Made by a program: the position numbers and the translations under genes | Assembly: GCA_001458075.1 (NCBI GenBank) | Contig: LN899469.1 | Span: 62,001-126,000 of the forward strand | Length of the DNA: 64,000 nt | Direction: 5' to 3' | From: Idiomarinaceae bacterium HL-53 | GTDB taxonomy: Bacteria; Pseudomonadota; Gammaproteobacteria; Enterobacterales; Alteromonadaceae | The notes under the pieces: generated by a model | The model's input: the letters and a program-made list of their open reading frames with translations, nothing else | Database searches by the model: none | Told to the model about the DNA's origin: nothing | Part shown: positions 1-64,000 of the stretch, one piece after another | Numbering within the stretch: position 1 is the first letter of the stretch | Layout: every line of letters starts with the position of its first letter

Positions 1-751
1 CATAACCAAAGCTTGGGTTGTTGTAGTGCCCGCCAATTCGAGGATCTAAACAAACACCGTCGATAATTTGCTGCGTATTTAACCCATGTACCGCTGCGTA
101 GGTGTCTAGCTCGTTAAAGTAGGCAACTCTCAGCGCTAAATAAGTGTTTGCAAAAAGTTTGATCGCTTCTGCTTCTGTGCTCTCCGTAAATAACAGCTCA
201 ACTTCTTGCTTGATTGCACCTTGCTTTAAAAGGTTCGCAAAGTCTTCCGCACGCTCAGAACGTTCACCGACAATAATACGGCTCGGATGCAAATTGTCGT
301 AAAGCGCCTTACCCTCTCTTAAAAACTCAGGCGAAAATATAATATTTTTAGTTTTAAACCTGTTGCGTACTGATTCCGTGTAACCAACAGGAACCGTCGA
401 CTTGATCACCATGAGGGCTTCTGGGTTTACACTCATCACAGTTTCGATGACTGCTTCCACCGAATTCGTATTGAAATAGTTAGTTTCCGGATCATAATCA
501 GTCGGCGTTGCAATGATAACGATTTCAGCCTCGCGGTAGGCTTCTTTGCCATTCGTGGTTGCATTCAAATACAACGGTTTGTGCTTGAAAAAGTACTCAA
601 TCTCTTGGTCTTCAATGGGAGATTGTTTGTGATTCAGCTGATTCACTTTCTCTTCAACAATGTCGACCGCGGTCACGTAATTATGTTGGGCTAGGAGCAC
701 CGCATTCGACAAGCCAACGTACCCTGTTCCTGCTACTGCGATTTTTCTCAT
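1..751 (-). CDS. ugd: UDP-glucose 6-dehydrogenase, 5' part (runs off the left edge)
   Basis: This gene oxidises UDP-glucose to UDP-glucuronate with two NAD+, a precursor for capsule, LPS or exopolysaccharide. The translated start is [20 protein letters not shown], with the Rossmann GxGYVGL loop at residues 8-13. Family motifs [15 protein letters not shown] and SPEFLREG follow, then [18 protein letters not shown] and the [19 protein letters not shown] stretch, where the window ends. The catalytic cysteine motif (GGYCLPKDT) would come next and is outside the window, so about 250 codons of a usual 390 are visible. The start ATG at 751 was chosen by fit to the family N-terminus. An ops element lies 40 bases upstream and rfaH is the next gene, so this is probably the first gene of an RfaH-controlled polysaccharide operon running leftwards. 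Confidence 0.93.
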
Positions 752-790
752 GAATGTTGCTTCTCTGCTTGGTATTTTGTTTTTTCTTTA

Positions 791-804
791 GGCACGCTAC
801 CGCC
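791..804 (-). promoter_or_regulatory. ops (JUMPStart core) element upstream of ugd
   Basis: On the minus strand the sequence reads GGCGGTAGCGTGCC, matching the ops pause element (GGCGGTAGCGTGC) that recruits RfaH to RNA polymerase through the non-template strand. It lies in the leader of ugd, 40 bases before the start codon, where ops sites sit in polysaccharide operons. The presence of rfaH as the neighbouring upstream gene supports the call. Family knowledge: RfaH binding here suppresses pausing and Rho termination downstream. Confidence 0.85.
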
Positions 805-868
805 CGTGGGTTGCGGCTCCCAATGTACCTTAGTTTTGCTCATATTCCCCGGAACATGTCAGTTTCCA

Positions 869-888
869 GGTCAGACTGAAGTCTGACC
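869..888. repeat. Family I REP palindrome between rfaH and ugd
   Basis: GGTCAGACTGAAGTCTGACC forms a 9-bp perfect stem. The flank at about 849-868 (GGAACATGTCAG) matches the spacer of the 83-bp paired elements elsewhere, so this looks like a half element that lost its partner. It lies 10 bases after the rfaH stop and before the ops leader of ugd. It could attenuate transcription out of rfaH, but no T-tract follows, so a terminator role is inferred only. Confidence 0.8.
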
Positions 889-897
889 GAATCGAAC

Positions 898-1389
898 CTA
901 AAGCGCTTTTAACGCTCGTTCCTCTATTTCAATTCTTTGCTGCTTGCCTAGCATGTCTAGCAACACTAGGCATCTTTCTTCGCCCTTTGGCATTTGGTAA
1001 ACAGCTTGCAAGCCTGCAAAAGGGCCTTCGTTTACTTCAACTCTAGAGCCAACCTTAAACTGTGATTCAATTTCGTGTTCGTGATCGATTTCAAATTGTT
1101 TAAATTCGTCAATTACTTGGTTTGGAACAGGTCTAGGTACGCCGCCAAAGCGCACAAATCCATTCACACCTCGTGTACTACGAAGCGCATTAAAATTAGC
1201 TGTTTCCGGATTTAGCTCAATGAAAAGATAGTTAGGAAAGAGTGGCTCATGTACCACAGTTCTTCGACCACGCACGGTTTTCTTGATATGAATACGTGGC
1301 AAACACGTTGCATAACCTTGGTTTTCAACGTTTTCTTTCGCACGCGCTTCCTGCCGTGCTTTGCAGTGTAAAAGGTACCAAGCTGACAT
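898..1389 (-). CDS. rfaH: Transcription antiterminator RfaH
   Basis: RfaH is a NusG paralogue that joins RNA polymerase at ops sites and couples transcription to translation in long horizontally acquired operons. The product is 163 residues (E. coli RfaH is 162). The NGN domain spans about 1-100 and starts MSAWYLLHCKARQEARAKEN, with the PLFPNYLFIEL segment near 49-59. A KOW-type C-terminal domain covers about 112-163 (VGSRVEVNEGPFAGLQAVY), the part that in E. coli refolds from helix to strand. An AGGAA ribosome site precedes the ATG. It is transcribed toward ugd, whose leader carries an ops element, so regulator and probable target are adjacent. A dedicated paralogue for this operon is possible; only a genome search would tell. 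Confidence 0.93.
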   Translation of the reverse strand: MSAWYLLHCKARQEARAKENVENQGYATCLPRIHIKKTVRGRRTVVHEPLFPNYLFIELNPETANFNALRSTRGVNGFVRFGGVPRPVPNQVIDEFKQFEIDHEHEIESQFKVGSRVEVNEGPFAGLQAVYQMPKGEERCLVLLDMLGKQQRIEIEERALKAL

Positions 1390-1464
1390 ACTGCGAAATT
1401 CCTTTCCCTAACTTTCTTACCGGTAGTTTGTTGTCGTTTATTTTGACTACCATTTAGCGAAATG

Positions 1465-1493
1465 ATTGTACGTGATCGAGTAAAAAAGTTAAA
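1465..1493 (-). promoter_or_regulatory. Candidate sigma-70 promoter of rfaH
   Basis: Reading the minus strand, a -35 TTTAAC (1488-1493) and a -10 TACAAT (1465-1470) are separated by 17 bases, about 70 bases upstream of the rfaH start. This is the best promoter-like pair in the 243-base divergent gap between rfaH and the metallo-beta-lactamase gene. Found by eye only. Confidence 0.45.
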
Positions 1494-1632
1494 GCGAACG
1501 ACACACTCAATTGAATGAATTTCGAAAGTTTTGTTAAAGGTTTTCACTTTGTTTACTTATTCACCTATGCTAGGTGTTCTTATCTAGCTTTTTAAATTCA
1601 TAAAACCAAATACTTATGAAAGGAACCTGAAC

Positions 1633-3069
1633 ATGGACGTACAATTTATCCACCACGGCGCTCGCGAGGGCGTTACTGGCTCTTGCCACGAACTTCGTTT
1701 TGCTTCTGGCGATGCGCTGATTGTCGATATCGGCTTGTTTCAAGGCGCAGAAGTGTCGGGTGCAGGCGCGGATTCTAATCAGCAAGAAATTGAATTTCCG
1801 ATTGAGCATATTAAGGCGTTAGTGATTACTCACTGCCATATCGATCATGTTGGGCGGTTGCCTTGGCTGCTTATGACAGGTTTTCGTGGGCCCATTTATT
1901 GTACTGAAGCCACTGCGCACTTGTTGCCTATGGTGATTGAAGATGCGTTAAAAATTGGACTCACACGCGATCGGAAATTGATTGCTGGGGTGTTGGGCGT
2001 GATTGAGCGGCTGTTGGTGCCTGTGGGGTATGATGAATGGGTTAAGGTAGATGCTTTGCCGTGTTCGATAAGGTTTCGGCAGGCGGGGCATATTTTGGGT
2101 TCTGCTTTTGTTGAGGTGCGTGTGCCTCGGTCAGACTTCAGTCTGACCTGTATATCTGGGGATGAAGCGAGACATAGGTCAGACTCAAGTCTGACCGGAG
2201 AAGACGACTTAAAAGTCGTCTTCTCGGGCGACCTAGGCTGCAAAGGCTCCCCTTTGCTCCCTGATCCGGCGCCACTCGAGAGAGCCGATGTATTGGTGCT
2301 TGAAAGCACGTACGGCGATAAAAACCATGAAAACCGAGCAGAGCGCCAGCAGCGTTTACAAACGGTGGTGGAACGATGCGTACGTGATCGAGGAACGGTG
2401 TTGATTCCTGCGTTCAGTATTGGCCGCACCCAAGAACTTTTATATGAGCTTGAAGATATTCTGTACCAATATCAGCAGTCTGATCCCACATGGAAGGACA
2501 TGCTGGTGATTCTCGACTCGCCCATGGCTGCGAAATTTACCGAAAAATATAGAGTGATGCGTGATTTGTGGGATAAAGAGGCAAAATCTCGCATTGCAGA
2601 AGAGCGCCACCCGCTCAATTTTGAGCGCCTACACATAATTGACTCGCACGAAGAGCATCAACGTATTGTGCAATACCTTAAAGAAAGTGGTGATCCTTGC
2701 ATTGTCATTGCTGCAAGCGGTATGTGTACCGGTGGGCGTATGTTGAATTATCTAAAAGCCCTACTCCCCGACCCTCGCACCGATGTTTTGTTCGTGGGGT
2801 ACCAAGCAGCAGGTACGCTAGGACGTGATATTCAAACCTACGGGCCGAAAGGAGGATACGTTGAGCTTGATGATGAGCGCATTTGGATAAAAGCTGGGAT
2901 TCATACCTTAGGTGGCTATTCTGCCCATGCCGACCAGCAGGAATTGATTGATTTTGTGCAAACGGCAGAGCATATCGGTGAGATTCGGTTGGTGCATGGC
3001 GATGCAGAGGCGAAGGCAGTTTTGGCAGAGAAGCTTCGGGGGCTTGGGTACTCGGTAGTGATTCCGTAG
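1633..3069 (+). CDS. MBL-fold/beta-CASP RNA-processing exonuclease-like protein carrying an in-frame REP insertion
   Basis: A metallo-beta-lactamase fold hydrolase of the RNA-processing type (Ysh1/CPSF73-like family). The Zn-binding THCHIDH motif is at residues 66-72. The beta-CASP and RNA-specificity parts follow: VFSGDLG, ESTYGDKNHENRAER, PAFSIGRTQELLYEL, ASGMCTGGRMLNYLKALL and GGYSAHADQQEL. AGGAAC precedes the ATG. Residues about 166-198, between FVEVRVP and the strand leading into VFSGDLG, are encoded by two family I REP palindromes plus a third perfect palindrome, and the reading frame is kept. Bacterial relatives join these two strands by a short loop, so the insert probably forms an added surface loop. 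The stop codon TAG borders a family III palindrome shared with the convergent hipA remnant. The natural substrate is unknown. Confidence 0.88.
   Translation: MDVQFIHHGAREGVTGSCHELRFASGDALIVDIGLFQGAEVSGAGADSNQQEIEFPIEHIKALVITHCHIDHVGRLPWLLMTGFRGPIYCTEATAHLLPMVIEDALKIGLTRDRKLIAGVLGVIERLLVPVGYDEWVKVDALPCSIRFRQAGHILGSAFVEVRVPRSDFSLTCISGDEARHRSDSSLTGEDDLKVVFSGDLGCKGSPLLPDPAPLERADVLVLESTYGDKNHENRAERQQRLQTVVERCVRDRGTVLIPAFSIGRTQELLYELEDILYQYQQSDPTWKDMLVILDSPMAAKFTEKYRVMRDLWDKEAKSRIAEERHPLNFERLHIIDSHEEHQRIVQYLKESGDPCIVIAASGMCTGGRMLNYLKALLPDPRTDVLFVGYQAAGTLGRDIQTYGPKGGYVELDDERIWIKAGIHTLGGYSAHADQQELIDFVQTAEHIGEIRLVHGDAEAKAVLAEKLRGLGYSVVIP
2129..2196. repeat. Pair of family I REP palindromes inside a coding sequence
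   Basis: Two copies, GGTCAGACTTCAGTCTGACC at 2129-2148 and GGTCAGACTCAAGTCTGACC at 2177-2196, are separated by 28 bases instead of the 43-44 in the other pairs. They are read through in frame as RSDFSLT and RSDSSLT within the MBL-fold protein. Confidence 0.9.
2198..2225. repeat. Perfect 28-base palindrome inside the MBL-fold gene
   Basis: A 13-bp perfect stem (GAGAAGACGACTT and its complement) with a 2-base AA loop follows the REP pair directly. It encodes GEDDLKVVFS, so it overlaps the return to conserved protein sequence. Its arms differ from the three REP families. Confidence 0.8.
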
Positions 3070-3090
3070 GTGCTGCATTGCAGCACTTAC
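3066..3090. repeat. Family III palindrome between convergent genes
   Basis: GTGCTGCATTGCAGCAC (3070-3086) is bordered by GTAG on the left and TTAC on the right. The TAG at 3067-3069 is the stop of the MBL-fold gene. The TTA at 3087-3089 is the TAA stop of the convergent hipA fragment. The 8-bp stem could act as a bidirectional terminator. The GTAG foot resembles the tetranucleotide that RAYT enzymes recognise. Confidence 0.8.
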
Positions 3091-3887
3091 TTCAGCTGCT
3101 CACTGTGTGGCTGAATGGCGAGATATTGAATTTCTCTCAACATCCTAAGTTCCCCTGCTTTACTCGAATAATTGGGCGCCGTTTCTAAGCGCCGATATTC
3201 TTGTTCCATCGCCTGCGTTAATTTTTGCACAAGCTCTGTAATTTCCTTTTCCGCAATTTGGCGGCGCAAACCAAAGCGCTCTGCCACTTCGATAAGGTTT
3301 TGTTTTCGCACTTGGCCAAAATACAACGCACTCCCCAATGGCTGCGACAACATTTCATTTTGTGCCTCACCTGTTGGCGCATAAATAGTTGTCGAGAGTA
3401 AATCGTAATGGGGCAATAGCTCAATGTCTTGGTTGCGGTAGCTAAAAGATAGATTTTTTAAATGTGCGTCGCCGTTCCCTACCAAGAAATTAAACACGAG
3501 CCAACGGAAAATCTTGAGTGCTGTAAGACCCTGTGAACGACATAGCTGCTTAAGTTGAAGTAATGTTTCAATGTTACTTTGTCGATATTTCGCTCCAGCA
3601 GATAAAGCCAATAGCTGGCAACCGTCTAACACGTGTATTCGCTCAATCTGAGGTGCTTTTCCTATGCGATCAAATCTCTCCACCAGATAAAACGCTTCTG
3701 GAACATAGTGAATACTCACCTCAGGAACCTGCAGGCCCGCAGCTCTTGCCAGGCGCATGATCGTATATTCGTTTCGTACCGTGAAATAATATAACTCTGG
3801 CTCGGTATGCTCCGGTTTTAAAATATGGGTTGATGCCGCTTGCCCCACCGGCTCGTATAATAAGTCGTCTTGTTGCACCACCAGCAT
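3087..3887 (-). pseudogene. hipA: HipA-family kinase, C-terminal fragment (frame-disrupted hipA)
   Basis: HipA is the serine/threonine kinase toxin of hipBA modules, known in E. coli to phosphorylate glutamyl-tRNA synthetase. This fragment holds the kinase core: STHILKPE, FYLVERFDR, the catalytic-loop motif GNGDAHLKNLSF and the metal-binding HYDLLST motif. It ends with the usual helical C-terminus. The reading frame is -1 relative to the upstream N-terminal fragment, and the two overlap by about 70 bases. The Gly-rich segment (typically S-[IL]-[AS]-G-x-Q-x-K) is reduced to FLAQHKMLVV before the first Met, so some 30-60 residues of a normal HipA seem deleted at the junction. A natural split system (HipS/HipT) was considered, but HipT proteins keep the Gly-rich loop. 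The TAA stop borders a family III palindrome. Confidence 0.72.
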
Positions 3888-4234
3888 TTTATGTTGTGCA
3901 AGGAACTCTTTGGTGGCAGCAGCGTTACTGAACCCGCAGATTCAGCGCCAATGGCCTCGAGAATGCCAAATGCGTCTTCCTTACTTACCTTGATGTCTTT
4001 TACCAACAGCGCTCGTGCTTGCTCTTCGGGTAGCAAGTTGTCGAAAAACCATTGCACAGGGCGAGTAGTTCCCGTGTCGATATGCGTATCTTCTTGTAAC
4101 GGGAGGTAGGGGGTTAGTGGGAATGCGTTTTTTTGCTTTAACCACGATGGCTCATATTGAAACTGCCACAAACCGTTGTTTTCACTTAATACACCGATGT
4201 GTGCATTATTTATAAACACATTGAGCTGACGCAT
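3818..4234 (-). pseudogene. hipA: HipA N-terminal fragment (frame-disrupted hipA)
   Basis: From ATG 4234 (MRQLNVFINNAHIGVLSENN) this matches the N-subdomain 1 of HipA, including LTPYLPLQEDTH, PVQWFFDNLLPEEQAR and EDAFGILEAIGAESAGSVTLLPP. After LLPP the frame is lost. The remaining residues up to the stop at 3818 look like out-of-frame reading of the C-terminal part. The start lies eight bases after the hipB stop, with a GGTGAA ribosome site. An in-frame GTG at 4252 would overlap hipB. Together with the downstream fragment, a -1 shift would give about 382 residues, short of the 410-440 usual for HipA. HipS of HipBST modules is similar in size, so a functional split product is possible but less likely. 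Confidence 0.68.
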
Positions 4235-4241
4235 GGATATT

Positions 4242-4487
4242 TCATTCACCACGCTGAGAGTCCGTAACGCTTTCTGGGAGATCTAAGTACACACGAATAC
4301 CCAGCGTTTCAAGCATCTGTAATGCTTTTTCAAGTTGCACGGTAGGCTTACCATTTTCAAATTGACTCACAAAAGTAAGGCCACTTCCAGCAAGGGAGCC
4401 TGCGGTCACTTGATCAAGCGCTTGGGATTTCCGCGTCTTGCGTGCCCAAGAGCCGATCTCTTTCGCGGAAGACACGTTCACCAGCAT
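4242..4487 (-). CDS. hipB: HipB-like XRE-family antitoxin/repressor
   Basis: This 81-residue helix-turn-helix protein is the antitoxin and autorepressor of the hipBA module. The HTH spans about residues 9-70 (IGSWARKTRKSQALDQVTAG, then SGLTFVSQFENGKPTVQLEKA, LQMLETLGIRVYL), the arrangement seen in HipB. It is the promoter-proximal gene, directly before hipA. Three near-identical palindromes (TTATGC-N4-GCATAA) upstream flank and overlap its promoter and are the expected autoregulatory operators. A GAGGCG ribosome site precedes the ATG. Because hipA is damaged, hipB may persist as an orphan repressor. Confidence 0.85.
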   Translation of the reverse strand: MLVNVSSAKEIGSWARKTRKSQALDQVTAGSLAGSGLTFVSQFENGKPTVQLEKALQMLETLGIRVYLDLPESVTDSQRGE

Positions 4488-4502
4488 ATATTTCGCCTCG
4501 TA

Positions 4503-4522
4503 ATTTATGCGATTGCATAAAT
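4503..4522. promoter_or_regulatory. hip operator O1 (overlaps the -10)
   Basis: ATTTATGCGATTGCATAAAT is a perfect 8+8 palindrome around GATT. It covers the downstream part of the -10 hexamer of the hipB promoter, placed so that bound HipB would block RNA polymerase. Confidence 0.75.
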
Positions 4523-4548
4523 TTAGGCTTCATTTTGTCTTTTGTCAA
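4520..4548 (-). promoter_or_regulatory. Promoter of hipBA
   Basis: Minus-strand -35 TTGACA (4543-4548), spacer of 17 bases, -10 TAAATT (4520-4525). The consensus -35 sits between operators O1 and O2. Transcription would start about 25 bases before the hipB ATG at 4487. Confidence 0.7.
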
Positions 4549-4552
4549 TGGA

Positions 4553-4572
4553 TTTTATGCGATTGCATAAAT
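4553..4572. promoter_or_regulatory. hip operator O2 (upstream of the -35)
   Basis: TTTTATGCGATTGCATAAAT repeats O1 with the same GATT centre, 50 bases away (about five helical turns), and ends four bases from the -35. The spacing would allow two HipB dimers on the same face of the DNA. Confidence 0.7.
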
Positions 4573-4603
4573 TAAGTTGATTCTATGCGTGATTTCTTTG
4601 CTT

Positions 4604-4622
4604 TTTATGCTTTCGCATAAAT
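4604..4622. promoter_or_regulatory. hip operator O3 (variant centre)
   Basis: TTTATGCTTTCGCATAAAT keeps both arms but has TTTC in the centre. It lies about 50 bases beyond O2. A degenerate half site (CTATGCGTGATT) lies between them near 4583. Confidence 0.6.
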
Positions 4623-4624
4623 CT

Positions 4625-4649
4625 GTACGTGCTGCATTGCAGCACTTAC
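4625..4649. repeat. Family III palindrome after the outer-membrane-like gene
   Basis: GTGCTGCATTGCAGCAC (4629-4645) is identical in its core to the copy at 3070. Its TTA border at 4646-4648 is the TAA stop of the minus-strand gene that ends at 4646. Confidence 0.8.
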
Positions 4650-5236
4650 CGAGAGACGATCGCTGGGTATTTGTACCCACTTTCGAAGAAGCTGTACGAG
4701 AACCCAAAATGGAAATAAGGCTCCATTTGCTCAGCGGGTACTATCACGCCGAGTGTGATGCCTAATCCACCACCAAAGCTTAGGTGCGCATTGAGCTCTG
4801 CGAAGGCATAACTGTTACTGGTGCGTTTGTCGCTGGGGAGTCTTGCTCTGCGGCTGTTGCTCGCAGGTTCGAAGTCGATAGGATCGCCAAGATTCCATTT
4901 TGCACTCTCAAACGCTTGGTTCACGGTAAGTGACGCAAGCACCATATCGTCGTAGAAGCTTTTCCAAAAGCCCGCGCCGATACTTGCGGTGAATGCGTCA
5001 AGCTGCACCTCACGGTTTTCTTGAAACGTATTCCAACCTTGCACGTCAATGTCACTGTCTATATCGAAAGTGTGTTTATGGTTACCAATACTGCCTTGCA
5101 CGGTGAAATTGAGCGTGTCGAAATAGCGTTGTACGGAGAGTACGAAGTCGTCACCACTGCCCCAGTAGGCGCCTAAATCGGCGTCGGTTTTGAACTCACC
5201 GTAATGGCCTTCTCGAGTTTCTTGGCCATTTTTCAC
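4646..5236 (-). pseudogene. C-terminal barrel-like part of the upstream lipoprotein, separated by one in-frame TAA
   Basis: The stretch has alternating strand-like sequence with aromatic residues (DLGAYWGSGDDFVLSVQRYF, FHFGFSYSFFESGYKYP), typical of an outer-membrane beta-barrel half. It is in the same frame as the lipoprotein gene ending at 5249: past that TAA the frame reads on as RIPYVKNGQETREG without a break. The only local start is a GTG at 5236 with no ribosome site. I therefore read it as the distal part of one roughly 687-residue protein, cut by a nonsense codon or expressed by readthrough. An independent gene starting at the GTG is the alternative. No family was recognised. Confidence 0.6.
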
Positions 5237-5248
5237 ATAAGGGATGCG

Positions 5249-6709
5249 TTAACTTGCGCTTGGCTCACCGCCTAGCCGTGCAGTGCTAATACCTACTCGC
5301 CAGCCGTGTGAGTATGGCTCTCGGTAGCGCGGCGCTTCATATTGCTGCTCATAAACTTGTTCATTTTGCAGCTCTACTAAGTCTTGGGTAATTTGATAGT
5401 CGGGATCAAAGCCGTTGAGTCCTCGTCTACCGACGCGAATCGCATAAGAGCCGGCTTCTGCAAGCTCTTGGTGAAAGGTGTTGCCATTCGAGGTTTGCCA
5501 ATCATCGCTGTCTCTTCGAAGCTCAATCATGCCTTCTCTATCGTTGACGCTCAGGGCCAGTGAGCCGTATTGCCGTGCTTCTAGCTCTGCGTTTACAAAG
5601 GCAAACGCAGCGCCATTTGGGATTCGTAATGTTTCTTCACGTGCGCGGTAACGCTCTGATCTTATAGAGAGTTGGTAGTTTTGACCGCTTGGTAATGGGT
5701 GACGGTTCGGCGAGCCTAAGCTTTCGTTGTTAATTCGTACGTTGGCGTCTATCGGGTCGAGGTAGAAATACACCATGGCTTCGCTGGCATTGGTCACGGC
5801 GGTTTTGGTGTAGCGGTCGACCTCTTGAAAGCGCTCAATTCTCGAGCCTTCAACGGTAATATCGCCGGTACGCATCACTAATGAGAAGTTTTGATTGATA
5901 TCGTTGAGCGGTACGAATGCCGTGAGGCCATTGCTATCGGTGAGTAACGCTTGTTCTGCACTGTTCATTCTTAGGTAAACGGTTGCCGAGCGTTGTGGCG
6001 TGCCGGTGGCTTCGTGAATGAGGGCGAAGGCTATGCGGTTGCCGTTTTCGTGCAGAATGGGCAAGGCTTTTAACGCTCTTACACTCGCGTCTGCAACCTC
6101 TTTGAAGAAACTTTCGAGATTAGCTTGGCTGCCGTTAGCTGTAATAAAGCTTTCTTTAAGTACGTCGTCTCTACGGGCAATATTGTAGCCTTGCAGCGCG
6201 TTTCTTAACCGTGCGGCGGGCTGAGTACGTTCGATTTGTTCAATTTGGTATACCGCGTTGAGTGCGGGAGCTTTTTGCCGCGCTTGTTGGGTGAGCCTTG
6301 CAACTGTGGGGCGGTCTAGGCGCAGGCGCACATACCAAGTGTTGTCGTTGCGGTTACGTTGCTCGTAATCCACCTGCAAGTTTTCTAGCTCGACGTTCGA
6401 CCAAGAGAACGACGAGGCCACAAACTCGCTCGTAACTTCTTGATCGCTCGTGGCTCTTAAATCTTGTCGAGTCTCGGTGCGCACATTCACCAGTATCATT
6501 TCGGCAAGCTCATCACGCGCGGCCTGTAATGCCCGCTCACGCGTTTCACCGAAACCATGCCCATAAGCAAACCGATCGCTTTGCAAACCAATCGTGGTGA
6601 GTTCATCTCTCGCCGTCGGCCTTTGCTCCGGTTTTGCAGCACAGCCAGTGATGAAAAGCGCCAAAAAAATGATTGGGGTCAGAGGAAAAGATCCTCTGAC
6701 CCCAATCAT
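5249..6709 (-). CDS. LPP20-type lipoprotein with N-terminal REP-encoded signal peptide
   Basis: A 486-residue predicted lipoprotein. From ATG 6709 the signal peptide reads [12 protein letters not shown], then a hydrophobic run to the lipobox LFITGC (Cys 23). Residues about 40-150 resemble the LPP20 domain of the gene upstream (FAYGHGFGETRERALQAARDELAEMI against FYGFGEGVSQDSNLAARQARLNAQAQLAEA). PEGA-like and carboxypeptidase-regulatory-like strands follow (ATVYLRMNSAEQALLTDSNG; ANVRINNESLGSPNRHPLPSG), then the first strand of a barrel-like region just before the stop. Translation is probably coupled to the upstream gene, whose TAG lies seven bases before. A longer start at 6751 exists but precedes the signal peptide. 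The first 14 residues come from a family II REP. Function unknown. Confidence 0.7.
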   Translation of the reverse strand: MIGVRGSFPLTPIIFLALFITGCAAKPEQRPTARDELTTIGLQSDRFAYGHGFGETRERALQAARDELAEMILVNVRTETRQDLRATSDQEVTSEFVASSFSWSNVELENLQVDYEQRNRNDNTWYVRLRLDRPTVARLTQQARQKAPALNAVYQIEQIERTQPAARLRNALQGYNIARRDDVLKESFITANGSQANLESFFKEVADASVRALKALPILHENGNRIAFALIHEATGTPQRSATVYLRMNSAEQALLTDSNGLTAFVPLNDINQNFSLVMRTGDITVEGSRIERFQEVDRYTKTAVTNASEAMVYFYLDPIDANVRINNESLGSPNRHPLPSGQNYQLSIRSERYRAREETLRIPNGAAFAFVNAELEARQYGSLALSVNDREGMIELRRDSDDWQTSNGNTFHQELAEAGSYAIRVGRRGLNGFDPDYQITQDLVELQNEQVYEQQYEAPRYREPYSHGWRVGISTARLGGEPSAS

Positions 6710-6710
6710 T
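6668..6710. repeat. Family II REP at the start of a lipoprotein gene
   Basis: A perfect 19-bp stem (AATGATTGGGGTCAGAGGA and its complement) with a 5-base loop. The outer AATG supplies the presumed start codon of the minus-strand gene, and the stem is translated as [13 protein letters not shown]. As RNA it would bury the start codon in a strong hairpin. Confidence 0.85.
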
Positions 6711-6716
6711 AGTTGT

Positions 6717-7196
6717 CTAGTTTTTGCGAGTCTCACGCATGCGCTCCTCAAACTCGTCTAAGATTTCGCGGCCGGTGCGGGCACCTTGATTACGTGGCAT
6801 ACGCATTCTCACGAAAACACGAGTGGAGCCGTCGGGTAAGCGAATACGCTCCGCCTTGTCGGCTTCAATTGAGGTAACCGTTTCTTGCACGCGCGCTTGA
6901 ATGGCAGAAATGAAGGTGCCTGAAGTCGCTGGGTCACCCAAATCAACTTGCCCTGCTTGGCGCGCTTCACTCTCAACGTAAATTGAGAATGCTTCGGCAA
7001 GCTGCGCTTGCGCGTTTAAACGAGCTTGGCGTGCCGCGAGGTTAGAGTCTTGACTCACGCCTTCACCAAAGCCGTAGAAGTAAGTGTCTGGTTCGGCTTG
7101 TACGTCGAACCACTCCGGCCACTCTGAATCGGGTTTCGATGAACAACCCGCCAATACCAATAATGCTGTTGCCAATAAAATTGTAAGCTTTTTCAT
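6717..7196 (-). CDS. LPP20-family lipoprotein
   Basis: A 159-residue lipoprotein. ATG 7196 was chosen because GGAGGG precedes it and the product begins with a clear signal peptide, MKKLTILLATALLVLAGCSS, with lipobox LAGC (Cys 18). A longer reading from 7316 lacks these. The mature part (WPEWFDVQAEPDTYFYGFGE, then AARQARLNAQAQLAEAFSIYV) fits the LPP20 domain, found in outer-membrane lipoproteins of Helicobacter and many gammaproteobacteria. It ends seven bases before the next, larger lipoprotein, which carries a similar domain, so the two form a likely operon. Role unknown; an envelope function is inferred. Confidence 0.8.
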   Translation of the reverse strand: MKKLTILLATALLVLAGCSSKPDSEWPEWFDVQAEPDTYFYGFGEGVSQDSNLAARQARLNAQAQLAEAFSIYVESEARQAGQVDLGDPATSGTFISAIQARVQETVTSIEADKAERIRLPDGSTRVFVRMRMPRNQGARTGREILDEFEERMRETRKN

Positions 7197-7263
7197 ATTC
7201 AACCCTCCAAGTGTTGCGCTAAGCATAGCCTGAACACCTGTAACGACGCACCGAAAATTTGTT

Positions 7264-7307
7264 AGGAAATGTATGAGCCGCCTGGTTGGGCGGCTCATAC
7301 ATTTCCT
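7264..7307. terminator. Strong inverted repeat between pgi and the lipoprotein genes
   Basis: A 19-bp perfect stem (AGGAAATGTATGAGCCGCC and its complement) with a 6-base loop. On the minus strand it is followed by a weak AACAAATTTT tract, so it may terminate pgi transcripts. The sequence is unrelated to the three REP families. Confidence 0.5.
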
Positions 7308-7321
7308 ATTCGCCAAATCGC

Positions 7322-7404
7322 GGTCGGGTTTTAACCTGACCTGTGTACTGACATGTTCCCAGATCTAGGAAGCCCGTATACATAGGTCAGACTGAAGTCT
7401 GACC
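7322..7404. repeat. Family I REP pair (83 bp) at the pgi 3' end
   Basis: GGTCGGGTTTTAACCTGACC (7322-7341) and GGTCAGACTGAAGTCTGACC (7385-7404) flank a 43-base spacer containing GACATGTTCCCAGATC. The spacer is the reverse complement of the one at 11653-11695. The right palindrome supplies the last residues (GQTSV) and TGA stop of pgi. Confidence 0.88.
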
Positions 7405-8910
7405 GAGATCTCGCATGAGCGAGATAAGTGCATCGGTGGATTCATCGAAGTGGCGCTCTTCGCCTTCGAGCGCTGCGAGTGTTTCTTCGGCGACTTTCTT
7501 GCCGAGTTCTACACCGGGCTGGTCGAAGCTATTCAGATTCCAAATCACACCTTGCGTGAATACTTTATGCTCGTATGCGGCAATAATCGCGCCGAAACTC
7601 TCAGGCGTGAGCTCTTGCATGGCAAATAAACTGCTCGGATGCTCTCCAGGATAAAAGTTCCTCGCGATGCCGTCTTCAGAGCCATACGCCATCAACTTGC
7701 GATGGGCCAAACAATTCGCAACGGAAAGGCGCTGCTGGCTGTCGAAACTCTCTTGTACATTGGCTGAGAACCCAGGCGCATTGCGCTTATAAACCAGCAC
7801 GAAATCAGCAGCAAACTTGTCGAACCCCTGGTGTAAGTGCTGGTAAAAAGCATGTTGCCCATTGGGCCCCAAACCGCCCCAAATTAAAGGCCCCGTCGGG
7901 TAATCGATGCCTTCGCCACTTGCTGTACACTGCTTGCCATTACTTTCCATATCGAGCTGCTGTAAATAAGCCGGTAAATGCAAAAAACGACCGTCGTAAG
8001 CCAATACTGCAATGTTATTAATGCCCCGCACTTCTCGGTTATAAAGCCCGCACAGCGCCATAAGCATGGGAATGTTTTCCAATAACGGTGCGTCTGCAAA
8101 ATGCTCGTCCATCGCTCTGGCACCCGCAAGCAAACGCTCAAACACTTGTAACCCACAGGCAATTGCAATGGGCAAGCCAATCGCCGACCACATGGAAAAA
8201 CGGCCGCCAATGCTTTGGCCAAATGTGAGTTGATGAGCTGGTGGAATTCCTAAATCGGACATCTTCACCGCATTCGCTGACACACCGATAACATGATGCT
8301 CGAACCAATCTCGCTCAGTTTTCGAATTTGCTGAGAAACATTCATTAACCCAAAGTTTCACGGTATCGACGTTTGCGAAGGTATCAATGGTGCCAAATGA
8401 TTTTGACGCTACAATAAAGAGTGTCGTTTCCGGATCGATATTAGGTAAAATCTCGTAGAGTTGCGCTCCGTCCATCGAAGAAGCAAAGTGCGCCCGTATC
8501 ATGTGAGTTTGGTGATCCGCAGCGAATTCTTTCAGTGCAAAACTGGCCATAAGAGGTCCAAGATCTGAGCCACCCACGCCAATGTTCACCACGTCCGTAA
8601 TCACCTTGTTAGTCGCGCCACGCCAATTTCCGCTTCGGATCTTTCTTACTATCTTGGCAAATTTAGAGTCGTCTCCTTTTCTCAGCACAGATTCATCGCT
8701 TCTACTCAAGACATGGCTTACAGCACGCCCTTCAGAGACATTCTCGTATGTACCGGCTAATAATGCTCGTTTCTTTTCTTCAAAATCCTTCGGCAAACGC
8801 TTCTCTGTAAATTCAGAGAGCTTCACGTCTGAGAGAAACTGATAACTCCAATCAAAAATAAGCCCATTAAGGTCAACTTGGCGAAGCGAATGTGATTTTT
8901 TCCCTAACAT
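7387..8910 (-). CDS. pgi: Glucose-6-phosphate isomerase
   Basis: Interconverts glucose-6-phosphate and fructose-6-phosphate in glycolysis and gluconeogenesis, in the cytoplasm. The 507-residue product shows NIGVGGSDLGPLMA, the FGQSIGGRFSMWSAIGLP signature, QLDMESNGK with the catalytic Glu, and EHPSSLFAMQ and NSFDQPGVELGK near the end. ATG 8910 is preceded by GGAAG; an upstream in-frame GTG at 8928 is less likely. It starts 22 bases after galU, so the two are probably co-transcribed, tying hexose-phosphate flux to UDP-glucose supply. The final GQTSV and the stop codon come from a family I REP. The native C-terminus probably ended near LMRDL. Confidence 0.96.
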   Translation of the reverse strand: MLGKKSHSLRQVDLNGLIFDWSYQFLSDVKLSEFTEKRLPKDFEEKKRALLAGTYENVSEGRAVSHVLSRSDESVLRKGDDSKFAKIVRKIRSGNWRGATNKVITDVVNIGVGGSDLGPLMASFALKEFAADHQTHMIRAHFASSMDGAQLYEILPNIDPETTLFIVASKSFGTIDTFANVDTVKLWVNECFSANSKTERDWFEHHVIGVSANAVKMSDLGIPPAHQLTFGQSIGGRFSMWSAIGLPIAIACGLQVFERLLAGARAMDEHFADAPLLENIPMLMALCGLYNREVRGINNIAVLAYDGRFLHLPAYLQQLDMESNGKQCTASGEGIDYPTGPLIWGGLGPNGQHAFYQHLHQGFDKFAADFVLVYKRNAPGFSANVQESFDSQQRLSVANCLAHRKLMAYGSEDGIARNFYPGEHPSSLFAMQELTPESFGAIIAAYEHKVFTQGVIWNLNSFDQPGVELGKKVAEETLAALEGEERHFDESTDALISLMRDLGQTSV

Positions 8911-8931
8911 ATGATTCTTCCGTAGCACTTC

Positions 8932-9825
8932 TTATATGTGATCTTTAACTTCTGGATGCCGCTTCGCATAAGCTATGAAAGCTTTTACGTATCCGGCTTT
9001 ATTCCCGCAATCGTGACTTAAACCTTTCATGTAATAAGCATTCATTTGCTGATTTTCTAGCAGCTTATCCATCGCATCTGTCAGTTGAATTTCGTCCCCT
9101 GCTCCCGGAGGTGTAACCGCGAGAATCGGCCAAAGTTCTTGAGTAAACACATAACGCCCGACTACCGCGAGATCTGAAGGTGCTTCATCAATCGGTGGCT
9201 TTTCTACTAATTCTTTCACAGGTGCCTGCTCGCCTGGTTTGAGCTCAGCCCCTCCAATATCTGCGATACCGTACTTGTTGACGTCTTTCTCTGGCACCTT
9301 CTCTACCATGACTTGACTAATGCCCGAGGCATCGAAGTTGCGCACCATTTCAGCAAGGTTTTCTTGCTCCAGATTCGATGTTGATTCGTCGATCAACACG
9401 TCAGGTAAAACTACCGCGAATGGCTCGTTTCCAACCATCGGGCGCGCGCAAAGAATCGCATGGCCCAAGCCTTTTGCAACGCCTTGGCGGACATGCATAA
9501 TAGTCACGCCTTTCGGACAAATCGATTGCACTTCTTCAAGCAACTGCCGCTTTACACGCTTCTCTAGCGTTGACTCCAGTTCGAAGCTTGTATCGAAATG
9601 GTTTTCGATCGCATTTTTCGAAGAATGTGTTACGAGAATAATTTCGGTAAGCCCTGCTGCAGCGCATTCTTCCACGATAAACTGAATTAATGGGCGGTCC
9701 ACCAACGGTAACATTTCCTTTGGAATGGCTTTTGTAGCTGGCAACATGCGTGTGCCCAAGCCTGCCACTGGAATAATCACTTTGCGCACAGACGAAGGCG
9801 CAGTTCCTTGTTTTGCTGGAGACAT
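8932..9825 (-). CDS. galU: UTP-glucose-1-phosphate uridylyltransferase
   Basis: Makes UDP-glucose from UTP and glucose-1-phosphate, feeding glycan synthesis and, via ugd about 8 kb away, UDP-glucuronate. The 297-residue length is typical. The nucleotide-binding motif [20 protein letters not shown] is at about residues 21-40, followed by [20 protein letters not shown] and VEKPP. The ATG at 9825 is preceded by AGGAAAAAAG. It is the first gene of the galU-pgi pair. A family II REP (9895-9923) separates it from the ruvB end upstream. Confidence 0.96.
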
Positions 9826-9894
9826 CTTTTTTCCTACTTTCTTACATGAATGGTTAAATGTTAAAAGGCTGTTGATATTAGCACAAAATAAAAT

Positions 9895-9923
9895 GGGGTC
9901 AGATCACTTTTTAATCTGACCCC
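9895..9923. repeat. Family II REP at the ruvB 3' end
   Basis: GGGGTCAGAT and ATCTGACCCC arms (10 bp) around a 9-base loop. On the minus strand it is read as GGQIKK followed by TGA (9904-9906), the end of ruvB. Stem followed by A/T-rich sequence could serve as a terminator. Confidence 0.85.
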
Positions 9924-10908
9924 CTAGATGCAAGAAGGCACGCTGAGTGGCGACTCGCCCGCGGGGCGTGCGTTGAATAAAGCCTTGTTGAATTAGGAAA
10001 GGCTCGATAACATCTTCGATGGTGTCTTTCTCCTCGCCGATGGCGGCGGCGAGGTTCTCTAAGCCAACGGGGCCGCCGTCGAACTTATCGATAATCGCTT
10101 CGAGTAACTTACGGTCCATGTAATCGAAGCCGGCCTTGTCTACGTCGATCATATCGAGCGCTTTTGAGGCGACTTCGGCGGTAATATGGCCGTCGGCACG
10201 CACTTCTGCGTAATCTCGTACTCTTCTTAGTAATCGATTGGCGATTCGTGGGGTGCCTCGCGAACGAGCGGCCATTTCTCTTGCGCCCTGTTCATCGAGT
10301 TTTAAATCTAAAAAGTGTGCGGAGCGTTTTACAATCGTAGTGAGATCTTCCACGTTGTAAAACTCTAGCCTTTGGACAATGCCGAAGCGGTCTCGTAGCG
10401 GGCTGGTCAATGCGCCAGCTCTGGTGGTCGCCCCCACAAGTGTGAATGGCGGCAAATCGAGTTTAATGGAGCGTGCTGCGGGGCCTTCGCCAATCATAAT
10501 ATCGAGCTGGTAGTCTTCCATGGCTGGATAAAGTACTTCCTCTACCACAGGGCTTAGGCGGTGAATTTCGTCGATAAAGAGTACGTCATTAGGCTCAAGA
10601 TTGGTGAGCAGCGCTGCGAGATCGCCCGCCTTTTCTAATACGGGGCCAGACGTGGTTTTAATACTCACCTGCATTTCGTTCGCAATGATATTGGCGAGCG
10701 TGGTTTTCCCGAGGCCTGGGGGTCCGAAAATAAGTACATGATCGAGCGCATCGCTTCTTGCGCGGGCGGCTTCGATGTATATGCCGAGCTGTTCCACCAC
10801 ATGCGCTTGCCCAGTGTAGTCGGCGAGTTTTTTCGGGCGAATGGCTCGGTCGATAACTTCGTCTTCGTTGGTAGCTTGGGGCTGGACCATGCGGTCTGGT
10901 TCTATCAT
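9904..10908 (-). CDS. ruvB: Holliday junction branch migration ATPase RuvB
   Basis: The AAA+ motor that drives branch migration of Holliday junctions with RuvA. The 334 residues (E. coli 336) show Walker [12 protein letters not shown], Walker B FIDEIHR, sensor GATTRAG and the C-terminal winged helix ending [19 protein letters not shown] 10908 has a GAGGAAA ribosome site; an upstream in-frame start at 10944 lies in a repeat. It follows ruvA, separated by a family III palindrome. The last residues GGQIKK and the stop are encoded by a family II REP. Confidence 0.97.
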
Positions 10909-10924
10909 TGTTTCCTCATTTTCG

Positions 10925-10949
10925 TATGTGCTGCACTGCAGCACCTACA
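10925..10949. repeat. Family III palindrome between ruvA and ruvB
   Basis: GTGCTGCACTGCAGCAC (10928-10944) starts directly after the TAG stop of ruvA (10945-10947 on the minus strand). It lies within the ruvAB transcript and would fold between the two genes, so it may tune their relative expression. Confidence 0.8.
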
Positions 10950-11559
10950 ACATCGCTTTGAGTGCCGTGCGGATGAGCTCTTCGGAGCTCATGTCGTCGG
11001 TGGCTACTTTTCTAATCACTTGCTCGGCTTGCGCGGGTTTGTAGCCCAGCGCCACCATCGCACTCAGTGCTTCTTCTTTCGCGTTTGGTGTTTGCGGCGA
11101 CGCAATATCCATGGGTTTCGCACCTGGGAGTCCGGTGTCGTAATCGGCGCCAGTGAAGTCTTTTAAGCGATCGCGCATTTCTACCACGAGGCGCTCAGCC
11201 GTTTTCTTACCGACGCCCGGTATTTTAACCAAGGTCGTCACATCGTTATGCTGCACCGTATAAATAAATTGCTTGGCGCTCATGCCGGAGAGAATAGTGA
11301 GGGCTAACTTGGGGCCAACCCCTTGCGCTTTAATCAGCAACCGGAATAGCGCACGCTCATCCGCAGTATTGAAGCCAAACAAGAGCTGCGCGTCTTCACG
11401 CACGACAAAATGAGTCCAGAGCGTTACTGGCTGGCCAGTTTCAGGTAGTTCATAAAAGCAAGTCATCGGCACACTCACTTCGTAACCCACACCGTTTACA
11501 TCAATCAAAAGTTCAGGGGGATGTTTCACAACGAGCGTACCGTGGAGGCGACCAATCAT
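10945..11559 (-). CDS. ruvA: Holliday junction-binding subunit RuvA
   Basis: RuvA binds the four-way junction as a tetramer and loads RuvB. The 204 residues have the OB-fold N-domain ([31 protein letters not shown]), helix-hairpin-helix motifs ([18 protein letters not shown] and [20 protein letters not shown]) and the C-terminal domain III ([22 protein letters not shown]) that contacts RuvB. The gene sits between ruvC and ruvB in the order yebC-ruvC-ruvA-ruvB. Its stop codon borders a family III palindrome. Confidence 0.97.
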
Positions 11560-11632
11560 GCTTTTTTGCTACCTTTTTTATCGTTCTAATTTAGCGAGTA
11601 TCGTAACCGACATTCACCAACTTGGCTAGCTC

Positions 11633-11715
11633 GGTCAGGCTTCAGCCTGACCTGTGTATTCGGGCTTCTTCGATCTGGGAACATGTCAGTATGCAGGTCA
11701 GGTTAAAACCTGACC
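11633..11715. repeat. Family I REP pair (83 bp) between ruvC and ruvA
   Basis: GGTCAGGCTTCAGCCTGACC (11633-11652) and GGTCAGGTTAAAACCTGACC (11696-11715) flank a 43-base spacer containing CTGGGAACATGTCAG. Length and spacer match the pair at 7322-7404 in the opposite orientation. The right palindrome encodes the end of ruvC (GQVLT, TGA). Confidence 0.88.
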
Positions 11716-12213
11716 GAGCCGACTGGTGTGCGCATGGCAAATAGCTACGGCGAGTGCATCGGCGGCGTCGGCTTGGGGCTTGCTGGGAAGTTTAAGGATA
11801 TGCATCACCATGTGTTGCACCTGTTCTTTCTTAGCGGCGCCAGTGCCGACCACCGCTTGCTTGATTTGCCGAGCTGAGTACTCACTTACCGCTAAACCCG
11901 CTTTGGCCGCGGCCACAATTGCCACGCCTCGCGCTTGACCTAGCTTCAAAGCAGAATCAGGGTTACGCGCCATAAACACCTGTTCAATGGCAAATTCAGT
12001 GGGCGCGTATTGTTCGATAAGTTCAGCGACGCCGTTGAAGATAATCTTCAAGCGCTCCGCCATCGTCGGTTCGCCTTCGGCGCTGGTGGCCACACTGGTA
12101 GACGCCGCACGAATACAACCGCTCCCTAAATAAGTGAGCCGGCTGCCGTTCTTTTGAATAATGCCAAACCCTGTAATGCGTGAACCTGGGTCGATACCTA
12201 GAATAATTGCCAA
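11698..12213 (-). CDS. ruvC: Crossover junction endodeoxyribonuclease RuvC
   Basis: RuvC resolves Holliday junctions by paired nicks. I chose a TTG start at 12213 because AGGTG lies seven bases upstream and it gives [17 protein letters not shown], matching RuvC, with a total of 171 residues (E. coli 173). A longer reading from 12309 runs through a repeat. Catalytic acidic residues are visible in GIDPG, FAIEQVF and the [14 protein letters not shown] motif. It follows yebC and precedes ruvA. The last residues GQVLT and the stop lie in a family I REP. Confidence 0.94.
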
Positions 12214-12231
12214 AGATGCACCTATTAAAAT

Positions 12232-12260
12232 GGGGTCAGATTTAAAAGTGATCTGACCCC
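12232..12260. repeat. Family II REP between yebC and ruvC
   Basis: GGGGTCAGAT and ATCTGACCCC arms (10 bp) around a 9-base loop. On the minus strand the element encodes the yebC end GSDHF and TAA, and lies just upstream of the ruvC ribosome site. Confidence 0.85.
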
Positions 12261-12970
12261 ACATTGTGATAAACGTTTTGCACGTCGTCGAGGTCGTCGA
12301 GAATATCAATCATTTTCATGACTGTCTCTGCGGTTTCGTCGTCTAGTTCTACTTTGGTGGCGGGTACTTGCGTTACTTCTGCGTGATCGGCTACAAGTCC
12401 TGCCGCATCGAGGGCATCTTTTACACTGCCGAAATCTTCGGGTGTGGTGAATACGTCGATAGCGCCGTCGTCGTAGGTGGTGATATCTTCGGCGCCGCCT
12501 TCGAGCGCGGCTTCCATGATTTTCTCTTCAGACGTGCCTGGTGCGAAACTGAGTACGCCCCGCTTGCTGAACAAATAGGCCACTGAGCCGTCGGTGCCTA
12601 AGTTGCCGCCGTGTTTACTAAAGGCGTGGCGCACTTCCGACACCGTACGGTTGCGGTTATCGCTCATGCATTCGACCATCACCGCAACGCCGCCTGCGCC
12701 ATAGCCTTCGTAGGTGATTTCTTCCATATTGTCGTTATCGAGCTCACCGGCACCGCGGGCGATGGCAGTGTCCACTGTGTCGCGCTTCATGTTGTTTGAG
12801 AGCGCTTTGTCGATGGCGGCACGCAAGCGAGGGTTGGTAGCAGGGTCGGAGCCACCGGTGCGTGCACTTACCACCAGTTCTCGAATCAATTTGGTGAAAA
12901 TCTTGCCCCGCTTCGCGTCTTGCGCAGCTTTGCGGTGTTTAATGTTCGCCCATTTTGAATGTCCTGCCAT
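12242..12970 (-). CDS. yebC: YebC/PmpR-family DNA-binding regulatory protein
   Basis: A TACO1/YebC-family protein. Members have been described as DNA-binding regulators and, more recently, as helping ribosomes through proline stretches. The 242 residues begin [22 protein letters not shown], the conserved family start, and continue with [19 protein letters not shown] and [28 protein letters not shown] precedes the ATG. It lies between aspS and ruvC in an order widely conserved in gammaproteobacteria. The last residues GSDHF and the stop are encoded by a family II REP. Confidence 0.95.
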
Positions 12971-12995
12971 TTCTCCTCCATATTTTGCTACGCAC

Positions 12996-13015
12996 GGTCA
13001 GACTTCAGTCTGACC
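12996..13015. repeat. Family I REP at the aspS 3' end (half element)
   Basis: GGTCAGACTTCAGTCTGACC is followed, to about 13045, by sequence (GCTCGTGTGTTCCCAGATCG) matching the spacer of the pair at 16978-17061. The second palindrome is missing. Both parts are translated as the end of aspS. Confidence 0.85.
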
Positions 13016-14776
13016 TGTGTGCTCGTGTGTTCCCAGATCGAGCCCTAATTCTTTCAGCGCGGCTTCTGAGGCATACCCCGGTGCGTCGGTTAGTACGCAT
13101 GCGGCGGTGGTGGTTTTCGGGAACGCGATCACATCGCGAATGCTGCTTGCGCCCACCATGAGCATAACCAAGCGGTCGAGCCCGAACGCCAAGCCTGCGT
13201 GTGGTGGTGTGCCGTACTTTAAGGCTTCCAACAAGAAGCCGAACTTCTCTTTCGCTTCTTCTGCGCCAATGCCCAGAATTTCGAATACCGCAGACTGCAT
13301 TTCTGCGTTGAAAATACGCACAGAGCCTCCGCCTACTTCACAGCCGTTTAATACCATATCGTAAGCATCAGAAAGTGCTGCCGCTGGGTTCGCTTTCAGC
13401 TCTTCCGCGGTCACACCCACTGGCGAGGTGAACGGGTGGTGCAGCGCAGCAAATCCACCTTCAAATTCTTCAAACATTGGGAAATCGACAACCCAAAGTG
13501 GCTTCCAGCTGTCTTCAACTAGGTCAAAGTCTTGACCCACTTTCAGGCGTAACGCACCGAGCGCTTCGCTGACTACAGTGGCTTTGTCGGCGCCGAACAA
13601 CAAAATATCGCCGGTTTCGGCGCTTGTACGCTCTAGAATCTCCTTTACCGCTGCTTCCGGTAAGAATTTCAATACTGGAGACTGTAAGCCGTCCATACCA
13701 GCGTCTTTGTCGTTTACTTTGAGCCACGCCAAGCCTTTCGCACCGTAAATACCTACAAAATTCGTGTACTCGTCGATTTGCTTGCGGCTTAAAGAAGCAC
13801 CACCTGGCACGCGCAGAACCGCCACACGACCTTTCTCGTCGTTGGCGGGACCTGCAAATACTTTGAATTCAATGTCTTTGAGTACATCGGCCACGTCTAT
13901 AAGTTCGAGTGGGTTACGCAAGTCTGGCTTATCAGAGCCGTAACGGCGCATAGCTTCGGCATAGCTCATCACTGGGAACGAGCCCAAATCAACTTCAAGT
14001 AATTCATTGAATAAACCACGCACCAAGCGCTCGGTGGTGTCGCGCACTTCTTGCGCGCTCATAAAGGTAGTTTCGATATCGATTTGGGTAAATTCAGGCT
14101 GACGATCGGCGCGTAAATCTTCGTCGCGGAAACATTTCACGATTTGATAGTAACGATCAAAGCCCGACATCATCAGCAATTGCTTAAACAACTGTGGCGA
14201 TTGCGGTAATGCGAAGAACTTGCCTTCGTGCGTCCGTGAAGGCACCAAGTAATCGCGCGCGCCTTCTGGGGTGGCACGGGTGAGCATCGGTGTTTCGATG
14301 TCTAAAAAGCCTTCTTTATCGAGGAAACGGCGCACGGCACTCGTTACTTTCGCACGGAAAATCAGCTTTTCGCTCATTTCCGGGCGGCGCAAATCGAGAT
14401 AGCGGAAACGCAAACGCGCTTCTTCGCTCACTTGCGTATTAAAATCAATAGGAAGTGGCGCCGCTTTGTTCAAAATTGTCAGCTCAGAAGCTAGCACTTC
14501 CACACGCCCCGTCGCCATGCGGTCATTCACTTGCCCTTCTGGGCGCGCACGCACTTCGCCGCGTAACTGAATGCAAAATTCTTGGCGCAACGTATTGGCC
14601 AAATCGAACATGTCGTGACGATCCGGATCAAACACCACCTGCACAATACCGCTGCGATCACGCATGTCGACAAAGATGAGCCCGCCTAGATCACGACGAC
14701 GATGAACCCAACCTGCCAGCGTAACCTGCTGCCCTAACGCGTTCTCAGTAACTTCTCCACAATAATGACTGCGCAT
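12998..14776 (-). CDS. aspS: Aspartyl-tRNA synthetase
   Basis: Class II aminoacyl-tRNA synthetase charging tRNA-Asp. ATG 14776 gives [20 protein letters not shown] and 592 residues (E. coli 590); AGGAAATAAAAACACC precedes it. A longer reading to 15019 has no family support. The anticodon-binding OB domain ([20 protein letters not shown]), motif 2 ([19 protein letters not shown]), the GAD insert and motif 3 ([13 protein letters not shown]) are present. The C-terminal tail after LKELG ([13 protein letters not shown]) is encoded entirely by a REP half element, replacing whatever native end existed. Confidence 0.96.
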
Positions 14777-14845
14777 GGTGTTTTTATTTCCTGTTCTTTG
14801 TTTGACGACCGAGTCGATTCGAGCGGCGCCCGAAAAATGCCCTGT

Positions 14846-14875
14846 AGTATACGATAACGCCACCCCAGAAGTCAC
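14846..14875 (-). promoter_or_regulatory. Candidate promoter of aspS
   Basis: Minus-strand -35 GTGACT (14870-14875), 18-base spacer, -10 TATACT (14846-14851), about 70 bases before the aspS start, in the divergent gap with cmoA. Confidence 0.42.
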
Positions 14876-14940
14876 CCGCAAGTGGCTCGATTGCTCACCT
14901 TCAGGTACAATTCGCCGAGAATAAACGTAGGACACGAAAC

Positions 14941-15687
14941 ATGACATTTTCTCGCGATTCAATTTACGCCCAACCACTCGGTGAAGTGGCCGATTTCGCA
15001 TTCGACGAAAAGGTCGCAAATGTATTTCCCGACATGATTAGCCGGTCGGTGCCAGGCTACGCCACCATGGTGCAAACCATCGGTCATTTGGCCGGGAAAT
15101 TCGCGCAACCTAATACCCGTATTTATGATTTGGGCTGTTCGTTGGGCGCCTCCACCATTGCCATGAAGCAACACGTGCGTGCTGAGGGTGTCGAAATTAT
15201 TGGGGTGGACAATTCGACGGCGATGGTCGAACGCTGCCAAGCGCATGTAGACGCCTGGAAAGGCGATGTGGCGGTGACGATTCGCTGTGAAGATATTTTA
15301 GATACAGTTTTGGAGCCTTGCAGCGTAGTGGTATTGAATTTCACCCTGCAGTTCGTTGCCCCCGAACTTCGCGATGCGCTGATGCAGAAAATCTTCGACG
15401 CCCTTGTGCCCGGTGGCTTGCTGTTGCTTTCTGAAAAAGTACGCCATGAAGACACCGTAGCCGACCAAGTGTTAGTTGATTTGCACCACGACTTTAAACG
15501 CATGAATGGCTACAGCGATTTGGAAATCAGCCAAAAACGGGCAGCTATTGAGAATGTCATGCGCATCGATACGCCGGAAATTCACACTGAACGCCTACAG
15601 CGCGTTGGTTTCAGCTCAGTGCAGAATTGGTATCGGTGTTTTAACTTTACCTCTTGGTTTGCAATCAAAGGCGAACAAAGCGCATGA
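14941..15687 (+). CDS. cmoA: Carboxy-S-adenosyl-L-methionine synthase
   Basis: Converts SAM and prephenate into carboxy-SAM, the donor for the cmo5U modification of tRNA wobble uridine 34. The 248 residues show the family start ([22 protein letters not shown]), the SAM-binding [14 protein letters not shown], the segment [13 protein letters not shown], and FTLQFV. It overlaps cmoB by four bases (ATGA), so the two are translationally coupled. It is divergent from aspS. Confidence 0.97.
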
Positions 15688-16655
15688 AGCAATACGACGC
15701 ATTTTACCAGCGCTTGATTGAAGCGGGCATGAGCCACTGGCTCGAAACTTTGCCTGCGGTATTGAGCGATTGGCACCAGAATAGGCGCCATGGCGAATTA
15801 AAGAAATGGGAAAAGTTGGTGAGCCAACTGCCTATGGTGACACCTTCGCATATTGATATTACCAATTCGGTTTCGATTTTCGCGAGCGATTCCGGTACGC
15901 CGGAACTCAAGGCGATGGAGCCGTTGCTCAAGCAACTCACACCTTGGCGCAAGGGGCCTTTTCATGTGCTGGGTACCGATATTGATACCGAATGGCGCTC
16001 CGATTGGAAATGGGATCGCGTCGCACCCCATATTTCTGATCTGAAGGGCCGTAAAGTGCTAGATATCGGCTGTGGGAGTGGTTACCACCTATGGCGCATG
16101 AAAGGTGCGGGCGCAGATTTAGTGGTGGGTGTCGACCCAGGGCAGTTGTTTATGATGCAATTTCGAGCCATTCAGCGCTACATGCCGACTGAGATTGCCC
16201 GCGATGTGGAGTTCCTGCCACTCGGCATTGAACACTTGCAACCCACCCGTGCGTTCGACACGGTGTTTACTATGGGCGTGCTTTACCACCGCCGTTCGCC
16301 GTTTGAGTTTTTGCAGCAATGTATTGATCAGTTAAAGCCCGGTGGCGAGTTGATTTTAGAAACCTTGGTGGTCGATGGCGACGAAAATACCGTATTGGTA
16401 CCAGGCGAACGCTATGCACAAATGCCCAATGTTTGGTTTATTCCGAGCTCTGCGGCGCTTTGCCATTGGCTCTCGCGATTAGGTTTGCGCGATATTCAGG
16501 TGGTAGACGAAACAGTCACCTCACTCGAAGAGCAGCGCCGCACCGAATGGATGCAAGGACAGTCGCTCGCCGACTTCCTCGATCCCAACGATCGCACCAA
16601 AACCATCGAAGGCTACCCCGCACCCAAGCGGGCCGTAATTAAAGCTAAAAACTGA
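15684..16655 (+). CDS. cmoB: tRNA U34 carboxymethyltransferase
   Basis: Transfers the carboxymethyl group from carboxy-SAM to 5-hydroxyuridine 34. ATG 15684 overlaps the cmoA stop and gives 323 residues, the E. coli length. Motifs are [10 protein letters not shown], the SAM site [14 protein letters not shown], and the [20 protein letters not shown] stretch. The TGA stop is the first codon of a family II REP. Confidence 0.97.
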
Positions 16656-16691
16656 TTGGGGTCAGAGGATCTTTTCCTCTGACCCCAATCA
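16653..16691. repeat. Family II REP after cmoB
   Basis: A perfect 17-bp stem (TGATTGGGGTCAGAGGA and its complement) with a 5-base loop. Its opening TGA is the cmoB stop. The arms are the same as in the copy at 6668-6710. Confidence 0.85.
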
Positions 16692-16701
16692 AGGGGTTGT
16701 T

Positions 16702-16995
16702 ATGTATTTTTCGACGAAGAACATTCCGGAATTGGCTGAATTGAGTCCGCGGGAGCGAATTGCTGCGGTGCATGAGGCGGCGCGTAACATGCCGTTTGCA
16801 CGGCGCGCGCTGGCGGTTACGCTGAAGGCATTAGTGCTCATCGCCCTGTTTTGGTCGCTGCTTTATATTCCCGGCATCGGCTGGAAACTCCTCTGCCTAC
16901 TCATCGCCGGCCTACTCTATCCACTGCTGCTCTTCCCCATCACCCTCAACCTCGCCCGGCCTTACCTCGGCAAGTCCGGTCAGACTTCAGTCTGA
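16702..16995 (+). CDS. Small membrane protein of unknown function (DUF6170-like)
   Basis: A 97-residue protein. The N-terminal part (MYFSTKNIPELAELSPRERI) is soluble-looking and helical. Two closely spaced hydrophobic segments follow at about 43-60 and 63-82, with a short turn (PGIGWK). I recall similar starts in small proteins of Alteromonadales annotated as DUF6170, but cannot confirm it here. AAGGGG, eight bases before the ATG, directly follows the family II REP. The last residues GQTSV and the TGA are REP-encoded, so the native end was probably near PYLGK. Confidence 0.7.
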   Translation: MYFSTKNIPELAELSPRERIAAVHEAARNMPFARRALAVTLKALVLIALFWSLLYIPGIGWKLLCLLIAGLLYPLLLFPITLNLARPYLGKSGQTSV

Positions 16996-17061
16996 CCTAC
17001 ATGCTCGTGTGTTCCCGGATCGAGGAATCCCCGTATATGTAGGTCAGGTTAAAACCTGACC
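16978..17061. repeat. Family I REP pair (84 bp) upstream of the RAYT gene
   Basis: GGTCAGACTTCAGTCTGACC (16978-16997) and GGTCAGGTTAAAACCTGACC (17042-17061) face each other. At both inner feet the base run is GTAG (ATGTAG into GTCAG on each strand), the tetranucleotide that characterised RAYT enzymes recognise. It ends 76 bases before the RAYT start. Confidence 0.92.
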
Positions 17062-17137
17062 GAGTCCGATTCCGCATTTACCTCATGGCTTTACTCTTCT
17101 TTGGAGTCTAATCTTAAATATTCATAAGGAGATGAAT

Positions 17138-17722
17138 ATGGACAGACAACCCAGGGATTTTAGAGCTGGAATTACCTACCACCTCACTCAGCGCGCTAAC
17201 TACAAGCAGTTTTGTTTTCGTGATAATCAAGACTTCTCCGTATTTAAGAAGCATATGATGTATGCAAAAACAGCGAGCGAATCCTCAGTTCATGCTTACG
17301 TTATCATGTCGAATCACATGCACATTCTTGTCACTGGCAATTTAGAAACGAGTGTTAGCAAGTTTATGAAACTTCTTAACGGTCGATATGAACGATACTT
17401 CAATAAAAAACACAATGAGGTTGGAACATTATGGGGAGGACGCTTTCATGCCGAGCCTGCGTATGAAGCTTATATTGTGATGAATATGTACAAATACATT
17501 GAGCTAAATCCAGTCAAAGCTCGGCTTGTCATGCGCCCTGAAGATTATGAATGGTCTAGCTTTCGGTGCAATGCCTTGAATCAATCTGATGATCTAGTTA
17601 CTCCTCATGAGTATTTTATGGATTTGGGAGCTGATCCACCATCACGCGCCGCAACATATAAGGAATTCGTTGCATACTTTGTTTTCGATCCCGCAGGTCA
17701 GCCCGGTCAGGTTAAAACCTGA
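17138..17722 (+). CDS. REP-associated tyrosine transposase (RAYT, Y1 HUH family)
   Basis: A single-strand DNA nickase/transposase related to IS200/IS605 TnpA that cuts at REP hairpins. The 194-residue Y1_Tnp product shows the HUH motif in VIMSNHMHILVTG (about 57-69), a GTLWGGRFHAEPAY segment, and the tyrosine helix MNMYKYIELNPVKARLV (about 126-142). Family members usually read MPNHVHLL and YIHLNPVRA at these places, so both active-site elements look intact. Start 17138 was preferred over 17132 because AAGGAG needs the longer spacing. Family I REPs lie on both sides and the stop codon is inside one (tail GQPGQVKT). It lacks terminal repeats of its own, consistent with a domesticated REP-propagating enzyme. 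Confidence 0.92.
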   Translation: MDRQPRDFRAGITYHLTQRANYKQFCFRDNQDFSVFKKHMMYAKTASESSVHAYVIMSNHMHILVTGNLETSVSKFMKLLNGRYERYFNKKHNEVGTLWGGRFHAEPAYEAYIVMNMYKYIELNPVKARLVMRPEDYEWSSFRCNALNQSDDLVTPHEYFMDLGADPPSRAATYKEFVAYFVFDPAGQPGQVKT

Positions 17723-17724
17723 CC
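17705..17724. repeat. Family I REP at the RAYT 3' end
   Basis: GGTCAGGTTAAAACCTGACC overlaps the end of the RAYT gene and encodes its last residues (GQVKT) and the TGA. Confidence 0.9.
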
Positions 17725-17738
17725 GAAAACCGCACTTC

Positions 17739-17821
17739 GGTCAGACTTCAGTCTGACCTGCATATGCGAGCTTCCTCGATCCAGGAACATGCCAGCATGC
17801 AGGTCAGGTTAAAACCTGACC
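17739..17821. repeat. Family I REP pair (83 bp) downstream of the RAYT gene
   Basis: GGTCAGACTTCAGTCTGACC (17739-17758) and GGTCAGGTTAAAACCTGACC (17802-17821). The spacer (GATCCAGGAACATGCCAGCATG) is of the same type as in the other pairs; the inner feet here read GCAG. With the copy at 17705, three palindromes lie within 117 bases. Confidence 0.9.
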
Positions 17822-17826
17822 GAGGC

Positions 17827-18588
17827 CTAGGTGCAGAGGTCGGAAAGAGGGGTGTTGGTGCTGTAGTGGTGTTGAATTTGGGCTTGGAGGAGTTCGGCGG
17901 TGGCGAGCGCGTCGCTGAGTGCGTGGTGTGGGCGATAGAACGGCAGGCCGTAGCGGCTGCGGGCGTCGGCCAACCGAATTGACACGGGCCTTTCTCCTTT
18001 CAATCGCTGCCAAAAATTCAGCTTTTTCTGGCGATGAAAACGGGCCTCAAGCTCCATGGTATCAATCACCGGGAACTCAATTCCCTCTCCGATCCGCTCG
18101 CGCAGCGCTACATCGAAAAAATTCCGCTCAATCGCGCGGTAATGCACCACCCAAACATGCCCTGCAAGCGCTTCCAGCAACTCGTCCAAAATATCGAGCA
18201 AATCGGGCGCCCGCTCCACTTGCGAATGGGTAATGCCATGAATCACTACCGATTCATCACTGAGAGGCTTTCGTGGTTTTGCCAGCCAGTGCTGCGCTCG
18301 CGCGCAGGAAATCCGCGCCAATGAAAACGGCACGGCACCGACACTCAAAATTCCATGCTTGGAAGGATCAAGCCCTGAGGTTTCGAAATCCACCGCCATT
18401 AATTGCGCGTTACACACCGGTGTTTCCATACTCACAACACCTGCCTCATAAAACCTGCGCAATCGGGGGTCTTTGGCTTTTAAAGCAAGCGCTTGATAAC
18501 GAGCTTGCCAATCAACCCCACCGAAACTGGGCGATTTTAACTCCGGTTCAGCCACTGCACGTTGTAAGTCGTTCGAGCCTAAATACAT
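17827..18588 (-). CDS. DnaQ-like 3'-5' exonuclease
   Basis: A DEDDh-type exonuclease of the DNA polymerase III epsilon family, 253 residues. The Exo I motif is VDFETSGLD (about 67-75) and the DEDDh motif HHALSDALATAELL is near the C-terminus. The N-terminal 60 residues are an extension outside the domain. It starts three bases after the stop of the CBS/DUF294 gene, so the pair is co-translated. The same pairing is common beside transporter genes in gammaproteobacteria (in Pseudomonas beside acetate permease). It is probably not the replicative proofreader, being far from rnhA. Confidence 0.87.
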   Translation of the reverse strand: MYLGSNDLQRAVAEPELKSPSFGGVDWQARYQALALKAKDPRLRRFYEAGVVSMETPVCNAQLMAVDFETSGLDPSKHGILSVGAVPFSLARISCARAQHWLAKPRKPLSDESVVIHGITHSQVERAPDLLDILDELLEALAGHVWVVHYRAIERNFFDVALRERIGEGIEFPVIDTMELEARFHRQKKLNFWQRLKGERPVSIRLADARSRYGLPFYRPHHALSDALATAELLQAQIQHHYSTNTPLSDLCT

Positions 18589-18591
18589 GCG

Positions 18592-20454
18592 TTAGCTCAG
18601 CGAATATCGAAATTTCAAGTACTTCTGCGCGTTACTCAAAATCTGAAACGCATCCTTTAAGTTCTTTCGTTCAAAGTCAGACAACGCTTCCGGCGCCACA
18701 TTATTGTCGGGAACCTCTCCTTCTTTCAGCGCCAATGCTTGGTGACGAATCCGCACCATGGAGATAAGCTCCAATGCATCGCGTAAATCAGGGCCGCGCC
18801 CCGGCGGCAAAATATCAGCTTCCATCACGTCTTCTAGGCGCGCAAACGAATTATGCTGTTTAGATGCAACCGCCAACGCATGTACACGAATAAGATCTGC
18901 CACAGGCGCCGTACCACGGCGTTTTGTATTAATCGAATTATTGTGTTTACCGTCTTTTTCCATCACAAAGTCTTTAAAAAACCCAAGGGGCGGAGTGCGT
19001 TGTAGTGAATTCCGCGCCATACAAGCCAGAAAACGCTTATTTTTCGGCGCTTTTTCTCGAATGAGCTTATTCAGCATATCGGCGAATTCGAGCCGCCCCC
19101 AAACGCCGTCGAGGTCAAAAAATATGGAGCTATGCAACAAACGCTCGGGAGTCGGCTCCTCAATCCAACTTGTGAAATACTGCTTCCACACCTTTAATGG
19201 CTGCCGCCACTCCGGATTCGTTGCCATAATATTGCCAGAGCAATACACATAACCGCAGGCATCGAGGCCGTCGCTCACATATTGCGCCAGCTCTTGAAAA
19301 TACTCGTCGTGCTTCTCAGGATCGAAGCTATCATGCAGAATCATCGCGTTGTCTTGGTCCGTCACGATAGATTGTTCGTCGCGAGCCATGGAACCGAGCG
19401 CAAGGAAGCAATAGGGCACTGGTGGTTTACCCAACTTCTCTTCACCTAATTCCAGTAGCCGTTGTTTAAAACTCCGCCCAATCACTGCCATCGACGCCCC
19501 AATCATGCGCGAATTCGCGTCTTCTTCCACCATTTTCACAAAGGTTGCTTGTACGTCAACTTTCAGCGCCGCAAGCTCTTCCGCACTCGTGGCTCGGAAT
19601 ATATTCCCCACCACAAACAGGCTGCTTTTCGATTCATGGCGAACCACATCGGAAAGTGACAACATGCCCACCGTACGTTCTTTTTTGAGCACCGGTAAAT
19701 GATGCAAGTTACTGCGCAGCATGAGCAACATCGCTTCGAAAATGCGCTGGTTGTGCTGCACAAACACAAGCCCTTCCGACATCACTTCTCTTACTGCGGT
19801 TTGATCACTCAAGCCCACGGCAAGCACACGTTTACGTAAGTCTTTATCGGTGATAATTCCGAGTGGTCGCTGTTCCGGGTCATTTACATCTTCATAAATC
19901 AACAAGGAACTGACTTCTTCTGAGGTCATCTTCTCTGCTGCTTCGCGAATGGTTGCCACCGCATTAATACCCACCGGCTCTCTTGAAATAAGGGTTGAAA
20001 TGGTCGCTGTGAGCATATCGTTTGCATGCTCGCGCCTTGAGAGTGCGCGATTCAGACGCTGACGGTCTTCTACCTCGACCGCATCGGCAAACGACTCATA
20101 CTCGTCGAATAGCCGATTGAACTCGGCCCCTGGTACAAGATAGACCAGCGTGTCTTCAATGGCCTTCACGGGGTATCGAACACGCCCATTTCGCAGGAGC
20201 CCTGCCTCTCCGAAAAACCCTCCGGGACTCAGGCGATTGTAGAGTTCACCTGTTCGGTGAAAGACCTCCACGGCACCACTTCGCACCACATGAAGGTCGG
20301 TAATTTTGTCCTGATAATTGAGAATGTCGCTGCCAGCCTTGAAGTAACTCACGTCTGTAACAGCGGCAACTCGCTCGAGCTCTTCTTCGGGCAGTTCCTC
20401 GAAAGGAGGAAACTGCCGAAGAAAGTCGAGTGTCTCTAGATTTTCTGCTTCCAT
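18592..20454 (-). CDS. Cyclic-nucleotide-binding/CBS/DUF294 nucleotidyltransferase-like protein
   Basis: A 620-residue multidomain regulator. The order is a cNMP-binding domain (about 12-125, GGFFGEAGLLRNGRVRYPVKA), two CBS domains (about 155-280), a DUF294 nucleotidyltransferase-like domain (ALGSMARDEQSIVTDQDNAMI, about 351-371) and DUF294_C. The GS-x-ARxEQ-x-TDQDNA signature resembles the GlnD uridylyltransferase active site. It sits directly between a BCCT transporter and a DnaQ-like exonuclease and touches both. I infer a nucleotide-sensing role linked to transport; substrate unknown. Confidence 0.88.
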   Translation of the reverse strand: MEAENLETLDFLRQFPPFEELPEEELERVAAVTDVSYFKAGSDILNYQDKITDLHVVRSGAVEVFHRTGELYNRLSPGGFFGEAGLLRNGRVRYPVKAIEDTLVYLVPGAEFNRLFDEYESFADAVEVEDRQRLNRALSRREHANDMLTATISTLISREPVGINAVATIREAAEKMTSEEVSSLLIYEDVNDPEQRPLGIITDKDLRKRVLAVGLSDQTAVREVMSEGLVFVQHNQRIFEAMLLMLRSNLHHLPVLKKERTVGMLSLSDVVRHESKSSLFVVGNIFRATSAEELAALKVDVQATFVKMVEEDANSRMIGASMAVIGRSFKQRLLELGEEKLGKPPVPYCFLALGSMARDEQSIVTDQDNAMILHDSFDPEKHDEYFQELAQYVSDGLDACGYVYCSGNIMATNPEWRQPLKVWKQYFTSWIEEPTPERLLHSSIFFDLDGVWGRLEFADMLNKLIREKAPKNKRFLACMARNSLQRTPPLGFFKDFVMEKDGKHNNSINTKRRGTAPVADLIRVHALAVASKQHNSFARLEDVMEADILPPGRGPDLRDALELISMVRIRHQALALKEGEVPDNNVAPEALSDFERKNLKDAFQILSNAQKYLKFRYSLS

Positions 20455-22092
20455 TTACGCTGGTCTTGGCTCGTTCATCAGGCCTTTCACCAACGACACA
20501 CAACTCATGAGCAGTACAATGGTGAATGGCAATCCGGCGGATACGGCCATGGCTTGTAAAGCTACCAGACCACCACCTAGAATAAGTGCAATCGCGACCA
20601 ATCCCTCGAACGTACACCAAAACACACGCTGTGGCGTAGGTGCATTTACCTTACCTCCGGCAGAAATTGTGTCGATGACCAACGAGCCAGAATCCGACGA
20701 GGTCACAAAGAACACAACCACCAAAATAATTCCGATAAAGGAAGTCAGTCCTGTCCAGGGCAGTTCACTGAGCATGGTAAAGAGCTGTAACTCGAGCGCC
20801 GTATTGGCCACCTCTTCAAAGCCACCTAAAAACTGGGTAATCGCTGTTCCACCAAATACCGTCATCCAGAATACACATGCTAACGAAGGGATAATCAGCA
20901 CTGCAGTGAGGAACTCACGCACTGTGCGACCACGTGAAACCCGGGCGATAAACATACCTACGAACGGCGACCATGAGATCCACCAAGCCCAATAGAATGC
21001 TGTCCAACCTTGAGAGAAGTTCGCGTCTTCTCTGCCTATTGGGTTCGCGAGGGCTGGTAAGTACTCCACATACGCCACAAGGTTCTTAAAAAACCCAGTG
21101 AGAATGGCTACCGTAGGGCCTACGATGATCACGAACAACATTAATAGGGCGGCAAGCGTCATGTTGATTTCAGAGAGCCGCTTCACCCCAGCCTCTAATC
21201 CGGCAACAACCGAGAATAACGCAATCGCGGTTATCCCAATGACCAAGACGACTTCCATTCCTACACCTTTCGGCGTACCAAATAAAAAGTTGAGACCAGC
21301 AGATGCTTGTGACGCGCCCAAACCTAGCGACGTTGCGAGACCAAACAACGTCGCCAACACGGCCAAGATATCAATAATGTGTCCGGGCCAGCCCCAAACA
21401 CGCTCCCCCAAAAGTGGGTAAAAGATTGAGCGTACCGTTAATGGCAAACCTTTATTAAACGAAAATAGCGCCAAGCCAAGCGCCAATACTGCATAAATCG
21501 CCCACGGGTGTAATGCCCAATGGTAAATTGTCGCCGCCATACCTAAACGACGTGCCTCTTCGGCGTTCCCTTCAGCACCACCAAGCGGCGCCCAATCGGT
21601 ACGCATGCCGCCTTCCGTACTGGTGCCACCGAATGCACTTGAGAAATGCGAAATAGGCTCCGAAACCCCATAAAACATGAGGCCAATGCCCATTCCCGCT
21701 GCAAACAGCATGGAGAACCAGCCTAAATAGGAGAAATCGGGGGACGCCTCAGTACCACCTAGCCGGACTCTGCCGAGTGGCGTAAAAATCAGCACCAGCG
21801 CGAGTATTACGAAAATATTCGCCGCTGTAATAAAGAACCAGTCTAACCGGCTCGTAAGCCAGTTCCGTAAACCGGAAAACAGAGGCTCTGCGTCGGCCTG
21901 AAAAATCAGAGTCAAAGCGACAAACGCAATAATAGCTAAACCAGATATTAAAAAGACCCGGTTATGGACGTCGAGTCCAAACGGGCCTAGCTTTATCGCG
22001 ACGTTGTCTTGACCTACCTTGTAATCGGTCTCTATGGGTGTTACCTGTCCGTCAGGCTTAAGTGGATCATGTTCATGGTCCATCTGACTCAT
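20455..22092 (-). CDS. BCCT-family betaine/choline/carnitine transporter
   Basis: A sodium- or proton-coupled importer of quaternary ammonium compounds or related compatible solutes, inner membrane. The 545 residues have 12 predicted helices and the family signature FYWAWWISWSPFVGMFIARV (about 367-386). The Gly-rich segment AAGMGIGLMFYGVSEP is also typical. The N-terminal 30 residues are hydrophilic. The substrate cannot be told from sequence; marine relatives take up glycine betaine. It is the first gene of a three-gene unit with the CBS/DUF294 and DnaQ-like genes (gaps 0 and 3 bases). Confidence 0.92.
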   Translation of the reverse strand: MSQMDHEHDPLKPDGQVTPIETDYKVGQDNVAIKLGPFGLDVHNRVFLISGLAIIAFVALTLIFQADAEPLFSGLRNWLTSRLDWFFITAANIFVILALVLIFTPLGRVRLGGTEASPDFSYLGWFSMLFAAGMGIGLMFYGVSEPISHFSSAFGGTSTEGGMRTDWAPLGGAEGNAEEARRLGMAATIYHWALHPWAIYAVLALGLALFSFNKGLPLTVRSIFYPLLGERVWGWPGHIIDILAVLATLFGLATSLGLGASQASAGLNFLFGTPKGVGMEVVLVIGITAIALFSVVAGLEAGVKRLSEINMTLAALLMLFVIIVGPTVAILTGFFKNLVAYVEYLPALANPIGREDANFSQGWTAFYWAWWISWSPFVGMFIARVSRGRTVREFLTAVLIIPSLACVFWMTVFGGTAITQFLGGFEEVANTALELQLFTMLSELPWTGLTSFIGIILVVVFFVTSSDSGSLVIDTISAGGKVNAPTPQRVFWCTFEGLVAIALILGGGLVALQAMAVSAGLPFTIVLLMSCVSLVKGLMNEPRPA

Positions 22093-22145
22093 AGTCGTCC
22101 CCTTTTTCTTCTTTTTTACATGGATTTAGATAAGCATAGCACAAT

Positions 22146-22190
22146 GGGGTCAGATTATTTTTTAATCTGACCCCATTCTAATCTGACCCC
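22146..22190. repeat. Family II REP with an extra half site
   Basis: GGGGTCAGAT (22146-22155) and ATCTGACCCC (22165-22174) form a hairpin. A further direct copy of the right arm, ATCTGACCCC, lies at 22181-22190. The region encodes the end of the response regulator (GQIRMGSD). Confidence 0.85.
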
Positions 22191-23142
22191 ATTTTGCTAG
22201 GGTGGCGGTTAGGGGGGCCGTGAGTTGGTGGCTGTGGGCGGTGTAACTGCATTGGGCCCAGATGCCGAGGGCGAGGTCGGGGCGGCTTTCTACCGAGAGT
22301 TGAATAGCTTCCCCCGCATGTCCCCATTTTAATAATCCTGTATTGCCGTCTATCCAAATAGCGAGCAGATCGAAGGCCGAGCGGATGCGCGAATGGCAAA
22401 GCTCTGCATTCAAGCGCTCTAATAACCTTTCCGGCATACGCAAAATTCCCTCATGCCCGCTCATCCCTTGGCGAATCATAGGGTTTAATAAACTTTTCAA
22501 TACCAACAAGCCCAACACATTCTGCTCCGCGGCCGCCTGTGAGCGAGCCATCACCACCAACGCTTGGTTATTTGGAAAACGATGATAATCGAGCAATACC
22601 TGTTCGCTCGAGGTTTCGGCTACCTCAAAATCAACGCGACAACAAGGAAGCTCTAGTGCCTCATGAGGCAATAAATCGGCCTGTAATTGCTCCACCAACC
22701 CCTGATTTTCAAACAACACATCAATATGGTCGTCGAGCTCCCAACGCTCTCTCTCCCACGCATCTTCAAGACTTGTTCGCGTGAGGCAGTTCTGAATTGC
22801 GGTATCTAGAATATCGAGTTGAGCAAGTGGTTTTACTAAATAATCCCAAGCGCCCAACCGAACGGCTTCGCGAATATCGGCCATGCGTTCGGAGGCAGAA
22901 ATAACAATCACAGGTAACGTCGACATATTAAAAAGGAGATTCTCGAGAACTTTTAATCCGGAGATTTTTGGTAACTTGAGGTCACAGAGCACCACGTCTG
23001 GATGCTCTGAATTACACAACTCGAGACCGGTCTCACCGTCCTCTGCTGTTAATACCAAATACCCGCGTTGCAGCAGATATTTCTGAATGATGCCACTAAA
23101 TACGACGTCGTCTTCAATGAGTAACACCTTACTGCCCGGCAT
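22162..23142 (-). CDS. RssB-like response regulator with C-terminal phosphatase-like domain
   Basis: A 326-residue regulator with a receiver domain at about 4-120: acidic pocket IEDDVVF, phosphoacceptor in DVVLCDLKLP, ISAS and the YLVKPL lysine. After a helical linker (about 125-165) comes a degenerate PP2C/SpoIIE-like domain, as in RssB, the adaptor that delivers RpoS to ClpXP. Similarity to RssB is by layout and the receiver sequence (LLFNMSTLPVIVISASERMADIREAVRLGAWDYL region). An RpoS-adaptor role is inferred. The last nine residues and the stop lie in a family II REP; the native end was probably near TATLAK. Confidence 0.78.
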   Translation of the reverse strand: MPGSKVLLIEDDVVFSGIIQKYLLQRGYLVLTAEDGETGLELCNSEHPDVVLCDLKLPKISGLKVLENLLFNMSTLPVIVISASERMADIREAVRLGAWDYLVKPLAQLDILDTAIQNCLTRTSLEDAWERERWELDDHIDVLFENQGLVEQLQADLLPHEALELPCCRVDFEVAETSSEQVLLDYHRFPNNQALVVMARSQAAAEQNVLGLLVLKSLLNPMIRQGMSGHEGILRMPERLLERLNAELCHSRIRSAFDLLAIWIDGNTGLLKWGHAGEAIQLSVESRPDLALGIWAQCSYTAHSHQLTAPLTATLAKWGQIRMGSD

Positions 23143-23222
23143 TTCGCGTACTCCTGCACATAAGCTCTCTTTAGAGCATTGACCAGTATGTGCGATACGT
23201 CAAACATCAGGTCAAAAAAGTG

Positions 23223-24038
23223 TTAATCCTCCCACTCGTCGTCCCATTCATTGTCCCATTCATCTTCCCAGCTATTTTCCTCTGGCGGCGGGTTACCGTC
23301 GTACACTTTGTCACGCCAGTATGAGAAGTATGCTTCTCGCACAAACGAGTACTCGTCGATCGAGTTTTCCAACACGGGCTCAAGCTGTCGCAACTCCAAG
23401 CGCTGCTCCATACCGCGAATCACGAGGCGCAATGCCGAAAACTGCCACCCAATGATCGTCGCTGGCCAGATATAGTCATCGACAAAATCACCACCGCGAT
23501 CAATCAGCACCGTCGGTCCCAATCCTGGCAACATAAAGTAAGGGCCATCGGGTGAGCCATACACCGCCATGGTCTCGCCAAAGCTTTCCTTCTGCTCCTT
23601 TAAGCCCCATGTATCTGCGACATCAAAAAAGCCGAGCAAGCCTATGGTGCTATTGATTGTAAAACGACCTACCGAGGTGGCTGCGTCTTTAAACTTTAAT
23701 TGCAGCACATTATTCACAATACTCGCAGGCTCATTCAAATTATCAGTCATATTGTACAATCCACGACGCACGGGCGAGGGGACATACTCCCAAGTATTCA
23801 CCACCGGCTGAATAACATAAGGGTCGAGCGTGTCGCGGTTAAAATCCCAAAATGGGCGGTTAATCTCTTCAAATGGGTCGCGCGGATCGCTGAAATCAAA
23901 ATCTGGCTCATTGCTCGCAGACTCCGCCGAATTCGTCGCTGGTGCCTCCTCCGAGGCCGAGGCCGATTCCTCAGGCACACTTGAACAGCCCACCAATGTG
24001 AACATGACAAGTGCCAGCAACATCCACTGTTTGATCAT
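23223..24038 (-). CDS. mlaA: MlaA (VacJ) outer-membrane lipoprotein
   Basis: MlaA is the outer-membrane component of the Mla system, which moves phospholipid from the outer leaflet back inward. The 271 residues start with a lipoprotein signal (MIKQWMLLALVMFTLVGCSS, Cys 18) and an acidic Ser/Ala linker. The conserved domain follows: DPFEEINRPFWDFNRDTLDP, NNVLQLKFKDAATSVGRFTIN, STIGLLGFFDVAD, ESFGETMAVYG and PYFMLPGLGPT. It overlaps the end of ccmI, so it may be read from the ccm transcript. The extreme C-terminus is an acidic Trp repeat (WEDEWDNEWDDEWED) from a 12-base tandem repeat. Confidence 0.93.
   Translation of the reverse strand: MIKQWMLLALVMFTLVGCSSVPEESASASEEAPATNSAESASNEPDFDFSDPRDPFEEINRPFWDFNRDTLDPYVIQPVVNTWEYVPSPVRRGLYNMTDNLNEPASIVNNVLQLKFKDAATSVGRFTINSTIGLLGFFDVADTWGLKEQKESFGETMAVYGSPDGPYFMLPGLGPTVLIDRGGDFVDDYIWPATIIGWQFSALRLVIRGMEQRLELRQLEPVLENSIDEYSFVREAYFSYWRDKVYDGNPPPEENSWEDEWDNEWDDEWED
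23230..23268. repeat. 12-base tandem repeat in the mlaA 3' end
   Basis: Units TCCCACTCGTCG, TCCCATTCATTG and TCCCATTCATCT at 23230-23265, followed by a partial unit. They encode W-[ED]-[DN]-E blocks. As the unit is a multiple of three, copy-number change would lengthen or shorten the tail without a frameshift. Confidence 0.8.
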
Positions 24039-25234
24039 TCAATATACTCCGTGATTCGAATCGACAGACTCTGGCTCACACCACCTTCAACGAGCACAGG
24101 CCGGGCTTCCATATCGCCTGTCGTAAGTTCAATCGTACCGGTGGTCGACAACCGCGCACCCACCAGCCAGTTCTCTAAATCTGACAATTTACGGTCTGGT
24201 GTCATCGCATTTGCGTCGGTAATATTCACCGTAATTGGGAAATCACTCACCGCCTGACGATAGACCGCCACCGGCGCACGCCCACCGTCTGGGTCGCGCA
24301 CAAACACGAATAATGTACTCCCGGGGCGCATTTCATTACGCAGGGTTTCACTGATATCTACATTCACTGTGAGCGTAATGACATTACCTTCCGCACGATC
24401 ACGCGCATCTTGCAGCGCACGCTCAATGGTGGCATAGCGCGGATCCTCGTCCTGCATTAGCCGTAACGTGAGTTCAAATGCCTGCACTGCCCGATCGAAA
24501 TCGCCCCGCTCAAACGCAATCACGCCTAACAACCCAAGCGCTTCTATGTTACGCGGCGATTCCTCTAATACTTGTCGAATAAAACCTGCTGCCCGTGCCA
24601 AATCTGGATCGCTTCCAGACGCCACCAGCACTTGTGAGTACATCACCAAAGTACTCTGATTATTTGGATCAAGCTGTCGAGAGCGCTCAAACGCCTGTAA
24701 CGACTCATCTAAATAATCGAGCTGCATCATAATGCGGCCATACATGCTCCATGCACCGGCGTCGGGCCGTGCCTCAAGTTGCTGGCGTAACCCCAAAGCA
24801 AATAATTCCAACTCTTCACGATCGACCGCGCCTGATCGATTCGATTGCAACGCAGCAAAGCGCTCTTCAATTGTGGCAAGCGCTTCGTCGGCAGTTCGCT
24901 GTTGTTGCCATGAACCACTCAACATATATAAGCCGACCGAGCTCACAACTAAGATCGCAATAATCCATGTCAGCGAAGCAGGTTTCGCTTCGACCGCCTC
25001 GTCTGGGTCATGCACGTCGGTAACAAAGGTTTTCTGTAATTCACGCTTCGCATTCGCAAGATCTTTCTCTGAAAGCAACCCTTGCTGAAAGTCTTCTTCA
25101 ATTTCAGCCAAGCGTGACGAGAACACCGCCTTATTGGCTTGCAAAGTTGACAATGTAGACGCCTGCTGCTGCCGGGCGACGAATAATACTGCCACGCCCA
25201 CGATTAACAGAATTACTAACGCAACCATCCACAT
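24035..25234 (-). CDS. ccmI: Cytochrome c biogenesis protein CcmI
   Basis: CcmI holds apocytochrome c for haem attachment by CcmFH at the periplasmic face. The 399 residues have an N-terminal membrane helix (about 3-20), a cytoplasmic loop, a second helix (about 88-107) and TPR repeats (about 140-290: MYGRIMMQLDYLDESLQAFER, LLGVIAFERGDFDRAVQAFE). A C-terminal beta-rich domain follows. Start and the ccmH stop overlap as TAATG. It is the last ccm gene. Confidence 0.92.
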   Translation of the reverse strand: MWMVALVILLIVGVAVLFVARQQQASTLSTLQANKAVFSSRLAEIEEDFQQGLLSEKDLANAKRELQKTFVTDVHDPDEAVEAKPASLTWIIAILVVSSVGLYMLSGSWQQQRTADEALATIEERFAALQSNRSGAVDREELELFALGLRQQLEARPDAGAWSMYGRIMMQLDYLDESLQAFERSRQLDPNNQSTLVMYSQVLVASGSDPDLARAAGFIRQVLEESPRNIEALGLLGVIAFERGDFDRAVQAFELTLRLMQDEDPRYATIERALQDARDRAEGNVITLTVNVDISETLRNEMRPGSTLFVFVRDPDGGRAPVAVYRQAVSDFPITVNITDANAMTPDRKLSDLENWLVGARLSTTGTIELTTGDMEARPVLVEGGVSQSLSIRITEYIE

Positions 25235-25734
25235 TATTTCTTCTCTCCTGGTAACTCATTGTTATCCAACAACTGCGCGATGCGCGCCTCTTCTTCGGCG
25301 GTGAGTTCCTCTGCGTCGAGCGACTCAGACTCATTTCGCCGACCACGCGCATTCAACACCACCACGATTAAGCCCACAACAAGCACCACGAATGGCCCTA
25401 ACCACAAAATAATCGTACTCGCATTTAAAGGAGGCTGGTAGTGCACAAAGTCACCGTACCGCACTTTCATAAACGCGATAATTTCATTTCGGCTCTGCCC
25501 TTCCATGACCATTTGATAAACCCGTTGACGCATATCGGCGGCCAGCGGTGCATCGGAATCTGAAATAGACTGGTTCTGACACTTAGGGCAGCGCAACTCT
25601 TTTGTGAGCGTATTAAAAATTCGTTCCTGCTCAGCGGTTTCAAACGCATAATACTCACCCTGTGCGCTTGCTTGCTGCGCCAGCATAAAACTTAACAGCA
25701 CCGCGAGCCCGAAGCTTTTAACAATCTTTAACAT
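25234..25734 (-). CDS. ccmH: Cytochrome c biogenesis protein CcmH
   Basis: Thiol-disulfide protein that reduces the apocytochrome CXXCH motif or works with CcmF in haem ligation. The 166 residues contain a signal segment (MLKIVKSFGLAVLLSFMLAQ), the redox motif LRCPKCQNQS at about 47-56 and a C-terminal membrane helix (about 100-125). ATG 25734 has GAGG upstream; an in-frame GTG at 25746 is less likely. Overlaps ccmI. Confidence 0.93.
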   Translation of the reverse strand: MLKIVKSFGLAVLLSFMLAQQASAQGEYYAFETAEQERIFNTLTKELRCPKCQNQSISDSDAPLAADMRQRVYQMVMEGQSRNEIIAFMKVRYGDFVHYQPPLNASTIILWLGPFVVLVVGLIVVVLNARGRRNESESLDAEELTAEEEARIAQLLDNNELPGEKK

Positions 25735-25742
25735 GTCGCGCC

Positions 25743-26297
25743 TCACTCATTGCCCGCAAATAAGCTGTAATAAATAGGGCCTACCTGCTCGTCCCATACA
25801 CGTTGGTTTAAGTCGCCCACGTGGCGATAGCGTATAACACCGTTGCTATCGATCACGAAGGTTTCTGGTGCACCATAGACGCCCAAATCGAGTGCCAATA
25901 AACCCGATTGGTCGAACAAATTCACCTGGTACGGGTCGCCTAATTCCTGTAGCCAGCGAACGGCCGCTGAGCGTGAGTCGTCTTTGTAATTCAAACCAAT
26001 AATATAAACATTCTCTTCTTCGCGAAGTTGATTTAAAAACGTATGTTCGGCGTAGCATGTAGGGCACCAAGTCGCCCAGACGTTCAACAACATCGGTTGA
26101 CCGCCAACAATAGACTCATTGTGCGTGCGGTCGGGTGCATAAAGATCTGGCAATTCAAACGCAGGAACCTCACGCCCAACCAGTGCTGAGTCTAATTTTG
26201 TGGGATCAGAAAACAACCCGCCAAACAAAAACACTGCGAGCCCGAGAAACAGAACCAATGGCGTTAAAAATATCCAAAACCGTTGTTTTGCGGTCAT
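25743..26297 (-). CDS. ccmG: Thiol:disulfide interchange protein CcmG/DsbE
   Basis: Membrane-anchored periplasmic thioredoxin of cytochrome c maturation. The 184 residues show an N-terminal anchor (about 8-28) and the active site NVWATWCPTCYAEH at about 69-82. It overlaps ccmF by four bases and precedes ccmH by eight, consistent with a single transcript. Confidence 0.95.
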   Translation of the reverse strand: MTAKQRFWIFLTPLVLFLGLAVFLFGGLFSDPTKLDSALVGREVPAFELPDLYAPDRTHNESIVGGQPMLLNVWATWCPTCYAEHTFLNQLREEENVYIIGLNYKDDSRSAAVRWLQELGDPYQVNLFDQSGLLALDLGVYGAPETFVIDSNGVIRYRHVGDLNQRVWDEQVGPIYYSLFAGNE

Positions 26298-28264
26298 GCT
26301 TTTGCCTCCGTTTCTAGCACGGGTGCCGACCGCTTCTTCAAACGATAGCGCTTATCGCTCGCCGACAACAACCCGCCAATTGCCATAATCACCCCGCCAA
26401 ACCAAATCCAACGCACAAAGGGTTTGATGTGAATACGAATTGCCCAACTGCCATCGTCCAACTCCTCACCCATCGCGATGTATAAATCGCGGAACGGACT
26501 TACTTGCAAGCCAGTTTGGGTCATAATTTGACGTTGAATGGTGTAAAAACGCTTTTCTGTGTCTACAAAATCGATGAGTCGATCACCGCGTGTTACTTCA
26601 AAGGTTGCGACTTCACTCACCCAATTCGAGCCCTGGCGCTCTCCTAACTCGGCAAAACGGAAGCTGTACCCCGATTGTTCAAACACATCTCCCGGCGCCA
26701 TGCGCACCGTTCGCTCTACCTCATAGTTTTGCACCAACGCGATGCCTATAATGGTGACCGCGAAACCAAGATGCCCTAGCACCATACCCCAGTGGCTTCT
26801 GCCAAGTTTCACCAATGCGGCAGACTTGTTCTCTCGTTTCGCCACGCGTTGTTTTAGCTCTTGTACCGTAGCACCGACGATCCAAACGGCCATAATAAGG
26901 CCCAACACCGCCATACCATGCATTTCGTTGGCGATGATTTTCGGTAGCAAAATACCTAGCACCACGGCGGCCACTAAGGCCGTAAGCAATGGAATACGCA
27001 GCTCTTTGAAGCCCTGTCGGCGCCAACGAGTGAGCGGACCGAGGCCTAGGAGCAGCACAAACGGTATCGTGATCCACACAAACACCATGTTGAAGAACGG
27101 TTCACCAATCGAGATCGAACCCAAACCTAGCTGCTGGTGCACCAATGGCAACAAAGTACCGATCAACACCACCATGGTGGCCGTTACCAACAGCAAGTTA
27201 TTTCCGAGCAGTAAAACTTCTCGAGAAAATAAGTCGTAACGGGTGTGACTGACCACCTTCGAAGCGCGCAGTGCGTAGAGTAAGAGCGAGCCAGCGATAA
27301 CGACGCCCAAGAACCCGAGTAAAAACATACCGCGGGTTGGGTCGGCCGCGAAGGAATGGACCGAAACCAGCACCCCTGAACGCACCAAGAATGTCCCCAG
27401 CAAACTCAAACTGAAGCCTGAAATTGCTAACAAGACGGTCCAAGACTTGAATGTGCCGCGCTTCTCCGTAACCGCAAGTGAGTGAATGAGCGCCGTTGCA
27501 ATGAGCCAAGGCATAAAGCTCGCATTCTCAACCGGATCCCAGAACCACCAGCCGCCCCAGCCGAGCTCGTAATAAGCCCACCAACTACCCACCATGATCC
27601 CGAGCGTTAGAAATACCCAGGCCACAATAGTCCATGGCCGGGACCAACGCGCCCAAGCAGAGTCGAGACGCCCGCCGAGCAGCGCAGCAATTGCGAATGC
27701 GAACGCAACACTCAAACCCACATAACCGAAGTACAAAAGCGGTGGGTGAATAATCATGCCGGGATCTTGCAACAACGGGTTCATGTCGCGGCCGTCGACC
27801 GGAATAAGCGGCAAGGTGCGATCAAACGGGTTCGAGGTGAGCAACATGAAGAGGTAGAAACCCACCCCAATTAAGCCCATAACGCCTAAAACGCGCGCGG
27901 CGAAAGTGAGCGGTAAACGCTTCGAATATACAGCAAGCGCCGCAGCCCAAGCCGCCTGCACTAGCATCCAAAGTAGGAATGAGCCCTCATGCGAACTCCA
28001 CACCGCGGTAATGCGATAGTACCAAGGCAGTGCTGTACTTGAGTTCGTCGCCACATAAGTAATCGAAAAGTCGGTAACCATGAAGCCCCACGTGAGGGCA
28101 ATGTACGAAATAAGCGTAAAGCCGAACATGCCATAGGTAAGTGGGCGAGCCAACGACATTTGCCCACCATGGCCTTTATAAGCTCCCAACATAGGAACGA
28201 TGGCCAGCAATAACGAGAACGCAAACGCGATGGCAAGTGAGAAGTGGCCGATTTCAGCGATCAT
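26294..28264 (-). CDS. ccmF: Haem lyase subunit CcmF
   Basis: Large membrane protein that takes haem from holo-CcmE and joins it to apocytochrome. ATG 28264 ([19 protein letters not shown]) has GGAGG upstream, and the 656 residues match the family (E. coli 647). The tryptophan-rich WWD motif is [15 protein letters not shown]. The start overlaps the ccmE end by 11 bases. Confidence 0.96.
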
Positions 28265-28778
28265 AACCGCCTCCTTCTTCATTGGTTTCTTCGTTACTGC
28301 TTTCCTCACGCTGCCAGCTTGAGGGTGGCACGTGTTCAATGTTTTTCAGTTCTCGCGCAAGTTCAGGCGGCATATATTCTTCATCGTGCTTCGCCAATAC
28401 TTTGGTGGCCACCATTTTATTGGGCTCGACCAACACACCTTGAGCCACAATTCCTTGCCCTTCGCGGAACAGGTCGGGCAAAATACCTTCATATTCCACG
28501 GTAATTTCCGCGGGACCGTTGTCTATTAAATTAAACGCGACATGTAAGTTCGAATCGAGCCGTTCGACGGAGCCCGGCACCACCAACCCACCGACGCGCA
28601 GGCGTTGACCCACTTGCGGTAGAATATTGTCGTTCCCCTTGCCTTCCACAATCTCAGTTGGCGTGTAGAACAAATCAATGTTCTGCGACAACGCATACAA
28701 CACCAACGCAGTCGATAGTGCAACTGCACCAATAATGGTTCCAACAATGGCTAATCGCTTTTTTCGTCGTGAATTCAT
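28254..28778 (-). CDS. ccmE: Haem chaperone CcmE
   Basis: Periplasmic membrane-anchored chaperone that binds haem covalently through a histidine. The 174 residues have an anchor helix (about 8-30), OB-fold strands and the haem-binding [14 protein letters not shown] motif with His and Tyr spaced as in E. coli. The tail is acidic ([15 protein letters not shown]). The end overlaps ccmF. Confidence 0.95.
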
Positions 28779-28990
28779 GATAATGGACTACTCTGTTGCT
28801 TCGCTTGTTCGATACGGGCTGCGCGTGCTTGCTGCGCAACGACTTCTTTCGTTAATTTTTTGCGGGTGAAACTTGCATGCCAAGCTACAAGGCCGAGCGC
28901 AATGAAGGTGGCGGCCATCGACACCCACACGTAAACACCATAACCACCCATGGCGAGAAATGCCTGAAAGCTCTCAAACTGGAAATTCAT
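28775..28990 (-). CDS. ccmD: Haem exporter protein CcmD
   Basis: Small single-span protein that stabilises CcmC-CcmE and helps release holo-CcmE. ATG 28990 overlaps the ccmC stop (ATGA) and gives 71 residues. A membrane helix lies at about 14-35 ([20 protein letters not shown]), followed by a basic charged helix ([20 protein letters not shown]). A longer reading from 29032 has no support. Confidence 0.92.
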
Positions 28991-29751
28991 GCGCTCGCTC
29001 CTTTCCCTGCCAGCAAAATTTGCTGAGCCCACGGCCGTCGAATTTCACGTTTGAGGATTTCATTATTCAAACGAATAATTACGAGCGCACTCGCCACTAA
29101 CAAGAAGCCAAGAATGGCGGTGAGCAGTGGCCATAACATTTCAGGGGCAATACTGGGCCTCTCAAACCGCGTGATCACTTTGGTAATAGTGGATTGCTGA
29201 TGCAAGGTGTTCCACCAGTACACCGAATAATGGATGATCGGGATATTAATCACGCCAATCAGCGCCAGAATACCGGCGGCTTTCGCCCCCATCCGCTCGT
29301 CTTCAAAAGCTGCGTATAAGGCCAAAACGCCAAGATATAAGAAGAATAAAATAAGTTGTGACGTGAGCCGTGCGTCCCATTCCCACCAAGTTCCCCACAT
29401 GGGCTTACCCCACACAGCGCCCGTGAAGAGCGAAATAAAAGTGAGCACCGCACCGACCGGTGCGATGGCGAGAATCGCCCATTCTGCAGTGCGAATTTGC
29501 CAAACAATCGCAATGAGGGCAGCAATAGCCATTCCCATGTAGAAGCCCATTGACCAAATGGCGGCAGGAACATGAGTAAAAATAATACGGTAGCTGTCGC
29601 CTTGCTGGTAATCGGCAGGAGCAAACGCTAACCCCCAGATCATCGCCACGGTGAGTACGATAACGCCCGGAATAGCAAACCACGGGAGTAGTTTTTGATT
29701 GAGCCGGTAAGTTGCTTCCGGCTTCGCATAAGGGTGTAACCAACGCCACAT
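28987..29751 (-). CDS. ccmC: Haem transporter CcmC
   Basis: Integral membrane protein that presents haem to CcmE. The 254 residues have six predicted helices and the WWD motif GTWWEWDARLTSQLILF (about 127-143), flanked by histidines in VPAAIWSM and HQQSTITK contexts. The ATG is two bases after the ccmB stop. Confidence 0.96.
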   Translation of the reverse strand: MWRWLHPYAKPEATYRLNQKLLPWFAIPGVIVLTVAMIWGLAFAPADYQQGDSYRIIFTHVPAAIWSMGFYMGMAIAALIAIVWQIRTAEWAILAIAPVGAVLTFISLFTGAVWGKPMWGTWWEWDARLTSQLILFFLYLGVLALYAAFEDERMGAKAAGILALIGVINIPIIHYSVYWWNTLHQQSTITKVITRFERPSIAPEMLWPLLTAILGFLLVASALVIIRLNNEILKREIRRPWAQQILLAGKGASA

Positions 29752-29752
29752 A

Positions 29753-30436
29753 TTAATTCACACTCACTCGTAAGGCTGCATGGACAGCATAAGGTGACAA
29801 TACCAACGCTAATACCATCATGGCTGCGATAAACGCCAATGGCCCCGTTGCAGGGAGCCCTGAAGCGGCAGTTTCAACCGCCGCAGTGGCGAAAATAAGC
29901 AGTGGTACTAACAAAGGTAACAACAGTAAACTTAACAACGCCCCGCCCTTATTCAGGCTTACGGTCAATGCCACGCCAATGGCACCAACACTACTTAATA
30001 CGGGCGTTCCTAGTAAAAGGGTCAACCACAATGTGAACCAGGCCTCACTCGGCAAATTCAACAATAAGGCGAACAGCGGCGCGAGTATGAGCAGTGGCAC
30101 CGCGGTTAGCAACCAATGCACCGCAATTTTTCCCAGCACCGCCCACTCGGTTGCGATAGGTAACAGCAACATTTGCTCTAGCGCACCGTCTCGAAAGTCA
30201 TCGCGGAATAGCCGCTCAAGCCCGAGTAAGGCGGATAGTAGTGCTGATACCCAAATAACTCCCGGCGCAATGCGTGCCAATACCTCTGGTTCAGGACCCA
30301 CTCCAAGTGGAAATAACGTGATCACCACCAACAGAAAAATGAGTGGGTTCAACAAATCACTTCGTTGCCGCATGGCCACTCGCATGTCGCGTTTGATCAG
30401 TGCACGCAGCACGGGTATTAATTGAGTCGAAGCCAT
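29753..30436 (-). CDS. ccmB: Haem exporter permease CcmB
   Basis: Membrane subunit of the CcmAB ABC complex, which uses ATP to release holo-CcmE. The 227 residues have six hydrophobic helices and the family start (LIPVLRALIKRDMRVAMRQR). RLFRDDFRDGALEQMLLLP is the conserved cytoplasmic loop. The start overlaps the ccmA stop by one base. Confidence 0.95.
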   Translation of the reverse strand: MASTQLIPVLRALIKRDMRVAMRQRSDLLNPLIFLLVVITLFPLGVGPEPEVLARIAPGVIWVSALLSALLGLERLFRDDFRDGALEQMLLLPIATEWAVLGKIAVHWLLTAVPLLILAPLFALLLNLPSEAWFTLWLTLLLGTPVLSSVGAIGVALTVSLNKGGALLSLLLLPLLVPLLIFATAAVETAASGLPATGPLAFIAAMMVLALVLSPYAVHAALRVSVN

Positions 30437-31065
30437 TAGTGTTGGTACTCCAGTACCAAGTTCGACACGTTTCCACGCAAAGTGTTCAATGGCTGGTGCG
30501 AAGTGAGTAAAATTGACCCGCCCGCTTCCAAATGAGCCTCAAACTGACCGTGCAGTAACTGAATGCCATCCACGTCGAGTGACGTAAATGGCTCGTCAAG
30601 AATCCAAAGCTTGGCCTGATTACACCACAGCCGTGCGAGCGCAATTCTACGTTGCTGGCCAGCTGAAAGCTGCTGCGCTGGAATGTCTTCAAGCCCCACT
30701 AAGCCAACTTTGGCAAGCAGTGCATAAGGCGTTTGTGTAAAAGTTTGACCCTGTACAGCGGCAAAAAATTCTAAATTTTCGATGGCCGTGAGTTCTGGCT
30801 TCACGCCCGCTTTGTGGCCAATAAAAAGAAGGTTCTGGTGATACTCGCTACGTACTTCTGCAAGGAGCCGCTGCTCATAGCGTACCTCACCGGCTTGCGG
30901 CTGCAAGAGCCCTGCGCAAATTCGAAGCAGTGTCGACTTGCCAGCGCCATTCGGACCTTGCACTTGGCAAAGCTCACCCGCATGAAGTTGTAGGTTGAGA
31001 TCACGAAAGAGCGTTCGTTCACCGCGAACGGAGGTAAGTTGCTGTGCAGAGAGAATGTCTGACAT
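30436..31065 (-). CDS. ccmA: Haem exporter ATP-binding protein CcmA
   Basis: ABC ATPase of the CcmAB complex and first gene of the ccm operon. The 209 residues show Walker A GPNGAGKST (about 39-47), signature LSAGQQRRIALARL (about 137-150) and Walker B LWILDEP. All nine ccm genes overlap or abut from here, with mlaA at the end. The FliK-like gene is divergent. Confidence 0.95.
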   Translation of the reverse strand: MSDILSAQQLTSVRGERTLFRDLNLQLHAGELCQVQGPNGAGKSTLLRICAGLLQPQAGEVRYEQRLLAEVRSEYHQNLLFIGHKAGVKPELTAIENLEFFAAVQGQTFTQTPYALLAKVGLVGLEDIPAQQLSAGQQRRIALARLWCNQAKLWILDEPFTSLDVDGIQLLHGQFEAHLEAGGSILLTSHQPLNTLRGNVSNLVLEYQH

Positions 31066-31098
31066 TTGACCTCTAGGGCGCTCTAATAAATGGCCTGT

Positions 31099-31107
31099 AT
31101 ACTACCA
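31099..31107 (-). promoter_or_regulatory. Candidate extended -10 promoter of ccmA
   Basis: The minus strand reads TGGTAGTAT, an extended -10 (TGN then TAGTAT), about 35 bases before the ccmA ATG. No good -35 is visible, as is usual for extended -10 promoters. Confidence 0.35.
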
Positions 31108-31200
31108 TAATTAAGGTGCATTCTGCGACCAAAACCGAACGAAAATAATGAATCATGACAAGCACTTTAACCCTACTGCGAGGAGGGATATAGTGCACTT

Positions 31201-32199
31201 ATGGACAAGTTAAGTAACGCTCAAATGGGACAACTTTTGCGTCAGCTTTTGCAAGCAGACGCGTCGACACTGCTGCGCACCGGTGAAGGGAAAGCTGTGT
31301 CTGCAACGTCAAGCACGTTGTTGAACTCTCGCTCGTTATTTACGGGCACTGCGCAATTGCAAATTCCTCCGGCACTGCGACAAATTCTAGCGCAAGCCCA
31401 AGGCCCAGTGGGTACCCTACAAGCGTTGCAACAACTGCATAGCCAACCCGAACTGCCGCCGCAGGTACGCACACTCGTAGAGCAAGCCCTGAACCAAGCA
31501 AAACAACCTGCTTTTTCCCGTACAACGGTACAACAGTGGTTCGGCTTGAATGTAATGCAAGCACTCACGCAACCTCTCGCTCGGCCACAGGCCACACAGG
31601 GAGCGAATACACTCTGGTTACAATTCGCGCTGCCGTTATTACTTGCGAGCCTGAAAGGATCGCCTCGAGCTGATACAAGAGCGGCTCCATCTCCCGCGTT
31701 AAGCAATGCGTTATCGAATTTATTTGGGGGAAGTCTGCTCTCGCAACAGTTTTTGCGTGAATTGCAGAGTTCACTACAACAGGTACGCTTGAGCCAGATA
31801 CAACTTGCCGACTCCATGAGCCGCAATGAGCCCGACTACTATATGAGCCTGCCATGGCAAGTAGGTGAGGAAATCCGACCGATCGAGTTGTTGTTACAAC
31901 GGCGCAAGCAACAGCGGGAAAAAGATGAAGGCGAAGAAGGCTGGTTACTGTCGCTGCGCCTGCAAGTGAATCGCATTGGCCCAATGCTCGCGCGGGTTCG
32001 TTGGAACGGCAGTGATGCTCAAATCATGATTTATACCGATAATGAAACGGCGTCCCGCTGGCTTCAACCGCATTTATTGCAATTAGAAACTAGGTTACAG
32101 GCCGAAGGAATTGCCATTGCAGCACTTACGGCACAAGTGGGTCGTATTCCCGCCAGTTTAGCTCCTGACCCAAACCAGCTCATTAAGGTGAGAGTATGA
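31201..32199 (+). CDS. FliK-like flagellar hook-length control domain protein
   Basis: A 332-residue protein with a long Gln-rich helical N-terminal part (about 1-215) and a compact C-terminal domain (about 230-320: LSLRLQVNRIGPMLARVRWN, IYTDNETASRWLQPHLLQLE). The latter resembles the FliK C-terminal domain that reads export-gate state. It overlaps by four bases the next gene, an FlhB C-terminal-domain paralogue, which is the natural partner of such a domain. The pair between ccm and che genes is seen in other Alteromonadales. It is probably not the main fliK. A GAGGAGGG ribosome site lies rather far (13 bases) from the ATG. Confidence 0.72.
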   Translation: MDKLSNAQMGQLLRQLLQADASTLLRTGEGKAVSATSSTLLNSRSLFTGTAQLQIPPALRQILAQAQGPVGTLQALQQLHSQPELPPQVRTLVEQALNQAKQPAFSRTTVQQWFGLNVMQALTQPLARPQATQGANTLWLQFALPLLLASLKGSPRADTRAAPSPALSNALSNLFGGSLLSQQFLRELQSSLQQVRLSQIQLADSMSRNEPDYYMSLPWQVGEEIRPIELLLQRRKQQREKDEGEEGWLLSLRLQVNRIGPMLARVRWNGSDAQIMIYTDNETASRWLQPHLLQLETRLQAEGIAIAALTAQVGRIPASLAPDPNQLIKVRV

Positions 32200-32459
32200 G
32201 TGGGCGTAAAGAAGAAAAGAAAGCAGTTGCGCTCCGATACGACGGAGTGAGTGCGCCGAAGGTCACCGCTCGCGGTTTCGAAGGGCTCGCCGATGAAATC
32301 ATTCAACTGGCCAAAGACGCCGGGGTATTAGTGCATGAAGATCCCGAACTCGCCAACTTCCTCGCCAAACTTGAAGTCGGCGATGAAATCCCCCGCGAAG
32401 TCTACGTCATCATCGCAGAACTCATCGCCTTCGCCACCTGGCTCAACCTCAAAGCATGA
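32196..32459 (+). CDS. FhlB-like protein: stand-alone FlhB C-terminal domain
   Basis: An 87-residue protein equivalent to the part of FlhB after the autocleavage site (KAVALRYDGVSAPKVTARGF, GLADEIIQLAKDAGVLVHED, VGDEIPREVYVIIAELIAFA). It lacks membrane helices and the NPTH sequence. In FlhB this domain sets export specificity with FliK; stand-alone copies (FhlB) can partly replace it in Salmonella. Coupled to the FliK-like gene by a four-base overlap. The TGA stop is the first codon of a family II REP array. Confidence 0.85.
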   Translation: MSGRKEEKKAVALRYDGVSAPKVTARGFEGLADEIIQLAKDAGVLVHEDPELANFLAKLEVGDEIPREVYVIIAELIAFATWLNLKA

Positions 32460-32527
32460 TTGGGGTCAGAGGAAAAAATCCTCTGACCCCAAATTCCTCT
32501 GCCCCCAAATTCCTCTGACCCCAATCA
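32457..32527. repeat. Family II REP array with three right arms, between convergent genes
   Basis: The hairpin of GGGGTCAGAGGA (32462-32473) and TCCTCTGACCCC (32479-32490) is followed by two more copies of the right arm, one with a mismatch (TCCTCTGCCCCC) and one perfect (32511-32522). The outer TGATTGGGG and CCCCAATCA ends supply the TGA stops of both convergent genes (32457-32459 plus strand, 32525-32527 minus strand). Confidence 0.88.
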
Positions 32528-33010
32528 GCGGGAGTATAGGCTGAATACGAGTTCGGCTTCGGCGCGGGGGAGTTCGCAGGTTTCCATAACTTCTTCTAAG
32601 GTGGCGCCTTGGCGTACCAGCTTGGCGGCGCGCTGGTAGAATTTACTGGCGGGATCTTGCTCGGCAACTTCTTTCAGTTCACTTTCATACTGGGTGACGC
32701 GACCGGTTAACTGCTGATGTGATTCGGAGAGCTCAGCAACCAATTCAGCAAGCCGAGCCACTTCGGCGCGCAGCGCCTTACTTTCACCTTGAGCTTGCTC
32801 TAACTCTTGCTGAACACGCTGAAACTCCGCTTGGGTCGTTGCTTCGAGCTGCTCATTTTGGCCAGACTTAATTCCCTGCAGAAGGCTTAGAAGTTGCCCT
32901 TGCTCTTTGTGCGTGCGTAGTTGCGCAATGATCACAACGACTACGCCAGCAAGGGCTGCTAGCGCGAGGCTCAGTGGTAACCATTGATTTAGAAGTATAC
33001 TCAGCGACAT
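32525..33010 (-). CDS. DUF2802 membrane-anchored coiled-coil protein
   Basis: A 161-residue protein with one N-terminal membrane helix (about 10-30), a long coiled coil (about 35-115, QAEFQRVQQELEQAQGESKA) and a small C-terminal helical domain (FYQRAAKLVRQGATLEEVMETCELPRAEAELVFSLY) typical of DUF2802. It follows cheW by three bases, the last gene of the che transcript. Its role is unknown, although it is regularly linked to polar-flagellum chemotaxis genes. The TGA stop is in the shared family II array. Confidence 0.85.
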   Translation of the reverse strand: MSLSILLNQWLPLSLALAALAGVVVVIIAQLRTHKEQGQLLSLLQGIKSGQNEQLEATTQAEFQRVQQELEQAQGESKALRAEVARLAELVAELSESHQQLTGRVTQYESELKEVAEQDPASKFYQRAAKLVRQGATLEEVMETCELPRAEAELVFSLYSR

Positions 33011-33013
33011 CGT

Positions 33014-33517
33014 TTAAATTTGAGAAATCTCTTCCCACTCTTCGTCGGTGAGGAGTTTGTTTAAATCGACCAAGATCAACAATTCACCGTCACGGTTGCT
33101 GACGCCTTGAATGAAGCGAGCACTCTCTTCCGTGCCAATGTTCGGTGCGCTGTCGATCTCTGAACTACGCAGATAAACAACTTCTGCAACACTGTCCACC
33201 ATGATCCCGATGACTTGCTGATCGGCTTCAATAATTACTATACGCGTGTTGTCACTCACTTCACCTGGCTCGAGACCAAAGCGAATGCGGGTGTCAATGA
33301 CCGTCACCACGTTGCCACGCAGATTAATAATCCCCAATACATAATCGGGCGCGCCTGGCACAGGAGCAATCTCAGAATGACGCAAGACTTCTTGTACCTG
33401 CATCACATTAATACCGTATGTTTCTTCACCTAATTGAAAGGTGACCCACTGCAATACCGGATCATCTCCGTCTGCTACGGTAGCTTTTTGCTTCAAACTA
33501 CGATTGTCTTCACTCAT
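33014..33517 (-). CDS. cheW: Chemotaxis coupling protein CheW
   Basis: Couples chemoreceptors to CheA. Start 33517 (MSEDNRSLKQKATV) was preferred, with AAGG and GGGAG upstream, giving 167 residues; an in-frame start 15 bases earlier is possible. The CheW domain runs from about 22 to 160 (WVTFQLGEETYGINVMQVQEV, YVLGIINLRGNVVTVIDTRIRF, GIMVDSVAEVVYL). It follows parP in the che cluster. Confidence 0.94.
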   Translation of the reverse strand: MSEDNRSLKQKATVADGDDPVLQWVTFQLGEETYGINVMQVQEVLRHSEIAPVPGAPDYVLGIINLRGNVVTVIDTRIRFGLEPGEVSDNTRIVIIEADQQVIGIMVDSVAEVVYLRSSEIDSAPNIGTEESARFIQGVSNRDGELLILVDLNKLLTDEEWEEISQI

Positions 33518-33583
33518 TACCTTGTCTCCCAAGCACGTTCAGCCTTCACTTCGTCTTGTCTCAATTCTTACTTATACAATAGC

Positions 33584-34351
33584 TTATCGTCCGGAAACTG
33601 GATCGTCTGAACGATCTTTTTCGCTATTATCGAGCCCCTGCTCCAATAACTGAATTAATGCTTCCACATTAATTAATGCGCACATTTTTTCTCGCACAAT
33701 TCCCGCAAGCCATGGCCGCTTTCCCGCCGACGTTCGCCACTGTACTTCGTCTGGCTCTAACTTGTCGGTGGTCACCAATGTTTCGCACGCCATACCCCAA
33801 GAACTTTCACCTAACATCACAAGGTACTGATAATTTAAAGATTCTGCTAGTGCTTGCGTATATTTTTCTGGCATTACCCAGCGCGCAGAGTCAACCACGT
33901 TCAGCTGTTCTTCTCGGTGAGGCATCATGCCCATGTACCATTTAGGCTTACCAAACAATGGCTTAGGGTCTTGCCACTGATGAATTCCACCCAGGCTTTT
34001 CAAAGGCACGGCTAGGTTTAGCCCTGCAACGTTAAAAAACAACGCTTGAAACGATTCTTCCCGGTACTCTGCCATCGTGTCTGGCAATTCGGGTGGCGGT
34101 GTCGGTGGAATAGACTCGTCTATTTCGATCGTGGTTTCTTCAACAACCTCTGACTCTACTGCAACCGCCGCCTGCGCCTTTTCCGTAACGAGTTCTTCCG
34201 GTGGCGCAGGCGCCTCTTCTGCCGCACCTCGTTCTAGCAGTTGTTCAACAGGCGCACGGGTGAGAGAATCTAAGCCGCTTGGCTGTTCTTCCTCAAGAAG
34301 TGCTGTTAAGTATTCGCGCATTGCGCGATCGCTAGACGAATTTTGACTCAT
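33584..34351 (-). CDS. parP: ParP-like CheW-domain array-positioning protein
   Basis: In Vibrio, ParP links the ParA-like ParC to chemosensory arrays through a CheW-like AIF domain that binds CheA and receptors. This 255-residue protein has a Pro/Glu-rich disordered N-terminus (about 1-90) and a CheW-like domain (about 100-240: FQALFFNVAGLNLAVPLKSLGGI, VMPEKYTQALAESLNYQYLVML, PWLAGIVREKMCALINVEAL). Its position between parC and cheW matches Vibrio. The call rests on order and layout. Confidence 0.82.
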   Translation of the reverse strand: MSQNSSSDRAMREYLTALLEEEQPSGLDSLTRAPVEQLLERGAAEEAPAPPEELVTEKAQAAVAVESEVVEETTIEIDESIPPTPPPELPDTMAEYREESFQALFFNVAGLNLAVPLKSLGGIHQWQDPKPLFGKPKWYMGMMPHREEQLNVVDSARWVMPEKYTQALAESLNYQYLVMLGESSWGMACETLVTTDKLEPDEVQWRTSAGKRPWLAGIVREKMCALINVEALIQLLEQGLDNSEKDRSDDPVSGR

Positions 34352-34353
34352 AG

Positions 34354-35130
34354 TTATAAGGGATCTTTTTGCATTAATAGCGTTAATAATTGCGTATATG
34401 CTAACACACCCCGTGCACGCGGTGCGTACATTGAGGGCGGCGTTTGCGCCGCACTGGCATCTCTAAATTTCGTGTCGACCGGCACCATACCGCTCCATAC
34501 TTTATTCCCATGATCACGGACTAATTTCTGATAAGCCTCGAGCGACGCGCGTGTGCGTTTGTCATACATGGTCGGAACAATGGTTACTTTATGATCTTGG
34601 CGCAGCGAATGCTTAACCAAGTCCAACGTTTGCAGCATGCGGTCGAGCCCTTTTAATGCCAAGGTTTCACACTGCACCGGCACAATCACACGGCGACACG
34701 CGGCCAATGCATTGACCATGAGTACACCTAATACGGGGGGCACGTCGATCAGAACATAGTCGTAATCCATACGCAATTTACGCAATGCCTTACGCATAAC
34801 AAGCCCCATACCACTGCGTCCACCGAGTTTGCGATCAAGTGTCGCCAACGCCATGGTAGCCGGCAGTACGTCTATGTTCTCGAACTGAGTTTTCTGTACG
34901 GCTTCCATAAAGGTATCACGATCGACCTCTGGGCCCGCAAGCAAAACGTCAAATGCACTTTTCTCAAGCTCTTCTGAATCGATACCAAAATAATACGTAA
35001 GTGACGCATGGGGATCTAAATCGACAAATAAAACGCGATGTCCGCGCTCTGCAAGTAAGCCCCCTAAAGCGATGGTCGTGGTGGTTTTCCCAACTCCGCC
35101 TTTTTGATTGGCAATCGTCCAGATAACCAT
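34354..35130 (-). CDS. parC: ParA-family ATPase ParC, polar chemotaxis localisation
   Basis: A ParA/MinD-type ATPase of 258 residues. The deviant Walker A NQKGGVGKTTTTIALG is at about 8-23, Walker A' is DVPPVLGVLM and the switch/Walker B region FVDLDPHASLT. Homologues in Vibrio and Shewanella place chemotaxis arrays at the old cell pole. The genes parP (three bases downstream) and cheB (ten bases upstream) support this role over plasmid partition. The symbol parC here is not topoisomerase IV. Confidence 0.88.
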   Translation of the reverse strand: MVIWTIANQKGGVGKTTTTIALGGLLAERGHRVLFVDLDPHASLTYYFGIDSEELEKSAFDVLLAGPEVDRDTFMEAVQKTQFENIDVLPATMALATLDRKLGGRSGMGLVMRKALRKLRMDYDYVLIDVPPVLGVLMVNALAACRRVIVPVQCETLALKGLDRMLQTLDLVKHSLRQDHKVTIVPTMYDKRTRASLEAYQKLVRDHGNKVWSGMVPVDTKFRDASAAQTPPSMYAPRARGVLAYTQLLTLLMQKDPL

Positions 35131-35139
35131 GAATGCGGC

Positions 35140-36297
35140 CTAGCTTTTGTCGAAAGCTTTTATAATGTGGCGCGCGACGTCTTGAATGGGAATGTCTCGC
35201 TCTGAAATACCTGCTGCAGCTACCGCTTGCGGCATGCCGTATACCACACAGGTGTCTTTATCTTGTGCCCAAATCGTCGCACCTTGCTCTTTTAGCATAC
35301 GCGAGCCTTCTCTGCCGTCTGCGCCCATACCGGTTAGAATGACACCCAGTACATCACCACCGTACGCTTTCGCCAATGAAGCAAAGGTTAAGTCAACGCT
35401 TGGCCGATAAGTTAGCCGATCGCTGTCATCCTCTCGGATACGCAATTTACCAGAGCCACTTCGTCCTTCTACGATCATCTGCTTACCGCCTGGCGCGAGA
35501 TAAGCATGCGCAGGTTTCAGAACGTCTCCGTCTTCAGCCTCTTTCACAGTAATCTTGCAAAGGCCATTGAGCCGTTGTGCAAATGCCTTAGTAAATGCAG
35601 CCGGCATATGTTGCACCAAAATAATGGGCACGGGGAAATCGGCTGGCAACGCGGTCAGTACAGTTTGGAGTGCCACTGGGCCACCGGTTGAAGTTCCAAT
35701 CGCTAAAAGTCGAAACGGTGTTGTACGAGAAACGGCTGGCACGGGTGCCGTCGAAACAGCGGGTTTCGCTGCTTCTTGAGTACGTTCGGTTTTGTCTGCG
35801 AAGCTACTGCGACGCGCAGAAACAGGCGTTGCGGTGCGACTACTGCTCGGGGATGGAGAACTCGACCGTGCAGGCGCTGGAGCCATGCTCGCATTCATGC
35901 GTTTACGGCCAATCTCAGCTACACGGGTTTGCAGTACTTGAACGGCGTCTCCACGATTCCGAGCAATGTCTTCGAATTTCTTTGGCAGAAAATCGACCGC
36001 ACCGGCGTCCAATGCATCCAGTGTTGCCTGCGCACCCTCATGCGTCAGAGAACTAAACATGAGAATGGGCGTGGGACGCTCTGCCATAATTCGACGTACC
36101 GCACTGATACCGTCGAGTACGGGCATCTCGATGTCCATGGTAATTACATCGGGCCTTAGTGCGCGCGCTTGCTTAATGGCTTCCTCACCGTCGGCAGCCG
36201 TACCTACTACTTCCAATTGCTCGGAATCATTGAGGATTTCTGTCACCCGACGGCGGAAGAAATTCGAGTCATCAACAACTAATACCCGGATTGCCAT
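35140..36297 (-). CDS. cheB: Chemotaxis protein-glutamate methylesterase/deamidase CheB
   Basis: Removes methyl groups from receptor glutamates during adaptation. The 385 residues comprise a receiver domain (about 1-120; [14 protein letters not shown] phosphosite), a Ser/Pro-rich linker (about 135-200) and the esterase domain with catalytic Ser in [12 protein letters not shown], His in [10 protein letters not shown] and Asp in [10 protein letters not shown]. It lies between parC and cheA. Confidence 0.96.
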
Positions 36298-36305
36298 GTC
36301 ACCCT

Positions 36306-38489
36306 TTAGCGTTTTGAATAGCGTTTAGCGTACCGCTTTAATAAACTTGGAACGTCAAGAATTAGCGCAATACCGCCGTCGCTCGTAATAGTTGCACCCG
36401 CCATACCCGGCGTGCCCTGCAACATACGATCGAGAGGCTTAATCACGACCTCTTCTTGCCCTATTAATGCATCGACCACGAACCCGACTTGTTGTGTACC
36501 AAGCGACACCACAACGACGTGCCCTTCAGCTTTATTAAAGTTCGGATCTGGTTTTCGATTCAACCACTTACTCAAATAGAACAGTGGTATCGCTTTTTGT
36601 CTAACAATCATGGTGAGCTGACCATCAACCGTATTGGTGAGGTCAAGATCAACATTAATAATTTCATTCACAGCTGCAAGCGGTAATGCAAATACTTGCG
36701 GCCCTACACGCACCATAAGCGTTGGTAAAATAGCGAGCGTGAGCGGCACTTTAATTTCAAGACGCGTACCTTTGCCTAGTTCTGAGTCGATACGCACCGA
36801 ACCGTTAAGCTGGCTGATTTTGGTTTTCACCACGTCCATACCTACACCACGACCGGAGATATCAGAAATCTCAGCTTTCGTGGAGAACCCGGCAGCGAAG
36901 ATCAGATTATACGCTTCTTCATCGCTCATGCGCGCGGCTGCGTCCGGGTCAAGTATGCCTTTACCAATCGCAATATTCTTTAACTTCTCGGCATCCATAC
37001 CCGCGCCATCGTCTTCGATCGCAAGCAGAATATGGTCGCCTTCTTGAGACGCACTTAGTCTCACGCTTCCCATGCGCGGTTTGCCGTTCTTCTCCCGCAC
37101 GTCAGGCATTTCAACCCCGTGGTCCACCGCGTTACGCACTAAATGCACGAGCGGATCGGCCAAAGCCTCCACGAGGTTTTTATCCAAATCGGTGTCTTCA
37201 CCCGACAGCTCGAGCGTAATTTCTTTTTTCAAGCTACGCGCAAGATCGCGCACAACGCGCGGGAAGCGGCCGAAAACTTTCTTGATAGGTTGCATACGCG
37301 TTTGCATCACCGCACCTTGCAGATCGCCCGTGACGACATCAAGATTCGAGATTGCTTTATTCAGGTCTTCGTCTTCCGAGTTACTGTTCAATAACAACAA
37401 CCGGTTCCGAACCAAGACCAGCTCACCGACCATGTTCATAATTTCGTCAAGGCGGCGGGTATCAACACGTACTGTAGTCTCCGCGGCAGGAGCAGCCGCT
37501 TTTGGTGCGTCCTTTTTCGGTTCTGCTGCTTTTGCTTCCGGCGCTTTGGCCGCCGGCGCTGCTGGTTTTGCTGCAGGCGCAGGTTTAGCACTTGCCGGAG
37601 CGGGCTTCTGAGCTGCCGCCGCAGGCTTGGGCGCGCCTTTATTACCGTGCAATTCGTCTAGCAGTGCTTCAAACTCATCATCACTAATTTCATCACCACC
37701 GCCCGAAGGTTTCTTTTCATCTTTGGCTGCCGGTGGTTTTGGTGCTGGCGACGCTGCCTTTGGCGCCCCCTTGTTCCCATGAAGCTCGTCTAATAGAGCT
37801 TCAAATTCGTCATCGCTTATTTCGTCGCCGCCGCCCGCTGGTTTCGCTTCCGACTGCTTCGGAGCAGCTGCTTTTGGAGCGGGTGCGGCCTTCTTGTCGC
37901 CTTTTTCGCCCTTTTCGCCACCATGCAGCTCATCGAGCAATGCTTCGAATTCATCTTCAGTAATTTCGTCTACCCCACCGTCACCTGAAAGTAAGGTGAT
38001 CTCTTCATCTAGAGGCGTAGATTCTTCTTCCTCGGCTGCTCCTGCTAGTATTTCACTCTCATCGGCTTCACCGCCGGCCACATCACCAGGCATGTGTTCG
38101 CCGGGCTCACTCAACACGCTCAATGCTTGTAAGAGCTCATCAGTAGCGGGGACGGGTTCTTCTCGGGCTTGTACTGCCGCAAATTGATCGTTAATGGTAT
38201 CGAGTGACTTTAAAATCACGTCCATAAGCTCAGGGCTTACTTGTCGCCCACCATTACGCAACGTGTCGAATACATTTTCCGCACCGTGACAGGTGTCAAC
38301 CAAGGCATGCAAAGACAAGAAACCGGCACCGCCTTTCACCGTATGGAAGCCTCGGAAAATGGCATTCAATAAGTCACGGTTGTCAGGATCGTTCTCCAGC
38401 TCCACTAACTGTTCAGAAAGGAGCTCCAGAATTTCTCCGGCCTCTATTAAAAAGTCTTGTAATATATCTTCGTCGACATCAAAGCTCAT
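36306..38489 (-). CDS. cheA: Chemotaxis histidine kinase CheA
   Basis: Central kinase of the chemosensory array, phosphorylating CheY and CheB. The 727 residues comprise the P1 domain with phosphorylated His in [14 protein letters not shown] (about 46-59), a long acidic and Ala/Pro-rich linker (about 115-345), the P3 dimerisation domain, the P4 ATPase (N box [15 protein letters not shown]1 EDDGAGMD, G2 [10 protein letters not shown]) and the P5 CheW-like domain. The linker replaces a recognisable P2 and contains three copies of a helical motif D-E-I-[ST]-[DE][12 protein letters not shown]. In Vibrio this linker region (LID) binds ParP and ParC. Confidence 0.95.
37629..37983 (-). repeat. Three coding repeats in the cheA linker
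   Basis: Copies at about 37630-37703, 37762-37836 and 37920-37983 (protein residues about 262-286, 218-242 and 169-190). The first two are identical in protein ([20 protein letters not shown] and the following NKGAP) but differ at many third codon positions, which suggests selection on the peptide and not a recent copy. Confidence 0.85.
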
Positions 38490-38498
38490 CGGCTACTC

Positions 38499-39248
38499 CT
38501 AGAATCCCAGGCTTGAGAGCAAGTCATCTACGTCGTCTTGACCTTTCACCACGTCGTCTCGCTCCTCAGGATTAATCACGGGACCTTCTGGCCCAGTATC
38601 GTCCTTAGGTTTGCTATCGGCATGTTTTTTGGCAGCTTTATTATAATCTTCGCCAAAAATGGTGAGTAACGAGATAAGTTGGTCCTCTACTTCTTGAACG
38701 AGCTCAATTACCCGACGGATCACTTGTCCCGTGAGGTCTTGGAAGTCTTGTGCCATTAGTACTTCTGTGAGCAATGTGTGCAAATGCGCACTTCGCTCTC
38801 CGCAACGACGAATAAAGTCGTCGACTTGATGGCAAAGTGTTTTGAATTCAGCCAACTCGATATCACGGCTCATGAGCCGCTCCCAAACAGGCTGAATGTC
38901 GCGCACTTCAGCGCCCATTTCCTCAGCCATCGGCAATGACGCCTCGACCGCATCCATGGTTCTATTCGCCGCGTCTTCGGTACGCTGCATCACGTATTGT
39001 AAGCGATTTTGCGCATCAGGAAGTTCGTCTTCAGTGAGCGAAGACAGTCTCGGATCTTTAAGGAAATCCTGCAGCGAGTCATGTAATTGACGCGTGAGCT
39101 TACCTATCGAATCGAAAAGTTCGTCTTGCCCAGCATCGGCAAGTTGACGCACCATTTGATCAGCCTGTGATTGCTCTCCAGCTTCGATCAAACGCACGAG
39201 CTCCTGCGCTTGTTCTAGAGTGATTGTTCCGACGGGTGGGACCATCAC
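38499..39248 (-). CDS. cheZ: CheY-P phosphatase CheZ
   Basis: Dephosphorylates CheY. The 249 residues form long helices with the catalytic motif MAQDFQDLTGQVIRRVIEL (about 164-182, Gln and Asp in place) and the C-terminal CheY-binding peptide DDVDDLLSSLGF. It lies between cheY and cheA. Confidence 0.96.
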   Translation of the reverse strand: MMVPPVGTITLEQAQELVRLIEAGEQSQADQMVRQLADAGQDELFDSIGKLTRQLHDSLQDFLKDPRLSSLTEDELPDAQNRLQYVMQRTEDAANRTMDAVEASLPMAEEMGAEVRDIQPVWERLMSRDIELAEFKTLCHQVDDFIRRCGERSAHLHTLLTEVLMAQDFQDLTGQVIRRVIELVQEVEDQLISLLTIFGEDYNKAAKKHADSKPKDDTGPEGPVINPEERDDVVKGQDDVDDLLSSLGF

Positions 39249-39263
39249 GTTCTCCTCGTCGGA

Positions 39264-39647
39264 TTAACCTAAACGCTCGAATACTTTATCGAGCTTCTCT
39301 TTCAACGTAGCGGCGGTAAATGGCTTCACAATATAGCCATTCACACCCGCTTGCGCGGCCTCGATGATCTGTTCACGTTTAGCTTCTGCCGTAACCATCA
39401 ACACCGGAATGTGGCTCAAGCGCTCATCGGCTCGAATTGCACGAAGCAAATCGATCCCTTGCATCCCTGGCATGTTCCAATCGGTTACCACGAAATCATA
39501 TTCGCCGTTTTGCAACATCGGGAGTGCTGTGCTGCCATCATCTGCTTCCGAGACATTTTGGAAACCCAAATCTCGTAACAGATTTTTGATGATACGTCGC
39601 ATCGTCGAAAAGTCGTCGACGACGAGGATTTTCATGTTTTTATCCAA
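39264..39647 (-). CDS. cheY: Chemotaxis response regulator CheY
   Basis: Phospho-CheY binds the flagellar switch. I chose a TTG start at 39647 because GGAGG lies six bases upstream and it gives [20 protein letters not shown], 127 residues, matching Vibrio and Shewanella CheY. The alternative ATG at 39635 lacks this spacing. Acidic pocket VDDF, phosphosite in [12 protein letters not shown], and the Thr and Lys of VTAEA and YIVKPF are present. Confidence 0.95.
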
Positions 39648-39693
39648 AGTACCCTCCAATGAGGCATTTCAGTCTTGTGTTATACGCTTGCTG

Positions 39694-40422
39694 CTATTCG
39701 TCAGTCCAGGTTCGCATGCGAGATTTCAAGCGCACCATCGCCTGACTATGTATTTGGCTGACTCGCGATTCACTTACATCGAGAATCTGCCCGATTTCTT
39801 TTAAATTCAATTCTTCATCGTAGTATAGCGAAAGAACCAACGCTTCGCGCTCTGGCAATGTTTTAATTGCTTCCACAAGCGCGTGTTGAAATGCATTCTT
39901 TTCTATATCGGCAAAGGGTTCATCGTGTTCAGCACTTTGCGCGCCAGACACCAATACGTCTTCTGACACCCCTAAATCTTCAATACCAATCATACGCCCA
40001 GAGGTCACATCATTCAAAATATGATGATATTCTTCAAGCCCCATACCCAATTTTTCGGCAACTTCTTGATCTCGCGCATCTCGACCGGTTTCATTTTCTA
40101 CTTGGCGGACCGCATCGGCAATCATTCTACTGTTTCTATGCACCGAGCGGGGTGCCCAATCTCCTCGGCGAATTTCGTCGAGCATGGCACCGCGAATGCG
40201 AATACCCGCAAAGGTTTCGAAACTTGCCCCTTTACCATGATCGAAATTCTTTGCTGCTTCTAACAGGCCTATCATACCGGCCTGAATTAAATCGTCTACC
40301 TGAACACTTGCGGGTAACCTCGCGATCATATGGTGCGCAATACGCTTCACAAGATTGGTGTGCGAATCAACAATTTGCTGTTGTTGCCTTGCTTCGGAGG
40401 TATATGCCGCAACTTTATTCAT
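39694..40422 (-). CDS. fliA: Flagellar sigma factor FliA (sigma 28)
   Basis: Directs late flagellar and chemotaxis promoters. The 242 residues contain sigma region 2 (LVKRIAHHMIARLPASVQVDDLIQAGMIGLLEAAKNFD), region 3 and region 4 with the helix-turn-helix NLKEIGQILDVSESRVSQIHSQAMVRLKSRM. The ATG at 40422 overlaps the flhG end, with AAGGGG upstream. Confidence 0.95.
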   Translation of the reverse strand: MNKVAAYTSEARQQQQIVDSHTNLVKRIAHHMIARLPASVQVDDLIQAGMIGLLEAAKNFDHGKGASFETFAGIRIRGAMLDEIRRGDWAPRSVHRNSRMIADAVRQVENETGRDARDQEVAEKLGMGLEEYHHILNDVTSGRMIGIEDLGVSEDVLVSGAQSAEHDEPFADIEKNAFQHALVEAIKTLPEREALVLSLYYDEELNLKEIGQILDVSESRVSQIHSQAMVRLKSRMRTWTDE

Positions 40423-41287
40423 TTGCAACCCCTTGCGCAGACTCTTTCTGCCCTACAAGTTGTTCGATAAAGAATTCAAGGTGGCCACCGGCTTGTGCTG
40501 GAATAGGCCAGTTGGCAGCCCGTTGCGCGAGCGCTTTAAACGCCAACGACGCCGGAGAACGAGGAAATGCTTCCACCAAGAGCTGCTGTTTACGAACTGA
40601 TTTTCGCAAGTTTTCGTCGAAAGGAACAATGGCCGCAAGCTCTAGCGCAACGTCTAGGAAACGGTCGGTTACCTTCGTGAGTTTGCTAAAAAGAACTTGG
40701 CCTTCACGCATTGTCCGCACCATGTTCGCGACTACTTTGAAGCGGAATACCCCATGCTCTCGACTCAATACTTTGATGAGGGCGTAGGCGTCAGTAATCG
40801 ACGTGGGTTCATCACATACCACCACCAGCACGTCTTGCGCTGCCCGAGCGAAACTCAGCACCATGTTGCTGATACCTGCTGCCGTGTCGACAATCAACAC
40901 GTCGAACTCTGTACGCATGGTGGAGAAAGCGCGGATTAAACCGGCGTGTTCTTGAGGCGAGAGTTCGACCATGGAGCGTGTGCCCGAGGTTGCGGGCACA
41001 ATATACATGCCGCCAGGGCCTTTCACTAAAATGTCGTCGAGCTCGCATTCACCGGCAAGCACGTGACTCAAATTCTTTTCGACGCGTAACCCAAGTACAA
41101 CGTCCACATTGGCAAGACCTAAGTCGGCATCAAGCACTAAGACACGCTTTCCTTGACCGGCCATAGCCACAGCCATGTTGAGCGACACGTTCGTTTTTCC
41201 AACGCCGCCTTTTCCGCCAGTCACTGCGATGACTTTTACTTGATTTCTTCTCATCATCCGCCTTAAACCGCTTGCTTGATCATTCAC
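40415..41287 (-). CDS. flhG: Flagellar number regulator FlhG (FleN/MinD-like)
   Basis: A MinD-type ATPase that limits polar flagellum number by opposing FlhF and the master regulator. The 290 residues show Walker A TGGKGGVGKTNVSLNMA (about 19-35), the switch DADLGLANVDV and VDTAAGISNMV. The N-terminal QASGLRRMMR resembles the DQAxxLR FlhF-activating motif of the family. The start is GTG. Confidence 0.94.
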   Translation of the reverse strand: MNDQASGLRRMMRRNQVKVIAVTGGKGGVGKTNVSLNMAVAMAGQGKRVLVLDADLGLANVDVVLGLRVEKNLSHVLAGECELDDILVKGPGGMYIVPATSGTRSMVELSPQEHAGLIRAFSTMRTEFDVLIVDTAAGISNMVLSFARAAQDVLVVVCDEPTSITDAYALIKVLSREHGVFRFKVVANMVRTMREGQVLFSKLTKVTDRFLDVALELAAIVPFDENLRKSVRKQQLLVEAFPRSPASLAFKALAQRAANWPIPAQAGGHLEFFIEQLVGQKESAQGVANE

Positions 41288-41302
41288 TACTGCTTGTCCT
41301 AA

Positions 41303-42655
41303 CTACAGCGACACTTCCATTTCCCACTCATGCGGCTTGGAAACTCGTTCGGCGGCCAATTTCTCGGCGCGAGAAATTAAGTCACCTGCTTCTGCCACTT
41401 TAATATCTTCTGGTACTCGCTGTCCATCGGTAAGATAACTTATTGGCAAGGAGTTTTGAATGCTTACGCTTAAAGCTTCGCCCAGGCTAAGACATTCGTC
41501 AAGCTTGGTCAAAATACACCCCGCCAATGGCAATTTGCGAAACCGTTGCACGATTTCGTCTTGCACGCTGCCCTGTGCGGTTGCAGATAATACCAAATAT
41601 GGACGAATTCGTAAGCGGGTATTACGCACCAAAGTTTGTAATTGTTCACTCAAACGCATGTCTCGTTGGCTCATGCCCGCGGTATCGATAAGCACGAGTT
41701 TACGCTGCCTTAGTTGCGCCAACACTACGTTGAGTTCGTCAGCGTCTTTTGCAACTTTCACTGTGCACCCAATAATCCGGCCATAGGTTTGCAATTGTTC
41801 TGCTGCTGCAATTCGATATGAGTCGGTGGTGATCATTGCGACACTGTCTGGGCCATGTCGACGCGCAAAACGCGCTGCAAGCTTCGCTACTGTTGTCGTT
41901 TTACCAACCCCTGTAGGCCCAACCAGCGCTACCACGCCCCCTTTACGGAGAATATCGTTATCTGTGGTGTGAATTTGCCCTTGTAAAAGATCAAGCGTTT
42001 GTTGCCACGCTTCATCTTGAGGTAAATCTTCTGGAATAAAGCACGACATTTGATCGGCAACTTGCTCAGTGAAGCCAAGTTTCTGAAGCCTACGAATCAA
42101 TAACGCGCGCATGGGTTCGCGACGCTCAACTTCCTGCCACATCAAGCCAGAAACTTGATGCTCTAGCAGCGCACGAATGGCTGCCATGTCTGAGCGAAGG
42201 CCATTCATTTGGTTCTCTTGGGCAGAGAATCGAGCCGCCACTTCTTCTTCATTCAAAATATGAGTTTCCGGAACCATTTTACCAGCGACCTGAGCGACAG
42301 GCTCTACAAGCGCCTCTTTCTTGATCGGCTCTGGGGCCGCGATAGGGTCAGGTGCTGCAGCAGGCTCATGAGCGGGCTCTACAGTGGTTTGCTGGCGATT
42401 AAGGAGCGCTTCCAAAGAGTCGGCAATCGCTTGTTGCTTCTGCGTACCGCCTCGAATATCACTGGGTTCTGCGGGTGTCTGCGACGTCGCATTCGCGGGC
42501 GGTAGCGTGGTCGTTTCTGGATCAAAAGCTGCGACAAGTTCCACGCCGCCGTTAACCGTTTTACTCGACATAATCACGGCTTCAGGTCCCAAAGTACGCT
42601 TGACTTCTGCTATCGCTGAACGCATGTCTTTTGCAAAATAACGTTTAATTTTCAT
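41303..42655 (-). CDS. flhF: Flagellar GTPase FlhF
   Basis: SRP-type GTPase that places the polar flagellum. The 450 residues comprise the basic N-domain (MKIKRYFAKDMRSAIAEVKR), a disordered linker (about 70-125), the NG domain with G1 VGPTGVGKTTTVAKLAARFA (about 242-261), G3 VLIDTAGMSQRD and G4 LTKLDE. It lies between flhA and flhG, the standard order. Confidence 0.96.
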   Translation of the reverse strand: MKIKRYFAKDMRSAIAEVKRTLGPEAVIMSSKTVNGGVELVAAFDPETTTLPPANATSQTPAEPSDIRGGTQKQQAIADSLEALLNRQQTTVEPAHEPAAAPDPIAAPEPIKKEALVEPVAQVAGKMVPETHILNEEEVAARFSAQENQMNGLRSDMAAIRALLEHQVSGLMWQEVERREPMRALLIRRLQKLGFTEQVADQMSCFIPEDLPQDEAWQQTLDLLQGQIHTTDNDILRKGGVVALVGPTGVGKTTTVAKLAARFARRHGPDSVAMITTDSYRIAAAEQLQTYGRIIGCTVKVAKDADELNVVLAQLRQRKLVLIDTAGMSQRDMRLSEQLQTLVRNTRLRIRPYLVLSATAQGSVQDEIVQRFRKLPLAGCILTKLDECLSLGEALSVSIQNSLPISYLTDGQRVPEDIKVAEAGDLISRAEKLAAERVSKPHEWEMEVSL

Positions 42656-42673
42656 CTACTTCCTCCGCCCCAC

Positions 42674-44773
42674 TTATTGCCCAATCGAGCTGACAATTCT
42701 TATTTGCTTGTCGTCTGGAATTTCCTGATAAGACAACACATGCAAACCCTGCAAGCTATTGCGTACGAAGCGTGACAACGTGCTTCTTAGCATACCTGAG
42801 GTAAGAAGAACCGACGGTTGACCATTCATTTCTTGCTGTTGGTGCGCGTCTTTCAAGCTTTGCTGCAACCGCTCTGCAAGTCCTGGTTCAATACCGGCGC
42901 CTTCATTGCCCGCCATTTGTAGCGACTGATGCAACATTTGTTCCAGTTCTGGCGCCAAAGTTATGACGGGGAGTTCTTCCATACCACCGGCAGCCTCCTG
43001 CACAATGAGGCGACGCAACGAAATACGCACCGCAGCCGTGAGTACATCCGGATCTTGGCTCTTCGGTCCGTACTCCGCCAAGGTTTGAATAATGGTTCTG
43101 AAGTCTCGCACTGGCACTGCTTCATTCAAAAGGTTTTGCAGCACTTTTGTGATCACCGACAAACTCAATACGTCAGGTACCAAGCCTTCCACGAGTTTAG
43201 GCTGTTGTTTGGAAAGCAAATCGAGAAGTTGTTGTGTTTCTTCGTGCCCCACCAGCTGGGCGGCGTTGTTGGTGAGAATCTGGCTCACATGGGTCGCAAC
43301 CACAGTCGCCGCGTCAACGACCGTATACCCAAGCGTTTGAGCATGCTCTCGATCTTCCGGCTTAATCCAAATTGCATCTAATCCGAATGCTGGATCTTTA
43401 GTCGCTTCGCCTTTCAACTTACCAAACACTTGGCCGGGATTAATCGCGAGCTCCCAGTCGGGGCGAATCTCAGCTTCTCCAAAAGTGACGCCTAATAACG
43501 TTATACGATATTGGTTCGGACCTAAATCTAAGTTGTCACGAATATGAACCGGCGGCACCAAGAAGCCCAACTCTTGTGAAAGCTTTTTCCGAACCCCTTT
43601 GATTCGTGCCAACAGCTCGCCACCTTGGTTCTTATCGACCATTGGTATCAGTCGGTAACCCACCTCAAGTCCAATGGTATCGACCTGATGTACGTCGTCC
43701 CAGCCAATTTCTTTGACTTCACGTGCTTGAGTTTGAGCGAGTTCGCGCTTCTCGTTGACCAGCTCACCTTCTTTTTCGTCTCCCATTGTTTTAATGCGAA
43801 GATAAGCGACGCCGATACAAATAGCCGACATGGTTAAGAAAGCGATATGTGGCATACCGGGTACAATACCCATGATAAATAAGATAGAACCCACAATAAT
43901 CATAACCCGCGGATTACTCGCAAGTTGCAAGTTGAGCTGCTCACCCATATCTTTGTCAGCGTTTTCACGCGTGATCACAATGGCAGTTGCAGTTGACATA
44001 AGGAGTGATGGAATTTGTGCAACCAGACCGTCACCTATCGTCAGCAAGGCATAGGTTTCCATTGCCATACCAAACGACAAGCCATGTTGAAGGGTTCCGA
44101 TTAAGACACCGCCCACGAGGTTGATGGCAAGGATCAGCAAACCAGCAACCGCGTCCCCTTTAACGAACTTACTTGCACCGTCCATGGAGCCGTAGAAATC
44201 TGCTTCTCGCGTAATATCTTCACGCCGCGCTTTGGCTTCCTCTTGAGTAATGAGCCCAGAATTCAAGTCGGCATCGATCGACATTTGCTTCCCGGGCATC
44301 GCGTCCAAAGTAAAGCGTGCCGTTACTTCTGAAATACGTCCAGCACCTTTGGTAATGACCACGAAGTTAATAATCACCAGGATCAAGAAAACGACGATAC
44401 CGACGGTATAACTCCCGCCGATCACCACTGAGCCGAACGCTTCAATCACGTTTCCTGCAGCGTCGGGCCCTTCATGACCATTAAGGAGCACGACACGAGT
44501 CGAGGCGATATTGAGCGCCAACCGAATCACGGTGGCAATCAAGATAACTGTTGGAAAAGACGCGAATTCGAGGGGTCTGCGGGTATAGACCGCAACTAAC
44601 AAGATCATCATCGACAGCGTAATACTAAAGGAGAAAAGCGCATCTAGAATGAGCGGAGGCAGCGGTAAAATCACCATCGCTAAGATAGCGAGTACGGCGA
44701 TCGGTGTACCTGCACCTAATAAGTGTCGCTTATTATTCTGATAGAACCCTTTGACTACCGCCATTTGCTGCAT
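42674..44773 (-). CDS. flhA: Flagellar export gate protein FlhA
   Basis: Main membrane subunit of the flagellar type III export gate. The 699 residues have eight membrane helices in the first half, the FHIPEP signature region (DAMPGKQMSIDADLNSGLIT) and a C-terminal cytoplasmic domain (VEGLVPDVLSLSVITKVLQNLLNEAVPVRD). A second in-frame ATG lies nine bases downstream. It heads the flhA-flhF-flhG-fliA-che run visible here; flhB would normally lie upstream but pilin-like genes are found instead. Confidence 0.96.
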   Translation of the reverse strand: MQQMAVVKGFYQNNKRHLLGAGTPIAVLAILAMVILPLPPLILDALFSFSITLSMMILLVAVYTRRPLEFASFPTVILIATVIRLALNIASTRVVLLNGHEGPDAAGNVIEAFGSVVIGGSYTVGIVVFLILVIINFVVITKGAGRISEVTARFTLDAMPGKQMSIDADLNSGLITQEEAKARREDITREADFYGSMDGASKFVKGDAVAGLLILAINLVGGVLIGTLQHGLSFGMAMETYALLTIGDGLVAQIPSLLMSTATAIVITRENADKDMGEQLNLQLASNPRVMIIVGSILFIMGIVPGMPHIAFLTMSAICIGVAYLRIKTMGDEKEGELVNEKRELAQTQAREVKEIGWDDVHQVDTIGLEVGYRLIPMVDKNQGGELLARIKGVRKKLSQELGFLVPPVHIRDNLDLGPNQYRITLLGVTFGEAEIRPDWELAINPGQVFGKLKGEATKDPAFGLDAIWIKPEDREHAQTLGYTVVDAATVVATHVSQILTNNAAQLVGHEETQQLLDLLSKQQPKLVEGLVPDVLSLSVITKVLQNLLNEAVPVRDFRTIIQTLAEYGPKSQDPDVLTAAVRISLRRLIVQEAAGGMEELPVITLAPELEQMLHQSLQMAGNEGAGIEPGLAERLQQSLKDAHQQQEMNGQPSVLLTSGMLRSTLSRFVRNSLQGLHVLSYQEIPDDKQIRIVSSIGQ

Positions 44774-44871
44774 AGCGCGAAATTCCTGTCACTGTCTGTC
44801 TGCTGAACGTTCTTTTAGCACCGAAAACAATCGTCAGAAGCTTGACGTTTCGGTTTCTCTGACAAGGACTA

Positions 44872-44887
44872 TTCAAGAATCACGCCA
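44872..44887 (-). promoter_or_regulatory. Possible sigma-54 promoter of flhA
   Basis: Minus-strand TGGCGTGATTCTTGAA fits the -24 GG and spacing of sigma-54 sites but has GA instead of GC at -12. It is about 100 bases before flhA. In polar flagellar systems flhA is often sigma-54 dependent. Weak. Confidence 0.25.
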
Positions 44888-44914
44888 ACAAGAAAGGCTG
44901 CGGATGGTCTCTCT

Positions 44915-45145
44915 TTATGGCGTGCATTGCGGAGGCGCTTTTGACCAATCAATACGATGCCATGTTGCTTTAGCTTCTTCGCTAAGTTCGAGCGTAGCGC
45001 GCTGCTGTCGTTCCAGAAGCTCCCAAGCAAACCATTGTCGCATGGCAGTCTCCAACATGAGCGCACCGGTTACACCGAGGGTCATGGCGAGCATAACTTC
45101 AGGTAATGTAAACCCAGCGATGCCTCGCTTCTTAGCTATATTCAT
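44915..45145 (-). CDS. PpdC/PilV-like prepilin
   Basis: A 76-residue protein with a type IV prepilin N-terminus: basic leader MNIAKKRGIAG, cleavage before FTLPEV and a hydrophobic helix (about 13-34). It starts by ATGA overlap with the preceding gene and is last in a four-gene unit in the order of E. coli ppdA-ppdB-ygdB-ppdC. It is shorter than usual minor pilins, with only 40 residues after the helix. Confidence 0.72.
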   Translation of the reverse strand: MNIAKKRGIAGFTLPEVMLAMTLGVTGALMLETAMRQWFAWELLERQQRATLELSEEAKATWHRIDWSKAPPQCTP

Positions 45146-45606
45146 TCGCGTTGCCATTGCGCACCGCAGGCAGTGTCTAGCCAAGCTTTTCTCGTGCGTT
45201 CGACTCGTAAATTGCCGGTGGTGGAAAGCACCGCATCAACTTCAATACAACGTAAACCTTCCCCCTCTTCTTCGTTTGCCGCAGGGCAAGCTATCTCGGT
45301 AAACCGAACGTTCGCTCGCCAATGCGGGGGTTCGAGTGAAGGCTCAAAATGTAAGGCTGAAATATCGATCTCGGGATTCTCTTCTGCATAAACAATTGCC
45401 TCGGTAAGCATTAATTCCAGCCGACTCTGTAACTGAAAACGTTCCGCTTGGCGCGCACTCATGAGCGCCTGCTGCTGCCGTGCTAAACTCACGTCCGCAA
45501 AGCGAGTGCTCACAATCGCGAGCAGCATGAGTACCATGAGAAGCGCGCCACCGGTTTGCTCAAGATACTTTGGGTTTCGTAGCGGCGTAGTCAACTGAGT
45601 GGCCAT
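45142..45606 (-). CDS. YgdB/PilX-like protein (DUF2509-type)
   Basis: A 154-residue protein with one N-terminal hydrophobic helix (GGALLMVLMLLAIVSTRF, about 19-36) preceded by QT-G, similar to PilX or YgdB, which deviate from the GFTLxE motif. The rest is helical with two Cys pairs near the end (EIACPA, LRCIEV, DTACGA). ATG 45606 overlaps the previous gene. The assignment rests on position and helix type. Confidence 0.65.
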   Translation of the reverse strand: MATQLTTPLRNPKYLEQTGGALLMVLMLLAIVSTRFADVSLARQQQALMSARQAERFQLQSRLELMLTEAIVYAEENPEIDISALHFEPSLEPPHWRANVRFTEIACPAANEEEGEGLRCIEVDAVLSTTGNLRVERTRKAWLDTACGAQWQRE

Positions 45607-46055
45607 GGTAAACAAGCTTGCTCGCGTGTGTGTGGGGTTGCAGGTGCTGCAAACTCAAGGCACAAAAGCTTCGATTCAGCCGCTCGATATACGCGTTTGA
45701 ATCGTACCAACTGAGTATCGTTTAAGCCTTGCCAACCGCGATCAGCACATTGAGCGTTTGCCGGACGCCATTGCAACGCATTGTCTTTCACCCGGACGCC
45801 CACGTCTGCGTAGAGCAGACATTCATGCTCCGGCTGAAATTGCCAATCATCGGGGCTGCGCGTGCTATTCAGAAGGTCATTCCAAAGCCAGTGCAGCCAA
45901 TAGTAAGCCGCGGCCTGCGTGGTGTTTTCGGAAGCGGTCATGCGCCCCTGAAAACTCGTTGACCAGTTCATCATGCCCATGCTCAATAGCGCGGTCATTG
46001 CCAATGCAAGTTGTAGTTCTGTGAGCGTAAAGCCCGCGTATTGATGTTTTAACAT
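45591..46055 (-). CDS. PpdB/PilW-like prepilin
   Basis: A 154-residue protein with the leader MLKHQYAG and FTLTELQLALAMTALLSMGMM helix, so the prepilin peptidase site is after Gly 8. The globular part has Cys residues in EHECLLYADVG, NAQCADRGWQG and KLLCLEF. It overlaps the preceding gspH-like gene and the following ygdB-like gene. Confidence 0.74.
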   Translation of the reverse strand: MLKHQYAGFTLTELQLALAMTALLSMGMMNWSTSFQGRMTASENTTQAAAYYWLHWLWNDLLNSTRSPDDWQFQPEHECLLYADVGVRVKDNALQWRPANAQCADRGWQGLNDTQLVRFKRVYRAAESKLLCLEFAAPATPHTREQACLPWPLS

Positions 46056-46471
46056 GGGGACACCCCATGAAATAAGGGTTCTGTTTCACAAATGCGAATT
46101 CGTCCAACAGCACTTACAATAATTTTCACTTCATGATTTGGAAACGCATTGTGATGGACGCGTATCGTGCCGGCACTAAAGCCAGCCATACCCCGGTTCG
46201 CCGTAAACTGAACGTGCCCTTGCGGCATAAAGTTATCGCGCTGGCTGACTTGTGAATGCAGCGGAATAGCAGTAATTGCAGCCGTTTGATCTGTTGCCAA
46301 ATCGCGTGCTTGTTGCTGAGTATGGGTTAGGAGTCGATGTATTTGCCGAACATCGAAAAGATACTGCTGTTTGAAATGCCAACGATTGAATGCCGGCACA
46401 CCGGCGGTTGCCAAAGCCGCCAATATACCTGCCACCACTACGAGCTCGATGAGTGAAAATCCATTTTCCAT
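46049..46471 (-). CDS. PpdA/FimT/GspH-like prepilin
   Basis: A 140-residue pseudopilin with leader MENG and helix FSLIELVVVAGILAALATAG. It was started at 46471 because GGAGG lies just upstream. The C-terminal part (GMAGFSAGTIRV, VKIIVSAVGRIRICE) fits the GspH/FimT beta domain. It is the first of four overlapping prepilin-like genes downstream of ispH, where Pseudomonas carries fimT-pilE. No pilY1 is present here. Confidence 0.8.
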   Translation of the reverse strand: MENGFSLIELVVVAGILAALATAGVPAFNRWHFKQQYLFDVRQIHRLLTHTQQQARDLATDQTAAITAIPLHSQVSQRDNFMPQGHVQFTANRGMAGFSAGTIRVHHNAFPNHEVKIIVSAVGRIRICETEPLFHGVSPC

Positions 46472-46546
46472 AACGCCTCCATGCGTGAACATCGAAGTTC
46501 AAGTATGGAAGCGATTTAGCAAAAAGAAAGAAGCTTCAGCGAAGGC

Positions 46547-47488
46547 TTACAAGATTCTTAATTCAGGGGGAATCGAGAACGTGACGTTTTCTTCTCTGCC
46601 GCTACGTTCTTCTACTGCGGATTGCGTTCCTCCATGGCTTTGCAGCCACCTCACAACTTCTTGTACGAGCACTTCGGGCGCCGATGCACCTGCGGTAACG
46701 CCCACAGTTTTCGCACCTTCGAGCCAAGCCGGCTCAATACAATCGGCACTGTCGATCAGATAACCACGCGTTCCCATCTTTTCTCCAAGCTCGCGCAAGC
46801 GATTGCTGTTCGAACTGTTGCGAGCACCCACCACCAAAAGCACATCGACTTCATCCGCAAGCTCCCGCACCGCGTCCTGACGGTTTTGTGTTGCGTAGCA
46901 AATATCGTCTTTACGCGGCCCTTGAATAGACGGAAACCGCGCCCGCAGCGCGTCAATAATATCGGCAGTATCGTCTACAGAAAGCGTGGTTTGGCTCATG
47001 TAGTGCAGTTGCGTAGGATCTTTTACATTGAGTGTTGCGACGTCTGCGACGGACTCTACTAAATAAATACCACCCGCTTCGCTAAAATACTGCCCCATGG
47101 TGCCTTCCACTTCAGGATGCCCTGAGTGCCCGATTAATACGCACTCATGGTCACGACGACTCGCCCGCGTCACCTCCATATGAACCTTGGTGACCAACGG
47201 ACAGGTGGCATCGAATACTTTCAAACCACGCGCCGAAGCTGCGTCGCGAACCGCTCGAGAGACACCATGCGCACTAAAAATAACAATCGCATCGTCGGGA
47301 ACCTGATCGAGCTCTTCCACAAAAACCGCGCCGCGATCACGCAAGCCGTTTACGACATGCTTATTGTGCACCACTTCATGACGCACATAGATAGGCGGCT
47401 CAAATAGTGCGAGCGCTTGTTCCACAATCGTGATTGCGCGGTCGACACCGGCACAAAACCCACGCGGATTGGCCAGAATGATTTTCAT
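46547..47488 (-). CDS. ispH: 4-hydroxy-3-methylbut-2-enyl diphosphate reductase
   Basis: Last enzyme of the MEP isoprenoid pathway, an iron-sulfur reductase giving IPP and DMAPP. The 313 residues have the three cluster cysteines in [13 protein letters not shown] (Cys 12), DATCPLV and [11 protein letters not shown]. Also [35 protein letters not shown] and [10 protein letters not shown]. It starts two bases after fkpB. Confidence 0.96.
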
Positions 47489-47490
47489 GT

Positions 47491-47931
47491 TTACTCCACA
47501 CTCAATATTTCCACGGCAAAGGTCACTTTATGACCCGCCAGTGGATGATTGAAATCGACAGTGACTATATGACCATCGATATTACGAATAATTCCGGGAA
47601 CTTCTCTCCCATCGGGTTGGGTAAAGCCAATAATCGCACCAATTTCCGGGGGTGTCTCCGACGAAAAACGGCTGAGTTCCACATGATAAATATTTTGCGG
47701 ATTCGGCTGCCCAAACGCATCTTCTGGGGGCAGCGTAAACTCACCTTTGTCGCCTGGCTTTAAACCCAACAAGCAAGCTTCAAAGTTAGGCGTGAGATTG
47801 CCATCGCCCATGGTGAGGCGCGCGGGCTTACCATTCACACGGGTACTGTCCGCCGCAGAGCCGTCTTCAAGCTTTAAATCAAAGTGCAGCACAACCTTGC
47901 TACCTGCCTCGATTGCTTTCAAGTCAGCCAT
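47491..47931 (-). CDS. fkpB: FKBP-type peptidyl-prolyl isomerase FkpB (SlpA)
   Basis: Cytoplasmic proline isomerase and chaperone of the SlyD/SlpA type. ATG 47931 ([20 protein letters not shown]) gives 146 residues. The FKBP core is interrupted by the insert-in-flap region ([21 protein letters not shown]) and returns at [19 protein letters not shown]. It overlaps lspA by eight bases in the conserved ileS-lspA-fkpB-ispH order. Confidence 0.94.
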
Positions 47932-48484
47932 GTTTGTGCCCCTTTGCGTTCCGTTTCTTCTCGCGTTGCTCTTCACGGATGGCCAATAAACTATCGAGGA
48001 TCATCAAGCCAGCGCCGATAACAATGGCACTGTCTGCCACATTAAACGCGGGCCAGTGCCAGCCTGCATAATGCACGTCTAAGAAGTCGACCACGGAGCC
48101 CAAACGAATGCGGTCGATGACATTGCCGATGGCGCCACCAATAATCAGCGCAAACGCAATATTCACACGCCGCATGGTCAATGGTTGACGGCGCAACATC
48201 ACCAATAATACACCACTGACAACAATCGCTATCGTTGTGAAAAACCAACGCTGCCAACCGCTATGGTCAGCCAGAAAACTAAACGCAGCCCCATAATTAC
48301 GCACATGAATAATATTAAAAAACGACGTCACCTCAATACGATCACGCATAAATTCAATGTTATTCAAAATCCATAATTTAGAACTCTGATCGAGCACTAA
48401 AATAAGCAGGGTGAGCCACAAGAACCGAAGCCCGGTTTGCTGCCAGCTGAGTGCTCGCCAGTTTACTTCAGGCGTATTCGACAT
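47924..48484 (-). CDS. lspA: Lipoprotein signal peptidase LspA
   Basis: Membrane aspartyl protease that cleaves prolipoprotein signal peptides. ATG 48484 overlaps the ileS stop (TAATG) and gives 186 residues. Four membrane helices and the catalytic segments GGAIGNVIDRIRLGSVVDFLD and FNVADSAIVIGAGLMI, each with an Asp, are visible. The C-terminus is Lys/Arg-rich. Confidence 0.95.
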   Translation of the reverse strand: MSNTPEVNWRALSWQQTGLRFLWLTLLILVLDQSSKLWILNNIEFMRDRIEVTSFFNIIHVRNYGAAFSFLADHSGWQRWFFTTIAIVVSGVLLVMLRRQPLTMRRVNIAFALIIGGAIGNVIDRIRLGSVVDFLDVHYAGWHWPAFNVADSAIVIGAGLMILDSLLAIREEQREKKRNAKGHKHG

Positions 48485-51324
48485 TAGGCAAACTCCCGTT
48501 GCTCGCCGTCGCCTGTCACGTTGGTAACACAACGGCCACACAATTCTTCATGTTCAGCATGTGCACCGACGTCTTCACGATGATGCCAGCAACGCGCGCA
48601 CTTCGAGAACGACGTTCTTGCCACGGCAACTTTAAGTCCTTCAATCTCGGTTTCCACCGCATCTGCAGGTGCTTCAGCAAGCGCTGCCACCCTCGCTGCA
48701 GAAGTAAGCAGCACAAAGCGAAGTTCATCTTTCGGCGCCTTCAGTGTCGCGGCCAATGTCGCGTCTGCATAAAGCGTGACTTCAGCTTGTAACGAGCCGC
48801 CAATTTTTCCATCTTTCCGCGCAAGTTCAAGTGCACGATTCACTTCACTGCGCACTTCCAGCAGTTGCTCCCAATCGCTATTCTGAATGCGATTCGCTTC
48901 TTCTAATCCTTGCGGCCAATCCACGTACCAGGTTTCTGTAAACACATAGTCACTGCGTTTCCCTTGCGCAGGTTGCGGCATGAAGCCCCAAATCTCTTGT
49001 GCGGTGAAACTCATGATCGGCGCCATCCAACGCACCAACGCCTCTGCGATATGCCAAAGCGCAGTTTGGCAAGAGCGTTGCGCCACACTATCGAGCTTCG
49101 CGGTATATTGGCGATCTTTAATGATGTCGAGATAGAAACTGCCCAAATCAATCGAGCAAAAATGCATGAGCTTTTGCACGACGGTCAGGAATTGGTAATC
49201 GTCGTAAGCTTGTACAAGCTCTTCCTGCAGGGCATTGGCGCGCGCCACGATCCAGTGATCGACTGCCACCATGTCTGCAACCGCGACCTGATGTTGCGCA
49301 GGTTCAAAACCATTCAAATTCGCGAGTAAGAAACGCGCTGTATTTCGAATTCTTCGATACGCATCCGCTGACCGCTTCAAAATTTCATCAGACACCGTCA
49401 TTTCAGCAGTGTAGTCGGTCGACGCAACCCACAAACGCAGAATATCGGCCCCTAACTTATTCCAAACCTCTTGAGGCGCGACCACGTTTCCGAGCGACTT
49501 AGACATTTTACGACCCTGCCCGTCGACCGTGAAACCATGCGTGAGCACCTGTCGATACGGTGCTTCACCGCGCGTCGCCACACCTGTGAGCAATGAGCTT
49601 TGGAACCACCCACGATGCTGATCTGAACCTTCCAAATATAAGTCTGCAGGCCAGCTCAGACTCTCATCTTGCGCAAGCACAGCATCATGCGTAACCCCTG
49701 AGTCAAACCAAACATCGAGCGTATCGGTGAGCTTGCGATATTGATTTGCTTCCTCACCGAGTAGCGTTTCCGGCTCCAAATCGAACCATGCTTGAATGCC
49801 CTCTTGCTCAATCAGCTTTGCCACCGCTTCCAGCAACTCGCCAGAGCGCGGATGCAATGCGTCAGTCTCTTTATTTACAAATAAGGTGAGCGGTACACCC
49901 CAAGTGCGTTGACGAGAAATACACCAATCAGGACGCCCCTCAACCATACCGGCAATACGCTGCTCGCCCCATTCTGGCACCCAGCGCACTTGCTTAATTT
50001 CACTTAAGGCCTTTGTGCGCAGGCCTTCTTTATCCATACTAATGAACCACTGCGGTGTAGCTCTAAAAATAATGGGGGTTTTATGGCGCCAGCAATGTGG
50101 GTAAGAATGGAAGTACTGCTCATGATGAATTAAGCAGCCCGCTTCGGTGAGGCTATCGACAATCGCTTGATTCGCTTTAAACACATGCATGCCCGCAAAT
50201 TCAGGCGTATCGGCTTTGTACACACCGTTGTCGTTGACTGGGTTGTATACTTCTAAATCGTACTTTTGCCCCACTAAGAAATCGTCGACGCCATGGCCTG
50301 GTGCCGTATGCACACAGCCGGTACCGGAATCAGTGGTCACATGCTCACCGAGAATTACAGGCACTGTGCGTTCTTGAAGTGGGTGATGCAAACGCATGTG
50401 CTCAAGATCTGCGCCTTTGCAGAAGCCAAGCTTGTGATAGTTCGAAATGCCGTAGCGGTCCATGGCGCTGGTGACCAAATCGCTGGCTAAAATTAAGCGC
50501 TCCGGTTTATCACCCTCAACTTGTACCAGCGCGTATTCGAGCCCTGCTGCCAAAGTCACCGCCATATTGGCAGGAATGGTCCATGGCGTCGTGGTCCAAA
50601 TCATCACACTCACAGGGCCATGACCTTCATGAGCGTCAGGATGATTGAAATGTTTTAGCGCCGCTGCTTCGTCTTCTACGAAGAAACGTACATCAATGGC
50701 AGGTGAATTTTTGTCTTTATATTCAACTTCCGCCTCTGCGAGAGCAGAACCACAATCGGTACACCAATGCACAGGTTTAAAGCCTTGGTGCAAATGACCA
50801 CGCTCCATCACTTTACCGAGCGCACGCACGATATTTGCTTCTTGCGCAAAATTCATGGTGAGGTAGGGCTTGTCCCATGCACCGAGCACGCCCAAGCGTT
50901 TGAAATCATCACGCTGTCCATCGATTTGTGATTGTGCGTACTCACGACATTTAGCGCGAAACTCTGCCGTGGAAAGCTTTTTACCTGGCTTGCCGTATTT
51001 TTTCTCGACGACCAATTCGATAGGTAAGCCGTGACAGTCCCAGCCCGGCACATAGGGTGCATCGAAACCGCTTAGGGTTTTCGATTTGACTACCATGTCT
51101 TTAATGATTTTGTTGACAGCATGACCAATATGAATTGAGCCATTCGCATAGGGAGGACCGTCGTGCAAAATAAACTTGTCACGACCTTGGCGCGACGCAC
51201 GAATTTTTCCGTACAGGTCGTCTTCATACCACTGCTTCAGCATTTCTGGCTCACGTTGAGCCAAATTACCGCGCATAGGGAACGGTGTGTCTGGGAGATT
51301 CAGAGTGGATTTATAGTCGCTCAT
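48484..51324 (-). CDS. ileS: Isoleucyl-tRNA synthetase
   Basis: Class I synthetase charging tRNA-Ile with editing of valine. The 946 residues have HIGH ([19 protein letters not shown], about 55-73), the CP1 editing domain with [19 protein letters not shown] ([10 protein letters not shown]) and the C-terminal zinc finger with CARCW and CGRCVTN. It is between ribF and lspA. Confidence 0.97.
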
Positions 51325-51397
51325 GCTGTTTGCCCGTTACCTTATTTCTGCAAAATGTCTAAAAATTATTGGAATGTTTCATCTTAACGATTTGTGC

Positions 51398-52342
51398 CTA
51401 GGGACGCACGTTGAATTCATGCCTTTCGAACCATTTTATGGCATTTTCTTTGTCTTTCTGAATCTGCTCTCGTAGCGCGTCGAACGATTCAAACTTTCTC
51501 TCCTCTCGAAGCATTTGCTGCGGATACACGCGCATGCTTTGACCATAGAGATCGCCCGAGAAATTGAACAAATGCACCTCGAGTTGTGCTTGCTTTCCCC
51601 CAAAGGTGGGGCGATACCCGATGTTGGCAACCCCTTGGTAGGTGGTATTACCCACGCGTGCAACCACAGCAAACACTCCATGCAATGGCGAGTGTAAACG
51701 ATGTAGTGGCAAGTTTGCGGTTGGAAAGCCGAGCTTGCGGCCATTCTTCTCGCCGTGGCTTACTTTGCCTGTGAAATGAAATGGGTGCCCCAGCATTTCA
51801 CTGGCTTCAGCAAATTGACCTCGCTGCAAGGCTTCGCGAATAAGCGTACTCGAAACGCGCACGTCAAGCTGTCGATAGCTTGCTGTATTCGATACTGCAA
51901 AACCGAACGCTTCACCTGCCTTTTGCAACATTGCAAAGTCGCCCTCTCGGCCTTTACCGAAACGAAAATCGTCGCCAACCACTAAATGCTTCACACCCAG
52001 TTTTTCAACCAGTACATGCTCAATAAAATAGCGGGCCGGCTGTTGTGAAAAGGCATGGTTAAAGCGGGTGCAAATGAGGTATTCTAATCCGAGCGGCGCC
52101 ATCAATTCATACTTCTCTCGCCAGCGTGTAAGCCTTGCGGGCGCTTGCTCTGGACGAAACAGCTCGAGCGGCTGCGGTTCAAATATCATAACGGCTGCAG
52201 GCACGCCATGCGCTTTCGCACTCTCCTGTACACGCGAAAGCACCGCACGATGCCCTAAATGCACGCCGTCGAAGTTGCCGATGGTCAGCACACAGTGCCG
52301 ATGCTTCGGTTGAATGTTATGTAAGCCACGAATTAATTTCAT
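51398..52342 (-). CDS. ribF: Bifunctional riboflavin kinase/FAD synthetase
   Basis: Makes FMN and FAD. The 314 residues comprise the FAD synthetase domain (TIGNFDGVHLGHRAVLSRV, about 21-39; VVGDDFRFGKGREGD; SSTLIREAL) and the riboflavin kinase domain (GRKLGFPTANLPL; GVFAVVARVG). It lies between murJ and ileS, as in E. coli. Confidence 0.96.
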   Translation of the reverse strand: MKLIRGLHNIQPKHRHCVLTIGNFDGVHLGHRAVLSRVQESAKAHGVPAAVMIFEPQPLELFRPEQAPARLTRWREKYELMAPLGLEYLICTRFNHAFSQQPARYFIEHVLVEKLGVKHLVVGDDFRFGKGREGDFAMLQKAGEAFGFAVSNTASYRQLDVRVSSTLIREALQRGQFAEASEMLGHPFHFTGKVSHGEKNGRKLGFPTANLPLHRLHSPLHGVFAVVARVGNTTYQGVANIGYRPTFGGKQAQLEVHLFNFSGDLYGQSMRVYPQQMLREERKFESFDALREQIQKDKENAIKWFERHEFNVRP

Positions 52343-52396
52343 AAGCGCGCGATTATAACGAAAGCGGCGCCATGATTCAGTAGTTTTGCACTGGAA

Positions 52397-53995
52397 TTAG
52401 GCCGCTTTTAGTTGTCGAGTGCGCCCTCCCAGGACAAACCATGCACAAACGAACACAGTCGCACCCGCGAAAATAAGCCCTGCAAGCCAACCGACACGGG
52501 AGAAGAACGTCATTTCTAACCATGCACTCGTTGCAGGTGCCAAGAAGTGAATAAACAAGCTCATCAATACGGCCGAAATAGCCACGCGTGACACAAACAA
52601 CCACGTACTGCGTGGCATTCTTAGAACGCCCTCTCGATATAACACAGCGCCAAGCAACAGCGCATTCACGGTGCCCGAAAGCGCAGTTGCTATGGCAAGG
52701 CCCACATAACCAAATGGAATGGCAAAGATCACGTTAAACACCATATTCGTCACCATTGCAATAATCCCGTATTTCACCGGGCGCTTCGTGTCCTGTCGCG
52801 AGAAAAATCCGGTAGCAAGCACTTTCACGAGCATAAAGCTCAATAACCCAGAGGCATAAGCGATAAGCGCATAGGATGCGAAAGTTGCGTCTTGCGCGAC
52901 AAATTCACCCCGCATAAACAGCACCATCAGCATGGGCTCGGCCAACACAATAAGGCCCGCCATCGCTGGGATGCCTAGCATAACGACCATGCGAACGCCC
53001 CAATCAAGCGTGTCTGCAAACTTTTCTGCAGATTGATCCACATGTCGTGCAGAAAGCGCTGGTAGAATAACCGTAGCAATCGCGATACCAAACAGCCCCA
53101 ACGGAAACTCTAGCAAGCGATCCGCGTAATACAGCCAACTGATCGACCCGGTTTTTAGAAAACTCGCAATGAGCGTATCGAACAGAAGATTAATTTGGCT
53201 GACAGAGACACCAAAGAGGGCGGGGATCATGATGGTGCGGATGCGCGTCACGCCGGGATCGCGCCAGCCCCATTTCGGAAGCACCAAGACTCCGGCGGCA
53301 CGTAAAAATGGCAACTGAAATAAAAACTGCGCTAGTCCTCCCAGAAAAACCCCGATGGCTAGGCCAATTTCGGGTTGTGCAAGGTTTGGCGCGAGCCAAA
53401 TTGCGCAAATAATAATAGCAACATTCAGCAGAACCGGCGTAAAGGCTGCCACACCAAACTTACCGAGTGTATTGAGCACTGCACCGGCCAATGCCGTGAG
53501 AGTAATAAAGAATAAATAGGGAAAGGTTATTTTCAGTAACAAGCTCGCCAGTTCAAATTTCTCGCCCTGTGGCCCGCCCTCAAGGTATTCAATGAACCAC
53601 CCCATGCCAAATAGTGCCGCAACCACCGGGGAGAGCACCATCGCGAGCAGTGTAATGATGCCTACAATCGTACCGAGCGTACCCGCAGCACGGGCAATTA
53701 AGAGTTGTGTTTCCGCCAGTGGCTTGCCCCGATGATATTCGGTAAGCACGGGCACAAAGGCTTGCGCGAAAGCGCCTTCTGCAAACAAGCGGCGTAAGAA
53801 ATTAGGTATCTTATTCGCAAAGAAAAATACGTCGGCCGCGGCTCCCGCACCCATTAACCCGGCGATCACGACGTCGCGCGCTAAACCGAGTACGCGTGAC
53901 AAAAAGGTCATGACGCTCACAATAAAACCAGAACGGAGTAACCGCGGTGCAGGAGGTTTCGGTGCTACGGTAGAACTGGAGCTAGGCACTGACAC
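52397..53995 (-). CDS. murJ: Lipid II flippase MurJ
   Basis: Flips lipid II across the inner membrane for peptidoglycan synthesis. The 532 residues have about 14 membrane helices and the family N-terminus LLRSGFIVSVMTFLSRVLGLARDVVIA. The PNFLRRLFAEGAFAQAFVPVL segment is characteristic. The start is a GTG with AGGAAC 12 bases upstream. It is divergent from rpsT. Confidence 0.95.
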   Translation of the reverse strand: MSVPSSSSTVAPKPPAPRLLRSGFIVSVMTFLSRVLGLARDVVIAGLMGAGAAADVFFFANKIPNFLRRLFAEGAFAQAFVPVLTEYHRGKPLAETQLLIARAAGTLGTIVGIITLLAMVLSPVVAALFGMGWFIEYLEGGPQGEKFELASLLLKITFPYLFFITLTALAGAVLNTLGKFGVAAFTPVLLNVAIIICAIWLAPNLAQPEIGLAIGVFLGGLAQFLFQLPFLRAAGVLVLPKWGWRDPGVTRIRTIMIPALFGVSVSQINLLFDTLIASFLKTGSISWLYYADRLLEFPLGLFGIAIATVILPALSARHVDQSAEKFADTLDWGVRMVVMLGIPAMAGLIVLAEPMLMVLFMRGEFVAQDATFASYALIAYASGLLSFMLVKVLATGFFSRQDTKRPVKYGIIAMVTNMVFNVIFAIPFGYVGLAIATALSGTVNALLLGAVLYREGVLRMPRSTWLFVSRVAISAVLMSLFIHFLAPATSAWLEMTFFSRVGWLAGLIFAGATVFVCAWFVLGGRTRQLKAA

Positions 53996-54159
53996 GTTTT
54001 TTTGAGTTCCTAAATTAACACGTATTTTTTGCCACAGATTAGCACGCGCTCCCCCCTTGAGAAAGCCTCTACCTCATGACTGCTCCCTCGACTTGATCAC
54101 TCTCCCACTCATGAGCGATAATGGATACCAATTTATTGCACAAATAAATCGGTCATTTA

Positions 54160-54188
54160 TTGACTTTTAGAGCGGAAAAAGGCATAGT
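54160..54188 (+). promoter_or_regulatory. Candidate promoter of rpsT
   Basis: -35 TTGACT (54160-54165), 17-base spacer, -10 CATAGT (54183-54188), giving a leader of about 45 bases. It is the best match in the 245-base murJ-rpsT divergent gap. Confidence 0.5.
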
Positions 54189-54240
54189 CCACCACCTTAA
54201 ATTTCCGGTTCAGTTATAGATTCATTTTCAGGAGTTAACC

Positions 54241-54507
54241 TTGGCTAACATTAAGTCTGCGAAAAAGCGCGCGCTACAGGCGGAAAAAAACCGTCAACAT
54301 AACGCAAGCCGTCGCTCAATGATGCGCACTTACATCAAAAAAGTAACCGCGGCTATTGCTGCTGGTGAGCAAGCAAAAGCACAAGAAGCTTTCGCTGAAT
54401 TGACCCCAGTTTTGGATCGCTACGCGACCAAAGGTCTAATTCACAAAAACAAAGCGGCACGTCATAAGAGCCGTTTGAGTGCAAAGATCAACGCACTTTC
54501 TGCTTAA
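54241..54507 (+). CDS. rpsT: Small ribosomal subunit protein bS20
   Basis: Binds 16S rRNA early in 30S assembly. The 88 residues ([20 protein letters not shown], then [13 protein letters not shown]) are all helical and basic. The start codon is TTG with an AGGAG site. E. coli rpsT also uses UUG, which allows autogenous control, so the same regulation is likely. A terminator follows. Confidence 0.97.
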
Positions 54508-54540
54508 TTTCTATCGCAAGATACAAACAGAAAGCAGCAT

Positions 54541-54564
54541 GAAAAGCACCTTCGGGTGCTTTTC
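54541..54564 (+). terminator. Rho-independent terminator of rpsT
   Basis: GAAAAGCACC, loop TTCG, GGTGCTTTTC: a perfect 10-bp stem with a stable tetraloop, followed by TGTTTTG, 34 bases after the rpsT stop. It could also serve the convergent acyl carrier protein gene. Confidence 0.88.
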
Positions 54565-54580
54565 TGTTTTGTGCTGTCCG

Positions 54581-54850
54581 TTAGCGGTCGTCGTCTGCGT
54601 GCCGGTATAAACTGATGAGTTCGGCGAGCGTGTGGGGTAACTCACCACAACTACCGTCATGGAAAGGGCTATAACCTAAGGTTTCGTCCATTCTGCCAAC
54701 AACCATTGCCAAGCCGAGAGAATCTAATCCAGACTCTTGCAAATTCGTTGCCGGATTCAAATCCGCCACCAGGTCATTGCCGGTTTGCGCCGCGACCTCT
54801 TCCATGCATTTATACAGCACTTGTTCTATTTGGTAACTACGTGTGCTCAC
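54581..54850 (-). CDS. Acyl carrier protein-like protein
   Basis: An 89-residue protein with a phosphopantetheine attachment motif (NLQESGLDSLGLAMVVGRMD; Ser in DSL) within an ACP helix bundle (about 5-80). GTG 54850 was preferred, giving MSTRSYQIEQVLYKCMEEV; an ATG at 54889 would add a basic stretch untypical of ACPs. It is divergent from pseB, 150 bases apart. Dedicated ACPs appear in flagellar glycan clusters where acyl groups other than acetyl are added; such a role is inferred only. Confidence 0.78.
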   Translation of the reverse strand: MSTRSYQIEQVLYKCMEEVAAQTGNDLVADLNPATNLQESGLDSLGLAMVVGRMDETLGYSPFHDGSCGELPHTLAELISLYRHADDDR

Positions 54851-54962
54851 TCTATTTCTCTTACTTCTTATGACTAGCAACGCAAGCACATTAACATGCG
54901 AACATGAAAACGAAAATATTTCCGCTCAATTTTACCCAACACTAGCCCGCTTTATCGATTAC

Positions 54963-54971
54963 TGTTATAAA
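54963..54971 (+). promoter_or_regulatory. Candidate extended -10 promoter of pseB
   Basis: TGTTATAAA (TGN plus TATAAA), about 30 bases before the pseB ATG; no clear -35. A sigma-28 match was looked for and not found. Confidence 0.38.
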
Positions 54972-54991
54972 TGAAAGAATATTCAGAGTGA

Positions 54992-57162
<2,171 letters not shown>

Positions 57163-57185
57163 CTTTCGAAGAGCGAGGATTTCTA

Positions 57186-59375
57186 GTGCAATTTCGCGAT
57201 TTCCGGCACCAGATAGAACCGAATGAAGACATGCTCAGTGACCGACTGCAAGCGGCAGCGAATCGATTTCAAGATAATCTTGCACTGCTGCAACTCCAAC
57301 AACCCGAACTGACGAAGCAACTCCGCGAGTTTGAGCCCAATGACACGACACTGTGCGTAGATCGTGCGGGCGACATACAGCTTTTGAATGGAGCAAGCCT
57401 ACAATTCGTCTGGCCGCCCCGTGAACTCGAACCCAATTATCAACCTTTAATTCCTAAATTAAAGCCGCAAGCTGCCGCCATAATTGCCATACCACTACAG
57501 TTGAGTGGCAATAATGTACTGCAATTATTAGCAACACAACACGCCCCTATGGCGCTCATTTATGTACCTGATTTGCTAATTCTTTATGCCAGTCTTCATG
57601 CTTATGATTGGCGCCCTGTACTCAAGCACACACAATTCATTTTTCAAATAGGTGAGTCGATTCAACTTATTGAGGCTGATCTGGAAGTACTTGCTAAGCA
57701 TGGCATGAACACCAAACCCTGCACGGTAGTTCAAGCGTTACCTGAGCGTGTCCAAGAAGAAGCTCAATGGCACTTTCAAGAAGCTTTGCGTTGGTGCCAT
57801 GACTGCGATCCCGTATTGCGTGTTTATACCCATAAGTTTCGATCTCATTATGAATTCCGTTGGCAAAACAAACTGATTCATGAACTTCGCCAACAGCCGA
57901 ACGACATCACAAATCCCACCACAATATTTCTCGCGGGCTTAAATTTTGCGGTGCTTCGTGCGGCGATTGAAACACCTCACGTGAAAACCATCATTTGCCT
58001 ATCGGTAAACGCTCCGCCGGAGAGCACGCCGCCAATCCCAAAGGTTCTGCAAAACCGTGCAGATGCACAGGGTGTCAATGTCGTTGTTTGGAAATTGAGT
58101 AAGGTTCACTTTGGTGCACAATTTGCCGCCAAATTAAGAGCACTTCCGCCTGCAACAGCCTGGATGTGCAGACTTTATCAAGCTGGAAATACCCCCTCAG
58201 ATCGCGAAGCTCGCATGTTAGCCGAGTTAGAGCTTAGGTATTGGGTGCAGCCTCAATTTGGTATTTCTCGAACACTCGCTTGGCTGATTCATAGCCAAGC
58301 AGTAGCGCAGCATTTTCTAACGCGACGCTCGCAGTGGCCAGAACATCAAAGCGAGCCGCTCCCTGCGATTATCTTGGGTAACGGGCCGTCTCTAAATGAC
58401 ACCATTCGTCAGTTGAAAGAGCAGCCGCAACCCAACCTAGTGGTAATTTCTTGCGGGAGCGCCATTAAAACGCTAGCCAACCATGGCCTCGTACCCGATA
58501 TCCACTTAGAGCTTGAATTGAACTCAGGCCAGCTCAATGAGCTTCCAGAAGTTTATTACAAGCAAGTTCAATTGATAGCACCGGCTGGGTTCCATGCCCC
58601 CATACGCGCGCGTTTCGAGCATCATGCCAGCTTGCTCTTGGCCAACCATATGCTCGACGATATGCTGCCCGGCGTACCCGACGATACCCTGCGCATTCCT
58701 CACGCATTTCCAACGGTCGTGAATCTTGCGGTGCGATTATGCGCAGCATTTGCGGTGAAGACCGTTTACTTGTCGGGTGCCGATTTCGCATTTCAGAGTC
58801 TTGAAAGCCATCACGCTCAGGGCTCGCATTATGATCAGCAAGGCGCGCAGCAATACGCAACTGCAAGTGGTGAATTAATCAAAGTGCAAGTGGGAACCCG
58901 CGAACTACTCACAAAACGAGAATTTATGATGGCCGCACAAGAACTGGCAAGTGCGGTGCAAGAGCACAAGAGCACAGAGTATATTAGCCTCTCTAGTGGC
59001 CTTGATTTTGGCGCGGCACAGGAAGTAACGCTTCCGTGTTTCGATTCGATAAAGACTGAAAAGAAAATTCAGCGTTTAAGTGAGCGAACCATTGCTTGGC
59101 GGAAAAAATTTCCCCACATGGCGCTACCTCATTGGATTACAAAGCTAGAGCAGAAAACAGAGGATGAATGCCAACAAATACTACAGGCAAATCTGTCTTA
59201 CCCACACCATCTTGGCAGTGACAAAAATCCTGTTGAATATTGGCTGCAGCCGTTTTTAAGGAACTATGCGGCACTCTGGCTCAAGCTGACACCTGCCCAA
59301 CGCAACAATCCCGAGTTTAACTCGCTTTGGGAGGAGTCTTTGCTTCATTTTCAGAAGCTGCTTGCAAGGATTTAA
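57186..59375 (+). CDS. Motility-associated factor (Maf) glycosyltransferase, short paralogue
   Basis: Maf proteins transfer nonulosonic acids such as pseudaminic acid to flagellin before export. The 729 residues contain the DUF115 core with LPAIILGNGPSLNDTIRQL (about 394-412), VISCGSAIKTLANHGLVPDIHLELE and FPTVVNLAVRLCAAFAVKTVYLSGADFAF. The start is GTG with a GAGGA site. It follows pseC by 23 bases in one transcript. The 3' end overlaps the oppositely transcribed longer Maf gene by 59 bases. Confidence 0.87.
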   Translation: MQFRDFRHQIEPNEDMLSDRLQAAANRFQDNLALLQLQQPELTKQLREFEPNDTTLCVDRAGDIQLLNGASLQFVWPPRELEPNYQPLIPKLKPQAAAIIAIPLQLSGNNVLQLLATQHAPMALIYVPDLLILYASLHAYDWRPVLKHTQFIFQIGESIQLIEADLEVLAKHGMNTKPCTVVQALPERVQEEAQWHFQEALRWCHDCDPVLRVYTHKFRSHYEFRWQNKLIHELRQQPNDITNPTTIFLAGLNFAVLRAAIETPHVKTIICLSVNAPPESTPPIPKVLQNRADAQGVNVVVWKLSKVHFGAQFAAKLRALPPATAWMCRLYQAGNTPSDREARMLAELELRYWVQPQFGISRTLAWLIHSQAVAQHFLTRRSQWPEHQSEPLPAIILGNGPSLNDTIRQLKEQPQPNLVVISCGSAIKTLANHGLVPDIHLELELNSGQLNELPEVYYKQVQLIAPAGFHAPIRARFEHHASLLLANHMLDDMLPGVPDDTLRIPHAFPTVVNLAVRLCAAFAVKTVYLSGADFAFQSLESHHAQGSHYDQQGAQQYATASGELIKVQVGTRELLTKREFMMAAQELASAVQEHKSTEYISLSSGLDFGAAQEVTLPCFDSIKTEKKIQRLSERTIAWRKKFPHMALPHWITKLEQKTEDECQQILQANLSYPHHLGSDKNPVEYWLQPFLRNYAALWLKLTPAQRNNPEFNSLWEESLLHFQKLLARI

Positions 59376-62211
59376 CCACCGTTTGGTCGAAGGCTTCATG
59401 GTCTTGGCACCAAGCATCTCGGGCAGCAGCGATGTATTCACGCCAAATAACGCGCCCTTCCTCAAAATAAGCCAGCGCTTTCGCTTCGTCTTCCGCAGAA
59501 TAGAGCAACCGCACGAGTGCAGCACTGACGAAATGCGCGCTACTATAAATGAGGAAAAACCAGAGGCTACGGTTCTCTCGGAATAAGCTCAACAAATACT
59601 GCTTTTCGTCTTCAATCGCCTGCAGCCCTTCATCCCTGGTGTGCACAGGCCGACTGGCCAATTCAATCATGACCTCGGCTTCTCTCGCGGTGAGCTCAGG
59701 GTTGATGCGCTCGCGCAATACGCTGAGCATTAACTCAACCCCTTCACGGGTAAACAGCTCAGCTTCCATTTTCGCTAAGATCGCTTCTCGATCGAGCGTT
59801 TCCATCGCTGGAATTTCGCTTAGCTGTTGTGGTGTTGAGCCTTCAATGTAAGCCCCATCGCTTGTGTTTACTAGGCTCACTTCCGGCTGCGTGCGTAACA
59901 GCTGAGACATAATACGACTCGAGAGCATGAACTCATATTTGGTCAATACTTGTGGTTCAAAATTTCCGCGCACGGGGATACCTTCACCCGCCGCTTTCCT
60001 ATAGTCGTGCCAGCTCTTTTCCTTACTTTCTGTGTAATAAGCGGAGTTTTTCGAGTGATGATGATTGATATCTTTAAAACCAAGATCCACTCCAGTCATA
60101 TAGATATTCTCAAACCCTAAACGAATCGACAACGACAATGCCATATTCGTGACGGTTGGGTAGCAATAGTCAATTGCACTATACATACCTTTCGGTTCAG
60201 ACAACTTAAGAAAGGCCGAGGTACCCGCCTCACCCTTTTTGAAAACACACCATTGCTGCCTAAAAAGCGCGGCGGTGTCTGGGTGAAACGGCGTTAATGA
60301 AATCAAAGTGACGCGTTTTAACCAATCACGATCGGGGACTTGCGTTACCCAGTGATAAGTTGCGCGGTTTTGCTCAACTTCGGTATGAAAATCCGGTGTG
60401 ATACCCGCTTCATACAGCGGCTTCAACGCGGTACCACAAGAGATTAAAATAAACTCATCGCGTCTTTCTTTCAGGCTCTGAATCGTTTGATCGATTGAAG
60501 GGCCATTGCCCACAATCATCACCGGCGTATCCTTTAAGTCATCTCCTAGCTTTACACCAGCCTTCAGTAAGGGTGCACCGCGCTCAAGATTCACTTGCGA
60601 TTGGCGCAAGAAGAAACGCACATGATCGAAATACTCGCACAACATGAGGTAGCTTTGGAAATCTCTTCGAAGCTGATTAATATGCGGCTGAATGGCGGGG
60701 TAGTAACTCGGAATAAAAAAGAATGCACTCGCCGTTAAATAGCCGCCCTCTGAGTGAAACTGTGAGAACATATCCTCATGCAAATAGGTGCCGTCGTCAC
60801 CAATATTAATATACCAATGCATGCCCTTTTCACGTTGCTTTGGCAGTAACTCATGCCAAGGTACAGTGAATAGCGACCAATAGAAAAAGTCAGGATTCGG
60901 CTCGTAAATATACATCGATTTAATATCGTAACTCTCAAGCATCGGCTCTAGGGTGTAGCCAAGCCCTGTACTGAATGCAATTAAGCTGGTGAGTGTTTCT
61001 GGTACAAACGAGCCTTCTTCCGAGACCTTCTCAAAGAGCTTGCCAAAACGCCGCGTATGCGTGAAATGAATGTACCGCCATAGCTTCCCGCCGGAATAAC
61101 CTGCAAACATATCGTTTCGGTTAGGCTCTTCACCAAATTCGGCGAGCGCCTCGTTCGCTAGCACCTCTGGATTCGCATGATAGAGTGCGCCTTGACGAAA
61201 CTCATGGTAAACGTTGAGGCTTCCACTATCGTCTATAAAACCGCGCCAAAACTGCGGTTGGTAATTATTGAACTGCTGGTAAATCTCTGGAAACTGCTCT
61301 GCAAACGCCATTAAATTCTTCGCTTTAAGCGCTTGCATGGCCGCAATCTTCTCGCGTGCATCTTCACGGCTAATCGAACTCGAAACCCTGCCTGCGCGAA
61401 ACGGTAAATAATGAGTTACATGGTCGAGTGAAGGAAGTTGTACTTGGCCAGTAATAAGTTTTTGAAAATCGAAGTCTGGGCCCAGCAAATAGTCATACAC
61501 CACGTCCATTACAGGATGGTGATAATGCTTATATAAATAAGCGCTTTTCGCGCCGAGCATCTCTTGCAGTTGCTTGAGATCTTCTCCAATATTCAGGCCG
61601 TCTTGCCCGAGTTGCAGAAAGAGGCGGATGCCCTTACTTTCTGCATCGAGCAAAATACGCTTCCAGTTCGCCACACGAATACTTCCGCGAAAAAAATCAA
61701 GTGTTGGCTCATACACAATAATATTTTGCGGCTCAGAAACGGCGATGAGTGTTTCCAGCGCATAGCCTAAACCGAGACCGAACATAATTACGGTATCGGG
61801 CTTTTCTGGCAGTGGCTCCATTGGAATTGCAGGCACAAAACCCTGGCTTTCGGGCATTTGATAAGAGCGTAGTAGTGGTTTTGGTGGCACTTGAGGCCCA
61901 CTGAATTTTACGACCGGCGCATTTTGTTGAAACCGTTCGATGTCTTGCTGACATTCTTGTTCAGGGTGCAAACCGTAGACAACTTGACTGTTGGCTCGGC
62001 CCGTGAGGTTCAGCTCACCTTCTTTATTACAAAACAGTCCATATTCGTCGATCACCGACTCTTGGAATGCCACCGCCAAGTGCGGCATAACCACCTGAAA
62101 TGCAGCCTTGTTGTCTTCAAAACGTTTATTTAAAAATGGGTCGAGAGTTTTCTCTTGGCGGACTTGCTCATTCTTATCGGTGTGTAAGTGATGACGAATA
62201 CTCTTTAGCAT
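59317..62211 (-). CDS. Motility-associated factor (Maf) glycosyltransferase, long paralogue
   Basis: A 964-residue flagellin glycosyltransferase. It has an N-terminal Maf domain (PDTVIMFGLGLGYALETLIA, about 159-178), a middle region with a similar pattern (LTSLIAFSTGLGYTLEPMLE), and the DUF115 core with PVMIVGNGPSIDQTIQSLKE, LISCGTALKPLYEAGITPDF and NIYMTGVDLGFKD. ATG 62211 lies two bases after the stop of the FliT-like gene; an upstream in-frame start at 62304 would lie in that gene. It shares the core with the neighbour on the other strand but is longer and divergent, so the two may add sugars to different sites or flagellins. Confidence 0.88.
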   Translation of the reverse strand: MLKSIRHHLHTDKNEQVRQEKTLDPFLNKRFEDNKAAFQVVMPHLAVAFQESVIDEYGLFCNKEGELNLTGRANSQVVYGLHPEQECQQDIERFQQNAPVVKFSGPQVPPKPLLRSYQMPESQGFVPAIPMEPLPEKPDTVIMFGLGLGYALETLIAVSEPQNIIVYEPTLDFFRGSIRVANWKRILLDAESKGIRLFLQLGQDGLNIGEDLKQLQEMLGAKSAYLYKHYHHPVMDVVYDYLLGPDFDFQKLITGQVQLPSLDHVTHYLPFRAGRVSSSISREDAREKIAAMQALKAKNLMAFAEQFPEIYQQFNNYQPQFWRGFIDDSGSLNVYHEFRQGALYHANPEVLANEALAEFGEEPNRNDMFAGYSGGKLWRYIHFTHTRRFGKLFEKVSEEGSFVPETLTSLIAFSTGLGYTLEPMLESYDIKSMYIYEPNPDFFYWSLFTVPWHELLPKQREKGMHWYINIGDDGTYLHEDMFSQFHSEGGYLTASAFFFIPSYYPAIQPHINQLRRDFQSYLMLCEYFDHVRFFLRQSQVNLERGAPLLKAGVKLGDDLKDTPVMIVGNGPSIDQTIQSLKERRDEFILISCGTALKPLYEAGITPDFHTEVEQNRATYHWVTQVPDRDWLKRVTLISLTPFHPDTAALFRQQWCVFKKGEAGTSAFLKLSEPKGMYSAIDYCYPTVTNMALSLSIRLGFENIYMTGVDLGFKDINHHHSKNSAYYTESKEKSWHDYRKAAGEGIPVRGNFEPQVLTKYEFMLSSRIMSQLLRTQPEVSLVNTSDGAYIEGSTPQQLSEIPAMETLDREAILAKMEAELFTREGVELMLSVLRERINPELTAREAEVMIELASRPVHTRDEGLQAIEDEKQYLLSLFRENRSLWFFLIYSSAHFVSAALVRLLYSAEDEAKALAYFEEGRVIWREYIAAARDAWCQDHEAFDQTVVKSLQAASENEAKTPPKAS

Positions 62212-62213
62212 AG

Positions 62214-62525
62214 TTAGTAACTTTTCCGCGCTTTTCTTCCTTGCGCCAGCTCTAACAAGATTTTTTTGGTCTCTTCTCGCTCGCGCACCGCTTGTTTTGT
62301 CCATTGTGCTATTTTTTCTTGGGTATTTTCAAGAAATGCGCGTGTTTCCGCATCCGGTTCTGTGCCGCCTAGATCAGCAAAGAGGCCTTGCAGCCTCTTT
62401 TCATGTGTTTCTAGAATTGCAGCAATCGTTTCCCTCGTATCTTCCGGGTCTTCAAAGAGCGTATCAATCTCTTGCTGCAACGCTTTAATAGCAGCCACTT
62501 GGGCTGCTATCGTTTGTTCTGTCAT
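62214..62525 (-). CDS. FliT-like small flagellar protein
   Basis: A 103-residue acidic, fully helical protein (IAALKALQQEID type heptads) immediately after fliS, with four-base overlap (ATGA). FliT, the FliD chaperone, holds this place in many fliD-fliS-fliT operons and has similar size. I see no decisive motif, so the name is by context. Confidence 0.6.
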   Translation of the reverse strand: MTEQTIAAQVAAIKALQQEIDTLFEDPEDTRETIAAILETHEKRLQGLFADLGGTEPDAETRAFLENTQEKIAQWTKQAVREREETKKILLELAQGRKARKSY

Positions 62526-62953
62526 CCGCCAACGGCCTCACGTTGTTGTTGCATGCGATAGCCTTCCTCGCGTGCTTCAGGAGGAATTGCATCCCAACCC
62601 TCTTTAATTTGACGAATAATGTACATGGTTCGATCAATTTTCTCTACATCATTATCAAGGCTCACATCGGTAAGCTGATCCATAATAAAGGCATAAAGAT
62701 CGTAAAGGTTATTTGCAACATCGGCTTTCACATCAAGATTCAACGCACTTTGCAATGCAGAAACGATCGCGACAGCTTTGGTTAAATGCCTCGCTTTCTC
62801 TTCGTGATTCTTGCGTTCAATCGCCCCTTTTGCATAGGCCATTTTCTCGAGCGCCCCTTGCAATAACATCTGAATGACGCGATGCGGATCCGCGGTCGCA
62901 GCTTGGTTGCTTACGCCCACCGTCTGATATGCTTTCAAACCTTTGTTATACAT
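62522..62953 (-). CDS. fliS: Flagellin export chaperone FliS
   Basis: Binds the flagellin C-terminus in the cytosol to prevent early polymerisation. The 143 residues start MYNKGLKAYQTVGVSNQAATADPHRVIQMLLQGAL, typical FliS, with LNLDVKADVANNLYDLYAFI in the middle and GWDAIPPEAREEG near the end. It lies 32 bases after fliD. Maf proteins may meet flagellin in the FliS complex (family knowledge). Confidence 0.95.
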   Translation of the reverse strand: MYNKGLKAYQTVGVSNQAATADPHRVIQMLLQGALEKMAYAKGAIERKNHEEKARHLTKAVAIVSALQSALNLDVKADVANNLYDLYAFIMDQLTDVSLDNDVEKIDRTMYIIRQIKEGWDAIPPEAREEGYRMQQQREAVGG

Positions 62954-62985
62954 AAGGTACCTCGTTTATTTGAGATAGGAAAAGC

Positions 62986-64000
62986 TTACGCTTGTCCTAA
63001 TTGGGCGAACATCATGTTCGCGTTACTTTGTAAGTTCGCAATTGTGCTGTCTAGCCCAGCAAAGCGCTTACGCTGTGTTTCTTCAAAACTCTCGATGTAG
63101 CGCTCAAATGCTTCACGCTCATCTCGAATTAATTCTTGTTGGCTCTGAACTGCTTGTGTGCGTGCTTGCAGCAATCCGCCTGACTGACCATATTGAGTCA
63201 CTAAAGATTCAAGACGATTTGCAATACCATTCTCGCTCGAGAACAAATCAGCAACCGCATCGAAATTTTCTTCCAACGCATTCGTTAAGCGCTGTTTGCC
63301 TGTGCCTTGGTCACCAATCGAATCACTCGAAAACTCAAGTTTTCCGTCACTGTTGAAAGTCAATCCAACCTGGAACAAGTTGTTAATCTCTGAACTACCC
63401 GTACTTCCTGAGACAATCGAGCTGAAACTCGTTTGAATTGAACGCACCATCGAGTCACCGATTAATGGCCCGCTTTGGCTCTGACCGTCGTCATCGGCCG
63501 GCAGATATTGTGTACTCTTATTTACTTCATCAATAAGTTTGTTATATGCGCTGACAAACTGTTCAATTGCTGCGGTAACACCTTTCGTGTCGAAATCGAC
63601 GCTCGCATCAATTGCACCTTCAGTCCCGGTTTCACGTAAAACCGTAATAGAGGTATTCTGAATGGTATTGTCAAATGTGTTCGTCGCACTGAAGGCTTCG
63701 ATACCATCAATGCTAATTCTTGCGTCTTTCGCACTATCGTCCCCAGAAATGGTCATCCCTGCCGGGCCTGCCCCTGTTGCAACGGTCGACACTGCATCTA
63801 ATTCTGCGTTGTCATTACTAACAACTAATTCTTTCGCTTCGCCGGTCTTGTCTGAAGTGAATACCAAGCGAGTTTCCGGCGAACTACCACCGGTATTGAT
63901 TAAGCTTGCGCTAACGCCGAAGTTGTCGTCAGATTCATTCACCGCTTTAGCGATGTCTTCTAATGTCGCATTCGCTCCAACGGCAATACTAAACGTATCT
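62986..64000 (-). CDS. fliD: Flagellar cap protein FliD, C-terminal part (runs off the right edge)
   Basis: FliD caps the filament and guides flagellin assembly. The frame is open to 64000 with no start; the visible 338 residues include the domain FSIAVGANATLEDIAKAVNE, INNTGGSSPETRLVF-type strands, INISGIEAF-like strand and the C-terminal coiled-coil region (EREAFERYIESFEETQRKRFAGLDSTIANLQ). The terminal FAGLD and single-helix end are typical of FliD. About one third to one half of the protein (N-terminus) is outside the window. Confidence 0.93.
   Translation of the reverse strand, partial: DTFSIAVGANATLEDIAKAVNESDDNFGVSASLINTGGSSPETRLVFTSDKTGEAKELVVSNDNAELDAVSTVATGAGPAGMTISGDDSAKDARISIDGIEAFSATNTFDNTIQNTSITVLRETGTEGAIDASVDFDTKGVTAAIEQFVSAYNKLIDEVNKSTQYLPADDDGQSQSGPLIGDSMVRSIQTSFSSIVSGSTGSSEINNLFQVGLTFNSDGKLEFSSDSIGDQGTGKQRLTNALEENFDAVADLFSSENGIANRLESLVTQYGQSGGLLQARTQAVQSQQELIRDEREAFERYIESFEETQRKRFAGLDSTIANLQSNANMMFAQLGQA

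Follow-up and report, generated by a model that had tools for sequence, protein, structure and literature searches.

Hairpin families and gene ends in the window

The window analyzed here, a stretch of 64,000 nucleotides from Idiomarinaceae bacterium HL-53, carries REP-like hairpins at many gene ends. The original prediction recognized three families. Families I and III were retained, while family II was divided into IIa (GGGGTCAGAT..ATCTGACCCC), with the stops of ruvB, yebC and an RssB-like gene inside the hairpin, and IIb (GGGGTCAGAGGA..TCCTCTGACCCC with a TGATT border), with the stops of cmoB, an FlhB-like gene and DUF2802 in the border.

The first hairpin, a single family I REP without assigned strand (869..888), is located 9 nt past the stop of a NusG-like gene and supplies no stop. 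A gene for an MBL-fold, beta-CASP RNase-like protein (1633..3069, plus strand) contains a family I pair in frame (2129..2196), and its TAG stop is formed by the GTAG border of the family III hairpin that follows (3070..3086). This hairpin separates two convergent stops, the other being the TAA of a HipA_C fragment (3087..3887, minus strand), which is the GTAA border. A second family III hairpin (4629..4645) likewise provides the GTAA border that forms the TAA stop of a barrel fragment (4646..5236, minus strand), the C-terminal part of a gene that is a single ORF in genome G100, where the end matches. A IIb hairpin (6675..6703) lies 13 nt past a stop at 6717 and supplies none.

The following genes up to aspS are on the minus strand. 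The pgi gene (7387..8928) ends with the repeat-coded tail GQTSV in a family I inverted pair (7322..7404), and ruvB (9904..10944) with GGQIKK in a IIa hairpin (9895..9923). A family III hairpin (10928..10944) gives the GTAG border that forms the TAG stop of ruvA (10945..11559). The tail of ruvC (11698..12309) is GQVLT, from a family I inverted pair (11633..11715); that of yebC (12242..12970) is GSDHF, from a IIa hairpin (12232..12260); and that of aspS (12998..15019) is GQTEV, from a single family I REP (12996..13015). The ruvB, ruvC and aspS ORFs are given as listed, and their real starts are probably internal. An antisense ORF (12714-13013) ending in GQTSV was not counted.

On the plus strand, cmoB (15654..16655) has an orthologue-like length, and its TGA is the TGATT border of a IIb hairpin (16658..16686). 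The DUF6170 membrane protein gene (16702..16995) is shorter than its orthologues and ends with GQTSV in a family I inverted pair (16978..17061). RAYT1 (17132..17722) lies between the family I repeats at 17042 and 17705 and ends with GQVKT; three family I hairpins (17705..17821) are located at and behind its end. Further on, the RssB-like response-regulator gene (22162..23142, minus strand) ends with WGQIRMGSD in a IIa hairpin with an extra 16-nt arm unit (22146..22190). A IIb hairpin with two 16-nt arm units (32462..32522) borders the TGA stops of both the FlhB C-terminal-like gene (32196..32459, plus strand) and DUF2802 (32525..33010, minus strand).

Family I was represented in the genome by 21 copies of the exact pattern and two with one mismatch (23 in all), compared with 0 for the reversed control of the exact pattern. 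This is a low copy number for a REP family. Two or three copies were present at 10 of 12 events, spaced 48-78 nt from start to start (63 or 64 in seven), with a pair extent of 83-84 nt in three cases. Judged by eye, the pairs were inverted by their flanks in most events, that at C1:255k (C1 denotes the contig) being direct, and the tags pointed inward. The adjoining tetranucleotide was GTAG in some copies and ATAG, GCAG, ACAG or others elsewhere. One of the 12 events was intragenic and five overlapped a coding end. All four exact copies of family III were flanked on one or both sides by GTAG or GTAA; no cognate RAYT was identified for this family of only four copies. An untagged family III-like match with one mismatch, located within an ORF at C1:2377422, and four two-mismatch matches were left out, as were two family II matches with three mismatches (C1:2148568 and 2154038), whose middle resembles a tRNA T-loop by eye.

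Origin of the stop codons and tails

The original prediction that fifteen genes take their stop from a REP palindrome or its border was confirmed, with all 15 stops and all quoted tails present. Eight genes (pgi, ruvC, aspS, the DUF6170 gene, RAYT1, ruvB, yebC and the response regulator) have the stop within the hairpin and repeat-coded last residues. In the other seven (the MBL gene, hipA, the barrel fragment, ruvA, cmoB, the FlhB-like gene and DUF2802), the stop is the border triplet only, and family III contributes nothing except a border TAG or TAA. It had also been proposed that most frames meet a TGA or TAA in the arms. Direction-by-frame readings of the hairpin cores met a stop in 73/138 cases for family I and 67/108 for IIa, in agreement with this proposal, but only in 18/54 for IIb and 0/30 for III.

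Native C-terminal ends were inferred from congeners, none of them a near-identical strain, and no exact empty site was seen. Seven of the eight tail genes could be compared, and at the 16 congeneric loci none of their orthologues has the tail. Rewriting of C-termini holds for the eight genes, but it is not systematic, as approximately the native end was kept in all four border-stop genes compared among the seven. The ruvA product ends at an identical residue in all 16 congeners, and here the family III hairpin lies directly behind this end, so the ruvA tail was not rewritten. The tails look species-specific, since neither the 16 congeners nor a further 97 genomes of the family (two of the 97 being congeners) contained an exact family I copy. 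That all five family I tails are read in the common GQ frame was dropped as evidence, because five of five in one frame has a chance of about 0.1 given a hairpin stop.

Published work already describes ORFs whose stop codons come from REPs, intragenic REPs, and clusters of REPs close to RAYTs in three marine gammaproteobacteria (PMC3733652, PMC2817692); shared hairpin-coded tails as such were not met in the literature examined. The kind of phenomenon is thus already reported, and its density in this stretch is unusual. According to PMC3733652 and PMC2759123, Rickettsia palindromic elements and enterobacterial RU elements are in-frame palindromes coding peptide inserts, and in the RU-1 case the native stop was removed and the protein extended. 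These are other repeat families than those described here, likened by description. No account of repeat-coded tails fuller than these two was found in the texts examined. For annotation, odd shared C-termini such as GQTSV and GSDHF can be repeat-coded and not functional motifs.

Distribution in the genome and in related species

Within the window 13 of 16 insertion events supplied a stop, compared with 4 or 5 of 21 outside. The range reflects an 85-aa ORF ending GSDHFLI and counted as one event, which belongs to a block (at least 560 bp) that occurs three times with 99.6-99.8% identity; an 86-aa ORF ending HRSD at C1:16.5k was omitted as unsupported. The proportion at gene ends (13/16) compares with 4% expected under uniform placement (P = 7e-16). 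When the intragenic event is omitted and placement is restricted to non-coding DNA plus the final 12 codons, 40% would be expected at gene ends, against 13/15 observed (P = 3e-4). Under this second null the eight tail-rewriting events alone showed no significant excess (P = 0.22). All five family I tails, from 12 family I events, fall within 7385-17724 of the window. Stop supply by hairpins is local, and genome-wide rewriting of C-termini was rejected on the stop counts outside. Outside the window, 17 events supplied no stop for a supported gene: 13 sit 3-57 nt past an ORF stop, three are more than 60 nt from any ORF stop (C1:1023968, 1542k and 1667k) and the last concerns the repeated 85-aa ORF. 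In genome G111 and in HL-53 outside the window, genes were called from ORFs (at least 70 or at least 100 aa) and are uncurated.

All four families are enriched in one 32 kb, by a test that is post-hoc because the window was chosen for its repeats. Thirteen of the 23 family I copies lie in 17 kb beside RAYT1; others are located at C1:14.7k, 16.5k, 255k, 474k and 2716.6k, the events at 255k and 474k being 176 and 395 kb from RAYT1. Family IIa is largely dispersed (3/18 in the window). A cluster linked to the origin was considered and dropped, as inspection by eye of the contig's first 5 kb revealed no dnaA.

Some of the same genes carry other hairpin families in sister species. In G111, 12 of 48 REP arrays adjoin a gene stop at a distance of exactly 0, and none of the 48 starts in the 1-25 nt that precede a stop's last base. 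The abutted tetranucleotide was GTAG in seven, GTAA in four and ATAA in one, whereas G precedes only 75 of 243 TAA/TAG stops (P = 2e-5). GTAR sites carried an array at 11/75 gene stops, 19/477 intergenic and 17/3141 in-gene positions, and ORFs called as genes contain 11 of the 48 arrays. Arrays placed in this way exactly behind the stop at GTAG/GTAA were not met in the literature examined. The original prediction offered either targeting of gene ends or survival there, and the sister-species data fit both: insertion behind GTAG/GTAA, which contains stops, would favour gene ends, and so would the loss of most in-gene insertions. In two other genomes the motif arms of a GGGGTC family were clustered, 36/36 within about 166 kb in G099 and 28/30 within about 109 kb in G010, and each zone includes a RAYT.

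Both RAYTs of HL-53 matched PF01797 (Y1_Tnp; E = 1.2e-14 and 2.7e-13), and both carry repeat-coded tails (GQVKT and GSEEKIL). RAYT2 (C1:2707699-2708229) has IIb repeats at C1:2707643 and 2708301. From flanking position, families I and IIb are candidate cognate REPs of RAYT1 and RAYT2, respectively. When RAYT relatives were sought in GTDB contigs, 16 stretches fitted a pattern and none encodes a relative.

Proposed spread and survival of the hairpins

The data are best explained by RAYT-driven, mostly local spread of REP-like palindromes together with survival at gene ends, to which we assign a probability of roughly 0.7. In its favour are the position of both RAYTs between repeats and their own repeat-coded tails, the apparently species-specific tails, the conserved ruvA end, the G111 arrays at GTAG/GTAA stops and the local clustering in HL-53, G099 and G010. 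Several families, at least two of them around a RAYT-type transposase gene, would have spread mostly locally by insertion of a hairpin or hairpin pair, for GTAG-tagged families behind a GTAG/GTAA-like tetranucleotide. Most in-gene copies would be lost, and copies at gene ends or in tolerant loops would survive. Two outcomes occur at gene ends. When the native stop of a gene forms part of the tetranucleotide (NNG TAG/TAA), the hairpin adjoins that stop and leaves the protein unaltered (family III, the sister-species family). When the insertion lies a few codons earlier, the hairpin provides a new stop, the TGA of CTGACC or a loop TAA/TGA (families I and IIa), so that unrelated proteins share one short tail. 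The positions, tails, orthologue ends and clustering are observed, and insertion by the RAYT, the target motif and selection are inferred from them. In E. coli the RAYT is reported to cleave its REP DNA at the tag (PMC3733652).

GTAG-tagged REPs and REPtrons (a RAYT with flanking REPs; PMC3733652, PMC2817692) are alike in the short palindrome, the GTAG tag in some copies, frequent pairing and RAYT flanking, as well as in termini giving stops, some intragenic copies and clustering near a RAYT. They differ from the present case in its low copy number (23 for family I), in stops often within the hairpin and not the tag, and in four families in one segment. REPINs, as described in PMC3116915, share the two-REP unit near a RAYT, but the family I tags point inward by eye and copies are far below the hundreds cited there for REPs. 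The start of family II, GGGGTCAG, fits letter for letter the GGGGWSAS-type terminal inverted repeats of TIR-associated transposases in PMC3733652; by this motif alone RAYT2 may be of that kind, although family II consists of short 29-nt hairpins.

Several observations weigh against RAYT-driven spread. No own RAYT was identified for families IIa and III in this genome. Whole-genome searches found no RAYT in G103 and none at E 0.001 in G111, where a separate comparison gave only a weak match. Nearness to one RAYT leaves the enrichment of four families in one 32 kb unexplained. In three of the five family I tail genes the reading frame runs into the hairpin from its untagged side, and the copy at RAYT1 itself lacks a clear tag; a GTAG target therefore does not predict those stops. 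The dispersal of IIa, the family I events at 255k and 474k, the G111 arrays inside ORFs and the non-significant excess for tail-rewriting events alone point the same way.

An extension of the preferred reading is that RAYT-type systems in the genus spread hairpins mainly over about 100-170 kb around the transposase by cis-limited, distance-dependent transposition. The zone would serve over long times as a workshop for protein termini and loops, where each turnover of the hairpin family hits part of one gene neighbourhood again in different species (ruvA, ruvB, aspS and one beta-CASP RNase loop). We regard this as possible but doubtful, weighing it lower because family I also has its events at 255k and 474k and because of the recB precedent described below.

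It is improbable that the hairpins were kept for function, with stop-proximal stem-loops protecting the mRNA 3' end or slowing terminating ribosomes and selection placing them at the ruvABC, yebC and aspS stops. The 13 outside events shortly past an ORF stop agree with such a role, and REPs at most 15 nt from an upstream stop stall ribosomes according to PMC12306157. However, the eight tail genes have the stop within the hairpin, which a terminating ribosome would presumably hold open; the absence of exact family I copies from 16 congeners means that no conserved role at a given gene was seen for this family; and one copy lies in frame within the MBL gene. Import of the segment as a block from a REP-rich relative, the repeats being the donor's, is less likely still. 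It could account for the enrichment of all four families in 32 kb, but relatives of the split lipoprotein/barrel gene, pgi, galU, ruvBAC, yebC, aspS, cmoAB and the DUF6170 gene occur together within a single 20-kb locus of G100, no donor was seen among the congeners and family genomes searched for exact family I copies, and such copies also occur elsewhere on C1. Ordinary intrinsic terminators or chance palindromes near stops would fit the location at gene ends but are very improbable, being already disfavoured by copy number (21 against 0 for the reversed control), while the family I unit has no T-run, its pairs have similar spacers and IS200-type transposase genes lie between repeats.

The 37 events in one genome, together with 16 congeners, form a compact natural series for studying how REPs land, why they remain close to their transposase and how frequently the terminal residues of core proteins are encoded by selfish hairpins.

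The in-frame family I pair inside the MBL gene was not part of the original prediction. Of 12 genomes examined, five have hairpins in frame in one loop of this beta-CASP RNase-like gene, and these hairpins belong to at least three families; in the other seven the loop is short and has no inverted repeat. The hairpin is thus an in-frame insert missing from orthologues, as in Rickettsia palindromic elements. Multi-family in-frame hairpins in this loop were not met in the literature examined, in a search not aimed at that loop. In Xanthomonas campestris and X. oryzae, different REPs occur at about the same site of recB, as reported in PMC3733652. This is similar to the MBL loop in that different repeats occupy approximately one site of one gene across species, but it concerns another gene and two species, compared with five genomes and at least three repeat families here.

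Stop codons and C-terminal tails

The repeats represent real REP insertion at gene ends, ordinary in kind, and their local cluster is unusually dense. Inspection of the last codons bore out the fifteen genes predicted to take their stop from a repeat or its border, with eight stops inside a hairpin and seven on a border triplet. The family I hairpin holds the stops of pgi, aspS, ruvC, the DUF6170 membrane protein gene and the transposase gene RAYT1, reading GGT CAG ... TGA, and the family IIa hairpin holds those of ruvB, yebC and the response-regulator gene. The family III border forms the stop of the beta-CASP RNase-like MBL gene (TAG; window 1633-3069, forward strand), hipA (TAA), the barrel gene (TAA) and ruvA (TAG), preceded by G in all four. 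The IIb border TGATTGGGG gives a TGA stop to cmoB, the FlhB-like gene and the DUF2802 gene, and was also found at copies without a gene stop, e.g. on either side of 6675.

Tails were aligned with orthologues from 16 congeneric loci around ruvC, some of which lack some of the genes. The systematic rewriting of C-termini that had been proposed held for seven of the eight genes with a stop inside the hairpin, whose tails are private to this genome and whose last codons show repeat coding; it did not hold for ruvA, cmoB, the barrel gene and the MBL gene, whose ends are much as in their homologues. The pgi product ends in RD-L-GQTSV versus RDI* in G110 (two loci compared), and that of ruvB in HLG-GQIKK, the other loci having HFG plus 2-7 different residues (16 loci). 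The RuvC end differs from CHAHTRPWR*, CHAHTYQTLIRKARG* and other ends (16 loci), and the YebC end from those of the type VYHN-AELPESAWD* (11 loci). AspS also has a different end, at least as long as the others (16 compared). Past the last aligned position, 13 orthologues of the DUF6170 protein carry 11-36 residues and the protein itself 3-8. The response regulator ends differently in 11 orthologues; in two of these the BLAST alignment spans the tail and the orthologue extends 15 residues further. No relatives of RAYT1 were found in the 16 loci. RuvA has the same final residue in all 16 congeners, CmoB is close to the usual length (15 compared), the end of the barrel protein agrees with that of its single homologue, and most of 11 homologues of the MBL protein stop no more than a few residues from its end, one being about 20 longer. 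Hairpins stand directly behind ruvA both here and in G111, a sister species with another REP. A hairpin-abutted stop can thus be native, as shown by ruvA with its genus-wide fixed end.

Repeat families and their spread around RAYT genes

Copies were sought in the window (C1:62001-126000) and then, with mismatches, throughout the genome (2,740,021 bases, one contig, C1), and flanks and ORF ends were tabulated per copy. Of the three families originally proposed, family II resolved into two sub-families, IIa (18 copies) and IIb (9 copies). Family I has 23 copies (21 exact, two with one mismatch), and family III four exact copies; a fifth match with one mismatch was discarded. The exact family I pattern was absent from 16 congeners and from 97 further genomes of the family, two of them congeners. 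Three copies of a block at least 560 bp long (C1:856542, 1245492 and 2549546; 99.6-99.8% identity) carry a IIa hairpin and an 85-aa ORF without Pfam match.

RAYT1 (17132-17722) and RAYT2 (C1:2707699-2708229), both with an IS200-like Y1 transposase domain, stand between family I and IIb repeats, respectively. Read by eye, RAYT1 has an HMH and a YIELNPV motif. Family I resembles the GTAG-type REPs, and most of its copies form inverted pairs. Family II starts with GGGGTCAG, matching GGGGWSAS, given in PMC3733652 as the motif of TIR-associated transposases; because of this fit, RAYT2 may be of the TIR-associated sister kind. A 2698-aa ORF (L068 3841-11937) adjoins RAYT2 and its repeats.

Thirteen of the 23 family I copies lie in a 17-kb stretch that leads up to RAYT1 and surrounds it, the remainder at C1:14.7k, 16.5k, 255k, 474k and 2716.6k. 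The 32 kb concerned in the window are enriched, post hoc, for every family (I, P 7e-20; IIa, 1e-3; IIb, 1e-4; III, 6e-6). Matches to a GGGGTC arm motif are likewise gathered in three congeners: 36/36 in C2:38-204 kb of G099 (RAYT at 102 kb), 28/30 in C7:118-226 kb of G010 (RAYT at 143 kb; the other two matches at 433 kb) and 14/18 within 91 kb of a single contig of G103, where the query used found no RAYT. The reversed pattern gave 0-4 matches per strand and genome. Among ten congeners with a clear RAYT match (E <=1e-20), it lay 48-127 kb from ruvC on the same contig in seven and on another contig in three, suggesting a kept position and a fast-changing sequence; identity to RAYT1 is only 30-43%. 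G111 has 430 copies of its REP; in 384 kb sampled, 171 fell within 164.5 kb of the ruvC contig and 13 within 180 kb of another. A weak RAYT-like match on the ruvC contig (23% identity) reached E 2e-6 against the sampled stretches alone, and a whole-genome search gave no RAYT at E 0.001.

According to PMC2817692, REPs of three marine gammaproteobacteria gather near their RAYT across up to two hundred kilobases, and PMC2759123 describes an RU element that took away a stop, lengthening a protein. The kind is therefore already known; the additions are a dense case, shared tails private to this genome, and one MBL loop that has been used repeatedly.

Excess at gene ends

Counting pairs, close groups and the triplicated block as one event each, 16 events fall inside the window and 21 elsewhere. 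Under a uniform null 4% would be expected at gene ends versus 13/16 observed (P 7e-16), and under a permissive null (non-coding DNA plus the last 12 codons) 40% versus 13/15 (P 3e-4); the eight tail-rewriting events taken by themselves gave P 0.22. Outside the window, four of 21 events supply a stop (five if the repeated 85-aa ORF is counted), namely to a gamma-glutamyl cyclotransferase-like gene (C1:1024421), a second beta-CASP gene (C1:2300093), RAYT2 (C1:2708301) and a sulfotransferase-like gene (C1:1386702). The difference is significant (P 2e-4 or 8e-4), and the original prediction therefore described a local extreme.

In G111, 12 of 48 REP arrays stand exactly behind a gene stop, and each of the remaining distances up to 60 nt is seen at most twice. 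None of the 48 starts 1-25 nt before the end of a stop, and 11 lie inside ORFs called as genes. Base plus stop at the 12 abutted genes is GTAG (7), GTAA (4) or ATAA (1); overall, G precedes 75 of 243 TAA/TAG stops. One of these three tetranucleotides occurs at 49/96 array outer ends, counting the 12 stops. Arrays occupy 11/75 GTAR sites at gene stops, 19/477 intergenic and 17/3141 in-gene ones. Insertion may thus occur behind GTAR, most in-gene insertions then being lost; that arrays occupy sites at stops more often than intergenic ones (P 9e-4) could reflect either preference or survival.

The MBL loop and its surroundings

The MBL protein resembles ribonuclease TTHA0252, the match being interrupted between residues 161 and 194. 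An in-frame family I pair (2129-2196) falls between strands 158-164 and 193-197. The AlphaFold2 model has a mean pLDDT of 80.4, with values below 50 at residues 173-189, 38-53 and 364-366. Twelve of 18 genomes with a match were examined (this one, 10 congeners and a further member of the order). In five of them the loop carries in-frame hairpin inserts, of at least three families: family I here, a GTAG-tagged family in G109 (11 more copies in the 16.9-kb locus L051) and GGGGTC families in G099, G103 and G010 (L084, L086, L087 and L088 for the other four genomes). The loop is short and without inverted repeats in the other seven. G099, G103 and G010 are closer to one another (75-82% identity), and therefore at least three loop insertions are required, not five.

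Nearby, hipA is broken into two overlapping ORFs in different frames (3087-4252). A 500-aa lipoprotein-like ORF and the barrel ORF (4646-6751), meeting near 5236-5249, form a single ORF in G100 (L050). A small ORF (4242-4487) resembles, by eye, an HTH partner of hipA. Upstream of this pair, a 23-nt repeat (TTTATGCGATTGCATAAATTTAG and variants) occurs three times at 50-nt spacing (4504-4626), and is a possible operator.
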